64,000 bases of DNA from Branchinecta lynchi. Its lineage: Eukaryota > Arthropoda > Branchiopoda > Anostraca > Branchinectidae. The notes beneath the pieces were generated by a model. That model ran no database searches, was not told where the DNA came from, and was given only the letters and a program-made list of their open reading frames with translations. The stretch spans positions 12,976,030 through 13,040,029 of the forward strand of contig JAKZAP010000016.1 of the NCBI GenBank assembly GCA_023053575.1, in the 5' to 3' direction. The position numbers and the translations under genes were made by a program. Below are positions 1 to 64,000 of the stretch, one piece after another (the first letter of the stretch is position 1; every line of letters starts with the position of its first letter).

Positions 1-531
1 CGGAAAACTGTTGGAAGTCAAAGTTTTATTTCTAGTTGATTAGATAAGCGATTTAGGGGTAAGAAGAGATGCTGAGTCCCTGAGTCCCTGTGTGACAATC
101 GTATTTTACCCGGACATATAGTTCGACCGGAATCCGGCTGGAATCGGAAAATTTGTTATAAGCTAAATTTCTATTTGAAGTTGATTAGATGTTCATTACT
201 GGGGAAAGAAGATACCCTGATTTCGTCTTTGAGCTTTCTTTTTTCGCCGGACAAGTAGTTCTGGAGTTCGGCCGGAACCGGGAAATTGGTAGAAGTGGCA
301 GGAAGTTTTCGTCAAAACAGATATGACTTATAGGGGTAAACACACATGCTGAATCCAAATCTGAACTTGGTTTTCTCAGGTGATTAGCGATTTGGCCTTA
401 ATCTGTTTCTGAATTTTAGTTGTAAAAATGTTCAAGGAGTCTGGCGAAGACTGGATCTGGCTAAGACAAGACCCAGTTGTCTGGATCAGATATTGAATTT
501 TTGGGATCCCATCGAAACCTTTGGTCTTGTT
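1..531 (+). repeat. Family 1 interspersed repeat, 3' part
   Basis: This copy contains ~130-bp units with CCGGACAAGTAGTT and GGAATCCGG motifs. It ends in the diagnostic terminus GGGATCCCATCGAAACC followed by TTTGGTCTTGTT. The other end is cut by the window border. Direct comparison with ten other copies here defines the family. Confidence 0.8.
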
Positions 532-837
532 TATATTGATATTTATGTTCCGGTACTCGATATTTTGTCCGATATATCGATGCATCATTGTCGATAGATA
601 ACATCGCCCAACCCTAGATTTCGATCAACAATACGCAAAGATAGAACGTAAATACAATAGGCTTGGAACGGTTCAAATATACCAGAAGTACATTTCTAAT
701 TTTATTTAGAAGCCTAGGACTCTAAGACTGGAGCCTTGTAGACAGTCCTAGGCCAAATTTTGATTTTCAACAATATGCATTTGAAGTTAAAATTTTGACG
801 TCGATTCTACTTCATGTTCTGCCTATGAAAGGGAAAC
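532..837. other. Unassigned intergenic stretch
   Basis: AT-rich sequence between two repeats. I see no gene, RNA or recognisable repeat. The short open frame overlapping its start lies mostly in family 1 sequence. Confidence 0.5.
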
Positions 838-3800
838 TAGACCTACGTTGCCCGGGCAACGTGAAGTGTTGCGGCAACCTTTGTCCGGCTTCGCCGACTA
901 AAGTGTTGCGAGAGCAACACTTTGGTTTTGTTTCTTCGCTGTCGGTTAAATGCTGAAATTGTCAACTTATCGAAGCTTTTAAAACGGTATGTTCTAAAAA
1001 GAATAATCACATGATCAAAAGCTGTTCTTTAGCGTTGTAAAACCAACAACAAAACAATATCGGAAGAAGGGAATAAATTGACTCGGCGGTCAGTTGAACT
1101 TTATCCTTTTCAATCGTAGATATCGTGACGGATGAAAACTTGGAACAATATCTTATATAATCTAGTTGGTATTATAAAGCTATCCGTAACGTTTCATGAT
1201 TAAAATACCATAGATAACACTATTAATTATTACAAAACTACCTTATTGTTTTACATTACCGTATCGTTTGTCCGCGTTGCGTAAACAGTTAATCCTAGGT
1301 TATAGTGATAGACCATCGATACAAACTTTCTTACCGTCATATTTACAGAAATCGAATACATGTACACCAATTTTCAAAAATTTCTAGCCCCTCGTGAACC
1401 GATTCTTACTTACAAGTCCTTCTCCCGTAATTGAAATCAAATTCACCTCATCGCTGAAAATGATTATAGCAGAAAAGCCGATTATTACTTACAAGTCCCA
1501 TGCATGTCTTACAATTGGGAGCAAAATTGTTCTTACCATCGAATACACCTGAAACAAATAACAGATATACCAACTAGGAAAAGCTGCCAACTCCTCATTG
1601 TCGAAGATGATTATGAGCTAACAGTCGACTGTTGCTTACAAGTCCCTTACATGTCTGACAGCTGGTATCGCCTATTTTTTGGTTTCAGTGTGTACGTTAC
1701 TCCTGAAGTTGTCAACCCCTTGAAACTTTCAAACGGGTTTATCTCATGAAGGATTTTTGTTCAAAAAAAATGGATGACATATACTTAGATCAGCTCATCA
1801 AGTGCTATCGATTGCCCTAACCACAACAAAAGAATATCGGAAAAAGTGACTTTGCAGTCAGTTGAACTTTATCCTTTTCAATCGTAGACATCGTGACGGA
1901 TGAAAACTTGGAACAATATCCTATATAATCTAGTTGGTATTATAAAGCTATCCGTAACTTTTCAGGATTAAAATACCATAGATGACCCTATTAATTATTA
2001 CGAAACTACCTTGTTTAACATTATCATTTGTACCCGTTGCGTAAACAGTAAATCCTAGGTTACAGCGATAGAACATGGGTACACCGGCTAGCAAAAGTTG
2101 TAAACCCCTCATCGCTGAAGACTTTTGTAGCATAAGAGCAGATTATTACTTACAAGTCCCTTGCATGTCTTACAGTTGGGAACCAAATTGTTCTTACCAT
2201 CAAATGACAGGTACGCCAACTAGCGAAAGCTGCAAACCCCTCATTGCCGAAGATGATTATGAGCTAACAGTCGACTGTCGCGTACAAATCCCCTACATGT
2301 CTCAGAACTGGTATCGCCTATTTTTGGTTTCAGTGTGTACCTTACTACTGAAGTTGTCAACCCCTTGCAACTTTCGAACTGGCGTATCTCATGAAGGAGT
2401 TTTTGTACCAAAAAATGAATGACATATACTTTGATCAGCTCATCAGCGGCTATCGATTGCCGTCGTGAAAAAAAAATCTACCTATCTTATATAATCTTGT
2501 TGGTATTATAAAGCTATCCGTAACTTTTCAGGATTAAACTACCGCAGATGACACTATTAACTATTACGAAACTACCTCATTGTTCTACATTATCGTTTGT
2601 ACCCGTTGCGTAAAAAGTTAATCCTAGGTTACAGCGATAGACCATCGATACAAACTTTCTACCGTCAGGTTTATAGAAATCGAATACAATGTGCACCAAT
2701 TTACAAAAGTTCTAGCCCCTCGTGAACCGATTCTTACTTACAAGTCTCTCTCCCGCGATAGACATCAAGTTCACCACCGGATAAAAATAATGGGTACACC
2801 AGCGAGCAGAAGTTGTAAACTCCTCATCTCTGAAGATGATTGTAGCATAACAGCCGCTTATTACTTAGAAGCCCCTTGCATGTCTTACAATTGGGAACCA
2901 AATTGTTCATACTATCGAATACACCGGAAACAGATAACAGGTGCACCAAGTAGCAAAAGCTGCAAACACCTCATTGCCGAAGATGATTATGAGCCGACAG
3001 TTGACTGTTGCATACATGTCCCCTACATGTCTCACAACTTATATCGCCTATTTTTGGTTTCAGTGCGTACGTTACTACTGAAGTTGTCAACCCCTTTAAA
3101 CTTTCAAACTGGTTTGTTTCTTCGCTGTCGCTTAATGCTGAAGTTGTCAACTTATCGAAGCTTTTTAAACGGGATGTTGTAAAAAAATTAATCATATGAT
3201 CAAAAGGTATCAGCGTTGTAAAAACAACAACAAAATAATATAGGAAGAAGGGACTAAATTAACTTTGCGGATTGACAGCCTGACGAGGACCCTTGCCAAG
3301 AAGGGCCGAAATATCGCTGATGAAGAATCGTAGCTGACGTATCCGTTGTAAACATTGTTTGAATAAATGTTTCAAAGTCAGCATGGGCTCAAAGAATATC
3401 TTATCCTTAATTTTTGCGTCAAGCAGATGCGTAATAAGAAAATAGCAAAGGATACTGAAATCCCAATACAGAACCCTAGCTGGGGTTATTTCAAAGTCAG
3501 TTGAACTTTATCCTTTTCAATCGTAGACATAGTGACGGATGAAAAACTGGAACAATATCTTATATAATCTAGTTGGCATTAGAAAGCTATCCGTAACTTT
3601 CCAGGATTAAAATACCATAGATGACATTATTACTTATTATGAAACTACCTCATTGCTTTACATTTTCGTTTGTATCCGTTTTGTAAACAGTTAATCCTAG
3701 GTTACATTGATAGACCATCGACACAAACTTTCTTACTGTCAGATTTATAGAAATCGAATGCAATGTGCACCCAATTGCAAAAATTCCTAGCCACTCGTGA

Positions 3801-4300
3801 ACCGATTCCTACTTACAAGTCCCTCTCCCGTGATATACATTAACCCTTAACCGAAAACAAATAATGGGTACACCAGCTAGCAAAAGTTGCAAGCCCATCA
3901 TCGCAGAAGATGATTGTAGCATAACAGCCGATTATTACTTACAAGTCCCTTGCATATCTTACCATTGGGAACCAAATTGTTCTTACCATCGAATACACCG
4001 GAAACAAATAACAGGTACACCAACTAGCAAAAGCGGCAAACCCCTCATTACCAAAGATGATTATGAGCCAACAGTCGACTGTTGCTTAAAAGTCCCCTAC
4101 ATGTCTCATAACAGGTATCGCCTATTTTTGTTTTCAGTGTACCTTACTACTGAAGTTGTCAACCCCTTTGAAATTTTCAAACTGGTGTATCTCATGAAGG
4201 AATTTTTGTACCAAAAAATGGTTGACATATACTTTGATCAGCCCATCAATGGCTATCGATTGCCGTCGAAAAAAAAATTCTACCTGTCTTAGTTCAAAAG
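838..4300 (+). repeat. Family 3 satellite-like element cluster
   Basis: It starts with a hairpin-rich head (palindrome ACGTTGCCCGGGCAACGT at 845-862, then a CCGGC/GCCGA hairpin and AGTGTTGC/GCAACACT at about 903-924). About four body units of 0.6-1.0 kb follow, each restarting near AACTTTATCCTTTTC (1094, 1866, 3503) or shortly after it (about 2490). Units contain ~150-bp subrepeats marked by CAAAAGCTGCAAACCCCTCA. The subrepeats stay open in one frame and give repeated peptides such as CKPLIAEDD. I treat these as by-products of repetition, not genes. A head copy in the opposite direction (AAGTGTTGC/GCAACAC) lies at about 5018-5042. Confidence 0.75.
3280..3317 (+). ncRNA. Hammerhead-like core in Penelope-like fragment
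   Basis: CTGACGA, then a stem (GGACCC...GGGCC with an A bulge), then GAAATAT, followed 27 bases later by GTATC. This matches the hammerhead core order CUGANGA - stem II - GAA - AU...U - H. A flanking stem I is not convincing. The surrounding repeat (about 3270-3420) recurs at 32.4, 48.8, 51.6, 54.2 and 55.4 kb. Confidence 0.5.
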
Positions 4301-4640
4301 TTGACTTTTTTGCCGTAGGCCAACTTTCTAACGTCACGACTTAGAAAGGAGCAAAGGATAAGCTCTAGTTTCTTTAGCAATGAGAGAACTTTTAAAGTTT
4401 AAGGGGCACATCTGATACCGTTACTCTACCGCAAACCAAAGTGCAAAAAAAAAAAAATTATAAACTCAGCTGGAATCGTCGCAGACATGGACAGAAACAA
4501 TAGATGGCAGCACTTTCGGACCCGTGGGAAAAAGCCACTTTTTTGTCTCTGTAGATTTTTCTATTTATCACTCAAAGAAGATATGTTGGCTGTGGGGCCG
4601 GGTAACTGCCGCATATATTTAACACTTATAGATTTTAGTC

Positions 4641-4978
4641 CATCTTCAATTTGAAACTGGTGCCTGCCTGCTAGCGTGCTAGAACGGAGCTTTCCACTCG
4701 AAAGCAGAAACATGGTTTGATGAAACGAAAGGTTCGCTACACAATTTGAGATGGTCCTCTCCGACATAGGCTATACAACTCCACTTCACTTCGCAAACCG
4801 TAGGCTCTGGCTCGAGGACAAGCAAAAACCATCCTTATTGGCCCCAGGCAAGAGTTCTACGGAGCTTTCCAAAATGTAATGTCATATTCATCAATCCGGC
4901 CTAAGGTCCACACTTTCCGTAAAAACCGCACAGGTTAGACCCTTCCCAGTTACCAGGAATAAAATGAAATCGGAGTCA
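4641..4978 (-). repeat. Dispersed repeat, partner of 37.1 kb copy
   Basis: About 335 bp that match 37081-37415 in the opposite orientation at high identity by eye, e.g. GAGCCAGAGCCTACG and AAGCTCCGTAGAACTC are shared. No coding frame is conserved. It is followed by a poly(A) run at 4982-5007 on the plus strand. The type of element is unknown. Confidence 0.75.
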
Positions 4979-5399
4979 TAGGAAAAAAAAAAAAAAAAAA
5001 AAAAAAACGAGGACAAAACCAAAGTGTTGCTCTCGCAACACAATAAGAATCCTCTCGTCTCAAACCATCCAGGTGGTAAGTAAAGGGGTTAGCCACGATA
5101 TTGTAGAAGAAGGAAAAGGTTGCTGGTTTCACGATCTACACGGAGAAGTTGGGTAGAAACATCGTGCTTTGTGGCCCCGTCTTAGTTGTTGCGTGCTATC
5201 TCAGATTAAGCTGTCTGCGCAACTGGTTCTTCTTGACTCTCCTGACCCCGAGTAAGTCATTTAACCAAGAAGTCTAAAGCGGTGGAATTTTTGGCAAAAC
5301 AGTGAGAAATTCGAAAATTAAAGATTGTTACGGGTGCCTCTTCTGTTTCAAAGTCTCTCCTCCCAGAAGTCCCAGTATTAACAGACAGTTGTTCAGTTG

Positions 5400-5660
5400 C
5401 CGGGTTTTCGTAGCTGAACTGACTGGTGGTTAAACTGACTGGTAATCGAACTTACCAGTGATCGGACTGACTGTGAGACGTGCTGGCTCGACTGATGGGT
5501 GGTATCAAGGTGGCACGAACCAGCGGATGCTGTACTGAGGGGTGACCTAACCCAAGTAACGGATGGCTGAAGTAACGGACTCTGGTGGTCCTGCTGTGAT
5601 GGGGCTGAAGGTGGCAGTGTTGCAACTCGACCGTCAACGTTTGGTGGTACTGGGGTCCCG
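5400..5660. repeat. Degenerate minisatellite
   Basis: Loose ~20-bp units built on GAACTGACTGGTGG-type words. A similar degenerate array lies at 17590-17850. No gene is seen from 5043 to 5790. Confidence 0.5.
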
Positions 5661-5796
5661 AAAACGCGGCATTTTCGCGGTATCCTCGAACCAAATTAAA
5701 AAAAAAATTGCGTTGACATGAAAGAGACGAATACTGATATACTGAGAGAGTACTGATTCCATATTCCGAAAGTATAATATTTTAAATGTTGGAAAA

Positions 5797-6081
5797 ATTA
5801 GAGATTACCAGATTGGAACGTTTGTATACCAGTGTCTTTATGAACTTGGCCCAAAAGTGTTTTCTGATTTATTTCAAATGAATAGGTTTAATCATGATTA
5901 TAACACAAGAAATGCGGAACTACTGGCGAGTTAAGCGAGAAACACTACACGTTCGGGTTTTGTCATAAAGCATTTGGGAACTGCAGTTTGGAACTCGATT
6001 CCTTGTGAAATCCAGAATGCGATAAGTTTGGATCAGTTCAAGGTCCGACTAAAGAAACATTTCTTGACAGACCACCATTGA
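5797..6081 (+). pseudogene. LINE reverse transcriptase C-terminus (fossil)
   Basis: One frame reads IRDYQIGTFVYQCLYELGPK, then FNHDYNTRNAELLA, a TAA at about 5932, then GFVIKHLGTAVWNSIPCEI and FKVRLKKHFL before TGA at 6079-6081. The HxYNTR motif, the (G)xxxWNSxP motif and the final FKxxLKKHF helix are the standard C-terminal end of many non-LTR retrotransposon polymerases. The internal stop and missing upstream RT domain show a dead 5'-truncated copy. The AT-rich 3' tail runs to about 6450. Confidence 0.82.
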
Positions 6082-6449
6082 TACAATTTTAATCCATTTG
6101 TTGAGTTGATTGGTCGATTTTGGTACGACGGCATGGTTTCCCACTTACTACTGTTTGTTGTTGTTATTTTTTTTCTTTGCTTTCTTTCTTCATTTATTTT
6201 TCTTGTTCCTCTTTCAGTTTTCTTCTCTTTTTTTAAAAAGTATATGAAAATTAATGTAACGTGAATCGTGAATCTTTTTTTTTTACTGCCCCCACAGGCC
6301 CATTCGGGCTTTCATGCAGTCATAAGTATCGGCTACTATATAAAGGATGTTAAGAGGGTTATAAAAGGTGTATTTATGTAGTTTAGCATGTAAAAGTTGG
6401 TTTGTATAACAAAGAGTATTAAACTAAAAAAAAACTAAAACTGAATTTC

Positions 6450-9400
6450 CCTGCTTCGGGAAGAATAGCAAATTTCATTTAATATGAATTTGCTGTTTAT
6501 GCAGTGGTATATCGCCGTTTCTGAAACCACATATATGGATTTCTTCAAGCGAAATGCGGCAAAGTTTGCCGATTCTTTCCATTTCGTGGTCTGCGATACA
6601 GTTCAATTTGTATGTGGTATTTCCCTCAGAATCGCAGTATTATACCGCGAAATGCGGCACAAGTGGCAACACTGATAAGGTAAGGTAAGGTCTGAATAAC
6701 GACCAAAGGCCAACGGAAGCTGATTGGCGTTTATTTAATAGATTGAAGAGATCACAGAAGTTGGATACACATCTCTTGACAAAGTTTTCAACCGATCGGT
6801 CTTTCACTTGACATTAATTTTCGTCAAATTCGTGTTGGACAATTATGTTTTTCGACAAGGTGAGAATATGCACGCGGGGGTCAAGTAAAAAACTTATTTA
6901 GAAATAATAGTAGACACACATATTGAAGCCTGGAAAACAGTGCCGGTCGTTCTAAGAAGTCCCCAAGGTCTCGAGGAGTCCCTTGAGCCCCTACTGCTTC
7001 CGGTCGTTCTCGACACTCTTCCTCTCCTGACGAAGATCCAACTCTTGTTTCAGAGCAACTGTACGAGGATGGTGTAGCCGGATGGTCTGTGATGATTGTC
7101 AACACCTTGTTTTTAACGTGTATGTAACGTGGCGACTTGCCGTTCACGCAGTTGCCCTGTGCAGACTCGTCGACTGGGCATCATAGGATCATGCACCATA
7201 GGCTCAAAAATAAATATATGGAAAGTATATACAAGAAAACAGAACAGAAGTCGACATAAAAATTACCAGTAATACTTCGCTGTGTTATTGTTTCTATCAA
7301 TGCGGTTGATGTATTCCTCTTCTTCTTTGATATATCTGAGACATGGAGTAAACAATTATGTCATCAAGATATATACTGGCGTTGCTGCTCACGCCGAAGG
7401 ACTGGATGCAAAGCTGTAAAAAATGGTATTTCTTGTGAGAGTGGAATCACGTCTTCCAATTCGGAATCACGTTCATCTATATTTCGTGGAAACAAGCTTA
7501 GCTTCGAAGCGTTCCGGCAATAATCATCCCTACTAACCGTCTTCCGTTGACAATGAGTTAGGGAATTATGTTTTAGCAGGGAAAATTTTAGACGGGGACG
7601 TTTCAAGTAAGGACATTTTTGTTTGTGACTTTGTTCGACCATCTTGGTATTTTTGGGAGACATTTTGGCTAGATGGCTCCGTTGGATGTTACGTCCCATC
7701 ATCATGATGTGTGTATTAGCGTTGATGCCATCCATCCACGATGTTCATTTTCGCGTGAACAGGTCGACGGGTGATGACACCATCCAGGTGAATGGGTCTC
7801 TCCCGTACAACGACGCTCCTCAAGCCCTGTTGAATGGGTAGAAAAAGATGCCATCTTCGTCGGTCTTACTTAAACCCGTTGTCGTGTGCATGGCTCAATC
7901 CTCGCAAATCCTCATCAACAAATCTAGAACCCAGGTGTTGTCGTTGTTGATTAAGCACCATCTCATGCTCTCGACTGGTTCCCTTGTGGATGCTACTTTC
8001 CCCTGCTGCTGAAGTCTCCATCTTCAGAACCATCGTCAACAGACCTGCCTGAGTCGATTTAACTAACCGAGGCAACGTCGCCGTCCGGAGCCGTAACAGA
8101 ACTGAGACAGACACTTTAGCTTGGTATCTTTAGTTTGGTTCTGTCTTTAGCTTGGTATCTGTTGAGCTCAGCAGCCTGTCACGCGAAAATGACCCCTTGA
8201 TTGGTGAACTTTTTCATGTGAGGTTCTGGGAGTGGACGTTGGACAAACAACCCTGGGCTAAGCTGCCATGTTCACTGACCTTTCTTTCTTGCGGAAAACT
8301 TTAGTACGTTAGGAGTACCGGCGAAATTTTGGTTTAACATTTTGTCGGTAGGGGCTGTCAACAAGTACGTTCAGTTCGTAAAACGCTCCTGGGCGTCGAA
8401 CACCAGGCTGACAAATTCCTGCCGCATCTCCTTATCAAGAACTGATAATGATAAGAATGCTTCACAGCTAGTCACAGCCCACTGATGCAAGCAGAAATGC
8501 GTGACCATTGAACAGGTGATTGTACACGAATGCTTGTACACCAGGAGTTTAGCGCCATATATATATATCGCTGCCATATCGCTAGTTTGTTGAACATTGA
8601 AGGTCGGCAAGACGTGGGTATGCACAGATCTCGGGTAAGGTGTACAGAGACATCTCTCATCCCGGTCGGGAAATTGCATAGTCGGAGCAAGGATGCGTTG
8701 CGGGTAGGGACAGACGGCTGCTGTGCTGCACAGCAGTATTATACGTTCTTGTTGCTGCTATTCAGCCTTTTCTTTCATGACTGAATTGGGAATTCCCTCA
8801 GTTCGGTTCTATGGGTTGTCTACAAACTACCCGCACCGAAACGTCTCCTGTCAAAATTTCCCCCGAGGAACCTTCCCTTTTTCCAAACGTCCCAAAAGAA
8901 AACGTCCCCGGCTAAAAGAGACTAACAAAAATGCGAATATCTTCTTTTTTAATGTTAAGATTTTCAACCGGCCTCGCAGTCTTTCAAATCGGATTAAGAC
9001 CAAGACATGGGAATAAGACTAGTAAGATTGTCAATGGTCAACTACCATACATCATAACAATTATATTTAATACTATAAGCTGCTGTTTTTGTTATAAATT
9101 TCTTTGCTTTTATTTGTTCTACCTATGTTGCTGTCTGTCTGGACGTCACCAAATCATTCCCGCCATCTTCCATTTCCGTGATTCCTGTACAGCTTGTATT
9201 GTTTCACAGGAGCTTGTTGGTCAGAAATGCCTGTGATGCATATTTTCGTGATTTCCGCAGTAGCTACCTGTGGCTTACACGACCTAGAATAGCTAATGGT
9301 AAGTTCTAGCCAGCATTAGACAGATTGCATTATATATCTTTGGGGAAACAGTGCAAATCCCAAAGCAACGGGTCCCACATCCGCTCTTTTCTACACTATC

Positions 9401-9540
9401 CCTGCATCCAAAATGCAAATTGTTTGTCCGCCACCATGTGCCTCAAGATCGACGCGAACTCATAAATCTATGCTTGGGGACATTTGCCCTGGGAATGTCT
9501 CGCTTGGACATTTTCCTTGGAGCTCTGTCAGTCGTGGCGC
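6450..9540. other. Unassigned region
   Basis: Several open frames exist (the longest on the minus strand is 7735-7364, 123 residues). None shows a domain I recognise, and none is clearly splice-bounded. It should contain later exons of the damaged paralogue if they survive; I looked for CUB-type SPNFP and FCG words on the minus strand and saw none. A CAGTGGTATA... / ...GCAACACTG pair at about 6501-6675 could be a small hAT-like relic, at low confidence. Confidence 0.4.
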
Positions 9541-9563
9541 GACGAAAGTTTTTAAATCCTCAC

Positions 9564-10025
9564 CTTATAATTTCCTGGAACGTTGACTTCTATTGGCGTT
9601 GTTGTTGTCAACCAACGATTTGCTGGCAGCAAATCAAACTCATGTCCAAAAGTGACGACTGCATCTTAAGCTTCAAGTTCAGCCATCAACAGCAGTTGAC
9701 CATCGGTGTTTTTAAAATAGCCATGGGCGGAAATAAAAATATTCCCAGTCAAGCCAAAAAAAGGGGATGTGCACATTTTTGGCTCTGCAACTTCTTCGCC
9801 AATTGGCCGTCCGTAGGCGAGCCCCTTCACGTTATCAAGTATGTACTCGTACGACCAAACGCCAGCGTACGTAGGTGGATCAACGCTGACAAAAGCCCCA
9901 GTACTGAATTCAAAACTTTCCGTAAAGACGACCTGATAATCAGAAGGCACATTTCCCTGTGACAGGGAATCAAGCGCGTACGCCAAAAAGACACAGAAAT
10001 AGATGAGAAGGAACGAAGTTAGCAT
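9564..10025 (-). pseudogene. Paralogue of MAM-like/CUB gene exon 1, with in-frame stop
   Basis: The ATG at 10025 starts MLTSFLLIYFCVFLAYALD, a signal peptide. The next part, YQVVFTESFEFSTGAFVSVD then GVWSYEYILDNVKGLAYGRP, aligns along its length with ITEDFDSGFGVFENY and GYWTYRYELNGEQGLVNARP of the intact gene. A TAA at 9668-9666 (codon 120) breaks the frame. The same frame then continues with NRWLTTTTPIEVNVPGNYK to a phase-0 donor GTGAGG, the same position and phase as the intact gene's exon 1. I could not find matching linker or CUB exons downstream to 6.9 kb. It could be a pseudogene, a nonsense allele or a sequencing error. The long plus-strand frame over it is a shadow. Confidence 0.72.
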
Positions 10026-10376
10026 GTTGACTAGACAAAACGACTATTCACGAAGTCCTGTTTATCTTATCTTGTTTTTGTTTTTTTTTAAATCCAGAGT
10101 CACAGAAGGCATTGCGTAAAACCTCCGTCGGAATGATGAGGCATTCTGTCTAATTAATTCGCCTTATTCTAGTTCACCGCTCCTAGTGGACATTTTCTGA
10201 AAATCCTCCACTGTCTCGTTATCAACATTATGGCAGACATAGGAAAATAGATCCACCCACAGGTCGACGAGTAGAACACCTACAATCTGCTTCGCAGGTA
10301 ATGGAGGTTTTGCACTGTCTTTGGAGTAGATACTGCAAGTTAGCGTGCTCTGCTCACTGCCTTATGGATCCATGTT

Positions 10377-11360
10377 TTTGGGTTCCCAAAACGTGTGGAG
10401 GGATACTTAAGACACGCAAAAGTTGTCTTTGGGTCAAGAGTAAGGTCGAGTCCGTAGATGGGCTTTGTAGCCCTACATGTAGGGGTGGGGGAGGGGGTTT
10501 AAAATAAGGGGCAAGCAAAATATTTTAAAATAGCTAAATGTGATTGTACATTATGGGGTAAGAAGACATGCTGAACACGGTGGTGTTCGCCGGACAAGTA
10601 GTTCGCCGGACAAGTAGTTCGCCCTGAATCCGGCCAAAACCAGAAAGTTTGTTAAAAGTAAAAGTTTTATTTGAAGTTGATTAGATGTTTGACTTAGAGG
10701 TAAAAAGACATGCTGAACACGGTTCTGAAAACCATTTTCTCACCGGACAAGTAGTTCGCCCGGAATCCGGCCCAAACCGGAAAATTTACTTTGATTTAGG
10801 GGTAGAAAGACATGCTGAGCACGATTATGAAAACCCTTTTCTCGCCGGACAAGTAGTTCGCCCGGAATTCGGCCGAATCCAGAAAATTTGTTAAAAGCAA
10901 AAGTCTTATTTTTAGTTGATTAGATTCCGATTTAGGGGTAAGAAGAGATGCTGAATCCGTACATGACAATCGTATTTTTACCCGGACAAATAGTTCGCCC
11001 GGAGTCTGGCTGAAACCGGAAAGTTAGTCATGAATTAAAGCTTTATTTGAAGTTGATTAGATGTTCGTTGTAGGGGTAAGGAGATACGCTGAAGTCGTTC
11101 TTGAGCTTTGATATTTTGTCGGAAAAGTAGTTCCCGAAAGTTTCGATCAGTTTCGTCAAAATAAAACATGACTTGTAGGGTTAAACACGCATGCTGAATC
11201 CATATCTGAACTTGGTTTTCTCAGATGATTAGCTATTTGGCCTTAATCTGTTTCAAAATTTTTGTGGTAAAAATGCTTAAGGAGTGTCGAGAAGACAGTA
11301 CCAAATTGTCTGGATGAGATATTAAATTTGTTGGGATCCATCAAAACCTTTGGTCTTGTT
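10377..11360 (+). repeat. Family 1 interspersed repeat
   Basis: Near full-length. It starts with CCCAAAACGTGTGGAGGGA, then a unique region, then GGGGTGGGGGAGGGGGTTT. Tandem ~130-bp units with GCCCGGAATCCGGCC follow. It ends with the TTTGGTCTTGTT terminus. Confidence 0.8.
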
Positions 11361-11561
11361 ACTATCTCTGTTTGGACCTGTTTGTATTTTATGTCCTCTG
11401 TATTGGTGGAACGTGGTGAATTCACGAGTCGTGTTCATATAAACATATCAAGATATTCTTGTATTCTACTCTTTCTTTTTTAACCCTCCGTCTACGTAAC
11501 ACAAGTATTGCACCTACTTTCCTTTTTGTACAACCTTACTTTTTGTACAGCCATTTCAATG

Positions 11562-12026
11562 AATGTGTCCGGAAGCTCCGAAACGAACGAAAATGCTGAA
11601 TTAATTCAGCATTTTATGCAGCATTTCGGAGCATTAATTCAGCATAAAATCCATCGACAAATTCAGCAAGAATGCTAAATTTTTATGAAGAAACTGAGGA
11701 GTACGGCGATTCTCTCAGTGTTTTCGGCGGCAAACGTAACAAATTCAAAAAGACAACTGACAATTCGGCAAGAATACCAAATTTAAGACAACTGGCGATC
11801 ATGGTCAACGAAGAAAGGAAAGATAAGAAGGTTGGATATCAGTAGCTCATCCATTTTGTCAGCTTTATACAGCTAATTCTTTTTTCTTCTTCTTCTTCCT
11901 GACTTAAATTTTGATATTTTAGAAGTGTCAGAGAAGAAAGAAAGGTAACAGCTTTCGGACAAAAAAGAAGAAAAGAAAATGCAGCATTAATGCAGCATTT
12001 ACAGCATCAAAAAGCTTTCGGACATG
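11562..12026. mobile_element. MITE with TTCAATG target-site duplication
   Basis: 465 bp bounded by imperfect inverted ends (AATGTGTCCGGAAGCT versus AGCTTTCGGACATG) and flanked on both sides by TTCAATG (11555-11561 and 12027-12033). The interior is rich in GCAGCATT words and contains a palindrome centred near 11603 (GCTGAATTAATTCAGC). No transposase. Confidence 0.65.
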
Positions 12027-12907
12027 TTCAATGTCTCACTGCCGGTTGTTTTCATTAAACCCGTTTCTCTCTCTCTCTCCCCACTCTTACGTTTGTCTTA
12101 ATAATCTTTGCTTCTTCTCTAGTTACTGTTGCCTTATCGTTCTAATTTTGTTTCTACTTAAAATATTATAGCGACGAGGAGCATTCAAAACATTACTGTA
12201 TGCCAAATTGAAAAAAACGAGACCAAAGGTTTCGATCGGATCCCAAACATCTAACATTTGATTCAAACAATTGGGTCATGTCTTCGCCATTCAGTCTTCG
12301 TCAGATTCCTTGAACATTTTTACTGTTAAAATAAAGTTCAAAAATGGATTCAGCATGTCTCCTTGCCCCGATACCGTATTTCCAATCGATTTCAGAAACA
12401 GCTTTGAGTTTCAACCAAATTTCCAGTTTCAGTCGAATTCGTGATGAACCATTTGTCCGCAAGAAAACTAAGTTCACATGTGGATTCAGCGGACCTCCTT
12501 ACCCCCTAAATGAATATCTTATTAGCTTATAAAACATACATGTTTTTACCGTAAATACCCTTCCTCTGCCTCTAAAGATAGGACTAAAGGACACATTTAC
12601 GAACTGTAACAGTGAATCCTCATTGAACAACAAAATTATATATCAAATCAACACCTTAGACTTTTATGGTAACCTTCGATTACACTAGTTCTCTCGGACG
12701 TCACACAGAATAAAGAAATAAATGGCGGCTCCACGCGAAGAGCTATACTAGTTTGAGAATAAAGGGGCAGGGACAGCCATAGCCGAAAACTGGTCGACAA
12801 ATTTTGTTTCCGGTTTTCGCTGGATTCCGGGTGAACTACTTGTCCGGCAAGAAAATAACTTTCATATTAAGATTCAGCATGTCTACTTGCCCCTAAATCA
12901 ACCCCAA

Positions 12908-13381
12908 TGAAAAATTTGTAGCCTGAGTAGTAGTATGGTAGTAGTACGAAAACGTTGCATGTCTATGTAATAGTAAAGAATAATATCATTTAATGTGCCT
13001 CAGTCTGGTCCAATCTTATGTAGTAGTATCAAGGCCGTATCCAGGGGGGAGGGTTAGTTGGCTGACCCCCCCGCCCCAAACATACATTTTTATAGGCTTT
13101 TTCCTCTGATGTATGTCTTCCTTGTACTTTTTTGTCCGACCCGCAGGCAAATCCCCCCGAAAGGCAACCCCCCCTCGAAATAAATTCCTGGATACGGGCC
13201 TGAGTAGTATCCAGTAGCATCCTGTCTTGCCATAGTAGCATATAGTCTTGTTAATAGTAGCATATAGTAGTATGCAGTAACACGGTAGCCTTGAAGTAGA
13301 AGCCTGTAGTAGCATTGTTAGTACTGCATGCTACTTTTTCGTACTACTTCATAGTACTATTTTGAGATAAGTTTTTCATCG
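12908..13381. mobile_element. MITE with GATGAAAAA ends (copy A)
   Basis: The inverted ends are AATGAAAAATTTGTAGCC and, on the other side, AAGTTTTTCATCG. The interior is rich in GTAGTAGTA words. A second copy, opposite in orientation and without the nested insert, lies at 49218-49512, which defines the element. It is inserted into family 1 sequence. Confidence 0.72.
13030..13202. mobile_element. hAT-type MITE with 8-bp TSD AGTAGTAT
   Basis: The ends are CAAGGCCGTATCCAGG and CCTGGATACGGGCCTG, inverted repeats of the CAGGsCCGTATCC class seen in hAT elements. The perfect 8-bp duplication AGTAGTAT flanks it (13022-13029, 13203-13210). 173 bp, no coding capacity. It lies inside the GATGAAAAA MITE, making a three-level nest. 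Confidence 0.85.
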
Positions 13382-13940
13382 GGACAATCTCAATAGCTTT
13401 TAAAATATTTTTTTTCGCCACTTAATTTGAAAACTCCTCCTCAGCCCCTAAATATAGGGATACAAAGCCCATCTACGAACTCGACCTTACTCTTGACCCG
13501 AAGAATCCTCACACCAAGTTTCATCAAAATATCTCATTCCCTTCAAGAGTTATCGTGCTGACAGACGGATGGACGGACAGATCTTTGACTTCACTTTTGT
13601 GAAGTCATAGGTATCCCTCCACTTACGTTTTGGGATCCGAAAACGAGTAAGAAAAAAAAAAAAAAAAAAAAAAAAGCTCGACCTTCGCCAGGTGCTCATC
13701 TGTCATAGGACACCTCTTACACTATGGTTGCACAGTCTTCAACTTGATACCAAAAAAAAAAAAAAAAATCGGTTCAAGATGGTCTAGAAAAACCCTGACT
13801 GGTCCTTGTAGCTTTCAGATTTCCAACTAATCAGCGAGACGCCACATCTACGTAATGTCTTTTCGAAGATGACCGCAAATCATATTTGACTGCGTCAAAC
13901 AGAAACGTTAGCTGAGTCTTAGCCTGGAAAACATTTTGGA

Positions 13941-16700
13941 CCTTTTAAGCTAGAAAAAGAGCTAGAAGCTCATTTGGCACTTGGACAGATAGGTCAGACA
14001 TTTGGAATCTGTCGACTCGTGGGCTTATATATGCTCCTTTTTTTCTCTTTTTTTTTTTTTTTTTAAATGCCGCGTAGCATCTTTTCCGTTCTTCTGTCCA
14101 ATATGATGTGGCCAGGTGACTACGCTTCCACTTCCCTCGGTGACGCCAACGGTCCTAACAGCTGATATTTTAAATTTTTATTTTTTCAAGACCGACTTAT
14201 ATATTTAGCGTCACCTACACTTTCCTCTATATCTACATTTAATTTTTTTTTTTAATATTCTTTCTTATTCCCTCTTTTAACCCTTATTTCTCATTTTACC
14301 ATTTCAACACATCTTTAAAACCTTTTCTTTGTTTTCCTTTCCTTTCCTTAAAATTTGTCATCCTTTAAAAACTTGATATTTACAAAAATACTATCCCTCG
14401 TTGTTTTTTTTGCAACCTTGTATATGATCCTTGTAAGAAAAACGCTTGAGGCACGATAGGCCCCTGGGGATCCTGCAAACTTATTTTTTAGTTGAAAGTT
14501 TTGTTTGCACTTTGCGGTGATGATACGTGCTTTAAAGAGGGCTAGGAGTTCCTTTGTAAGCAAGACCCGTGAGGTACAAATAGTCATGTGCCCTTGGGGA
14601 CCATGAAGATGTGTTGTTTAGTCGAAAGTATTTTTGTCACTTTGCGGTTAAAATGCGCACTTAAGGGCGCTAGAAATTAATTTGTAGCCTAAGCAAAACC
14701 CTTGAGGCAAAACTGATCATGGGCCCTTGCAGATCGTGAAAACCGATCGTTTGGTCAATAGTATTTTCTCACACTTTTCAGTTAGGATGCGCACTTAAAG
14801 GTGTTTAGGAATCAATTTGTAATCAAAAGCCTTGATGCACAAATAATCTTTTACCCTTCTGTATCATGAAAATTTACATTTCGATCAAAAGTATTTTTTT
14901 TCACTTTGTGGTTAAGATGCGCATTTTAAAAGTGCTACAGGTTCATTTGCAAGCAAAATACTTCAGGTAACAATGATTATGGCCACGCTTATCTTCTTTT
15001 CTTCTTCTCTTTATTTTCTTTGTTATACTCTAATAGCTTCATTACCCCTTTTGTTTATTTTTATTGGGATCCCAAAACGTAAGTGGAGAGATACCTATGA
15101 CATCGCAAAAGTTGTCCGTCTGTCCGTCCGTCCGTCTGTCCGTCTGTAAGCACAATAACTCTCGAAGGGAATGAGATATTTTGATGAAACTTGGTGTGAG
15201 GATTCGTTGGATCGTCAGGCCAGTCAAGTTCGTAGATGGACTTTATAGCTCTACATTTAGGGGTGGGGGAGGGGGTTCAAATTAAGGGGCAAACAAAATA
15301 TTTCGAACAGCTTATTTGATAGTCGATTATGGAGTAAGAAGACATGCCGAACACGATAGTGAAAACCATTTTGTCATTGGACAAGTAGTTCGCCGGGAAC
15401 CCGGCCCAAACCGGGAAGTTTGTTAAAATTAAAAGTTTCATTTGGAGTTTTTTTTTATTTGACAAGAAGACATGCTGAACACTTATGTGAAAAAAAATTC
15501 TACCTGGACATGTAGTTCCCCCCGAATCCGGCCAAAACCGGAAAATTGTTAGAAGCTTAAGTTTTATTTCTAGTTGATTAGATAACCGATTTAAGGGTAA
15601 GAAGAGATGCTGAATCAGTGTTTGACAATCATATTTTACCCGGAAATATAGTTCATAGTGGTAGTTGGCAGAAGTGGCAGGAAGTTTTCGTCAAAACAGA
15701 TATGACTAAAAACACACATGCTGAATCCATATCTGAACTTCGTTTTTTTCAGATGACTAGCTATTTGGCCTTAATCTGTTTCTGAATTTTAAGTGTAAAA
15801 TGTTCAAGGAGTCTGGCGATGACTGGATCTGGCTCAGACAAGACCCAGTTGTCTGGATCAGATATTGAATTTTTGGGATCCCATCGAAACCTTTGGTCTT
15901 GTTAAGAATTAACTGAAAATACCAAAGTCTTCACGCATTATTTTTACCAGGAACAAGAGACCAAATCTTCCATCCCTTGGGGATCATGAAAATGTACCGT
16001 TTGCTCAAAAGTATTTTTTGTACTTTGCAGTTAAGATGATTACTTTAAGGAATTCGATTTCCAGCAACACCCTTGGTCCAAAGATGGTCATGGGACATAG
16101 TGGATCATGAAACTCTATTTTTGGCCAAAAGTCTTTTTTTTCATTTTGTGGTTAAGATTCGCAATTTAAGAGGGCTAGGAATTCATTAGTAAGCAAACAG
16201 GCACAAATAAGCAATATCAGATGCATATATTCTTCCCAGTTATCAAGTTTCGTTAAGATCTGATCACCGGTTAGCAAGATATGCATGCCGCAATTTTCCG
16301 GATTTTCTTTTTCTCTCCATCCTCTCGTCCCAGGATGGTCGGATATGGGGATTATTTCCGACGCAATCTTTTTCACTGTCTAATGCGCTAGCCAAGTTCC
16401 ATCGTACTAACACATCCGGAACTACCTTAACTTGCGATCACCAGAATTCTGGACCTCCATCCAACTCCCCCCACAGTGCTCGGATCCGGTCCGGTTCTTT
16501 AAACGATGTATCTAAGTCTTGTGTTTGTTCTTCCCACCAAGTGTCATCCCGATCCCATGTCACAAGATTTCCACTTCCCCCCTCCAACTCCCTCAAAGTC
16601 GCCGGATCCAGTCCGTAATTCAAATGGGACTTGTGAAACATGAGGTCTTTCCAAGTTGGTTTGGTTAGGTCTCTAATTTGCCTGCCAAGTTTCATCGATC
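13941..16700 (-). repeat. Family 2-type composite with internal ~130-bp units
   Basis: The edge carries AAGAGCTAGAAGCTC followed by TTTGGCACTTGG, the family 2 end signature. From about 14440 to 16190 come at least five ~130-bp units marked by CACTTTGCGGTTAAGATGCG and CCCTTGGGGATCATGAAAA. From 16200 to 16700 come the usual family 2 GATCCGGTCCGG/CCACCAAGTTTCATCC units. A family 1 copy at 15063-15903 interrupts the array. Confidence 0.7.
15063..15903 (+). repeat. Family 1 interspersed repeat inserted in ~130-bp array
   Basis: It starts with GGGATCCCAAAACGTAAGTG and a (GTCC)n-like run (GTCCGTCTGTCCGTCCGTC). It ends with GGGATCCCATCGAAACC and TTTGGTCTTGTT. The ~130-bp units of the host array continue on both sides. 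Confidence 0.85.
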
Positions 16701-16744
16701 CGTTTAACGCAGTCGAGAATGATTAAATGACGATGCAAGTTACC

Positions 16745-17580
16745 CCCCCCCCCCCACTACCACCCACGCCCCTAGTATGGTGGATAAGCCCTTGCCTAGG
16801 GTATGACAATTCAGTTCAACTCTTCCAGGTGCCTATTTTATCTCTCCTAAAAGGGTTTCTGCTACCATTCCCTCCGGCGAAACGCCCCCGGCACCAAAAT
16901 CTCCCTACGAACCCCGTCCCGGTACCAAAACCCGGATTTGTCTCGACGTGCCGATAAAGTGTTCGATAAAACAGTAGTTTCTAATGAGATTTTCTAATGT
17001 CCTATATTTGCGTTTTTTTTTGTGTTTTTTTTTGGGGGGGGGGATACCGACGGTGGATCGCCAGGTTTTTTTGTACTGGTGGGGAGGAGCACCTAGACCC
17101 CTCCTAACCAAGGCTTACTACGAATCTGGGATGTTTTTTAGCTGCCTCCTTTAACTTTCCAAACCACATATTCTTTTAGGAAGCCGGAATTGTTACTGCA
17201 AGAACAATTTATTCCTCAGCCCCACTGCCGATGATCTGGGGAAAACTGACCAGTAACCAACCTGAGCCTGCTGTAAACGTGAACCTTCTTGAACTACCAT
17301 CTTTCACGAAGATTACTTAATTTTTTCCTTTAGAATTTGTTGCAGAATCTAACAAAAAGCTTCCGATATTTCTGACTAAATGTTTACGGAATTGTCGGCT
17401 CTTTCTGATCATTCCCCTACGGTCGCGCCCCTTCTTTCATGGGTTTTAATGATCCTCAAGAGTGGGTAAACTGATGGATTTCAGGAGTGGTTCAACTGAC
17501 GAGTTTCATGGATTTTCATTGTACCCAAGAGTGGGACAAATGACGGATTTCAGGAGTGGGTCTACTGACGGCTTTCAGAG
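16745..17580. other. Unassigned region with homopolymer runs
   Basis: Contains C and G runs (16745-16757, 17034-17042) and no gene that I recognise. Confidence 0.4.
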
Positions 17581-17589
17581 GTCGCTGAA

Positions 17590-17850
17590 CTGATTGTGGG
17601 TCAAACAAACGGGTGAGTCAACTGACGGTTCGATGAACTGAACGTGCGTAAACTTACAGGTGGACGAACTTACGGGTAGGCGAACTGACGGGTGGAAGAA
17701 CTTACGGTTAGCCGAACTGTGGGTGGAAGGACTGACGGGTGGATGGACTTACAGGTAGGAGAACTTAAGGGTGGGCGAACTTAACGGCGGGCGAATTGAC
17801 GGGTGGGCAACTGTCAGACTTTGGGAGTGGACGAAATGACGAATGGATGA
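17590..17850. repeat. Degenerate minisatellite, GAACTGACGGGTGG units
   Basis: About a dozen loose ~20-bp repeats of GGTGGACGAACTTACGGG type. No gene is seen between it and 18218; the open frames at 17944-18346 carry no recognised domain and run into family 1 sequence. Confidence 0.7.
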
Positions 17851-18217
17851 ACTTAGGGCTGGAGGTAGCGACGGCGACCCCCGTCTACTTCGCCGCTGCT
17901 CATATCGGATGAAAATACTTCCCTCTTCTGCTGCGCATATCAGATGAAAAAATTCAACTGTCTGCTTAGACCTCTGCAGCGCCTCACGTGTGACGTCACA
18001 ACCTTAGGCAGCCTATCCGCTTTCGCTTTCGATATTTCTTCTCCGGGGCTTTACCTTAGAGCTGTTTATCTAGTTGTTTGGCTCGAATGTTCCCGATGCT
18101 CCGGTACCTCCCACCCTCCGCTTGTTTGCATCCGGCCGCGTATTGAAATCTATTCGACTCCGCATGGTCGTGTTACAGAGACGGAGGTTCTGGTGTTTAT
18201 TTGTTCTTGCTGTAAGT

Positions 18218-19171
18218 AACAAGACCAAAGGTTTTGATTGGATCCCAAAAATTCAATCTTTGATCCAGACAATGAAGTCTTGTCGATATCAAGTCTTCGC
18301 CATAGTCCTTGAACATGTTGTAATATTAAAATTAGAAACGTATTAATGCCAATGGCTAGTCATCTAAGAAAACCAAGTTCAGGTATGGATTCAGCATGTT
18401 TGTTTACCCCTCTACGTCATATCTACTTTGACGAAATTGATCGAAACGTCCTGCATTACTTCTGCCAAATATCCGATTTCGGCCGGATTCCAGGCGAACT
18501 GCTTGTCCGGCAAAAAACTAAAGCTCAGGGCGAATTCAGCATATCTCCTTACCCTATATCGAACCTTGTCAACTTGAGATACATCTTTAACTTTTAACAA
18601 ATTTTCAGGTTTTGGCCGGACTCCGGGAGAACTATTTGTCCGGCGAGAAATAATTTTCATGTATAAATTCAGCATGCCTCCTTACCACTACATCTAACCT
18701 CTAATCAACTTCAATTAAAACTTTTTTTTTTTTTTTTTTTGGATTCCGGGCAAACTACTTGTCTGGGTAGAAAATGATTGTCAGCCCGTCTTCTTCTTAC
18801 CCTTAAATCGAACATTTACTCAACTTCAAACAAACCTTTTACTTTTGACAAATTTTCCGGTTTAGGTCGAATTTCGGACCAACTAATTGTCTGGCGAGAA
18901 AACAGTATTAAATATAGATTCATTGTGCCTTCTCACACCTAGATTGACTATCCCATTGGCCTTTTAAAACTTTTTTTTACCCTTTTTTGAAACCCCACCC
19001 CTACATATGGGGCTACACGGCTCATCTACGAACTTGACCTGTACTTTGACCCAGTGGATCCTCTAGCCAAGTTTGAAGAAAATATCTCTACCCCTTCGAG
19101 AGTTATCTTGCTGACAGACGGACAACTTTTACTAAGTCATAGGTATCCCTCCACTTACGTGTTGGGATTCA
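18218..19171 (-). repeat. Family 1 interspersed repeat
   Basis: AACAAGACCAAAGGTTTTG start, ~130-bp units, and a CTTACGTGTTGGGATTC end. It lies just downstream of the MAM-like/CUB gene's polyadenylation-type signal. Confidence 0.8.
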
Positions 19172-19314
19172 GGTAAGACAACCAACCTGAATTTATGAGA
19201 ATATATCCTGTGGGACTGCTTTCCTTACCTGATTTACTGAAAAAAAGAAAGCAGGGACTTGAGCTCGTCCAGTCGTAGTTTTGTGCAAGCGTCGACGAAC
19301 GGATAATATTGTTA

Positions 19315-19320
19315 TTTAAT
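19315..19320 (-). promoter_or_regulatory. Candidate polyadenylation hexamer ATTAAA
   Basis: ATTAAA on the minus strand about 100 bp past the TAA of the MAM-like/CUB gene. ATTAAA is the commonest variant of AATAAA. It is plausible by distance only. Confidence 0.4.
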
Positions 19321-19418
19321 AAAAATAACCCCTGTCTTTTAGAGTAGACTTGAATCTGTTAAATTCTGCTTCGAAAAGTTTAGTTTCATAAAATTTGTCA
19401 AAATTATGGATGAAAAGG

Positions 19419-19548
19419 TTATGCTGCTGTAAATGTGACCTTAAACTGCGCGTCTGTAATATACTGCGCCTGGGCGGTTCCAACAAAATTGGCCTCGACG
19501 GTACTTGTGTTGAAAGTGCGAGTGACGCCATCTTTGTAGCCACAGAAC
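19419..19548 (-). CDS. MAM-like/CUB gene exon 5: CUB C-terminus and stop
   Basis: The acceptor is AAATTTCAG and the length is 130 bp, starting with the third base of a split codon. It reads FCGYKDGVTRTFNTSTVEAN then FVGTAQAQYITDAQFKVTFTAA and TAA. FCG is CUB Cys4, and the final strand pattern FKVTFTA matches the usual CUB end. The in-frame closure at a stop, with exactly 330 codons over five exons, supports the whole model. Confidence 0.84.
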
Positions 19549-19944
19549 CTGAAATTTGATAATTAACTTTAATTCATTGCAATACATATAATTTCCTCTA
19601 TGGTTTGAAAAGGATAAAAAATTGTCAAATTATTTTCTTATATTGAAGCACAATATCGGGATTATAGCTTCGTCTAAAAAATTTCGGTGAACTTCGCCTT
19701 TTTATGTCACTCTATTTCTCCTCCTAGTCTACTGCATTGAGCTTCGGGGGACTGTCAACGGTATTTCAGTTGTTTTCCATGATCAGTGAGAACAGAGTGA
19801 TCGTTCTTAGAGCGGTATTCTTTCAGTTGTTTCATTTCTTTCTAGGATTTCAGTTGCTGTCTTTTGTCTCTGATCTGGATGGATAACTGGTACGTTTCTT
19901 CATTTATCAGTTGTGGTTTACGACATTCGAAAAAAACGGTTTTA

Positions 19945-20325
19945 AGCCGCTTTCACGTTGACGCGTTGAGCCTTTCACACTAAGCTATGCAAACTCTGGG
20001 TCGTGCTTGTGTCGACGCAACGCAGAGCCTACGCAGACAATTAAAACGCAAGAATAGAACCAAGTTCTAACTTGCGTTGCGTCGACGCACACGCATCAGA
20101 TTTGTCAGTGGAAAATGGGATTTTTGAAGAAAAAAAACATGCTGATGATGAAGAAAACTTGCTACTAGTGAAAGAAATTAAAATTCAGCAGAAGATACCG
20201 AGAAAGGAAAATGTAAATGGGCTTCCAACGCGAAAGCTTCTCTCACAGGTGTGAAAGATCCGCTGCACAACCCGTACGCAACGCAAGATACACATACGCA
20301 ACGACGCGTCAATGTGAAAGCGGCT
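19945..20325. mobile_element. PIF/Harbinger-like MITE with TTA TSD
   Basis: 381 bp with near-perfect inverted ends AGCCGCTTTCACGTTGACGC and, at the other end, GCGTCAATGTGAAAGCGGCT (one mismatch in 20). TTA flanks both sides (19942-19944, 20326-20328), the duplication size typical of PIF/Harbinger. The interior is rich in ACGCAACGC and GTCGACGCA words. A degenerate relative lies at about 43605-43700. It sits in intron 4 of the MAM-like/CUB gene. Confidence 0.78.
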
Positions 20326-20600
20326 TTAGTAAAACATTTGGCAAAGAAGTGCCTATTGAAAACGTATCCATTACAAGTCTGGTTTCAATGGTCTGTTATC
20401 ACTTTCAACTGCAGTGCTATGACCGGTATGACCGATCTACCAACTTTTATCTGAACTGTCCGTGGTGACGCGCTTTTATCCTCCGACCTCCGTTGCCTGT
20501 CTAATCTGAGTCGATCAGAGAAGCGAAAACTGAGAGAGGCTTACGGCCACATGTGGTGGGCGATCTGCCTATGATGCACTTTTACCCAAATTAGCTATAT

Positions 20601-21510
20601 TAGTTGCGTTTTTTGCAGATATCATGATAAGTGGATCTGCATTTAGTCGTTTTTGCAGTTATCGTAGTATCTGATACTCGGTTGCTCTGCAAAAACGACA
20701 ATTGCCGAAATTGCACTTTCCGAAGTCGTCTCAAAAGAAAAACTGATATCCGTTACCTCACTAAGTGCTAAACTTCTTTCTCACCAATTTGACAAACTTT
20801 GATGAAAGTGAGATGACTTTTCAGAAATCACGGTCGGACCCTGGTATCCTTATATCAGATATCATGATAACCGCCAGATACCATGATAACTGCAAAAACG
20901 CCTNNNNNNNNNNNNNNNNNNNNNNNNNNNNNNNNNNNNNNNNNNNNNNNNNNNNNNNNNNNNNNNNNNNNNNNNNNNNNNNNNNNNNNNNNNNNNNNNN
21001 NNNACGCCTTTTGACCGTGGTATCAGATACCGTGGTATCTGCAAAAATGTAACTATTGTCATGTCCTTTTCTTTAGCTGAACTGCCGACGTCCGCGAAGC
21101 TGCCGTAATAACGAAGGCTTGGCTCTACCAAGGGATAGATAGTAACTGCCCAGATCAATAGTTGCGTTTTCGCAGATACCATGGTATCTGATACCAGGGT
21201 CTAATGTCGTTTTTGCAGTTATTCAGATATTCAGATACCACGGTCCGACCGTGGTAACTGATCGTGGTGTCTGAAAAGTCACCTCACTTTCATCAGATTT
21301 TGTCAAACTGGTGAGAAAGAAGTTTAGCACTTAGTGATGTAACTGGATATCAGTTTTTCTTTTGGGATGACTTTGAAAAGTGCAGTTTCGGCAATAGTCC
21401 TTTTTTTTAGAGCAACCGTATATCAGATACCAAGGTAACTGCAAAAACGAGTAATTGAAGATTAAGTTACCGTCGTAACAGATACCATGGTATCTGCAAA
21501 AACGCAACTA
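20601..21510. mobile_element. Palindrome-rich long-inverted-repeat element, TA ends
   Basis: The outer ends are TAGTTGCGTTTTTTGCAGAT and, inverted, CTGCAAAAACGCAACTA. The two arms (20601-20903 and about 21160-21510) are inverted copies sharing landmarks such as GTGCTAAACTTCTTTCTCAC. The 18-bp palindrome CAGATACCATGGTATCTG or close variants recur at least four times. No coding sequence is seen. The TA at each end would fit a Tc1/mariner-type target, but the class is unproven. The assembly gap lies at its centre. Confidence 0.7.
20904..21003. other. Assembly gap of 100 N
   Basis: Exactly 100 Ns, the conventional size for a gap of unknown length, inside the inverted-repeat element. The sequence on either side is arm-like, so the gap is probably a collapsed palindrome. 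Confidence 0.95.
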
Positions 21511-22079
21511 ATGTTTTCCTACGTCAGAAGCATCGTGACCGTAGCTTGGGCAGGGGGTAAAGAGTTTTTAGCCTTCTCATGGTTCTTCGTCGGAATAGTA
21601 CAGTAAATACCGGCCGCAAATTTACAGAAGACCCTATTCTTGGTATTGTAACTGGGATCGCACAGCTATGACTGAAAGCAGGATGTTTTTCAGCTTATTT
21701 ATTTTGCCTTTGCCTTTTATTAACAGGAATTGTAAGCTTCAGAAATGCATGCCCTTCGCCATTATTTCGTTTTGCATATTTTTCGGCAGTCAAGCAGCTC
21801 AAACTTTGCCGAAAGCGTCCAACGGTTACTCTTTAAAATAAGGGCATGCAAAGCTTCAGAATCTGTTGTTCATTTTTGTGTAGCTCAATAGGTCGATCTT
21901 GTGTTTTGGACTTTTCTCTTGCTTGGTTTCCGACTTCTTAACCACTGCTCGCACAGTTTTCAAAGATTTTGCGTCCGACCTTCGCTTGGGAGAGCGGGAA
22001 GTCGGGACAGAGTCAACCGGCAACAACAAGAAATCTCTAATTTCATGGGGCAAGTATTGATATTTTCAGAAACCGATAT

Positions 22080-22430
22080 TTCTGGACCGTTTTTTCGTGA
22101 AAAGGTCGTTTCTAGGAAGAGAGAAAAAACTCTTCGAAGTCATAGTAAGATGGTTCGAAAGCCATTTGCTCACACCAAGACCCGAAACCACTCCTTCTCA
22201 ACGGAGCGGCCGTCAGAGTACAGTCAGTGCACAGACAGTGGACTAATTCAAATCCAAGCTTGACAAGGAGTGGGAAGCCAAACCGTGGAAACACGAGTGG
22301 GATGCCTGGAATCGTTTACCAGACATTAACCAAAAGCCAGTCCTGACATCATGTGTGACTAACATCACTCAAAAAGCGACAACAACAGGCGGACCATCCA
22401 CCTTTGTCGCTGGACAATGCGATTTAAGGT
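22080..22430 (+). pseudogene. Possible LINE-type polymerase C-terminal tail
   Basis: The last 150 bp give FKSKLDKEWEAKPWKHEWDA then WNRLPDIN. A terminal FKxxLDKxW helix followed by an aromatic-rich tail is seen at the end of some non-LTR retrotransposon ORFs. The upstream frame is not recognisable. Low confidence; it could be chance. Confidence 0.3.
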
Positions 22431-22484
22431 AAGAGTTGTGCTTTAAGTACCTATTCTTGGCAATACCGGGGGATGTTTCCTTAC

Positions 22485-22600
22485 CTTTCCGTGTAAGAAC
22501 CGGAAGTTAGCTGGAGGTACGCGACTTCGCAGCCTGGATCGAGGGGAGACGGAACGTGGAACAAGTTGAACGTTGCCTTGACTTTAGCTGCTCCAGAGAT
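22485..22600 (-). CDS. MAM-like/CUB gene exon 4: central CUB strands
   Basis: The acceptor is TTTTCTACAG, the donor GTAAGG and the length 116 bp. It reads ISGAAKVKATFNLFHVPSPL then DPGCEVAYLQLTSGSYTE. GCEVAYLQL corresponds to the CxxDYLEV strand of CUB domains and holds CUB Cys3. The Asp of the calcium-binding type of CUB domain is not conserved at this strand. It ends at codon position 2. Confidence 0.82.
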
Positions 22601-23044
22601 CTGTAGAAAAATATCATGAAGACTAAGGACATTCACAAATAGTTTGAGCTTCTGCCGCTATGCTAGAGCACACTAGTATATTTTGTGATCTGAACCTCGT
22701 TTTTGTTGCAATAGCGCTGCCGCATCGGTGCTGCAGCACTTCTTTGCTTTTGCATAATATGCATTTTTGGATTCACTTTCTTCTTGGTTGAAGCGGCAGC
22801 GCTGCAGCATCTTGCAGGGAAGCACGGACTTGGTCAGGGAGCAAGTCCGTGATTCTCGAGAAGCGCTGCCGTCTTCCTCGGAAGCGCTGCAGTGCAAAAA
22901 TGGATGTAGAAAGAATCAGTCCGGAATCGGCCGAGAAGTGGACCTGCAGCATGCAACAAAAACGAGGCTCTGGAGAGAAACCGTTCGTTTATTCTTAGAT
23001 TCTTCCACCTTCCCTCATTCATCTCATAATTGCTTCTCGTGATG

Positions 23045-23790
23045 TTCTTCCTCTTGAGCTATATTTTATTATTTATTTATTTATTTTATTTGGATCTAAT
23101 ACCGGCCAACTAGGGCCATTATACAAAACAAAAAACACTTTAAAAACTTACGCTTTACACACTAAGTTGGGTCAAACCCACAATATAACAGCTCCCCCCA
23201 TTTCAGCCAAACGGGAAGAGATAGCCGCATGTGCGGCCCAGAGAGAACAGCCAACAGAGGGTTCTGGGACTCACAGAATTCTATTCTGGAGCGAAAAACA
23301 AGCTGATCTACGGACTTCAGAGAAAGATGGGAGACCTTCACCAACAAACATTGCCGAGGCACTACAATTCCAAGGAAAACCGTGCGACCACCGGAGGGAG
23401 TTATTGTACAGAACACGGAAAGAATTACCGCGTCTGACCGTGATATTAGTCACAAGAGAAATACCATAAAGTTGTGTGCAATAAGCCCGGAACAGGAAAG
23501 ATTTCACCACTCCGTCACACTTCGCAAATTTCCTGATCAGGAGGTTGGCGCGAGCACAGAGTGATCTGGCCAATGCATTAACATGGAGTTCATCATCCAG
23601 CTTGGGGGTAAAAGTGAACCCCAAGTACTTGAAGGATGACACAAACTCAAGTTGAACCCCTGAAAGAAACACTGGTGGAATTACTAGGAGTCTCATACCA
23701 GGGGGAATGAAGGCCATGCATAATGTTTTCTTAGTATTGAAAACAATGTCATGGCGACTCGCAAAGCTATCACACAAACCCAGTATAGCT
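23045..23790 (-). pseudogene. 5'-truncated LINE: RT C-terminal half with frameshift
   Basis: The frame from 23777 reads LCDSFASRHDIVFNTKKTLC, then VSSFKYLGFTFTPKLDDELH, then LFRAYCTQLYG and NNSLRWSHGFP. The FNxxKT and YLGF motifs and the conserved region after them are from RT domains and the thumb of non-LTR retrotransposons. The frame shifts near 23290 and continues as NPLLAVLSGPHMRLSLP. The 3' end is an (AAAT)n-type tail (plus strand ATTTATTTATTT near 23060). It lies in intron 3 of the MAM-like/CUB gene, in the same orientation. Confidence 0.85.
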
Positions 23791-24114
23791 ATAGGCGGGT
23801 ACGTCTGGCGATGAAAAAAAACTGCAAACTTTTATATTTTGTTTTTTATTTGCGCAGAATCAAGTGCATTAAATTTTACGACCAAGTACGCAACTCCGAC
23901 GTTTTATGGAGCATCTACTCGATCCCTCTCAGTGCACAAATCCAGCTCAGGTCCCTTCGTTGATACGGCTACACGCTTCGTCTGCCAAAAACCAGTATGA
24001 GTTCGTGCACAACTTCATCCCGACCACACAACGATGGAGACAACCTTTAGCGTCAAGTTTAGACACTGTTCGGCAGAATGAGGGAACGGTTCTCTGGGCC
24101 GCTCTCTCAACCGA

Positions 24115-25217
24115 AACAAGACCAAAGGTTTCGATGGGATCCCAAAAATTCAATATTTGATCCAGACAATTGGGTCTTGTCTTCGCCAGATCCAGTCTTC
24201 GCCAGACTCCTTGAACATTTTTATTATTAAAATTCAAAAATAGGTTAATCATCTGAGAAAAACAAGTTCAGGTATTGAATCAGCATGTGTGTTTACCCCT
24301 ATAAGCCATCTCTGTTTTGACGAAAACTTCCTGCCACTTCTGGCAACTTCCCGGTTTCGGCCGAACTGTGAAAAAAGAAAGCTCAAAAACGAACTTAGCG
24401 TATCTTCTTTCCCAAATATTGAACATCTAATCAACTTCAAATAAAAATTCAACTTATAACAGATTTTCCGGCTCCAGCCGGATTCCCGTCGAACTATATG
24501 TTCGGGTAAAAAATGATTGTCATACACGGATTCACCATCTCTTTACCCCTAAATCGAATATCTAACAACTACAAATAAAACTCTAACTTTTAACAATTTT
24601 CGTTTTTGGCCGGATTCCGGGCGAAACACTTGTCTGGGTAATTGTATTCACATTAGTGTTCAGCATGTCTTCTTACCCCTAAATCGAACATCTAATCAAC
24701 TCCAAATAAAACTTTTACTTTCAACAAACTTTCCGGTTTTGGCCGGATTCCGGGCGAACTACTTGTTCGGCGAGAAAATTGGTTTTCACCACTGTGTTCA
24801 GCGTGGCTTCCTACCCCTTAATCGAACATCTAATCGACTTCAAATAAGACTGTTTTGCATGTCTTCTTACCCTTAAATCGAACATTTTGGCCGGATTCCG
24901 GGCGAACTACTTTTCCGATGACAAAATGGTTTTCACCATCGTGTTCAACATGTCTTCTTACCCCATAATAGACTATCACATTATCTGTTTAAAAATATCT
25001 AATTTGCCCCTTAATCTAAAACCCCTCCCCCACCCCTAAATGTACGGCTAAATAGCCCATTTACGAACTTGACCTTACTCTTGACCCAAAGAATCCTCAC
25101 ACCAAGTTTCATCAAAATATCTCATTCCCTTCGAGAGTTACAGTGCGCACAGACGGACAGACGGACAACTTCTGCTATGTCATAGGTATCCCTCCACTTA
25201 CGTTTTGGGATCCCAAA
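24115..25217 (-). repeat. Family 1 interspersed repeat, well-preserved reference copy
   Basis: Both termini are intact: AACAAGACCAAAGGTTTCGA followed by GGGATCCCAAAAATTC, and at the far end CTTACGTTTTGGGATCCC. The near end forms an ACAAGACC...GGGTCTTGT stem within 60 bp. Units restart at about 24480, 24611 and 24744, a period of 131-133 bp. It lies in intron 3 of the MAM-like/CUB gene. No clear target duplication. Confidence 0.85.
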
Positions 25218-25405
25218 AAAAGTCTCTGCCTCAGTAGTGTTCTTACTGAAGATGCTTCGGAAAGAAGTGACAAGACGGTTTGCTCCATCATCGATGTTGT
25301 CTGTGGTATGAGTTTTAACGAGGACTTGTTTCTTTTATTGACGAAGATGAGGTTATCTTGAAGAGATGGTAGGCGACAGACAAATACGAAGAAATAGATA
25401 CTCAC

Positions 25406-25552
25406 GCTTATTGTCTCTGTGCATGTTGCCCCGGCTGGGAAGTTGTCTGGGAAATTGGGTGAAAGATACACTTGACTCGTGCCATCTGTTGTTAGAGAGC
25501 ATAAAGTCGGCGAAGAAGTTGGGCCGGTTGTAGTACTTCCTATTGTCGCACC
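25406..25552 (-). CDS. MAM-like/CUB gene exon 3: linker end and start of CUB domain
   Basis: The acceptor is TTATTCAG, the donor GTGAGT and the length 147 bp, phase 0 at both ends. After more Thr/Pro linker it reads LCSLTTDG, then VYLSPNFPDNFPAGATCTET. The SPNFPxNFP motif followed by a Cys is the hallmark of the first CUB strands, and the two cysteines here are CUB Cys1 and Cys2. Confidence 0.83.
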
Positions 25553-25821
25553 CTGAATAATAGAGCTCTCGTGAGGTTTGACATGTGCAGGTTGAACATT
25601 GCAGCATGCTTTGCAGCATGTCCCACCAGTGATTTTCTATCGGCCTTATTCTACATTTATAAGTGGCGCAGCGTTAGAAACTGCAACAGATGATGAAAAG
25701 TCTTCTGCCTTTTACTGCAGTGGTAATGACAGCAGATCAAAGCAAACCAGAGTGTTAAATGTGGCCTCTCAGTACTTCAGCGTTTGTTCTGAAAACTAGC
25801 CTATTTGACAATCTATGCATG

Positions 25822-26205
25822 CACTGTCAGAAGTTTCATAACAGATAGCGTATAACACTTTCAAGAATAATACCTTTTCACTTAGAAATAAAGTGTTATG
25901 ACCAATTAAGTTTACACTATTTCGTGCCATAGATCTCCAACAACACTTTCAATTGGTAAAAATACTAACGGGCACGAAAGAAACATAACAGATAACATCC
26001 CAAAGTGTTATCTGTTGAAACCGCGCATCCTTCTGTTGTCGTTCTGTAACTTCTGACAGTGTATTATTTTTACTTATTGAAGGTGTTGTTGGAGATCTAG
26101 GCACGAAATAGTATAAACTTGATTGGTCATAACACTTTATTTCTAAGTGAAAAGGTGTTGTTCTTGAAATGTTATGCGCAATCTGTTATGAGACTTCTGA
26201 CAGTG
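25822..26205. mobile_element. MITE with ~140-bp inverted arms, CACTGTCAGAAGT ends
   Basis: 384 bp. Left arm CACTGTCAGAAGTTTCATAA and onward matches the inverted right arm ending TTATGAGACTTCTGACAGTG over about 140 bp. AGATCTCCAACAACAC and TTAGAAATAAAGTGTTATGA are in both arms. An extra copy of the terminal word (ACTTCTGACAGTG) lies internally at 26050-26062. No target duplication is evident, so the superfamily is undecided. It lies in intron 2 of the MAM-like/CUB gene. Confidence 0.78.
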
Positions 26206-26725
26206 TGGTTACACCTGTCTGTTGTTGGCGCAAAGTTCATAAGTCAATGTTTGTCCTGTATCGCAGTTCCAAGAGCCCGTGGTTCCTAAGGTCGCCGCTC
26301 GCGATTCTAGGGACAGTGCAAATCAGTTAGGTCAGTAGGACTTCTTGGTAACGACCTTTTTGACATTCGGGCGAGACGCCTTCACTTCACACACGGAATA
26401 TCGGACCTTGATAGACTGGCTGAAACCAATTTGTTCTTGCTGAAACTCTTATCTTACTTGTACTTGTCTACTGCGGCGTAAAGAGAAGATACAGGTTCGT
26501 AAGAAAAGCATCCACATCCAGTTTCTGTCTCTTGTAGGTTCTAGGATTGCCCACTGTCTTTTCCTTTCTTATGGGGTGTCGGAATTGAAGTTAACACCGT
26601 TTCTCATGGATTGTCTGAAGCGAACAAACTGTTCCAGCTTTATGTAGAACGTTTTCGTCGAGGACGAGGACACCCTGTTTCCTTTTGCAGCTGTTTTGTG
26701 GATGCTGGGTGGAACACCACATTAA

Positions 26726-27082
26726 AGGACCCCTCAGACTATTTACTCTTCAACTTAGTATTTTAAAATATTTGAATACTTTAAAACTAGGCTCTGCTTT
26801 CAACAAATAACCCACGGTTTTGGCTGTTTTAAGCCTTCCCGAGACCCGTTTATCGAAAACAGGGAAACAATTTACAGAACAGTTTTTTTCTGATGAAAAA
26901 ACTTCTCGATGACAACCCTCTACAGCGTGATACACATCGAGGTAGCAGAACACGGCAAGGGAGAAAATCAGCGTGGTTTTCGGGTTAGAATGTACCGTAC
27001 GAAATTGGGGTCTCCGGGCTTAGAAATATACGGAGTGATTATGGTAGCAGGTTGCGTCAGTATTATAGGTAAGACATGTCCT
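26726..27082 (+). mobile_element. TTAA-flanked MITE, copy 1
   Basis: It starts AGGACCCCTC and ends ATGTCCT, and is flanked by TTAA on both sides (26722-26725, 27083-27086). Two further full copies (47483-47798, 56510-56880) also have TTAA on both sides, which fits piggyBac- or Kolobok-type targeting. The body carries GCGTGATACACATCGAGGTA and similar shared words. No transposase. Confidence 0.78.
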
Positions 27083-27137
27083 TTAAGAAGACGAATCTTC
27101 GCATTGTGCGGTCGAATAGTATAGAAGTATTCCTTAC

Positions 27138-27296
27138 CGTTCCTGATGACACCGTTGTCCCTTGTGTTCCAGTAGGGTCGACTGTAGTAGTCACGGTCGT
27201 TGTGCTCGGTCCTGTGTAGTCTTCTTCGATGTAGAGCAAGAGGTCGCTGATGTAAGAGGTTGTAGCTTCGCTCGATCCTCGCCCTTGGATGCAGAT
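27138..27296 (-). CDS. MAM-like/CUB gene exon 2: end of first domain and Thr-rich linker
   Basis: The acceptor is CCTTTTTTCAG, the donor GTAAGG and the length 159 bp, phase 0 at both ends. It reads ICIQGRGSSEATTSYISDLL then LYIEED, closing the first domain. It continues with a low-complexity Thr/Ser/Pro segment (GPSTTTVTTTVDPTGTQGTT) that looks like an O-glycosylated spacer. This exon has no long ATG-started frame and is visible only from its splice-bounded reading. Confidence 0.8.
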
Positions 27297-28263
27297 CTGA
27301 AAAAAGGGAGGGATATCGGGCTAAGGCGGCATTTCACGTAAACCCGGTCCCCCTTCGCATTATTTACCGTAAATCTTGCATAGGTGAGACCGAAAATACT
27401 AACTGAAGATGATACGAACGAAAAGTAGAAAATATTTTGCTAAGACTTAAACAGTTTAAACAAAATTTTTCAAACAGTTTGTACAAATTTGATTTTTCGC
27501 CTCGTCAACTAGGTTTTCATGGGTCGATCTTGGTCCGCCGAGGAAGCCGGGGATGTAGGTCCCTCCCCCCCCCCCCTCCACCTCTAAATGACGCCCCTGG
27601 TATCTGGAAGCGAGGGTGCAACTCCCGTAACAATCTCACTGAAGGGGTTAGCACTCGAATGTCATATAGTCCTTGGAGGGAAAGTTGGCAGTAGCACTCG
27701 GAAGATGGAGAAGTTTCTGCCAGCTAGTCGCCTATTATACAGTTTATCCGTTTCGATAGCCGACTTCCAATCGCAAACTGCGGACTTCCAGGGAAACAGA
27801 CTTAGGCTGCGCTGTTATAGTTGTTTTTAATTGTTAAGTTATAGATGACGGAAGAAATTCAATGTTAGGCTTCGTCCGTGAGGGAATTCTTGGAAATATA
27901 CTAAAAAAAAAGAAAAAAAAAGATCACAGATAAATGACAGCAAGAACGTACATTTCAGCCGTTCGCCTATTTTGGCGAAAGAAAATATCTTAATGAGCTT
28001 CAGAAGAAAAGAGCTAGTTTCAAACGGAAAGAACATATTTTGATGGTTTTGAACTGCAGACGATTCAGCATTTCTAAGGTTGAAAGGCCGTTGTCGTGGC
28101 CATGGCCTTTGCTGTTTCCCTAAAGATATTTTCGGGGTTGTGGGAAATGCGAGCAACGAAGATGTCTCTAGATCACTTCTTTGCTTCTTGAATTTTTTGT
28201 AGAATTTTCGTCGACATGAATAAAGAATATAGTGGCAGTACGTGTGAAGGAAGAATCGGTTAC

Positions 28264-28701
28264 CTTTCTCGTCTCTCCTCCACCACTGACCAGCCTTGCA
28301 ATTGAGGAATACCAGTCAGTCAAAATTCCGGACTCGGAGAAATCCGACGACTCCAAGTGCTTGTCGTTCCAGGGATCGTAGAGCGTAGCGGTGATTCCAA
28401 CTCCTTCACTCTCATCATACCTTCGGGCAACGATTGTCATGTCCGCAGTGGTGGTAAACTGTGCCTTGCTGTGCAAATGTGCCACATGGTCAGAGGCTAC
28501 AGCGCTGGACGGTCGTGCGTTGACAAGACCTTGTTCGCCATTCAGTTCGTAGCGGTAGGTCCAGTACCCACCAGTGATGTTAGGTCGGTAGTTCTCGAAC
28601 ACACCAAAGCCGGAGTCGAAGTCTTCGGTAATGACAATAGACCGTGCCAGTACAGCAGGCGCCAGGAGAACGCACAGAGACAGGATCATCCACCGTTCCA
28701 T
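28264..28701 (-). CDS. MAM-like/CUB gene exon 1: signal peptide and MAM-like domain
   Basis: The ATG at 28701 starts MERWMILSLCVLLAPAVLA, a textbook signal peptide with likely cleavage before RS. The mature part starts SIVITEDFDSGFGVFENY and continues with alternating hydrophobic beta-strand patterns (GYWTYRYELNGEQGLVNA, then VGITATLYD). The opening FDSGFG and the exon 2 strand ISDLLLYIE recall the first and last strands of MAM domains. The four MAM cysteines are absent, so the family call is inference. The exon ends after ETRK in phase 0 with donor GTAACC. Length is 438 bp. Confidence 0.85.
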
Positions 28702-29119
28702 GGTAACGACTAATCCAGAAAATTTTGTTTCTTTTTATCAGATTGGCCTCTAAGTCCGTTTTAAGAACATGTAAATAATGATTATGTCAATAGAGCTCAG
28801 ATCAGCGAATAAATTTTGGGAGATAGTAAGTTGCTCTACACTTTCTCGCCAGATTTCAAGTGGGCGTGTCCTCTTATGGTACATATCATTAGAGTTACGC
28901 CATGGGCACGTAACACTTTTGTCCTTGGTCGAGACACGTGTTACTCAATTGAAGTCGTTGCTTAAGGAGGGTTTTCTTAAAATCGCTTTCTAGTTAGCAA
29001 AGCACGTATCGAAAAGGGAGAATCTGATTCTTTGAATTGATTTCACTTCCCGCCGGAAAACCCACTGAAAGCTGAAATTGCCGAGAAAATAATGAATTTC
29101 AAACTTTTTAGAATAAACT
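28702..29119. other. Upstream flank of the MAM-like/CUB gene
   Basis: Immediately 5' of the ATG on the minus strand. No TATA box or other promoter element stands out. No other gene seen. Confidence 0.4.
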
Positions 29120-30105
29120 AGAACTAAGTTGCCCGGGCAACTTGAAGTGTTGGGTCAACCTTTGTTCGGCTTCGCCGACAAAAGTATTGCGACAGCAACA
29201 CTTTTGTTTTGTTTCTTCGCTGACGGTTAAATGCTGAATTTGTCAACCGATCGAGGTTTTCAAAATGGTATGTTCCAATCCATGAACAACACTTTTCTGA
29301 ATTGATGACACAATTTGCAATCACATGGTTATCCCTAAGCGTTGAACAAAAAAAAACCCAGAATATCGGAAGTAGGGACTAAATTGACTTTGCAGGCAGT
29401 TGAACTTTATCCTTTTCAGTAGTAGACGTCGTGACTTGTGGAAAGTTGAAACATTATATCTTATATAACCTAGTTGGTATTATAAAGCTGCTTTTTAGTT
29501 CAAAATACCAAATACCATCCTATACTAATTATTGCGAAACATATCGTTGATTTACAAAACCATTTGTATCCGTTGCGTTAACAGTGAGGTTACAGCGAAA
29601 GACCATCACCATAGAACATTCTAGCAGCTTATGAAAATGACAATGCTTTAGCAACCGATTCTTGAACGATGACATGAACCAAACTTTTCTTAGCAGCAAA
29701 AACAGCGGAAACAAAATACTAGGAAAAGTCGGAAGCCCCTCCTTGCCGAAGATGATTATGGTGTGATCGCCGATTGTTAGTTACAAGTTTCTGACTTGTC
29801 TCGCATTTGAGTTCCGCCTATTCTTCGTTTGAGTGTGCACCCTACCACTAAAGTTGTCAACACCTCAAAGACTTAATTGGAAGTTACAGTGATAGACCAT
29901 GGAGACTAATTTTCGTACCCTCAGCTTTAAAGAGATAAAAAAAATCTGCACTAATTTGCACTAGTTTCTAGCCCCTTATGAACCAGTTCTAGCAACCGTT
30001 TCCTACTTACAAGTTCATTTCCCCCTGATAGACATAGTACCAAACTGTTCTCAATTCAAAGACACCAGAAACAAAACTTAAAAGTTGATTTTTGCTTACA
30101 ACTAG
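29120..30105 (+). repeat. Family 3 element, left part of an interrupted copy
   Basis: The head hairpins are conserved: AAGTTGCCCGGGCAACTT at 29126-29143, then GTTCGGCTTCGCCGAC, then a GTATTGC/GCAACAC stem. The body word AACTTTATCCTTTTC is at about 29402. The copy is cut at about 30105 by a family 2 element and resumes at 33033. Confidence 0.75.
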
Positions 30106-32343
30106 AAACAAGAGCTACGAGCTCATATGGCACTTGTTAAGAGTAGGTGATACTAGAAAATAGAAGAGAACTTCACAAAACACCCCGCCATACAGAAATG
30201 TAGTTCGGACCTAGAATCAAGATATCTAGTTTCACTCAAGTCTGAAAATTTCCGACATCACCTCCAAGCCATCGCCAACCTTCCAAGTTTCAACCCAAGA
30301 AATCCACTCGCTATGTCCCTAGACGTGCCCAAGATTTCCCGTACCCCCCTCCAACCCCCATACACCGCGACCGAACCTGGTCCGAATCCTAACTGGATCA
30401 TCTGAAGCATTTTCTCGTACCACCTATCGCTCACTCTAATCTGAGCATTTTCTGGGGAAATTCCGGTAAATCCCCCCCCCCCCCCCTCCGTGGTCGGATC
30501 CTGTTCGAACCTTAAAATATGTCATATAAGGCATATGATCTCTGTACATTTCCAAGTTTCATTCAAATCACTCCACATGTTTGACCCTTATGCGAGCCAC
30601 AAAATTTCCGGGACTCCCCTTCCAGCTCCGCCCAACCGTGGCTGAATAGGACTCGGAAACATAAATGTCGCATCTCTGACTTATCCTCGTCAGGTCCATC
30701 AAGTTTGACTGAAATCGAAGCAGAGCCTATCTGCAAATATCCTACCTTGGCCGGATCCTGTCTGGACGCCAAATAACAAATCAAGGTCACATGAGCTCGG
30801 CAGTGTCCAATTTGCATACTATTTGGTCTATCCGTTTGGTTTTTGTGCATGAAATCTTTTCGCAACCCCCGTGATGGTCGGATCGGGGAAACGACTATTC
30901 TCAAGTCAATCTGTACGGGTCCCTGATATGTCTTCCAAGTTTTATCTTCCTAGAACATCAGGAACTTCCGAACTTGCGGGATCGCCAGAATTAAGCCCCC
31001 CCCCAAAAAAAAAAAATCCCCATAGTGTCCGAATCTGTCCAGCTTTGTCAACAATGTATCTACGGCTTGCGCTTGTTCTTCCCACCAAGTTTCATCCTGA
31101 TCGCTCCATTCGAAGCGTTTCCCAAGATTTCCGGTCCCCCCCTGGCTCCTGCTAAAGTCACCGGATCCGATCCGGATTTGAACTGGATCGTCTGAGACTC
31201 GGAGTCTTTTCAAATATCAAGTTTCATTAAGATACGATCACCCATTGGAACGTTATAAATACCTCAAGATTCCGGATTCGATCCGGACAAAGATCCAAGA
31301 TTCCAGTTTCATTAAAATCCAATCTCCCATTCAAAAACTGCCCGTGCCACTAGATTGAGGGTCCCTAATCCCTCTACTTCTCCCACGACGGTCGGATCGA
31401 GGAAACGACTATTCTGTCGTTCTGTTCAAGTCAATCTGTTCGGGTCCCTGACAAGCCTACCAAGTTTCATCGTCATAACACAGCCGGAAGTACTGAACTC
31501 GCACGATCACTAGAAATCCAGAGCCCCCCCCCCCCACTACCCCATAGTGCCCAAATTTTGTAGTAATATATCAATGACGTATCTGGAACTTGTGCTTATT
31601 CTTCCCACCAAGTTCCATCCCGATCCCTCCACTCTAAGGGTTTCCAAAGATTTCCGTTTCAATCCTCCAACTCCTCCCAGTGTCACCGGATCTGGTCCGG
31701 ATTTACAGTGGGACATTTGAGGCACGAGGTTTTTCAAAATGTCAAGTTTCATTTAAATTCGATAACCCGTTCAGTAGCTGAGCTTGCAACTAGATTCCGG
31801 ATTCCCCATCCCTAGACTCCCCCACGATGGCCGGGTCGGGGAAACGACATTGTCAAGTCAATCTATTCGGGTACCTACCAAGCCTTCCAAGCTTCATCGT
31901 CCTAGCACGTCCGGAAGTACCGAACTCGTGGGACCCCCCCCCTCAAACTCTCCCACGGTGACCGGATTCGTTCCGGTTATGTCATTCACGTATGTAGGAC
32001 TTGTGCATGTTCTTCCCACCAAGTTTCATCCCGAACCCCCCACTGTAACCGTTTCCCAAGATATCCGCCCCCCCCCCCCCTTCGACTCCCCCCAATATTA
32101 CCAGATCCGGTAAGGGGGCGTCTGAGACACGAGGTCTTTCTATATATCAAGTTTCATTGAGATCCGATCACCCGTTGGCAAGTTAATAATACTTCACTTC
32201 AGGATTCCCCCTCCCTCATCCTTGGATGGTCGGATCTGGGAAGCAACTATTCTCAAGTCTACCTGTTCGGGTTCCTTACTCGCCTGCCAAGTTTCATCGT
32301 CCTAGCACACCAGGAGTACCGAAATCACGGGATCACTAGAAAT

Positions 32344-32553
32344 TTTTATTCAAACAATGTTTACACGGATACGTCAGCTCTGATTTTTCATCAGCGATAT
32401 TTCGGCCCTTCTTGGCAAGGGTCCTCGTCAGCCTGACGAGGACCCTTGCCAAGAAGGGCCGAAATATCGCTGATGAAAAATCAGAGCTGACGTATCCGTG
32501 TAAACATTGTTTGAATAAATGTTTCAAAGTCAGCTTGGGCTCAAAGAATATTT
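32344..32553 (+). mobile_element. Penelope-like fragment with perfect inverted arm, 12-bp TSD
   Basis: The insert is flanked by ATCACTAGAAAT on both sides (32332-32343, 32554-32565). The uninterrupted target word is present in a sister unit near 31508. It consists of a perfect palindrome (arms 32345-32431 and 32433-32519, one central base) followed by GTCAGCTTGGGCTCAAAGAA. Head-to-head inverted terminal fragments are known for Penelope-like retroelements. Each arm holds a CTGACGA...GAAATAT hammerhead-like core. Confidence 0.75.
32433..32470 (+). ncRNA. Hammerhead-like core (plus arm; mirrored on minus at 32394-32431)
   Basis: CTGACGA, stem II, GAAATAT, then GTATC at 32494-32498. AUAU after GAA can pair with GUAU before the C (A-U, U-A, A-U, U-G), giving stem III and H17=C. 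The mirrored arm gives the same core on the minus strand. Stem I is not evident. Confidence 0.5.
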
Positions 32554-33032
32554 ATCACTAGAAATTCGCCCCCCCCCCACCCTCAAACTTTCCACAGTGA
32601 ACGGATCCGGTCCCGATATGTCAATCACGTACCTACGACTTGTGCTTGTTCTTTTCCGCCAAGTTTTAACCCGATCTCTCTCCTCTAAGTGTTTTCCATG
32701 ATTTTTCCCCTCTAACTCCCCCCCAGTGTTACTGGATCCTGTCTGGATTTAAATTGAAAGATCTGAGACACAGGGTCGTTCCATATATCAAGTTTCATTG
32801 AGATCCGACCACCCGTTCGAAAGTTAAAAATACTTCATTTTTCCTAATTTTTCCTGATTCCCCCTCCTTCCATCCCCCCCCCCCCCCCAGATGGTCGTAT
32901 CGGCTAAGTGACTATTTCTATTTTAGTTTGGTCCGGTCCCTGATATGTCCTAGCTTATCTGGAAGTGCCCGAACTAGCAAAACCGGAACAGACAGACCGA
33001 CAACGGACAGAAATTGCGATCGCTAGATGGCA

Positions 33033-33521
33033 CAACAACCGGTTCTTACTGACAAGCCATCTCCCGTGATAGACATGGTACCAAATGTTATCACGACCGA
33101 ATCCACCAGAAACAAATATTAGGATTAATAGCTACACCAACTACCAAAGTTTCTAACCCCTCATCACCGAGGATGATTGACTGATAACAGCCGATTGTTA
33201 CTTACAAGTTTCCTACATGTCTCACGATCGGGATTGGCCTATTTTTGGTTCCAGTGTGTAAAAAGTTTGAGCAACAACATCCCACCCAACATTTTTGTGT
33301 CAAACACGGGAAGAACCACCAGGGTGAGACCCCTCATTTTCAACGACTCCTGGATCGTAACATACGACTCGGACGTACCGACAAAAATGGACTGTTGCCA
33401 CTACGCGGCAATGGCGCACGTTCCCCACCAACAAATAATAGAACCGGTGTAAAGCTAGCTGCAATAATACATCAGCTGACATTTTTCTTGTAATCAAAAT
33501 TTGTGTATACATACCTTCATA
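33033..33521 (+). repeat. Family 3 element, right part, and loop-type sequence
   Basis: It resumes with GATAGACATGGTACCAAATG and CTACACCAACTACC, matching family 3 units. From about 33290 it matches, inverted, the segment 35644-35863. It ends at the hAT target site CCTTCATA. Confidence 0.65.
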
Positions 33522-35863
33522 CAGGGGTGGCCCCAAGGGGGAGTGACTCACCCCCCCTGCCTTCTGTTAAGTCGTATCAGTCGTTTATTTTGGCCTTTTG
33601 CTAAGTCGTATCAATCGTTTATTTTGGCCTCGCCGAGGTCCCGGGCATTCATTTTAATAAAAAAAAATCCGAGTCGTTTAATTTTTTTTTAATTTTGTCT
33701 CTGCACAGCTTCAGTCGTAAGCCAGTCCCCGAAGAAGTCGTTTAAACCAGGTTTTGTAAACCCGATAGGTCGGAGATATGATTCATGGGGGTAGCAATGC
33801 GGCTACCTGTTCTACTCCCGTGGGATTTGATCTGCCTAACTTCGGTCTTTCACATTTTAGCCTGTCAAAATCACAATAGGTTAGTTGTTAAAGTGAAGTC
33901 TAACTGGTAACATTGCTATACCTTATAGACTAAACGCGAGAGACAAGGTTATGTGCATTGATTTTTGGTCATCTTTGGCTATAAGTGAAAAAAGAAGGAA
34001 TAGAATATTTAAACAGAATGAAAAAGCCATCAGAAATCAAATGATAGGAGACCCGCGAAAGAAGTGTGCCCAGAACAAATCGAGAAATGCCGATTACAAA
34101 GAGAGGTTGAGGTAGGAACAAAGCTTGAAAGGACATGAGGGGTTCTGCAGACGCTGGAATAGCTCATTCTAGTCGAGAGGTAAATTTTTGGCTTCTGTGC
34201 TAGCAGAGGCGTTACTATCAAAATGTTTGGGGGCGGGGGGGGGGGGGGGAGGAGCAAAGCTATTCCTTCAGCCAAAGCTGACTGCGAATCGTATGTATCA
34301 CTGCTGACTGCGAATCATAGCACTATCAAATATGGGAGGAGCAAGGTATTTACCGGCTGGCTGGTAACTTTTACCGTCTTTTTTTGCGAAAAAACGACTG
34401 TTTTGGCGAAAAATCGACTGATTTAAAGAAAACCGACCGTTTTTAAGAAAAATCGACTGTTTCCCAAAAAACTCGATTCTTTTTACGAAAAATCGCGACA
34501 AATCTATTTTTTACCGGCTAGCCGACAACATCGGCGGAGGGGGGTGGGGCACCCCCCCCCCCCCCCATACGTGACGCCCCTGTATGCTAGTGTTAAAGCA
34601 CTTCTGAAAAGACTTCGTAAAATTCAGGACACTGATACAACTCGAAAATGATCTCTTTTATGTTTAAGTTATTCTAAAAGCGAACTTCCCGTCTTCATTT
34701 GCTGTCGCGTAGAATCAAATTCTGCAAACCAGTTTTAAGTTGCAATTCTTCAGATGTAGCTCACTGTAGATTTACCTGCTTTAGTTTTCGACATAAAAGT
34801 ACAGTGTGTCGAGTGACAAATAAAACGGTACACGGTACTTTCATTATGAAACAAAAGTACATCAAATCACCCGGAGAAAAACGCAACTCAAGTCTCGTCG
34901 GAGAACTGGCGTCTTTTTCTATATCTGTAAACTCCTGTCAGGCCAAGACCAAAAGTTCGTTACGTCCGTAAATCCGGATTTTTTTTTTTTAATGCACTGG
35001 CAAACCTGTTTTCCTCGTTTCGTTTCTGAGGAAGTGTGTTCTGAACGTGAAAATTACTTTTTTTGCTATTAGTTCGGAGCAAATCTACTTTCTTTTCTAT
35101 GGTCTTTATTTTGTCACTTTTTCGATGGACAGAGTCGTGATTTCATAGCTGATTTCATAGAGATCGCAAAATGACGCTCTGCTCCTCGGCTTACGTCCAT
35201 AAATCAGGACTTTTTTCTTTGAATGCACTTGCAAACTTCCTCGTTTTGTTTCTGAATAAGCCTGTCTTTTACGTGAAAATTACTTTTTTTGCTTTAATTC
35301 GGAACAAATCTACTTTGTCTTCTGTGGCCACTAGATTCGTTATTTCAAAGCTATTTTTTCCTTTTCAATGGGATCGCAAAAAGACGGTCTGCTCCTCGGC
35401 GTTTCACAAAATTTCGCCTGTGGCACATTTCATGGTATTCCCTATTTAGAGGAACGGTGTGTCATTTACTTGGCGATCAGGCTTGGGACTTTTTAGATTT
35501 GAAACACATTAAAGGCTGGCTAGAATCTTTCTAGACAAAGGCAGATTAAAAAAAATTCGCCTGCGGCGCTTGCTTTAATTTTGTCCAGGGTACAGCTTTC
35601 CTCTTATGCGAAAGTTGAAGTGTAAAGCTGAGGCTATGAAGGTATGAATACAAAAATTTTGATTACAAGGATAATTTCAGCTGATGCATTGCAGCTAGTT
35701 TTACACCGGGGCTCTATTATTTGTTGGTGGGGAATGCGCGCCATTACCGCATTGTCGTAACAGTTCATTTTTGTTGGAACCTGCGAGTCGTATATTATGA
35801 TCCATGAGTCGTTGAAATGAGGGTTCTCACCCCCCCTGGCCTGAGTGCTTCGGGCCACCCCTG
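33522..35863. mobile_element. hAT-like element, 2.3 kb, 8-bp TSD CCTTCATA
   Basis: It starts CAGGGGTGGCCCCAAG and ends with the inverted CTTCGGGCCACCCCTG. A perfect CCTTCATA duplication flanks it (33514-33521, 35864-35871). I see no transposase. The interior contains another hAT MITE (34204-34582) and sequences that repeat the flank in inverted orientation, so it is a composite. Confidence 0.7.
34204..34582 (-). mobile_element. hAT-type MITE, G-run family
   Basis: 379 bp with ends CAGAGGCGTTACTATC and GTGACGCCCCTG. The flanking octamers TGTGCTAG and TATGCTAG match at 7 of 8. Long G and C runs lie just inside the ends. The element at 38430-43054 has the same two termini in the opposite orientation. 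Confidence 0.82.
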
Positions 35864-36370
35864 CCTTCATAGCCTCAGTTTTACATTTCAGCTTTCACTA
35901 AAGAGGAAAGCTTTCAACGCCTGTACCCGGAACAAATTAAAGCAAGTGCCGCAGTCAAAAATTTTTAATCTGCCGTTGTCGAGAAAGATTCTAGCCTTTA
36001 ATCTGTTTCAAATCTAAAAAATTCCCAGAATAATCGCCAAGTAAATGACACACTGTTCCTCTAAAAAGAGAATACTCCGAAATGCACCACAGGCGAAATT
36101 TTGTGAAACGCCGAGGAGCAGAGCGTCTTTTTGCGATCCCATTGAAAAGGCAAAAATAGCTATGAAATCACAAATGTGTCCGTCGGAAAAAGTGACAAAG
36201 TAATGGCCATAGAAAACAAAGTAAACATAAAATAGATTCGTTCCAAATATCTCTCCTAGCAAAAAAAAAAGTAATTTTCACAATAAAGAACACGATTCAG
36301 AAACAAAACGAGGAAACAGGTTTGCCAGTGCATTACAAAAAATTAAACAAATCCGGATTTACGGATTTAA
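34960..36370. repeat. Long inverted repeat (foldback-like), arms 34960-35640 and 35866-36370
   Basis: The left arm starts CGTCCGTAAATCCGGATT and the right arm ends AAATCCGGATTTACGGATTT. Shared inverted words include GTTTGCCAGTGCATT and GCCGAGGAGCAGAG. The left arm contains an internal duplication (about 34960-35180 and 35190-35400). A further partial copy lies at 36620-36813. No gene seen. Confidence 0.7.
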
Positions 36371-36813
36371 CCGCCGTCTTTTTGCGATCCAGTGAACAGT
36401 AAAGAATACTCTTGATGACTATATCTCCTTGCCTATGCAAAGTCTCCGGCCTCTCCGGGTACCTAGCGGAAGAAAGGCAGAAGTGGTGTCATAGCTGCTC
36501 CCAAACTCGCCGTGATTGTTTGACACAGGATTTGAGTCGTTGAGTTTGAGTCGTACTCGTTGAGACGCTTACTTCTTCTTCCTGAGGATCACTGGCGTGG
36601 TTTGGACTTAGTCTTATAGAGTATAGCTATGAAATCAGGACTCTATCCATCGAAAATAGTGACAAAATAGTGCCCATCGAAAACGTGACAAAATAGTGCC
36701 CATCGAAAACAAAGTAGAATTGTTCCGAACTAATAGACAAAAAAAGTAATTTTCATGTTAAAAAATACTTCCGCAGAATCGAAACGACAAAATAGGTTTG
36801 CCAGTGCATTTAA

Positions 36814-37080
36814 AACAAGACCAAAGGTTTCGATGGAATCCCAAAAATTTTAAAATTTACAGACAGTCGGGTCTTGTAGCGGTCCAGTGGTAATCATCGG
36901 AGAAGACGAAGTTCTAATATGGATTCAGCATGTGAGTTTACCCCTATAGCCTGCGTCATGTCTACTTGGACAAAAGTTCCTGCCTTATATCTGCCAAATT
37001 TCCGGTTTCAGCCGGATTCCGGGCAAACTACTTGTCTTGCAAAAAATTGAAGTTCAAAAACAGATTCAGCGTCCGATTCA
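36814..37080 (-). repeat. Family 1 fragment
   Basis: AACAAGACCAAAGGTTTCGA terminus followed by one to two body units, truncated at the border with the 37.1 kb dispersed repeat. Confidence 0.75.
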
Positions 37081-37415
37081 GACTCCGGTTTCATTTTATT
37101 CCTGGTAACTGGTAAGGGTCTAACCTGTGCGGTTTTTACGGAAAGTGTGGACCTTAGGCCGGATTGATGAATATGACATTACATTTTGGAAAGCTCCGTA
37201 GAACTCTTGCCTGGGGCCAATAAGGATGGTTTTTGCTTGTCCTCGAGCCAGAGCCTACGTTGTGCGAAGTGAAGTGCAGTTATATAGCCGATATCAGAGA
37301 GGACTATCTGAAGTTGTGCAGCCAACCTTTCGTTTCATCAAATCATGTTTCTGCTTTTGAGTCGAGAGCTTCGTTCTAGCACGCAAGCAGGACCAGTTTC
37401 AAATTGAAAAGTCTT
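37081..37415 (+). repeat. Dispersed repeat, partner of 4.6-5.0 kb copy
   Basis: Inverted match to 4641-4978. No gene is seen from 37416 to 38127 apart from the possible distal polyadenylation signal of the CAP gene at 37599-37604. Confidence 0.75.
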
Positions 37416-38127
37416 TCGCACTAGGCTTTGCAATGAATCACCATTGTTATGTTGTTTTTAAATATATTCATCTTGATGAGAAAACAAAATTTTGGCTTGT
37501 TTCTTCCTTTGGGCTTTTTTTTTAAATAAAAGAATTTGAAACAAAGACAGCGGCAAGAAATGGGTCCAAATACTATGTCATGTACAATTATATTAATTTT
37601 TATTTTTATTTTATTTTTTTTCCCGTTCATCAACAAGCTTGTGCATATCGAAATCTTCTGTTTGAACAGTAGTTGAATTAGGGACAGACCAGTCACCCAA
37701 CTTCTTTCAGGACAAACAACTTTTCCAAGACAATACTTTGTTCAGATTTAAGAAATCGATATAAAACCATTTAAGCCTGAAAACCCTTGTCCGGATGTCA
37801 CTAAGTTTCCGCCTGAAACTCGTCTGGCCTACGAGTTGCCCGTTTCCTGGCGAGATGAAGACAAGATTTTAGCATAGAGAACTAGATTTCCTTCTTGATC
37901 TTGACACTCGAGCTTATACCTCGACACAGCCTTCCGCTCCAGTCAACATAGAACAAGAAAAAGACTAGAAATTGGCCGTTGAACAGGAATGATTTTTTGA
38001 AGGAAGTATTGTTTGTTGTATAACCTGTAAAGTGAGAGCCAGGTTTCACGTCCTATCTTCGCTTATAATCATGTTTCTGTTGTCAGAGAATGTAGAACTT
38101 GACAAGAAATAACAAAACTGACAAGGA

Positions 38128-38306
38128 TTAACACTCAGACTGATCGGCTGCTGGCAGTGGCGGAAATACATTTTGAAGGAAGTATCCTTTGTAGTTTCCT
38201 GGTGGGTCGTACAAGGCCACGACGAACACCTTTCCTGTCTTTGGGCTTCTTGCTCTTCCCACTCCTAAATGATGACTTTTCTTCCAAACCAATTGGGTGA
38301 AATGGC
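38128..38306 (-). CDS. CAP3 module, terminal exon with stop
   Basis: The acceptor is TTTTGCAG and the length is 179 bp. It reads GHFTQLVWKKSHHLGVGRAR, then VFVVALYDPPGNYKGYFLQN, then VFPPLPAADQSEC and a TAA stop at 38130-38128. This exon has the same phase-1 start as the other third exons but runs to a stop instead of a phase-2 donor. The intron before it is about 7.5 kb and holds a nested SINE/hAT/satellite stack. A possible AATAAA lies about 530 bp downstream at 37604-37599, which is far, so the true polyadenylation site is uncertain. Confidence 0.87.
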
Positions 38307-38408
38307 CTGCAAAATTAGATGTTGGGTTTGCGTCGGCTTCACGGGAGTAACAAACAAAGTATTCAACTGAACTTGCATCCATTGCGGGATACAAGAACAT
38401 TTAATCCG

Positions 38409-38429
38409 TCCTGGCCCAATGGTTAGCAC
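38409..38429 (+). repeat. 5' fragment of a tRNA-derived SINE
   Basis: TCCTGGCCCAATGGTTAGCAC is the tRNA-like head with its A-box region. It is separated from the rest of the SINE (43055 onward) by the hAT insertion, and the last eight bases are the duplicated target. Confidence 0.8.
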
Positions 38430-38535
38430 CAGGGGTGTCACGTATGGAGGGGGAGGGGGGGAGGACACCCCCCCCCCAATGTTGTCGCGCTGTCGGTAAT
38501 TTTTTTTAGTAGAAACCGTTGATTTTTTCATGAAA

Positions 38536-41500
38536 GCGATCGCGATTTCTGTCCGTCCGTCGGTCTGTCTATCGGTCGGTCCGGGTTTTGCTAGTTTGGG
38601 CACTTCCACGTAAGCCAGGGAGATGAAACTTGGCAGGCATATCAAGGACCCCAAATGATTAAGTTGGAAATTGTCACGTTCCCGATCCGAATATCGCGGG
38701 GGGAGTGGAGGGCGGGAGAATCCGGAATTTTGATAAATTTTTTACTTTTAAACGGGTGATCGGATCTTAATGAAACTTGATATTAGGAGAGACCTCGTGC
38801 CCCAGAAGACCCGACCTCGTGCCCCAGATGAACCGACTGAAATCTGGACCAGATCCGATGATTGTGGGGGGAGCTGGAGGAGGGGGGGGGGGTCGGAAAT
38901 CTTGGAAAACGCTTAGGGTGGAGGGATCGGGATGAAACTTGGTGGCAAGAACAAACACAAGTCCTAGATACATCGTTGACATAACCGGACCGGATTCCGG
39001 CACTGCGGGGGAGATGGGGGGCCTCTAGTGATTCAGCGAGTTCAGAACTTCCCGATGTACTTGGATGCTGGAACTCGACAGGAATATTAGGGATTCGAAT
39101 AGACCTACTTGGAAATAGTCGTTCGAACGATCCGAACATCGTGGGGGAAGTGGAAGGATGGGGAATCCGGAATCTGTAGTGGCATTTATAACTTTAGAAC
39201 GGGCGATCGGATTTGAATGAAATTTGGCAAGCGGAAAGAGCTGTTGTCTCAAATGGTCATGCCAAGTCCGGAACAGATCGCTTAATGTCGAGGGATCTGG
39301 ATGTAATTTGGTGGGAAGAATAAGCATAAGCATTAGATACTTTCTTGACAGAACAAGATCATATCGGGTCTCTTTGGGGGGAAGTTTGAGGGTTTTTTCC
39401 CGGGATTCCGGTGATCGCAAGATATACTTCCAAATGGGCTAAGGAGGATAAAACTTGGCAGGCATATTAATGACCCGACCAAATAGACTTAAGGACCTGA
39501 CACAATGCCCTAGGAAGACTTCCGTACCTGGAGCCGACAATTTTTCGGGGAGTTGAGGGAGGGGGAATCCAGAAATTACTGACTTCCGTAGGTTGCGAAA
39601 AAATGGTTCGATTCAAGTGAAACTTTATGGGTGATATGAAGTAACGATCTATATGTACAAAGCATGTGTCCGAACCCACTCGGCCATGGTTGGGGGAGAT
39701 GGGGGGGGGGGTCCTGAAACTTTGTGACATGCTAAAAACCAAACAGATTGGCCTAATGGGATGCAAGGTGGACAGTACCAAATTTATGCGGCCTAGATTT
39801 GTCATTTGGCGTCCAAACCTTGTTCCGACCAAGGTAGAGGATGATGAAGCGGGAACCGAAAATTTGAAGAAATGCTCCGATTCAAGTTAAACGGAAGGGA
39901 AGAGGAGATGTTAGAGATGCGAAGTTTATGTGGCCAAGTCGTTTTCGGATACAGTGGGAGGAAATGGAGGGGGGGGGGGGGTCACGGAAATGTTCTGGCT
40001 CGCATAGGGATTGAACGAGTGGAGTGACTTGAATGAAACTTGGAGAGTAGAGAGATTGTGTGCCTTTGATGACATATTTTAGGGTCCAGATTGAAGTAGA
40101 AGCACGGTGGGGAGGAGGGGGAGGAGTACTGGAATTTCCAGCAAAATGCTAGGATTTACTTTCTCGTTTCTCAACCACCTACTCGTGACAAGGGCCATAT
40201 GAGCTCGTAGCTCTTGTTCTTAAAATTTGTCAATTTTTCGCCAAAAGTGTGTGTTTTTATGGCACTTGAGCTTAATCAAGTGCCATATAGCGATTGTAAT
40301 TTCTGTCCGTCAGTCGGTCTGTCGGTCTGTCGGTCCCGGTTTTGCTAGTTCGGGCACTTCCAGATAAGCTAGGACGATGAAACTTGGCAGGCATATCAAG
40401 AACTGGACCAGATTAAATCAGAAATGGTCGCTTCCCCGATCCGACCATCTGGAGGGGAGTGGAGGGAGGGGGAATCCGAAAAAATAGGAAAAATTAGATA
40501 TTTTTAGCTTACGAACGGGTGATCGGATCTTAATGAAACTTGATATATGGAAGGACTTCGTGTCTCAGACCCTCCATTTTAAATCCAGACCGTATCCGGT
40601 GACATTGGGGGGATTTGGAGGGGGAAACCGGAAATCTTGGAAAACACTTAGAGTGGAGGGATCCGGATGAAACTTGGTGGAAAGTACAAGCAAAAGTCCT
40701 AGATACGTGACTGATATAACCGGAACGGATCCGCTCACTTTGGGGGAGTTAGGGGGGGGGGGGAGAAGTCCGAATTTGTAGTGATCCCGCGAGTTCCGTG
40801 CTTCCTGATGTGCTGGGACGATGGAAATTGACAGGCATGTCTGGGACCCGACCAGATTAAATAGGAAATCGTCAATTCCCCGATTTGACCATCTGGGGGG
40901 GGGGGGGGTGGAGTGGAGGGAGGGTGAAGCCAAAATTTGAGGTATTTTTAGCTTGCGAACGGGTGATCGGATCTTGATGAAAGTTGATACTCGTGTCTCA
41001 GACATCTCACTTTAAATCCGGGCCGGATCCGATGACACTGGGGGGAGTTGCAGGAGGGAACCGGAAAATTTGAGAAACGCTTAGAGTGGAGGGATCGGGA
41101 TGAAACTTGGTGGGAATAACAAGCACAAGTCCTAGACACGTCATTGACATAACCGGACCGGATCAGGGCACTGTGGGGGAGTTGGGGTGGCGGTCCGGAT
41201 TTCTAGCGATCCCGCGAGTTCGGCATACTTCCTGATGTCCTAGGGCGATGAAACTTGGCAGGTATGTCAGGGATCCGAACAGATTGACTTGAGAACAGCC
41301 GTTTTCCCGACCAGACCATCGTGGGGGGAGTGGGTGGATGGGGAGTCCGGAATCTAGTGGCGTGCATAACTTTTGAACGGGTGACCGGATTTGAATGAAA
41401 CTTGTCTGGTGAGCTATCGCCTCGGACGTTCAGTGTCACGTCCAGGTCGGGTCCGATACCTGTGGGGATTGGGGGGGGGGGGGGAACTCAAGAAACTCTA

Positions 41501-42955
41501 AATGCAGAGGGATTGGGACGAAACTTAATGGATGGAACAAGCATTAGGCCTAGATGAAATTGACGGAGCCAGATGGTTTCGGGGCTCTGTGGGGGGAGTT
41601 GGAGGGGGTTTCCTGGAATTCCGGTAGTCGTGAGTTAGAATAGTTCCAGATGTAAAATGACAGCGAAACTTTGCAGGCATAGTAGCGACCCGAATTATCT
41701 TGACTTAAGAACCTGACACAACATACCCCCGGAAACTTCCGTTCCTAGATCCGAGCATTTTTTGGGGAGCAAGAGAAGAGAAATCTGGAAATTGACTTCT
41801 ATAAATTGCAAACGAGTGGTCTGATTCGAGTGAAACCTTATGGGTGATACGAATCGATGGCCTCGACATGTAAAACATGCGTTCGAACCATATGCGACCA
41901 CGATTAGGGGAATTGGGGGTGGGGGGACTTTTGACATGCACAAAAACCAAACGGATGGACCGAATAAGATGCAAATTCGACAGTGCCGAGTTTATGCGGC
42001 CTAGATTTGTTATTTGGCGTCCGGGCCGGATTCGGCCAAGGTAGGGGGGTACTGGAAACTTGCAGATAGGCTATGCTCCAATTTCAGTAAAACTTGATGG
42101 ACAGGAACAGGGAATTAAGATATTGGGCCCGAACCGGCTCCGACAACGTTGGTGGGAGGGGGGGGGGGGGTACCGAAACTTTCCAAAAATGCTCAGATTC
42201 GAGTGAAACTTGATAGATGGTATAAAAGAAGATGCTTTAGGTGGTCGATTTTTTTTTATTCCGAACCGATTCCGAACATGCGTTCAAACCATATGCGACC
42301 ACGATTAGGGGAATTGGGGGTGGGGGGACTTTTGACATGCACAAAAACCAAACGGATGGACCGAATAAGATGCAAATTCGACAGTGCCGAGTTTATGCGG
42401 CCTAGATTTGTTATTTGGCGTCCGGGCCGGATTCGGCCAAGGTAGGGGGGTACTGGAAACTTGCAGATAGGCTATGCTCCAATTTCAGTAAAACTTGATG
42501 GACAGGAACAGGGAATTAAGATATTGGGCCCGAACCGGCTCCGACAACGTTGGTGGGAGGGGGGGGGGGGTACCGAAACTTTCCAAAAATGCTCAGATTC
42601 GAGTGAAACTTGATAGATGGTATAAAAGAAGATGCTTTAGGTGGTCGATTTTTTTTTATTCCGAACCGATTCGGCCACGGTAGGTGGAGATAGAGTGAGT
42701 ACCGGAAATCGTGTAGCACGTCTAGGGATCAAACAAATGGATTTATTGGGATGAAAGTTTGAACAGTCATGTGCATTTGCTACAGACAATCGAGACGATG
42801 CCGGAACTGCTCAGAAATGACTGAAACTAAATATCTTATTTCTATTTCCTAACCGCATTTTCGGATGGCGGGTGTATTTTGTGACGTTCTCATCTACTTT
42901 CTTGTACAGCCTACTCGTACAAGTGCCATATGAGCTCGTAGCTCTTGTTTTTTTA
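38536..42955 (+). repeat. Family 2 satellite-bearing elements, two in tandem
   Basis: The first runs 38536-40220 and ends GGGCCATATGAGCTCGTAGC then TCTTG. The second, 40255-42955, begins with the hairpin ATGGCACTTGAG/CTCAAGTGCCAT-type stem at about 40259-40289 and ends with the same CATATGAGCTCGTAGCTC. The body is a higher-order array: ~145-bp subunits (GATGAAACTTGGCAGGCAT; GATCGGATCTTAATGAAACT; GGGATGAAACTTGGTGGGAA) in sets of three, each followed by a G-run. No genes. Confidence 0.82.
41881..42675 (+). repeat. Recent ~400-bp tandem duplication inside family 2
   Basis: Segment 41881-42275 is repeated at 42282-42675 with almost no differences apart from G-run length and rare single bases. 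That is far closer than other units of the array, so the duplication is young or an assembly effect. Confidence 0.9.
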
Positions 42956-43054
42956 AACAGTCGTTTTCTCTGCAAACACAGTCGGTAAATACCCCCCCCC
43001 CCCAAAAAAAAAAAACAAAACAAAAAAAAAACATTTTGGCTAGTAACGCCTCTG

Positions 43055-43284
43055 GTTAGCACGCTGGACTCCCAAATAAAGGGTCGCTGGTTCGAGTACC
43101 GGTTCTGCCTACAGTTTGGTTTGGGGCGGGAATTAGTGGCGTAATCCTATTAGGCAAGCCAAAGTCCACCCAGCTTCCAAATGGGTACCTGGAGAAATCG
43201 GGAGAAGGTGACACGAAGGATGTGCGAAAGCACCAGGATGGCTGTCCCCCGACCTCCCATTGCGCTTTCTGATCAGCACCGCCA
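43055..43284 (+). repeat. tRNA-derived SINE, main part
   Basis: GTTAGCACGCTGGACTCCC continues the tRNA head. GGTTCGAGTACC at 43089-43100 is a B box. The tRNA-unrelated body has AAATGGGTACCTGGAGAAAT and AAGGATGTGCGAAAGC. It is not a functional tRNA gene: the fold is degenerate and it is embedded in SINE sequence. Confidence 0.82.
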
Positions 43285-43571
43285 GAGCGTGTACCACCCT
43301 TCTACAAATAGTAACTATTAGTTACTATTTCCGTTCCAACCTCACCAAAAGTTACTACGCTGACCGTTCCAACCTTCTCGAAATAGTAACTATTTGCTTA
43401 CCACGCTCGGGAGCGTAGTAACTACGGATCCCCTGTAACGTGATTGGTCGGATTCGCCCGTGGCATGATATTCTGCTGGAAAATCGAAAAATCGTTCCAG
43501 CCTTGATGGCAAAAAGTCAGAATTCGCGACTCCATGCGTAGTAACTACGGTAAGTAGGATGGAACACGCTC
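43285..43571. mobile_element. MITE with GAGCGTGTxCCA ends
   Basis: 287 bp. The ends GAGCGTGTACCACCCTTCT and, inverted, GTAGGATGGAACACGCTC match. The interior has several GTAACTAT/ATAGTTAC self-complementary words. Target duplication not clear. It abuts the SINE. Confidence 0.65.
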
Positions 43572-44177
43572 AAAGTATCTCCAACATGGAGTTCAATTAC
43601 GATATCAAGCTTTCCGTGCAGGTGTGAAAGACTTGCTACGCAACGCAAAAGACACGCAGGTGTCGAAGACGCAACGTATCGCATCGACGCGTCAATGAAT
43701 GAATGAAAAAAACTATCTCCCTTCCAAATGACCTATAGACGGAGTAAACAAAACAGAAAAAAAGAGCAAAAACGCAATACAACATTACAAAATAACAACA
43801 ATGTAAGAGAATACGAACATTAGCTCGTAAATGAGGCGTATAAACCGTGGGATCTGTTTGAAGAGCTGTAAATCTTTTTTCTTCTTGCCTCAATCGCAGT
43901 CACAGGGTCGGCAACACTGTACTTCGTACTGATTTTTGTATTCTTTGCCCACGGGGGGAAACTCAGCAGATACTTGGCGCACCGATAGTAATAAGATATA
44001 AAATCTTGACGTCGGGATTATAGTATTATGTGTCAGAGCGGTGCCAACGCTATAACATTTCGCAGACCACAGCATTGTAGAGACGCGCAAGAATATGTCG
44101 GCTGTACACACACTTACAGGAAACTAGGGTACCGCAACACTTCCGTACCTTTTATGAGAAGTCGGTCACCAGACCAT

Positions 44178-44549
44178 AGGCGTATTCTCGCTGTTCCCCG
44201 AGGACTCCTCGGGGAACCAAGGGGAACAGCGAGAATAGAGGGAGTCACTCCACGCGGACTCCGCGTACGGAAAACAGCGAGAACGCGGGAATGCTTCCAA
44301 CATCGATTTTGTTCGAAAAAACAATATGCAGCTGATGAAACTACTCTGGATCCACTTTATTTTCGGTTTCCTTTATTCTGATTGTTTTTAATTAATTTTA
44401 CTTTGCACAACACAAGCAAAAATATTTGATGATGGTGATGATAATCGTAGCATTCCCCGTCCGTGGGGACTCGCGAGAATACGGGGAGTGAGTCCCTGGG
44501 ACAAACACAAACGCAGGGACTCCCCCCGGGGAACGGCGAGAATACGCCT
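44178..44549. mobile_element. MITE with AGGCGTATTCTCGC ends, CAT flanks
   Basis: 372 bp. AGGCGTATTCTCGCTGTTCC at the left matches the inverted GGAACGGCGAGAATACGCCT with one mismatch. CAT lies on both sides (44175-44177, 44550-44552). Internal hairpins such as CCCCGAGGACTCCTCGGGG are striking. The 3-bp flank would suit PIF/Harbinger, but the class is unproven. Confidence 0.75.
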
Positions 44550-44820
44550 CATGTCTTGTCGATTTTAGGTTTGAGAAGAAAGGCAGACCAAGATATGTGA
44601 GGCATCCTGTAGGGAAAATATAGTGGCTACCAAGCCTAACAGAAATGCTATCAGCTACTTCTTCACCATTAAAAAGAAGCACCTCCCTTTTACTCTCATA
44701 GAAAGTTCGACCTATATTAGAACAGGACTCTGAAAAGGGCGGCAAATTGTCTTCAATAGGCTTAACGTTCCAGCTCAAGTTCAAAATATGATCCGCATAA
44801 TTACTAAAGAAATACACACA
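44550..44820 (-). other. Open frame of unknown nature
   Basis: A minus-strand frame reads SREVLLFNGEE-like sequence (observed SKREVLLFNGEEVADSISV) and CLTYLGLPFFSN. It looks protein-like but fits no family I can name with confidence. It lies in intron 7 of the CAP gene and overlaps the tandem duplication at 44700. It could be an exon relic. Confidence 0.25.
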
Positions 44821-45097
44821 TTAGAACTTCCTTTTTCAAATTTGGCAAGTGGCTGTGCAAGCATAACCGGTATTATTTAAATCGGTCGATGATACATTAG
44901 AAAGTTCGACCTATATTAGAACAGGACTCTGAAAAGGGCGGCAAATTGTCTTCAATAGGCTTAACGTTCCAGCTCAAGTTCAAAATATGATCCGCATAAT
45001 TACTAAAGAAATACACACATTAGAACTTCCTTTTTCAAATTTGGCAAGTGGCTGTGCAAGCATAACCGGTATTATTCAAATCGGTCGATGATACATT
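44700..45097. repeat. 199-bp tandem duplication, nearly identical
   Basis: The unit starting AGAAAGTTCGACCTATATT at 44700 recurs at 44899. By eye the copies differ by one base (ATTTAAAT versus ATTCAAAT). A very recent duplication. Confidence 0.92.
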
Positions 45098-45500
45098 ATC
45101 TACGTTTGAAGGATCCGATCCAGGTGAGCTCTAAAAAGCAAGACAAAATAAATGCTAGTTACAGTCATCTTCGCCACCATTTGAGCCGGGCCTAAAACTT
45201 TGTAAGCTGTTGCCCTGTTTGATACAAAACAAAATAATAAAAAAGTACTTCTTTGGTATTTCGTACTTATTAATGTTTATTTGTAAATTTGTAAATCTGT
45301 TGTTTTAGTTTGAGTGTTACGATGATGTGCACTAGGATTAGAAAGCTTAAATGTACGTATTGTAAGAGCTTTAACTATTAACCTTTTTCTTGTCTCGTCA
45401 TTTTGGCGGAATAAAAGCATTTCCTTAATTTCATTCATATCTAAACCACGAAAAATACAACAAATACGTACACTTCTTGCGTCTCAATAATACTGTTATT

Positions 45501-45701
45501 TTAGACTTGCAGAGAAGTGATCACCCCTTGACGGATTCCCTTACGGACTGGCACAAAAGTATTAAAAACAACAGGACCAAGTGCTGACGGGACTTTATCT
45601 TTAAATTTGAGCTTACTTTTCTGAAGCCCCCGCTTGAAAACACACAGCAGCAAATGGGCGTGGTTAAACAATCGGTGAAAAGAATATTGCGTTTTCCTCA
45701 T
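45501..45701 (-). pseudogene. Possible RT fragment
   Basis: The frame includes FVPVRKGIRQGVITS, reminiscent of the GVRQGxxLSP motif of LINE reverse transcriptases. It is isolated and lacks neighbouring RT motifs. Low confidence. Confidence 0.3.
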
Positions 45702-45814
45702 AAGGTCACATAAGGTTGCTTTACTATGTGCGAGCAGCTAGCCAAGTAGTAGGGATCCAAAAAGCACAAACTTATGGACGCGAATAGTGCACAAGTCTCT
45801 CGACACAAACTTAC

Positions 45815-46022
45815 CACATTTCGAAGCTTTCGGCTCAAAGTCAAATCTGTATTTCTTGCTTTCATTGTACCATGTTGTAACGACATCTTGCGCCGAAAGT
45901 TCGGGTTTTCCTTTGGATGACCATCTGCTGAAAAAGTTATCTCCATAATCGTCGCCGCCGTATGGTTTAAAGTAGTCCAAGGCTGCCAGTTGCTGAGCAT
46001 GTTGTGTAGCCTTCTTGCAGAG
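45815..46022 (-). CDS. CAP3 module, second exon
   Basis: The acceptor is TATTCTAG, the phase is 0 and the length is 208 bp. It reads LCKKATQHAQQLAALDYF, then DDYGDNFFSRW, then VVTTWYNESKKYRFDF and ends SKCG at codon position 1 with donor GTAAGT. The GEN motif is GDN here (Glu to Asp), and no His is evident in the preceding loop. The alignment with CAP1 and CAP2 second exons is clear from WYNES and from the identical phases. Confidence 0.85.
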
Positions 46023-46351
46023 CTAGAATACGCAAATTTTGACGTTCAAACCGGCATCATCGAGATAGGTTATTTCTCGTCGCAGTGCAACAAAGAACAG
46101 AAGTGAGACTTCGGTTTCTGGTGTTTGAGCAGAAGTCTACTACGTTTCTCGTTAACCAGCGTTAGTGACCCAAACGACACGGTAGGAATAACTTCCAGAC
46201 CATAGTGAAACAAGATTTACATTGGCTCGGCAACGTCTACTTCTTCTGTTTGTCTCGAATAATATTTCGGCCGCAACTTCACCAAGTCTCGTTTGAATGC
46301 CACCGAATCCTTTAGTCGTGTCCGTTGTTATTTCATGGAAAACGGTCTTAC

Positions 46352-46619
46352 CTCTTCGTCCAGTTCTAGTGGCTCCACCTGGTGGACCATCCTATATTCG
46401 TTGTGTACCTTTAGACATGCCTTTGCAAAACCTTCCGCGTTCTCTTCGGACTTAGTTTGGTTGACTTCCTTCAGTTTCACTGTTTCTTGTAAGGCTGGGG
46501 GAAGAGGTAGTTCCGGTTCGTAGAGGTTGGAATTGGATAGGAAGTGGGAGAGGGGCACTTGGCGCTGATGTTCGTCGTCAGTTGAGGAGTCCTCGCTTGT
46601 GGTATCTGGTTCCGTCCAC
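46352..46619 (-). CDS. Acidic linker plus CAP3 module, first exon
   Basis: The exon is 268 bp. The donor is GTAAGA after LELDEE. The chosen acceptor, ATTCAAG just above 46619, has a poor pyrimidine tract but is the only nearby AG that keeps the phase-2 junction. The first two thirds encode a Ser/Asp/Glu-rich linker (TEPDTTSEDSSTDDEHQRQ, then a Leu/Pro-rich stretch). The end encodes ACLKVHNEYRMVHQVEPLEL, the CAP helix with HNEYR. The linker is more than twice as long as the one between CAP1 and CAP2, and I recognise no domain in it. Confidence 0.78.
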
Positions 46620-46714
46620 CTTGAATAATGAACTGTTTATGTTTTGGTTGTCACCAAAATATGTACGTCTTTTAGTAGTTGTTATATCGAACTGGTATCG
46701 TATCTAACTCTTAC

Positions 46715-47190
46715 TAGAAATGATCTTTTCACGGTTAAACTGCTCAGAAATATCGATTTTCGAAAATACCATTACTTTGACGTGATATTAGCGATATTCT
46801 TGTTAGCGTGTGTCGAATCTATCCGGTTTTCCCTCTCTCTGACTCGGCGGCTGCACGCAAAATATTTGAAAACTGACGGCACCGTGGTTGAAAACTGGGA
46901 AAGAACAAGGAAAACAAAATAAGTCTAAAACAGAAGATGGTCCTGATGATCTACCATGTCTTCCAAAATGAAAAACAACAATTTGAAGCTCCTCACGTCC
47001 TTAGCTTATGTGTGAAAGAATATCGGCGATGTTTGGATTCGCAAAACTAGGTACGGTCGAGAAAGCACTAAACAGTCGTGGGAACAAAAAGAATCAATAG
47101 CGAAAGGCGGGGATTTCAGCAGTTTATAATTCCATAAGGGAGCTAGTTATAATATAAAAAGCAGAATAAAGTAAGAGTAAGCGTTCACAA
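46715..47190. repeat. Intronic repeat, partner of 50.93-51.43 kb
   Basis: ACTAGAAATGATCTTTTCA, TTTTCTTGTTAGCG-type words and TAAGGGAGCTAG followed by AAGCAGAATAA occur in the same order and orientation at 50930-51430. The two lie in different introns of the CAP gene. Confidence 0.7.
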
Positions 47191-47482
47191 AAAGCCCATG
47201 AACCGAGGCGGGAAAAATAACAGTAGAATATAGAACACTAGTAAAACATCATCTACAGAAATAACTCTCGGTGAAAACCTTAAGCCGTTGGTTTCTGTTT
47301 CTGATCCATTTCTTACTATCCCCACCATTCACCTTTGATCCCCACTGTTTCGGCCTAATGTCGTTTTTTCACTGCTGTATGAGTCGTGACAAGAAAACTT
47401 GGAAAGAAACAAGACTGACAACTTGCTCTCCGATTGGTACTCTGGTTTTTCCAGCTATGCCCAAGCGGAATCCATTCCTTAA

Positions 47483-47798
47483 AGGACCCCTTGCACTATT
47501 TACTCTTCAACTTGCAGCATTTTAAAATATTTGAATACCCCGTTGAATTGCAGCGAAAACCTGGAAAAAATTTACATAACCGGTTTTTCTGATGGAAAAA
47601 CTTCTCACAGAAAACCGTCGACAGCGTGATACACATCAAAGGTAGCAAAACACGGCCAGTGAGAAAATCAGCGGGGTTTCGGTAGAGGGGTTAGAATGTA
47701 CGGTACCGTACGAAACTGGGATCTACGGGTTTAGAAATATATGGAGTGATTATGGAAGTAGGTTGCATTGCATTGGTATTATAGATAAGACAGGTCCT
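47483..47798 (+). mobile_element. TTAA-flanked MITE, copy 2
   Basis: AGGACCCCTTGC start, CAGGTCCT end, TTAA at 47479-47482 and 47799-47802. The body matches copy 1. It lies in the intron between CAP2 exon 3 and CAP3 exon 1. The stretch 47803-48280 shows nothing recognisable. Confidence 0.78.
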
Positions 47799-48439
47799 TT
47801 AACAGTACCGTCGTACTACATTATTGATTAATTGAACGAGCCTAATTGTTCCATCAAATCTAATCCGAGATTTGGAACTCCTTAGGTAATGTCTATCCGC
47901 TCTAACAGTATTACATTGATTCTTGCTTTTCCCGTGTTTGGCTCTTCTCTAGGCCGAGCAGGCTCCCGCTTCTGAGGCTGTAGTGCAGAATTTTCTGTCA
48001 GTTTTTCAAAAAAGGTAATTTTCAGCACAACCCCTAACACTCACCAGTGCCATCCACACAGTTTCATCCTCGACAGTGACACCCCTTCCACCCAACTACA
48101 CTACCATTGACTATAGCAGCATCTTGGTGTGTGTATGCAGAACAAACTGCAACAAGCAGGACCTTCACGTTTCTGCCCTTGGCCGTTTCTCCGCACTCCA
48201 TCTAGGAAGATTTTTTAAACCCGATTAGTCCCTTTTCTTTCTTTTTTTTAAATGTTTGTTTTTTATCTCGTACATGTACTACATTACTGAAAGCTCAGTG
48301 TACTTTTTCCTTTTATTTGTCTATACTGCACTATTTTCCTCTTCTTAAGTGCGTTGATAAAATCATCATCACTGTCGGAAAAAGCGGGCGAGTCGCCGGG
48401 TCTTTCGGGGGAAAAAAAGGGTTCCATTTTGGTACTCAC

Positions 48440-48587
48440 CCTAATGATCGAACGTTTTCGTTGAAGCTTCCGATCGAATTTCCTGGAGGACTGTAGTTGC
48501 ACACTACATATAAGCGGCCTGACTCAGACCAGGCGACGCCAACGCCAATCTTTTTGCTTGAACGCCACACTACTTGAGTGAAGTGGC
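48440..48587 (-). CDS. CAP2 module, third exon
   Basis: The acceptor is TTTTACAG, the donor GTGAGT and the length 148 bp, identical to the matching CAP1 exon. It reads GHFTQVVWRSSKKIGVGVAW, then SGRLYVVCNYSPPGNSIGSF and ends NENVRSL. This is the classic GAPR-1 core strand and C-terminal strand. It ends at codon position 2, as does the CAP1 counterpart, and joins 46619 in frame. Confidence 0.87.
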
Positions 48588-48796
48588 CTGTAAAACAAGT
48601 ATTCCTGTGAACATCTTCACCATCTTCACAGTGACTGGGGATGCGGCGAAATACCGAACTGTCCATATTCTGCATCCCCGCAACCCTTCTCTCTCAGAGG
48701 TGGCGCGCAACTTCATCACGTTTGGACTTTCGCCAAACTGATGAGTCAGCATAAATTTTAATATACCAGTCACGAAGGTTACGAGACCTCAGTATA

Positions 48797-49212
48797 TTAT
48801 ATTTGACGGTGCAAAACGGATAAGTCAGCTACATTTTAGTAGAGCTATATTTTGGCCCTTCTTGGCAAGGGTCCTCTTCAGACTTAGCCGCTCAAACTAG
48901 AAAATGAACTTGTGGAAAAACAATCAAAGATTCTTCCTTAAATATTTAATTTTGTGGACTTCTTTTGTGAAAATTGGTTGAAGTTAAAGTCGGTGCTGTG
49001 ATTTCATTCTCGACATGGCTGCTGTTTTTGCAGTTCGATTGGGTTGTCGAAAGGGTAGACATTCTTCTGCATTTTTGTTTTGGAGTCGTCTTCTTCTTCT
49101 TTCCAGCTAAGATGGATACTTGTCGGCGGCATGTGTTAGCGATTTGACCAACCAATTTTGCACCGTCAAATATGATTCGCAGTCAGCTTGGGCGGAAGGA
49201 ATATTTACCTCA
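48797..49212 (-). mobile_element. Penelope-like fragment with inverted ends
   Basis: The left ATATTTGACGGTGCAAAA mirrors the right TTTTGCACCGTCAAATAT, and the right side continues into AGTCAGCTTGGGC as in the 32.5 kb copy. A hammerhead-like core on the minus strand (48881-48846) has AAAA in place of GAAA, so it should be inactive. The interior resembles 54260-54450. Confidence 0.6.
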
Positions 49213-49217
49213 ATACT

Positions 49218-49512
49218 CGATGAAAAATTTATCTGAAAATAGTACCATAAAGTAGTACGAAAAAGTTGCATGCCTGACGATGCTACTACATGCTTCTACT
49301 TCAAGGCTACCGTGTTACTGCATACTACTATATGCTACTATTGCAAGACTGGATGCTACTATGGCAGGACAGGATGCTACTGGATACTACTACATAAGAC
49401 TGGACCAGTCTGAGGCACATTAAATTATAGTATTCTTTGCTATTAGATACTACTACATGCAAAGTTTTCGTACTACTACCATACTACTACGCAGGCTACA
49501 AATTTTTCATCG
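49218..49512. mobile_element. MITE with GATGAAAAA ends (copy B)
   Basis: 295 bp. CGATGAAAAATTTATC and the inverted AAATTTTTCATCG bound a GTAGTAGTA-rich interior. It matches 12908-13381 in reverse without the nested hAT, which confirms the boundaries of both. Confidence 0.8.
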
Positions 49513-50583
49513 GGTAGGCTATAAGTAATAAAAATGGTAAATATTAATATATTCGAAACATTATGTTAATACATAGTTTCCAAATTTCATATTAATTCCC
49601 TACTCTAGCCCTTTGAAATAATCTATGCTGGAATCCTTTTTAAGTCGCTATGAGGCCGCCCAGCACTGTGCACTTCATGGATAAATTTGTTGGTGGTTGT
49701 TTGGCTTTACGTCCCGGTATCGTGAAATCTAAACTTTACCGAGAAAGGTTGGAAATATATACAGAAAACGCTTAAATTTCTTATCGATGGATTAGTTTTT
49801 GATTGGTGAAGGTATGACCATTTGTCTTGCTTTGATCTCTCTTTCCTTTTTTTGTATGGCCTTTTTTTCCGTTTCAGATGCCACCAGTAAAGAAATACCG
49901 GTTCGGACGGCTGCTCTAGCCTCTAGAAACTTTTCCAATAGCCGAGAAAACTCAGTTCAACTTGACCAAAAGCTACTGAGACTTCCCCTCTAGAACCACC
50001 CCTGTCAGAAAGACTAGTAGGATTGCGGCTCCACTACTACACATTACAGAAACTCCAACGGTCCGAATCTTTCAACAACAGGATTGCCACATGTCGCAGG
50101 TGTGAATTGTCACTCTATTTTGTTTGAAAAAATCACTCCATTTCAGAAAATGACCAAATGTGTCATTTTTGCAGCAGGGATTCCGACCAGAAGTGACTAT
50201 TTCTTTGTTCATGAAAGTAAAATTAACGTGTGTCATTTTTAAAGAGGTGATTACGACCAAAAGTGAACATTTCACGAAAAGAAATTTCACTCCCAATTCA
50301 CTCTCTGTTTTGGGCCAAAAGTCACTCTCTAAATATTTTTAATCTGGCAACCCTGTTCAGGAACGGTAAGAAAAGTTAGCTTCGTTCCCTCTAGGTGAGA
50401 TGTTATAACACTGGTAGTACCGAATTATACTTGAAGAAGCACTTTGAGCGTGACTTTTGTAATTAGTTGGTCTTAAATAAAGTTATTGCCCAACCATGCA
50501 TCAATCATGGACTGTGATCGGCTTTAGTTTTAGGATAAATTATCAATTGGTTGAACCAGATCTAAAAAAAAGACTGACGTTAC

Positions 50584-50797
50584 CTGCTTTAAGATTTGTT
50601 GGCTCCTTTCCAAATGTGAAATCTTTCATCTCATTGTACCAGAAGACAACAGGAGAAGCACCAGAGACCTCAGATGTCACTCCAGTTGAACTTTGAAGGC
50701 TGTAGATGTTTTCTCCATATTTTCTTTCTCTTCGATGACTGATAGTAGTGTCGGATTTGGCGAGGGTGTTTGCCCATGCCTGTGCGTACTTTGAAAC
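50584..50797 (-). CDS. CAP2 module, second exon
   Basis: The acceptor is TTCCCAG, the phase is 0 and the length is 214 bp. It reads VSKYAQAWANTLAKSDTTIS, then HRRERKYGENIYSL with the GEN motif and a preceding His, then VVFWYNEMKDFTFG with the Glu of WYNEM. It ends at codon position 1 with donor GTAACG, slightly off consensus. With the next exon it restores GHFT, so CAP2 is the only one of the three domains in which all four positions of the His/Glu/Glu/His site can be seen. Confidence 0.85.
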
Positions 50798-50929
50798 CTG
50801 GGAAGTGAAGTTCCCTTTCATTACACGAAACTGAACTGCTATTCCTTTTTTTTCTACATTAGACTTTCTTAGCTCTCTACTTTCGATAGAGGACCACCGC
50901 CTTTTCTCGAATCTATCGTTAAAGCTCAA

Positions 50930-51430
50930 CTGTTACTAGAAATGATCTTTTCATTATGAAATCTCTAAAAAAAAATATTTTTCGAAAATATCATTACTCT
51001 CCGCCTGAGCTTAGCAATTTTCTTGTTAGCGCTTTTTGATTCTGTGTAGCCTTCCTGCTCTTCGGCGCGGTGGCTGGGCGCAATAAATTTGAAAACTGAA
51101 CGCTCCGTGGTAGGCCGAAAGGGTTCCGAAGGGTTGGAGCCTAAGAGCCAGAAGTTTTTTGGATTGGATTGAAAAGTGGGAAAACTAAGCAAATAAAAGA
51201 AGTCAAAAACAGAAGATTGTCATATCCTTGTGTTTGAAAGAGTTGTCAGCTTGTTAATTGTCATACTCTGCGTTGTGTAACAGCCAAAACTCGGCATGGC
51301 CGAAAAATCGCAACAAAAATTCGTAGGAACAAAAAGAAACAGTGGAGAAAGGTGGGGACTTGGGGACTTTAGAAGCTTATAATTCTGTAAGGGAGCTAGG
51401 TACATTATAAAAGGCAGAATAAGCAAGAAG
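50930..51430. repeat. Intronic repeat, partner of 46.7-47.2 kb
   Basis: Same word order as 46715-47190 with more divergence. It lies just upstream of CAP2 exon 2. Confidence 0.7.
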
Positions 51431-51565
51431 GGTCCTTCAAGTGAATATCTCTTTGAGTCTCACCATTAACTGAATAGTATGAATACTCCGTCAGTTCAAG
51501 CTGACTGGGATCATGTATCAAAAATTTCTCAACGCCGAAAAAATCAGCTACGATGTTTTTCAGAT

Positions 51566-51601
51566 ATATTTCGGCCCTCCTTGACAAGGGTCCTCTTTAG
51601 G
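51566..51601 (-). ncRNA. Degenerate hammerhead-like core
   Basis: Reads CTAAAGA, stem, GAAATAT. The G of CUGA is A here, which should abolish activity. Part of another Penelope-like fragment (about 51530-51610). Confidence 0.4.
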
Positions 51602-52336
51602 TGTTTGCTCGCCAGTTACTGAATAACCTTGGATCTGAGATACATAGATAAGTGCTGTTCCTAAAACCAAAACATGGACTGTAAGAAAAGGATGAAATTA
51701 AGGAAGGACGGGGTTCAAAAGGTTCGTAAAGATTTTCGCAAACTGTTCCGTTTTTTGTTCGCTGCTCACATTATTCAACTTCACCATCATATACTCTAGA
51801 CTATTTAACATTTATTTCCTGATTCAGATTTTTTTTTTTCATTCTGCTTTGATCTATTCTACTTTTATTGGTCAGCTTTGAGCCTTCAAAAAAATTAATG
51901 AAAGTTGAACTTCTCGTCTACTACTATAAAGGACTTTATGGAGAATTCAAGGGGCTGTAGTGTATAAAGATTACCCGCTGCGGTGTTCGGTGCCGGCACC
52001 GGTTGCCACGTGTTAGAACATAAGAATCAGCATGTTTGGACGCGGTAACCACCGTATCTAGGGCTGGCACCAGTGGCGGCACCGCTGGTTTTGGTTGGTG
52101 CTGGGAAAGAGTGTAGAGCAGGTACAGGGGAGTGGGTAACCCCTCTGCAAGGTTACGGAACAACCTTATGAACTTTGCTAACGATTTAACCGACTTTGCG
52201 TTTTTTCCCAACGCCTCCTTTAAACTGCATTACCTAGGCAAGTGAATCTTGTCGGACCCTGAACTTGGAGCAACGGTACTGTTTCGCGAAGTGAGGTCGG
52301 GTGTAAATATTAAAGGCAAGGGTCGGACGCACTCAC

Positions 52337-52481
52337 CTTTTTGCTGAGTTTTAAAGGCTCCGCTCCATGGTTTGCCCTAAAAGCGTTGTGTTTTGCTAGG
52401 CATTCGTTAACAAACATTTCCGGATCGAAAACGAACTTCTCGACTCTATTTTGGTGTTGGACTGCGTTACTCTCACGTTTG
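52337..52481 (-). CDS. Linker plus CAP2 module, first exon
   Basis: The acceptor is TTATTTCAG with a good pyrimidine tract, the donor is GTGAGT and the length is 145 bp. One leading base completes the split codon from the CAP1 module. About 25 linker residues (KRESNAVQHQNRVEKF and following) lead into FVNECLAKHNAFRANHGAEP then LKLSKK. This is the first helix of a CAP domain with its HNxxR and HGAxPL signature. The exon ends in phase 0. The correct frame has no ATG-initiated long open frame, so simple ORF calling misses it; I found it by reading the splice-bounded frame. Confidence 0.85.
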
Positions 52482-52959
52482 CTGAAATAAGAAAGGGTGA
52501 TTCAGTGAGCTTGTATGACACTTTATCATTTATTTCCTCTTTGACAAATAGTTTTTTTTTTTTTTGTATTGTGTTTGGTTTCAGTGGATCTTTAGTGTAT
52601 TCTGCCAAGTTGTGTTTTGGCGATCCGTTTTAAGCTACCATAGTAGCTTATCTTAAAATACAACTTTAAAGAAGAATTGAAACCTGGTTGGTACTATTCC
52701 ATGTTTTTCTTCTCAATAAGCCTATTTTCAAATTTCCTTCCACATATGCTTTATGCTTTTGCTCTCAGCCAAATATGATCTTCCAATAGTCTTGTCACAA
52801 TTAAGCCCCGCCCTTCGCGTCCTTTCTGATTTGTTCAGTCGGTAGTACGGACTGTACAATTGAATCAATGACGACGTAATGTTAATCAAGGTTGCCCGTA
52901 ACAGACAGAGCTAAATAACACTAGAGAGTAGCGCCAACACGCTTCATATTCTGAACATA

Positions 52960-53495
52960 GCAAAAAAATGATTCAGCCTCCATTGTTTCCTTTGTGTGTG
53001 CAGGCCGCACCTTTGCTTTACTTTAAATTTGTAAACCCGCAAGTTTATCTCGCTTGAAATGCCGCAAGCATACTGGGCGGCCCAACGAATGGACTTTGGC
53101 AAGAAATGTCTTGCTTCCCCGTTACACCGAAACATTCTGCCAGACTTCACGGACAAAATAGTTACAAAAAGTCGCCCAAATACAAGACTCAAATCAAAGC
53201 TGAGTGAAGTGGAGCAGCTACAAACGCCTCCTTGCAGGACAAGCCGCTATGAGAAGTCGTTTGTGCCTTATTTCGTTCAGAATTTTAATGAAAACAAGCT
53301 CAGAGAAATTGACTGCTGACTGAATTAAATTGTAAATATAAAATCTGAGTAATTGTAAATATATTTTTGATTTAGTTTATTTATTTATAACTGTCAATAT
53401 TTCTGCTTAATCTCAATTGTGCATGTTGTGTGTTTTGTATCATTGTCTTCTTTGTGACGCGTCCAAACTATCTTATAATGATATTGGCAAAATAA

Positions 53496-53527
<32 letters not shown>
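52960..53527 (+). pseudogene. LINE 3' end with (TTGA)n tail
   Basis: The frame 53059-53319 ends PCRTSRYEKSFVPYFVQNFN, the C-terminal pattern of non-LTR polymerases (CRTxRYxxSFxP). It is followed by AATAAATTGATTGATTGATT at about 53490-53527, a microsatellite tail typical of CR1/L2-like LINEs. 5'-truncated. It lies in the intron between CAP1 exon 3 and the linker exon. Confidence 0.65.
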
Positions 53528-53529
<2 letters not shown>

Positions 53530-53974
53530 CGAATATGCCGTTTGCAAAGCATGGAAAGCATAGGTCTTAGCACTATTCGTTAGTGTTATTTTGCTCTGGT
53601 AACAGGCAGGATGCTTTCACAGTGGATAGGTATTGCGAGAGTACAAAGAAGTTTTGTTTTTCAAATGGAGCAAATTTATACCCTTGACCGGAAAATGGAA
53701 CGATAAGCTGTTCAGTGAGCATGTATCTTCATCGAAGTAGCACTACTACATATGCGAAATATAGCAGTGTCACAAAAGAAGGATAGCTTTCTATCTAATA
53801 CCTTTTTTTCAGGTTCGCGCTCGGATGTGGCCTAGCGCTAGTAGGAGCCTATGTGCAGTGGAGACGTGATTGGGTTCTGAAGATGAAGTTAGGAGCCAAG
53901 GTGAACACCACAAGCACAGGTATAACTTTTTTGTTTTAATCACATGCCTCTTCTTCTGTTAAGAGCTAGTTTAA

Positions 53975-54150
53975 AGGACCAGTCTAGCCATAATTCCATA
54001 ATCCCAATGGAACCTACTTCCGTAATCACTCCGTCGATCTAAGAACCTGGAGACCCGAATTTCATACGGAGCTTCCTATCCCCCTCTAAATACACTCCAC
54101 TGCTTTTCACACCCCTTGCTTTGCTATTTTCAATGCGTATCCTGCCCCCC
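53975..54150 (+). mobile_element. Truncated TTAA-type MITE
   Basis: TTAA then AGGACCAGTCTAGCCATAA. It matches the AGGACCTGTCTTACC end of the 56.5 kb copy and stops after about 175 bp. Confidence 0.6.
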
Positions 54151-54165
54151 TTAGGATCAACATTC

Positions 54166-54480
54166 CTTTGCGAATCATATTTGACACTGCAATGCGAATA
54201 CGTCAGCTACATTTTATTAGAACTATATTTCGGCCCCTCTTGGCAAGGGTCCTCTTCAGGCTCTAGCTGTAAAATGAACATGTGGTAAAATAACTGACAA
54301 TTCTGGCTTAAGTATCTAATTTTGTGAATTTCTTCGTGAAAATTGCTAGGAGTTATAGCTGGTGCTGCGATTTCATTTTGGACATGGCTGCTTTTTTACT
54401 TCTCGATATGTTGGTTGAGAGAGTAAATAGAGGTAAAAGTTATACTAGTTAGCATACCTCCATCTCTGATGATATCGGCA
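54166..54480 (-). mobile_element. Penelope-like fragment with hammerhead-like core
   Basis: Minus-strand core 54259-54221: CTGAAGA, stem, GAAATAT, then GTATT. The residues expected for a hammerhead core are all present. The flank CGAATCATATTTGAC mirrors the end of the 48.8 kb copy. Confidence 0.55.
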
Positions 54481-54636
54481 CGACGATCGAGCTCGACAGC
54501 CATTTAAGAATATTTAAAAACCAAAATGCTGAAAAATCTCTACCCTCTCAGCAACCCAATCGACCCAGTACAAGCTTTAACTCAAAGCCACTGTGACGAA
54601 GAGATTCACAAAATCAGAAGCAAGACTTTAGGTGCG

Positions 54637-55370
54637 TTGTGGGATCCCAAAATGCAAGTGGAGGGATAACCTACCTCTGACTTCGTAAAATTTGTCCGTA
54701 TATCCGTCCGTGTGTCGGCGCGATAACTCTCGAAGGGAATGAGATCTTTTGATGAAACTTGGTGTGACGATTTTTGGGTAAAGGGACAGGTCGAGTTCGT
54801 AGATTCTGTAGCCATGCATTTCGGGGTGGGGGTCCAAATTAACGGCGAACAACAAATTTTTGAACGGTTAATGATATAGCTGATTTAAGGTAAGAAGACA
54901 TACTGAATACTTTTATGAAAGTAATTTTCTCGCCGGACAAGTAGTTCGCCCGGAATCCGGCTGTACCGGGAAATTTGTTAAAAGTAAATGTTTTATCTGA
55001 AGCTGATTAGAGGTTCGATGTAGTGATAAATAGGCGTTCTGAATCCGTATATGAAAAAAAATTTCTCGGTGGACAAATAGTTCGCCCGGAATCCGGCCAG
55101 AACCTGGAAATTTTTTGAAAAAGTGAGGTTATATCTGAAGTTGATCGGAGGTTCGATAAGGGATAAGGAGACGTGCTGAATTATTTGCTTAGCTTTATTT
55201 TTTTGCCAGACAATTAGTTCACCCGGAATCCGGCCGAACCCGGAGTTTTGGCAGAAGTAAGTCACGAAGTGTTGGTGAATTTCGTCAAATTAGATTAGTA
55301 TAGGGGCAAATCCCAGTTGGCCGGATCAAATATTAAATTTGTGGGATCCCATCTAACCTTCGGCCTTGTT
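54637..55370 (+). repeat. Family 1 interspersed repeat
   Basis: GGGATCCCAAAATGCAAGTG start, short GTCCG run, ~130-bp units, and a diverged CCTTCGGCCTTGTT end. Confidence 0.8.
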
Positions 55371-55382
55371 CTCCAAGTTCTT

Positions 55383-55490
55383 TTTCCAGCTTGAATCTGA
55401 AGAGGACCCTTGCCAGAAGAGTCGAAATATAGGTCTAATACGGATATGTCAGCTATAGCTGACGTATCCGTTTTGCCGTGTCAAATACAC
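55383..55490 (+). mobile_element. Penelope-like fragment with hammerhead-like core
   Basis: Core at 55397-55433: CTGAAGA, stem (GGACCCTTGCCAGAAGAGTC), GAAATAT, then GTATC at about 55464-55468. A small TCAGCTATAGCTGA palindrome lies in the stem III loop. Confidence 0.5.
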
Positions 55491-55499
55491 TCCGAGGAT

Positions 55500-56505
55500 T
55501 GTTTGCGAGAAGTTCTCTCGTCAGGCAAACCAGATCTGTATTTTTCCGTCTTTAGCTAGAAGTCAACCGACCTGTAAAAAGGCTTAAAACAGCCCGTGCG
55601 TAATTTTTAAAAGCAGAGCCTCGATTTAAATACTCAACGATTGTATTAAATTGGAGCATAAATAATAAATTGGACTAGGCTTATTGCTTGTGCTGAAAAA
55701 CGTAGTAGACTTATATAACGTCTAAAACTCCTGCATAAAAGCTACGTATGATTTACTTGAAGTATGCGAAGTATTTGCTTGGGCTACTACCGTGGTCCAG
55801 TAACCAGTATGTGATTAAGAGATTTGGTCGGATAGACCCGGCTGTTGCTGTTCCTATGAGAGTTGCTAATTTTCAAAATAAGTTCCGGTCACCCCTGGGT
55901 GACTCTTCAGAGATCGTCTTAAATTGGAAATTGTATATAATAGTTGAATGTTGAGTGTATTGAACCCGTTGTATATATTCGTGGTAAACTGCATTTTGTT
56001 GCTTTTTTTTTTCGTACTCTTCCCCCTATTGTACTTGATACAGTTTTGGCAGGTAATCCGTTCCTTCGATTTCTCCGTTCCTTCGATTTCTTTCGCATTG
56101 GTTAATTGGTTAATACCAGTGGTTAATACAAATTAAGCCGTTTCTGCATTCTGTGATCGTGGCAACGGGGTCTTCTGGTTGGCTCGCGTATTGGTGGTTA
56201 AGAAGGTCCCACAACAATTTAAGCAGATTGAGGGGGGCCAGTGGAGAAGTGAAATGACGAAAGAATCTAGGTGTACCAGGCTTCTGAGGCGCGATGTATG
56301 ATGTGTCTGATGGAGAACGGGTATGCTGGCTGTTCTTAAAGTTGGCGATACGTCATACACTTAGCTTCTTAAAGCGGGTTCTCTTCAGGCTCTGGCCTGG
56401 GGGTATGGGTATGTTCAGTCCGCCCCCGCATGAGTTTATTTTTAGGCTATGAATATCATTTTAGTGTTTATTGACTAAAGGCCATCTTCTGCCACTCATA
56501 CAAAC
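55500..56505. other. Unassigned intronic region
   Basis: A partial relic of the TTAA MITE body lies at about 55560-55650 (AAAAGGCTTAAAACAGC). The remaining sequence shows no recognisable feature. Confidence 0.4.
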
Positions 56506-56509
56506 TTAA

Positions 56510-56880
56510 AGGACCTGTCTTACCTATTATACTAACGCAACCAACTTTCATAATCATTCCATATATTTCTAAACCCGGAGACCCCAATTTCGTCTGGTAC
56601 ATTCTAACTCTCTAACAAAACCACGCGAATTTTCTCACTTGCCGTGTTTTGCTACCTTTGATGTGTATCACGCTGTAGACGGATGTCTGCAAGAAGTTTT
56701 TCCATCAGAAAAACTGGTTATGTAAATTGTTTCTCGGTTTTCGCTATAAGTCAACGGGTCTCGGAAAAGGCTTAAAACAGCAAAAACCGTAGGTTATTCG
56801 TTGAAAGCACAGCCCAGTTTTAAAGTATTCAAATTTTTTAAAATACTACAAGTTGAGGAGTAAATAGTGCGAGGGGTCTT
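56510..56880 (-). mobile_element. TTAA-flanked MITE, copy 3 (inverted)
   Basis: AGGACCTGTCTTACC start, GAGGGGTCTT end, TTAA at 56506-56509 and 56881-56884. The body matches copies 1 and 2 in reverse. Confidence 0.78.
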
Positions 56881-57114
56881 TTAAAGTAAACAAACAAACG
56901 AAACGAAATCATCAAACAGTAGCCTAGCACAAACGGTGCTGAACTTTGGACCGTTTGAGCATTGATCAAGCCATTCAAAGTCCGCCGGCGGGGAGGAGAC
57001 AGGCCAACGAAAAACGCGGCCTATTAAAATTGCGAAAGACGTGACGATCATGTTGTTTCCCACTGTTCAGTGCCAAGGTTGCTTTAGTGTGGCATAAAGC
57101 GATTGTGGTTAAGC

Positions 57115-57350
57115 ACTCTAGTTTTTATGGCACTCGTAGATGAATTTCTTGCGCCCTTGAAGTGGGCATTATTACAGCCAAGTACAAAAATAAAATACCT
57201 TTTACCAAACGAGACAGTCTCGTGAATTCCAAGGGCCCGTGATCATTCTTATCACAAGGGTTTTTCTTGCAAATGATCAGAACAAACTCACGAATTCGCA
57301 AATTCCTACTTTCATCCTCGAAGAGCTTCTAGCTCTTGTACGTGAACGCG
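57115..57350 (+). repeat. Short family 2-type element
   Basis: TTTTTATGGCACTCGTAG head, two ~130-bp-type words (AAGGGCCCGTGATCATTC), and AGAGCTTCTAGCTCTTG end. It ends about 90 bp from CAP1 exon 3. Confidence 0.65.
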
Positions 57351-57438
57351 GTGCATTTACTGCCCGGCCGATTTTTTTTATAGATGCAATGCTCAGAGTG
57401 CAGGATTTGGAAAACTTCTGGTCTAAGTGTAAACTTAC

Positions 57439-57586
57439 TGTTTTGGAAAAACGTTGTCGTGGTACTTTCCCAGCTCATTTCCGTATGGATCGTAGTTGCC
57501 CACAACATAGAATCTTCCTGAAGTCGAACGGGCAACTGCTACTCCCATTCGTATTGAGCTCTTCCAAACCAACTGAGTGAAGTTAC
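57439..57586 (-). CDS. CAP1 module, third exon
   Basis: The acceptor is CTTTCAG, the donor GTAAGT and the length 148 bp. The exon begins in phase 1 and gives GNFTQLVWKSS, the strand equivalent to GHFTxxVW, then VVGNYDPYGNELGKYHDNVF, the C-terminal CAP strand and NVFP end. The His normally found in GHFT is Asn here, which removes one residue of the His/Glu/Glu/His site of the family. It ends at codon position 2 after FPK and splices to 52481 with a completed His codon. Confidence 0.87.
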
Positions 57587-58199
57587 CTGAAAGTTTTGGT
57601 TTCAATTTTTCATTTGTATTATTCACTGAAGGAGTTTCTAATTGACAAATTGTAGGCAGGTCACATAGAGCCAGGATTGGTTGATTACTGTGAAAAAATA
57701 ATAACGTCTTGGGGCGCGAGGAACATCTTCGCTTGTTTCAAGGCCCGGGTAGCATATTTTCTTTACTTAATTTTCTTAATTTTGTTTGGCGTCTTATCCT
57801 CTCGGTGAAGTTAATGTTTTTTGTTCGTCACCTTCTCTTTCTAACCACATTCAAATTTTTCTTTTTCACCTGGATCTTTTAAGCCTTTATAATTAAAGAT
57901 TCAGAATCATTCTTTCTGTTTTAAAATAATGTTATACCCAAGCCCTTCAGATTAAAAAAAAAAATCAACACTTTATGGGCTTTTATTTTTGTCTATGTTT
58001 AGTAAATGTTATTTCAATTTCACTATTTAACATACAATTTTGAACAGTTCATTATACTTGACTTAATTGTGTCTTTTGTCTGCTCTGGGTGTAGACGTTA
58101 AACTACAGGACCATGATCGACCTAGTTCAGCTAATATACAGGTATAACTTTACAAAACACTGCACTATTTTGAGTCAATAAGCATATGTAAGCACTTAC

Positions 58200-58410
58200 C
58201 AGCTCTCGTCATTGCGTCATCTGGAGCCGAAAAATTGTATTGGTCGATCTCGCTATACCAAGAGTCGACTGGTTCGTGCCCTTCGAGTTTTCTTGTGGCT
58301 TTGGATGACCGGTAGCTGTAAAGGTTTTCTCCGTGCTGTACGTCATTCCGACTTTCGATTTCGTCTTGCGAAGCGAGGTGCTCGGCCCAGTCAGCTGCTC
58401 GGCTGCATAA
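58200..58410 (-). CDS. CAP1 module, second exon (first recognised exon)
   Basis: The acceptor ends in TTGCAG just above 58410. The exon is read in phase 0 and begins LCSRAADWAEHLASQ. It contains HGENLYSY (the GEN motif of GAPR-1-type CAP domains) and DSWYSEIDQYNF, where the Glu of WYSEI matches the second active-site-like acidic residue of GAPR-1. It ends at codon position 1 with donor GTAAGT, so the next exon completes a Gly codon. The exon is 211 bp. The upstream exon that should carry the HNxxR helix was not found between here and 64 kb, where repeats dominate. The first conserved His of the CAP tetrad is not apparent in the loop before HGEN. Confidence 0.85.
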
Positions 58411-58473
58411 CTGCAACGAGCTAATGAATTTAAACTTGCTAAGTAAGTAATTTATTTGTAGCCCGCCATTTAG

Positions 58474-59349
58474 AACAAGACCAAAGGTTTTGATGGGATC
58501 CCAAAAGTTCAAATTTGATCCAGACAATTGGGTCTTGTCTTCGCCAGATCCAGTCTTCGCCAGACTCCTTGAACACTTTTACTATTAAAATTTAGAAAAA
58601 GGTTAAGGCAAAATAGCTAATCATATGAGAAAACCAAGTTCAGATATGGACTCAGCATGTGTGTTTACCCCTTTAAGTCATATCTATTTTGACGAAGCAG
58701 ATCGAAACTTCCTCCTTATTTCTGCCAATTTTCCAGTTTCGGCAGAATTCTGGAACTACTTGTCCGGCGGAAAAATAAAGCTAAGAAACGAATTCAGGAT
58801 TTCTCCTTTCTTCTTCGTCCAACCTCTAATCAACTTCCAATTAAACTTTTACTTTTAACAAATTTTCCGGTTTTGGCCAGATTCCCGCCGAACCAACTGT
58901 CCGGCGAGAAAATAATTTCATATTCGGACTCAGCACGTTTCCTTGCCCCTAAATCGAACCTCCAATCAACTTCAAATTACTTTTTCACAAATATTCCGGT
59001 TTTCGCCAGATTCCGGGTGAACTATTTGTCCGGCGAGAAAATAAATTTCAGATTCGGATTCAGCATGTCTCCTTACCCCTAATTCGACTATTTCATTAGC
59101 TTTTTAAAAATATTTGTTGTTCCCATTTATTTTAATCCCCTCCCCCACCCCTAAATATAGAGCTACATAGCCCATCTTCGAACTTGACCTGTACTTTGAC
59201 CTAAAGAGTCCTCATGCCAAGTTTGATTAAAATGTCTCAACCCCTTCGAGAGTTATCGTGCTAACAGACGGACGGGCGGACGGACGGACAGACGGACAAC
59301 TTTACGATGTCATAGGTATCCCTTCACTTACGTTTTGGGATCCCAAAAA
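58474..59349 (-). repeat. Family 1 interspersed repeat
   Basis: AACAAGACCAAAGGTTTTGA start, a GACGGACGG-rich run near the far end, and CTTACGTTTTGGGATCCC terminus. It forms an inverted pair with the next copy, 120 bp away. Confidence 0.85.
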
Positions 59350-59470
59350 GCGGAGTAAATAAAAGAAAATAAATAAAAGACATAAAGACACAGAAAAGAC
59401 ACTAATTTTCAATCTTCGGTCAGGAAGCAGTGGAGAAGGTCGTGCGCAGGTTGGGCTCTGTTGTCAATGA

Positions 59471-60453
59471 TTTTTGGGATCCGAAAACGTAAGTGGAGGG
59501 ATACCTATGACATCGCAAAAGTTGTCCGTCTGTCCGTCCGTCCGTTTGTTAACACGATAACTCTCGAAGGGGCTGAGGTATTTTAATCAAACTTGGCATG
59601 AGGACTCTTTAGGTCAAAGATGGGCAGCTCTGTGTGTAGGCGTGGGGGAGGGGTTTGAAATTACGGGGAACAAAAAATATTTTTTAAAAGCTAATGAAAT
59701 AGTCGAATTAGAGGTAAGGAGACATGCTGAATCCGAATATGAAATTTATTTCTCGCCGGACAAATAGTTCACCCAGAATCCGGTGAAAGCCGGAAAATTT
59801 GTGAAAAGTAAAAGTTAAATGTGAAGTTGATTGAAGGTTCGACGAAGGAGCAAGGAAACGTGCTGGGTCCGAATGTGAAAATTATTTTTTTGCCGGACAA
59901 TTATTTTGGCCGGAATCCGGCGAAAACCGGAGAATTTATTTAAAGTAAAAGTTTCATGTAAATTTGATAAGATGCTCGATTTGGGGGTAAGTAGACATGC
60001 TGAATCCGCATATGACAATCATTTTCTCACCGGACGTATAGATCGCTCGGAATCCGGCTGAAACTGGAAAATTTGTTAAAAGTAAAAGTTTAATTTGAAG
60101 TTGATTATAGGTTGGATGTAGGGGTAAGGAGACATGCTGAATTTGATGTTTAGCTTTATTTTTCGCCGGACAAGTAGTCCGGACAAGTAAACCGGAAAAT
60201 TGGCAGAAGTAAGGCAGGAAGTTTCGATCTGGTTCGTCACAACAGCTATGACTTAAAGGGGCAAACGCACATGCTGAATTCATATCTGAACTTGATTTTC
60301 TCATACGATTAGCTATTTGACCTTAATCTGTTTCTAGATTTCAATAGTAAAGTGTTCAAGGAGTCTGGCGAAGACTGCATCTGGCGAAGAAATGACCGAT
60401 TTGTCTGGGTCAGATTTGAACTTTTGGGATCCCATCGAAACCTTTGGTCTTGT
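59471..60453 (+). repeat. Family 1 interspersed repeat
   Basis: GGGATCCGAAAACGTAAGTG start, five or more body units, and GGGATCCCATCGAAACC / TTTGGTCTTGTT end. Inverted relative to 58474-59349. Confidence 0.85.
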
Positions 60454-61072
60454 TTATAGCGACGAAGAAAGATCCAAAAGGGTAACACTTGCATCTTGAA
60501 TTTTGAACTTCTCCGACAAATTATGGTTATGGTATACTTTCGATAAGTGGAGCAGGTGCTTTCAAATAACATAAGTGTAAAGGAGTATGACATACCTTTT
60601 GTTGGCATGTATTTAGCACCGTTTTGAGTCAAAAAGCAGTTTTTGATAGTGTTTGATAAAGTAGCTAACTTCCTTATTTAGACTTGAAGCGAATTTGAAT
60701 TTCCCGCCAAATACTATCCACGAAATCAACTTAATAGTTATTTGCCACGAAATCTGTTGGTCTCTGAAGCACACTAACGACTGCGGAAACTCTCGTGGAG
60801 CCACAACCGAGCCACAGATTATTTTTGAGATCGCAAAACACCGCCTCAAGAAAAGAATTGATAATGGTGATTATGATTTTTATTACACTGTGAACAAAAA
60901 ATGGAAATAGTATAGTAAGTATGGATGAAGAAAAGGAAAAGCAAAAGCTTGGCTGTCCAGCTTTTAGCAAAGTGGACTTCTAGCCGCGGGAAGATGTATC
61001 TTAACGTCATGACGTTTATACTGGAAGACAACAAAGGAGTAGCAAAGGGTTGATTCGAGTCATAGTTTCGTT
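60454..61072. other. Unassigned region; possible site of the missing CAP1 first exon
   Basis: Not recognisably repetitive. I searched the minus strand for an HNxxR helix ending in a phase-0 donor and found none that convinces. A GTATGT donor follows QNGAKYMPTK near 60598, but the upstream frame lacks HNxxR. Confidence 0.4.
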
Positions 61073-63290
61073 TTATGGCACCTGCAGCTTCGCTCAAGTG
61101 CCATATACCGATCACTTTTCGGTATGTCTGTCAGGCCAGTCATTTCGAGTTAGAGTACTTCTATAGTCGGTGGACGGGGGACATTAAATAGGTAGCGCGA
61201 GCAAGGACCCCGGATGCCAAAACCCTCCTGGAAAGCAACCCCTCCGCCCAGGAATTATAGCAGAACCATACAAGAAGAATAGATACCGGCAATTGGTTTT
61301 ATTTATAAAACGAAGCGACGTAATAAGGAAATGCAAAGATAAAAATAATCACGGTACGTCACTGAATTTATGCCCAATGAATTTACGCCTAAGCCTCGAT
61401 AAGCACGTACGCAGGAACTCCCCCTCGCAATCTGACCCAATTTGACAACCCTTGGTACAAGAAGGAACAGACACTCAAAGGGAGCTAGGGCCGAGACACG
61501 CCTTAGTTACTGACTTAAAAATCAATGCTTATTTTCATCGTGTAAGAATACTTCATATTTGAAAAGAGAATTACTTTACCAATTCAATAACTGTTCACTT
61601 TGAAAGCCAAGACAAGTCTGCCGAAGGATTCTCAACACGAGACATACGAAAGCTGTTATTATTATTAGTTTGAGGCAACGTTGGTCTATCTGTGTTTACA
61701 GCTATATTTTTAAGAAGGCCTTAGCTGTACTTAGCCTATGTCTTTCCATTTTATACTTTCAAGAATACCTTCGCCACCCCTGGTCTAGACGGATGTTTAT
61801 GCACTGTATGGAAAAATATTACTTGTTGACCAAAATATTGTAAAAATTTACTTACGATTTCGTTCATTGTATAACTAATAGACATAACTGACTGATATTT
61901 AGAATAAGTCTTTAATCGAAGATTACACTTCCAGAAGTGCTAGGACAATGAGACTTGGCAGGCATATTAGGGACCCTACCAAATGAACTTGGAAATAGTC
62001 ACTTCCCCGATTCGACCACCGTGGGGGGAGAGGAGGGAGGGGAATCCGGATTATTGACGTCTTTTAACTTTGGAACGGGGAATCAGATCTTAATGAAACT
62101 TAATATTTGGAAAGACCTACTGTCTCAGATGTCACACTTTAAGTCCGGAATGGATCCGTGATTTTGGAGGCAGCTGGAGGGGAAACCGAAAATCGTGTGA
62201 CATATTCAGAGTGGATGGATCGGGATGAAACTTGGCGGAAGAACAAGCCCAGGCCACAGATACATAGTTGGCAAGACCGGATCGGATCCGAGCGCTATGG
62301 TGAGAGTTCGAGGGAAGGTTCCTGAATTCCGGGAATCCCTAGTTAAGATGCTTACACATGTGCTAGAACGATGAAATTCGGTAGGCGTGCCAGGGATTCA
62401 AAAATTTTAACTTAAGAACAGTCGTTTCTCCAATTTGACCATCGTAGGGGGAGTGGGGCGAGGGGGAATCCGGAATCTTGAGAAATGTCCAACTTTTGAA
62501 CGGGTGGTCGGATCTTAATGAAACTTGATATTTGGAAAGAACTCATGTCTCAGATGTCCCATTTCAATTGCGAACAGAATCCGATCAGTGTGGGGGAGTC
62601 TGGGGGGGGGGGGCAAGAATTTGACACGCTTAGACGAGTGTAGTGATTGGGATGACACTTGGCGGGAAGAACAAACGTAAGCCATAGACAAACCAATATC
62701 AAAACCGGACCGGATTCGGGCACTCTTGCGGAAGTTGGAGGGTGCAATGGTTCGGAACTCCGGTGATCGCGAATTAAGGTACTTCCAGATGTGCTAGGAC
62801 GACGAAACTTGGCTTGAACATTAGAGACTTGACAAGATTGGCTTAGAAATTGTCACTATCCGACCATCCCTTAAAGTATTCTCTTCACCGCAAAGTACAA
62901 GAATTATTTTTAACAAAATCTACATTTTCATGATCCCCATGAGCCCATGCTCTAGAAATGAATTTCTAGCGCCTTTAAAGCGCGCATCCTAACCGAAGAG
63001 TGAAAAAAATACCTTTGACTAGACCTTGTATATTCCTGGTCCTAAAGGGCCCAGGATAATTTTTGCCTCAAGGGTTTTGATTAGAGAAAAATTTCTAGCA
63101 CCCTTAGTGCACATCGTCACAGTCAAGTGCAAAAGAAAAAAACATTTTTTGCCAAATGATACATTCTCGTGATTTCAAAGGGTCCACCGTTATTCTTATC
63201 TCAGAGCTTTTGCTTACAAATGATCACAACAAACCCACGAATTGGCAAATCTCTACTTTCATCCTTTTACCAAGTCTTGCAAGCGCCATA
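61073..63290 (+). repeat. Family 2-type composite
   Basis: TTTTATGGCACCTGCAGC head with AAGTGCCATATACCGATC. Other sequence to 61920, then family 2 subunits with GATGAAACTTGGCGG-type words and G-runs (61921-62870), then ~130-bp units (62880-63290), ending GCGCCATATGAAGTCCAGC. No gene is recognised; 61150-61920 shows nothing identifiable. Confidence 0.6.
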
Positions 63291-63324
63291 TGAAGTCCAG
63301 CTTTTGCCTTTTTCAAGTCGCCTT

Positions 63325-64000
63325 TTTTGGGATCCCAAAACGTAAGTGGATCCGAGGTATACCTATGACATCGCAAAAGTTGTCCGTCTATCTTGTCCGT
63401 CTGTCCGCACGATAACTCTCGAGGGGATTGAGATATTTTGATGAAACTTGATGGGAGGATCCTTTTGGTCAAAGTACAGGTCAAGTTCGAAGGTGGGTTC
63501 TGTAGCCCTATATTTGAGGGTGTGGGAGGGGTTTCAAATTAAGGGAGAAAAATAAATTACATTTGAAAACTACTGAGATAGTTGATTGAGGGTAAGGAGA
63601 CCTGCCAAATCCGAATATGGAAATTATTTTCTAACCGGACAAGTAGTTCACCTGGAATCCGGCCCTCCCCTTTCTTCATACTAGTATAGCTCTGCGCGGG
63701 GATGATGATATTATCTATGAATGTTGGAGAGAGTTAGTGTAAGCGAAGGTTGAAGGGGTTGGTATATGTTTTTCAAGCTTAGTATGAGGATTCGTTGGCA
63801 AAGTACAGGTCAAGTTCGTAGGTGGGTCCTTTAGTCCCATATTTAGAGGCAGAGGAGGGTTTTGAATTTACGGTAAAACATGTAGAGTTTTATGAGCTAA
63901 CAAGATATTCATTGAAGGGGTAAGGAGAACCGCTGAATCCATATATGAACTTATTTTTCTTGCTGGACAAATGGTTCACCACGAATTCGGCTTTGGTTGA
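63325..64000 (+). repeat. Family 1 repeats to window end
   Basis: GGGATCCCAAAACGTAAGTG start and one body unit, then a rearranged junction near 63665. A second partial copy with the AAGTACAGGTCAAGTTCG word continues past the border. Confidence 0.75.

Follow-up and report, generated by a model that had tools for sequence, protein, structure and literature searches.

A Branchinecta lynchi locus that probably encodes a GAPR-1/GLIPR2-type protein built of three or more tandem CAP modules

A 64,000-nucleotide stretch of the Branchinecta lynchi genome (the window) carries on its minus strand eight exons that encode consecutive CAP modules. We interpret these exons as probably the 3′ part of one arthropod gene for an intracellular GAPR-1/GLIPR2-type protein, in which at least three tandem CAP modules would be strung like beads on linkers and would have diverged in role. 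The exons run from 58410 to 38128 and join into 1521 nt, or 506 codons plus TAA, in one open frame, and the splice-site join thus bears out the exon number, the end points and the single 506-residue frame given in a preliminary description of this DNA. Splice sites are canonical: an AG acceptor precedes each of the eight exons and a GT donor follows each of the seven internal ends. The sole N-gap of the window (20904–21003) lies outside the gene. The parts of the locus are as follows.

58411–64000, minus strand: upstream stretch; no CAP exon or insect-type N-terminal motif detected; tandem repeats present
58200–58410, minus strand: module 1 exon b; entry phase 0, exit phase 1; profile match E 2e-19; most upstream CAP exon detected within the window
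57439–57586, minus strand: module 1 exon c; entry phase 1, exit phase 2; Asn in place of H103 (GNFTQLVW)
52337–52481, minus strand: module 2 exon a and short linker; entry phase 2, exit phase 0; H17 equivalent (KHNAFR)
50584–50797, minus strand: module 2 exon b; entry phase 0, exit phase 1; H54, E65 and E86 retained
48440–48587, minus strand: module 2 exon c; entry phase 1, exit phase 2; H103 retained
46352–46619, minus strand: module 3 exon a; entry phase 2, exit phase 0; ahead of it an acidic/proline-rich linker, about 60 residues long
45815–46022, minus strand: module 3 exon b; entry phase 0, exit phase 1; Pro in place of H54, Asp in place of E65; acceptor TTCTAG/CTC picked so that this exon starts at the point where exon b starts in modules 1 and 2
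38307–45814, minus strand: last intron, 7508 bp; contains 401-bp and 199-bp near-perfect tandem duplications
38128–38306, minus strand: module 3 exon c; ends in TAA; H103 retained

All three modules are interrupted at the same places, giving exons a, b and c (exon a is unseen in module 1), and the exon phases read 0-1-2 for the visible part of module 1, 2-0-1-2 for module 2 and 2-0-1-stop for module 3. Growth of the array would have proceeded by duplication of the whole three-exon module; because module ends share one intron phase (2), every duplicated copy stays in frame. From the exon structure we infer a single transcript spanning all three modules. It is quite unlikely that the exons instead represent three adjacent genes with one CAP each, or a locus whose products include shorter forms made by intron read-through after exons 1c and 2c. 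Left unspliced, the donors after 1c and 2c lead to immediate in-frame stops (FPKQ-stop and RSLG-stop), an outcome common to every phase 2 donor of the GTAAGT/GTGAGT type, and AATAAA/ATTAAA hexamers are present in the introns, although with 28 hexamers across the 21.9-kb span they say little for separate genes. Exon 2a holds one in-frame ATG just ahead of the module 2 domain, which leaves a separate start there possible and counts against our main reading. Exons 2a and 3a, however, both begin in phase 2 behind good acceptors, the first in-frame ATG of exon 3a lies inside the domain with none before it, and the related proteins are predicted as single chains. Some relatives lie on contigs of transcript length (2.4–3.3 kb; for example P0012, 646 aa on 2657 bases, and P0016, 580 aa on 2369 bases), which makes it likely that in relatives a single transcript carries three CAPs. 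Elsewhere in the window, ten other open frames gave no match above the Pfam cut-off (one sub-threshold match, E 0.12), ARAGORN detected no tRNA and Rfam returned no match at the gathering threshold.

A profile search of the joined protein with Pfam CAP (PF00188) matched three stretches, confirming three consecutive CAP modules. The whole chain scored E 4e-54 (182.9 bits; cut-off 21.1) and modules 1, 2 and 3 scored E 5e-12, 5e-23 and 2e-18 (47.1, 82.7 and 68.1 bits), all computed on a 502-aa join that is four residues shorter at one acceptor than the 506-residue model. The parts encoded by exons b and c share 41–49% identity between modules over local alignments of 90–117 residues, with scores of 206–240 versus at most 44 in 200 shuffles each, and the motifs GEN/GDN, WY.E, FTQ.VW and VV..Y.P.GN are conserved in the modules. 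The proposed likeness to GAPR-1 was also borne out: in a sequence comparison with proteins of solved structure, human GAPR-1 (1smb, E 9.3e-22) ranked first of 20, and several fish relatives carry the name GLI pathogenesis-related 2. PMC2270263 defines group 2 CAP proteins by the absence of the disulphide cysteines that are conserved in group 1. Module 1 (partial) contains one cysteine, module 2 two and module 3 four, each fewer than six, a comparison by number and not by position. Closeness to GAPR-1 and the few cysteines both fit membership of the predicted protein in the GAPR-1/GLIPR2-type group 2. It resembles human GAPR-1/GLIPR2 (1smb, 4aiw) in CAP fold, low cysteine content, a full tetrad in module 2 and E86 throughout. 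By contrast, human GAPR-1 is a one-domain protein that forms a homodimer, whereas the Branchinecta chain has at least three domains, and in two of these the zinc pair is incomplete.

The 5′ end of the gene lies outside the window or is missing, and the window would hold the 3′ part of the gene. Module 1 lacks a start, profile searches of 58410–64000 found no exon a for it, and the insect-type N-terminal motif (MVRKTDQRTFAS type) is absent from the window. An exon-a profile recovered the two known a-exons in the window at 8e-13 and 2e-11 with the next candidate at E 2.1, a whole-domain profile recovered the eight exons at 1e-4 or better with the next candidate at 1.1, and tblastn of six insect N-terminal regions gave a best match in the window of E 0.12. 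Two modules (2 and 3) are therefore complete and one (1) is partial, and with no further CAP exon up to 64000, three modules is a minimum; the earlier count of three stands as at least three in frame, not as an exact number. A gene of four or five CAP modules of which the window shows the last ones is possible, if on balance doubtful. Such a gene would fit the failure to find, up to the window edge, an exon a for module 1, the exon phases permit any module number, and among the relatives listed 15 of 167 have four complete modules and 6 of 167 have five. Against it, the named arthropod relatives in the first 120 mostly have two or three modules, P0002, P0042 and P0045 being exceptions with four.

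The preliminary description treated the array as surprising on the ground that GAPR-1/GLIPR2-type proteins are normally single-domain, which proved too narrow a view: two or more complete CAP domains occur in 164 of the 167 relatives listed and three to five in 88, in a search that admitted proteins of 0.55–1.75 times the query length and in which single-domain members are thus not countable. These figures rest on 446 domain matches, after exclusion of 26 partial ones (below about 120 profile positions) from 472 in the 167 proteins. A partial further match is also present in 14 of 76 proteins scored as two-domain, so several of these are cut-off three-domain chains. Module 3 alone as query gave 7 matches. 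Multi-CAP GLIPR2-like proteins with 2–5 tandem CAPs per chain (P0007, P0010, P0003, P0072 and P0006 among them) occur in beetles, lacewings, fish, amphibians, echinoderms and the placozoan Trichoplax. By sequence, the tandem-CAP layout is already widespread in animals, and the Branchinecta gene adds a member to a little-studied set. Among the literature matches listed, all open-licence papers available in part, we found no description of three-CAP GAPR-1-like animal chains; one of these papers suggests, on the basis of gel mass and shared peptides, that lionfish spine extract may contain a GAPR1-like protein with two CAPs (PMC11773604).

Phylogenetic analysis groups the window modules with arthropod modules, with support of 99/94 in a 71-row tree and 95/96 in a 41-row tree, and in neither tree do they take a resolved position within the arthropods. 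Module 3 forms a long branch of unsure position, the longest end branch of the window modules. The hypothesis that the last modules of different phyla share one origin was rejected (p-AU 1.4e-5, a value weakened by the naming of the last-module group after inspection of the first tree, and one that concerns the last position alone). From this rejection, chains originated more than once or were repeatedly homogenised. A single triplication within the lineage of the window is not rejected at the 0.05 level (p-AU 0.086). The long-branched module 4 of 4 from the fly Lucilia falls outside the arthropod set and adjoins human GAPR-1.

In GAPR-1, H54 and H103 are the proposed zinc site, and their mutation reduces zinc-driven aggregation (PMC6900432); E86A and H17A proteins are mainly monomeric (PMC6803662). 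At the tetrad H54/E65/E86/H103, module 1 reads S-E-E-N, module 2 H-E-E-H and module 3 P-D-E-H. The full tetrad is thus found in module 2 only. The dimer-interface residue E86 is Glu in all three modules, and H17 is present in both modules with a visible exon a (2 and 3). We infer that module 2, with both zinc histidines and both glutamates, is one zinc-competent unit of the string and would be its zinc-responsive part. One or both histidines are gone from modules 1 and 3, which keep the dimer-interface glutamate and are most likely structural or partner-binding units.

Histidine loss could also be plain decay in redundant modules, and it is rather unlikely that modules 1 and 3 are decaying leftovers with function resting on module 2 alone. 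Beyond the lost zinc histidines, decay would fit the long end branches, longest in module 3, and the presence of at least one intact tetrad in 163 of the 164 listed relatives with two or more complete modules. Yet frames and splice sites are all intact, E86 is present in every module and the conserved CAP motifs are retained. Among the 88 chains that have at least three complete modules, 34 (31 of them named, all vertebrate) show Asn at position 103 of the last module, so loss of this histidine need not mean decay. Vertebrate chains often lose the tetrad in the last module, but not always (P0032 and P0037 retain it). Most beetle chains have every tetrad intact, many of them in all three modules, whereas the outer two of the three visible Branchinecta modules are altered; the division of labour that we propose among modules would therefore not be general.

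The preliminary description further held that a covalent chain builds in a defined oligomer, a claim that finds no support in the predicted structure of a three-CAP beetle relative (P0015). The domains of this model are well predicted (mean pLDDT 84.9), but pTM is 0.41 and the linkers have pLDDT below 50, so there is no predicted fixed domain arrangement. A covalent CAP trimer in a fixed, pseudo-symmetric arrangement like the GAPR-1 dimer is accordingly very unlikely, even though GAPR-1 dimerises on Golgi membranes (PMC6803662) and a solved structure exists for a single chain with two CAP domains, hookworm Na-ASP-1 (3nt8). Na-ASP-1 shares only 16–18% identity with the beetle model over its length and does not superpose as a whole (TMq 0.26–0.27, rmsd 15–16 Å). 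It belongs to the secreted, disulphide-bonded type of CAP protein. For the Branchinecta protein, independently folded CAP domains joined by flexible linkers remain our preferred reading, tempered by the origin of the model in beetle P0015, and inter-domain contacts on a membrane may still occur. The chain would be cytosolic and held at the membrane by its unseen N-terminus or by contacts between its modules and lipids, raising local CAP concentration independently of free dimerisation. Six of the 167 relatives start with MG, as MGKCCSKP in three (two Penaeus among them) and MGGCVSRR in one frog, N-termini that we take to resemble acylation sites; the other 161, some of them fragments, do not, which counts against membrane anchoring of this kind.

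Within a widespread set of tandem-CAP proteins the gene is otherwise unremarkable. Tentatively, and with more doubt than confidence, such chains may be a recurrent, independent animal solution, a covalent GAPR-1 string in which a zinc sensor is flanked by silent structural modules that have lost zinc histidines but keep the dimer glutamate. If so, the Branchinecta gene, whose middle visible module alone has the complete tetrad, would be among the more extreme cases. Natural chains with modules lacking defined residues are ready-made tests of residue roles. Should the pattern prove real, a comparison of intact with altered modules within a single chain would tell zinc binding apart from dimerisation.

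Eight minus-strand exons (58410-38128) join into 1521 nucleotides, or 506 codons followed by the stop codon TAA; the acceptors are AG at 8 of 8 exons and the donors GT at 7 of 7 internal ends. The sole assembly gap of the window (20904-21003) lies outside the CAP gene. The Pfam CAP profile (PF00188) matches three stretches of the joined protein (182.9 bits in total), and the b and c exon parts of modules 1-3 share 41-49% pairwise identity in local alignments, scoring 206-240 compared with at most 44 in 200 shuffles per pair. The gene model and splice sites thus bear out the preliminary description of three consecutive CAP modules in one open frame over eight exons, and its length of 506 residues holds because alignment of the three exon b starts fixes the acceptor. 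In the joined model introns split all modules at two shared positions, with exons a, b and c ending in phases 0, 1 and 2, each following exon a starting in phase 2, and the final exon c ending in the stop. Whole three-exon units could therefore be duplicated with the frame preserved, which would account for the expansion of a CAP array. In schistosomes, group 2 CAP genes likewise keep two in-domain intron positions, but with phases given as 1/1 (PMC2270263), as opposed to 0 and 1 here, so that the structures differ in part.

Module 1 consists of exons b and c only. A CAP profile search of all six frames of the window recovered the eight known exons at E 1e-4 or better (next best E 1.1), an exon-a profile recovered the two known a exons (8e-13 and 2e-11; next best E 2.1), and N-terminal regions of six insect relatives gave no credible insect-type N-terminus in the window (best E 0.12). 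The start of the gene is therefore beyond the window or lost, and the count is at least three modules. As the longest intron observed in the gene is 7508 bp and only 5590 bp separate 58410 from the window edge, an additional upstream exon past 64000 is plausible. On sequence alone, a separate start at module 2 is conceivable, since one in-frame ATG stands in exon 2a immediately ahead of this domain; exon 3a has no in-frame ATG ahead of module 3. For the joined chain, the unspliced donors after modules 1 and 2 (57438 and 48439, minus strand) lead to in-frame stops, as phase 2 donors generally do, so intron retention would give one- or two-module forms.

Other features of the window are as follows.
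28171-28734, minus strand: open frame with a signal-peptide-like start, by eye
9669-10043, minus strand: open frame with a signal-peptide-like start, by eye
41874-42672 and 44699-45098, last intron of the CAP gene: two tandem-duplicated units of 401 bp and 199 bp, each present twice, 99% match
10.8, 24.4, 58.8 and 59.7 kb: scattered tandem arrays whose ~129-138-bp units look related by eye, with CCGGACAA and CCGG-rich stretches
23274-23831, minus strand: 186-residue open frame resembling, by eye, a reverse transcriptase piece
The first two frames, downstream of the CAP gene, share 27% identity over 108 residues (E 3e-10) and probably encode related secreted proteins; neither has a Pfam match above a cut-off. 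The intron duplications are either recent or products of assembly, and the 23274-23831 frame has no Pfam match at E 0.5.

Protein searches with the joined protein (693 proteins at E ≤1e-3, best 120 used), residues 1-290 (328 proteins, best 120 used) and module 3 (7 proteins) gave 167 different relatives among the matches listed. These include beetles, a lacewing, locust, shrimp, crayfish and a spider, as well as fish, amphibians, hagfish, starfish, crinoids and Trichoplax; many are gene predictions, several on transcript-length contigs. With 26 partial hits set aside, there are two complete CAP domains in 76 relatives, three in 67, four in 15, five in 6 and one in 3; an extra partial hit occurs in 14 of the two-domain proteins. 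The window protein is indeed multi-CAP, but the surprise attached to it, on the ground that such proteins are normally single-domain, is reduced by the 164 of 167 listed relatives with at least two CAP domains, a count restricted to proteins 0.55-1.75 times the query length and therefore excluding single-domain proteins. Tandem-CAP architecture is already widespread in animals.

A 71-row module tree places all three window modules within an arthropod set (99/94, 45 rows), with echinoderms (99/92), vertebrates (98/89) and placozoans plus cnidarians (97/96) each in a separate set; the exception is a long-branched fly module outside the arthropod set, adjoining human GAPR-1. A 41-row tree gives the same pattern (arthropod side 95/96); detail in the trees is restricted by the small number of columns (138). 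In the 41-row tree a cross-phylum clade of last modules, a group picked after the first tree, was rejected (p-AU 1.4e-5), and a single clade of the three window modules was not (p-AU 0.086). The lineage-specific sets and the rejected clade indicate that arrays arose separately in the arthropod, echinoderm, vertebrate and placozoan-cnidarian lineages, or were homogenised within each.

The proposal that a covalent chain builds in oligomerisation is unsupported by structure prediction. An AlphaFold2 model of the beetle three-CAP relative P0015, from an alignment with 39 others, has mean pLDDT 84.9 but pTM 0.41, with linkers 150-180 and 337-356 at pLDDT <50. Its top Foldseek matches are to GAPR-1, covering one domain of the model (TM by target 0.88-0.89, 1.3 Å); for Na-ASP-1, alignment over the full length reaches only 15-16 Å rmsd. 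Separate CAP beads would fit this model better than a set trimer. Four multi-CAP relatives (P0142, P0147, P0152 and P0044) start with MGKCCSKP or MGGCVSRR, which resemble N-myristoylation plus palmitoylation sites, and these starts suggest that the chain may be anchored at a membrane.

At the GAPR-1 tetrad (H54, E65, E86, H103), the window modules read S-E-E-N, H-E-E-H and P-D-E-H. Across 446 complete modules of the listed relatives, in raw counts that, like those further below, ignore shared descent, His is kept at H54 in 346, Glu at E65 in 426, Glu at E86 in 423 and His at H103 in 391. Both histidines are kept in 344 and lost in 53, H54 alone is lost in 47 and H103 alone in 2, so loss of H103 is almost confined to modules also without H54. 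Among 88 relatives with at least three complete modules, the full tetrad occurs in all modules of 32, is missing from at least one in 56 and is present in exactly one in 8; none of the 88 lacks it throughout, and 1 of 76 two-module relatives lacks it in both. The last complete module has Asn at 103 in 34 of these 88 chains, and the 31 that are named are all vertebrate. For GAPR-1, H54 and H103 form the proposed zinc site (PMC6900432), and the E86A and H17A mutants shift to monomers (PMC6803662). Read against these, a single putative zinc-competent module of the window chain would lie between modules retaining the dimer glutamate E86. Many beetle chains, by contrast, have the tetrad intact in all modules, which counts against the single-zinc-module reading. 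The points still of interest are the repeated origin of multi-CAP chains and their uneven loss of zinc histidines.
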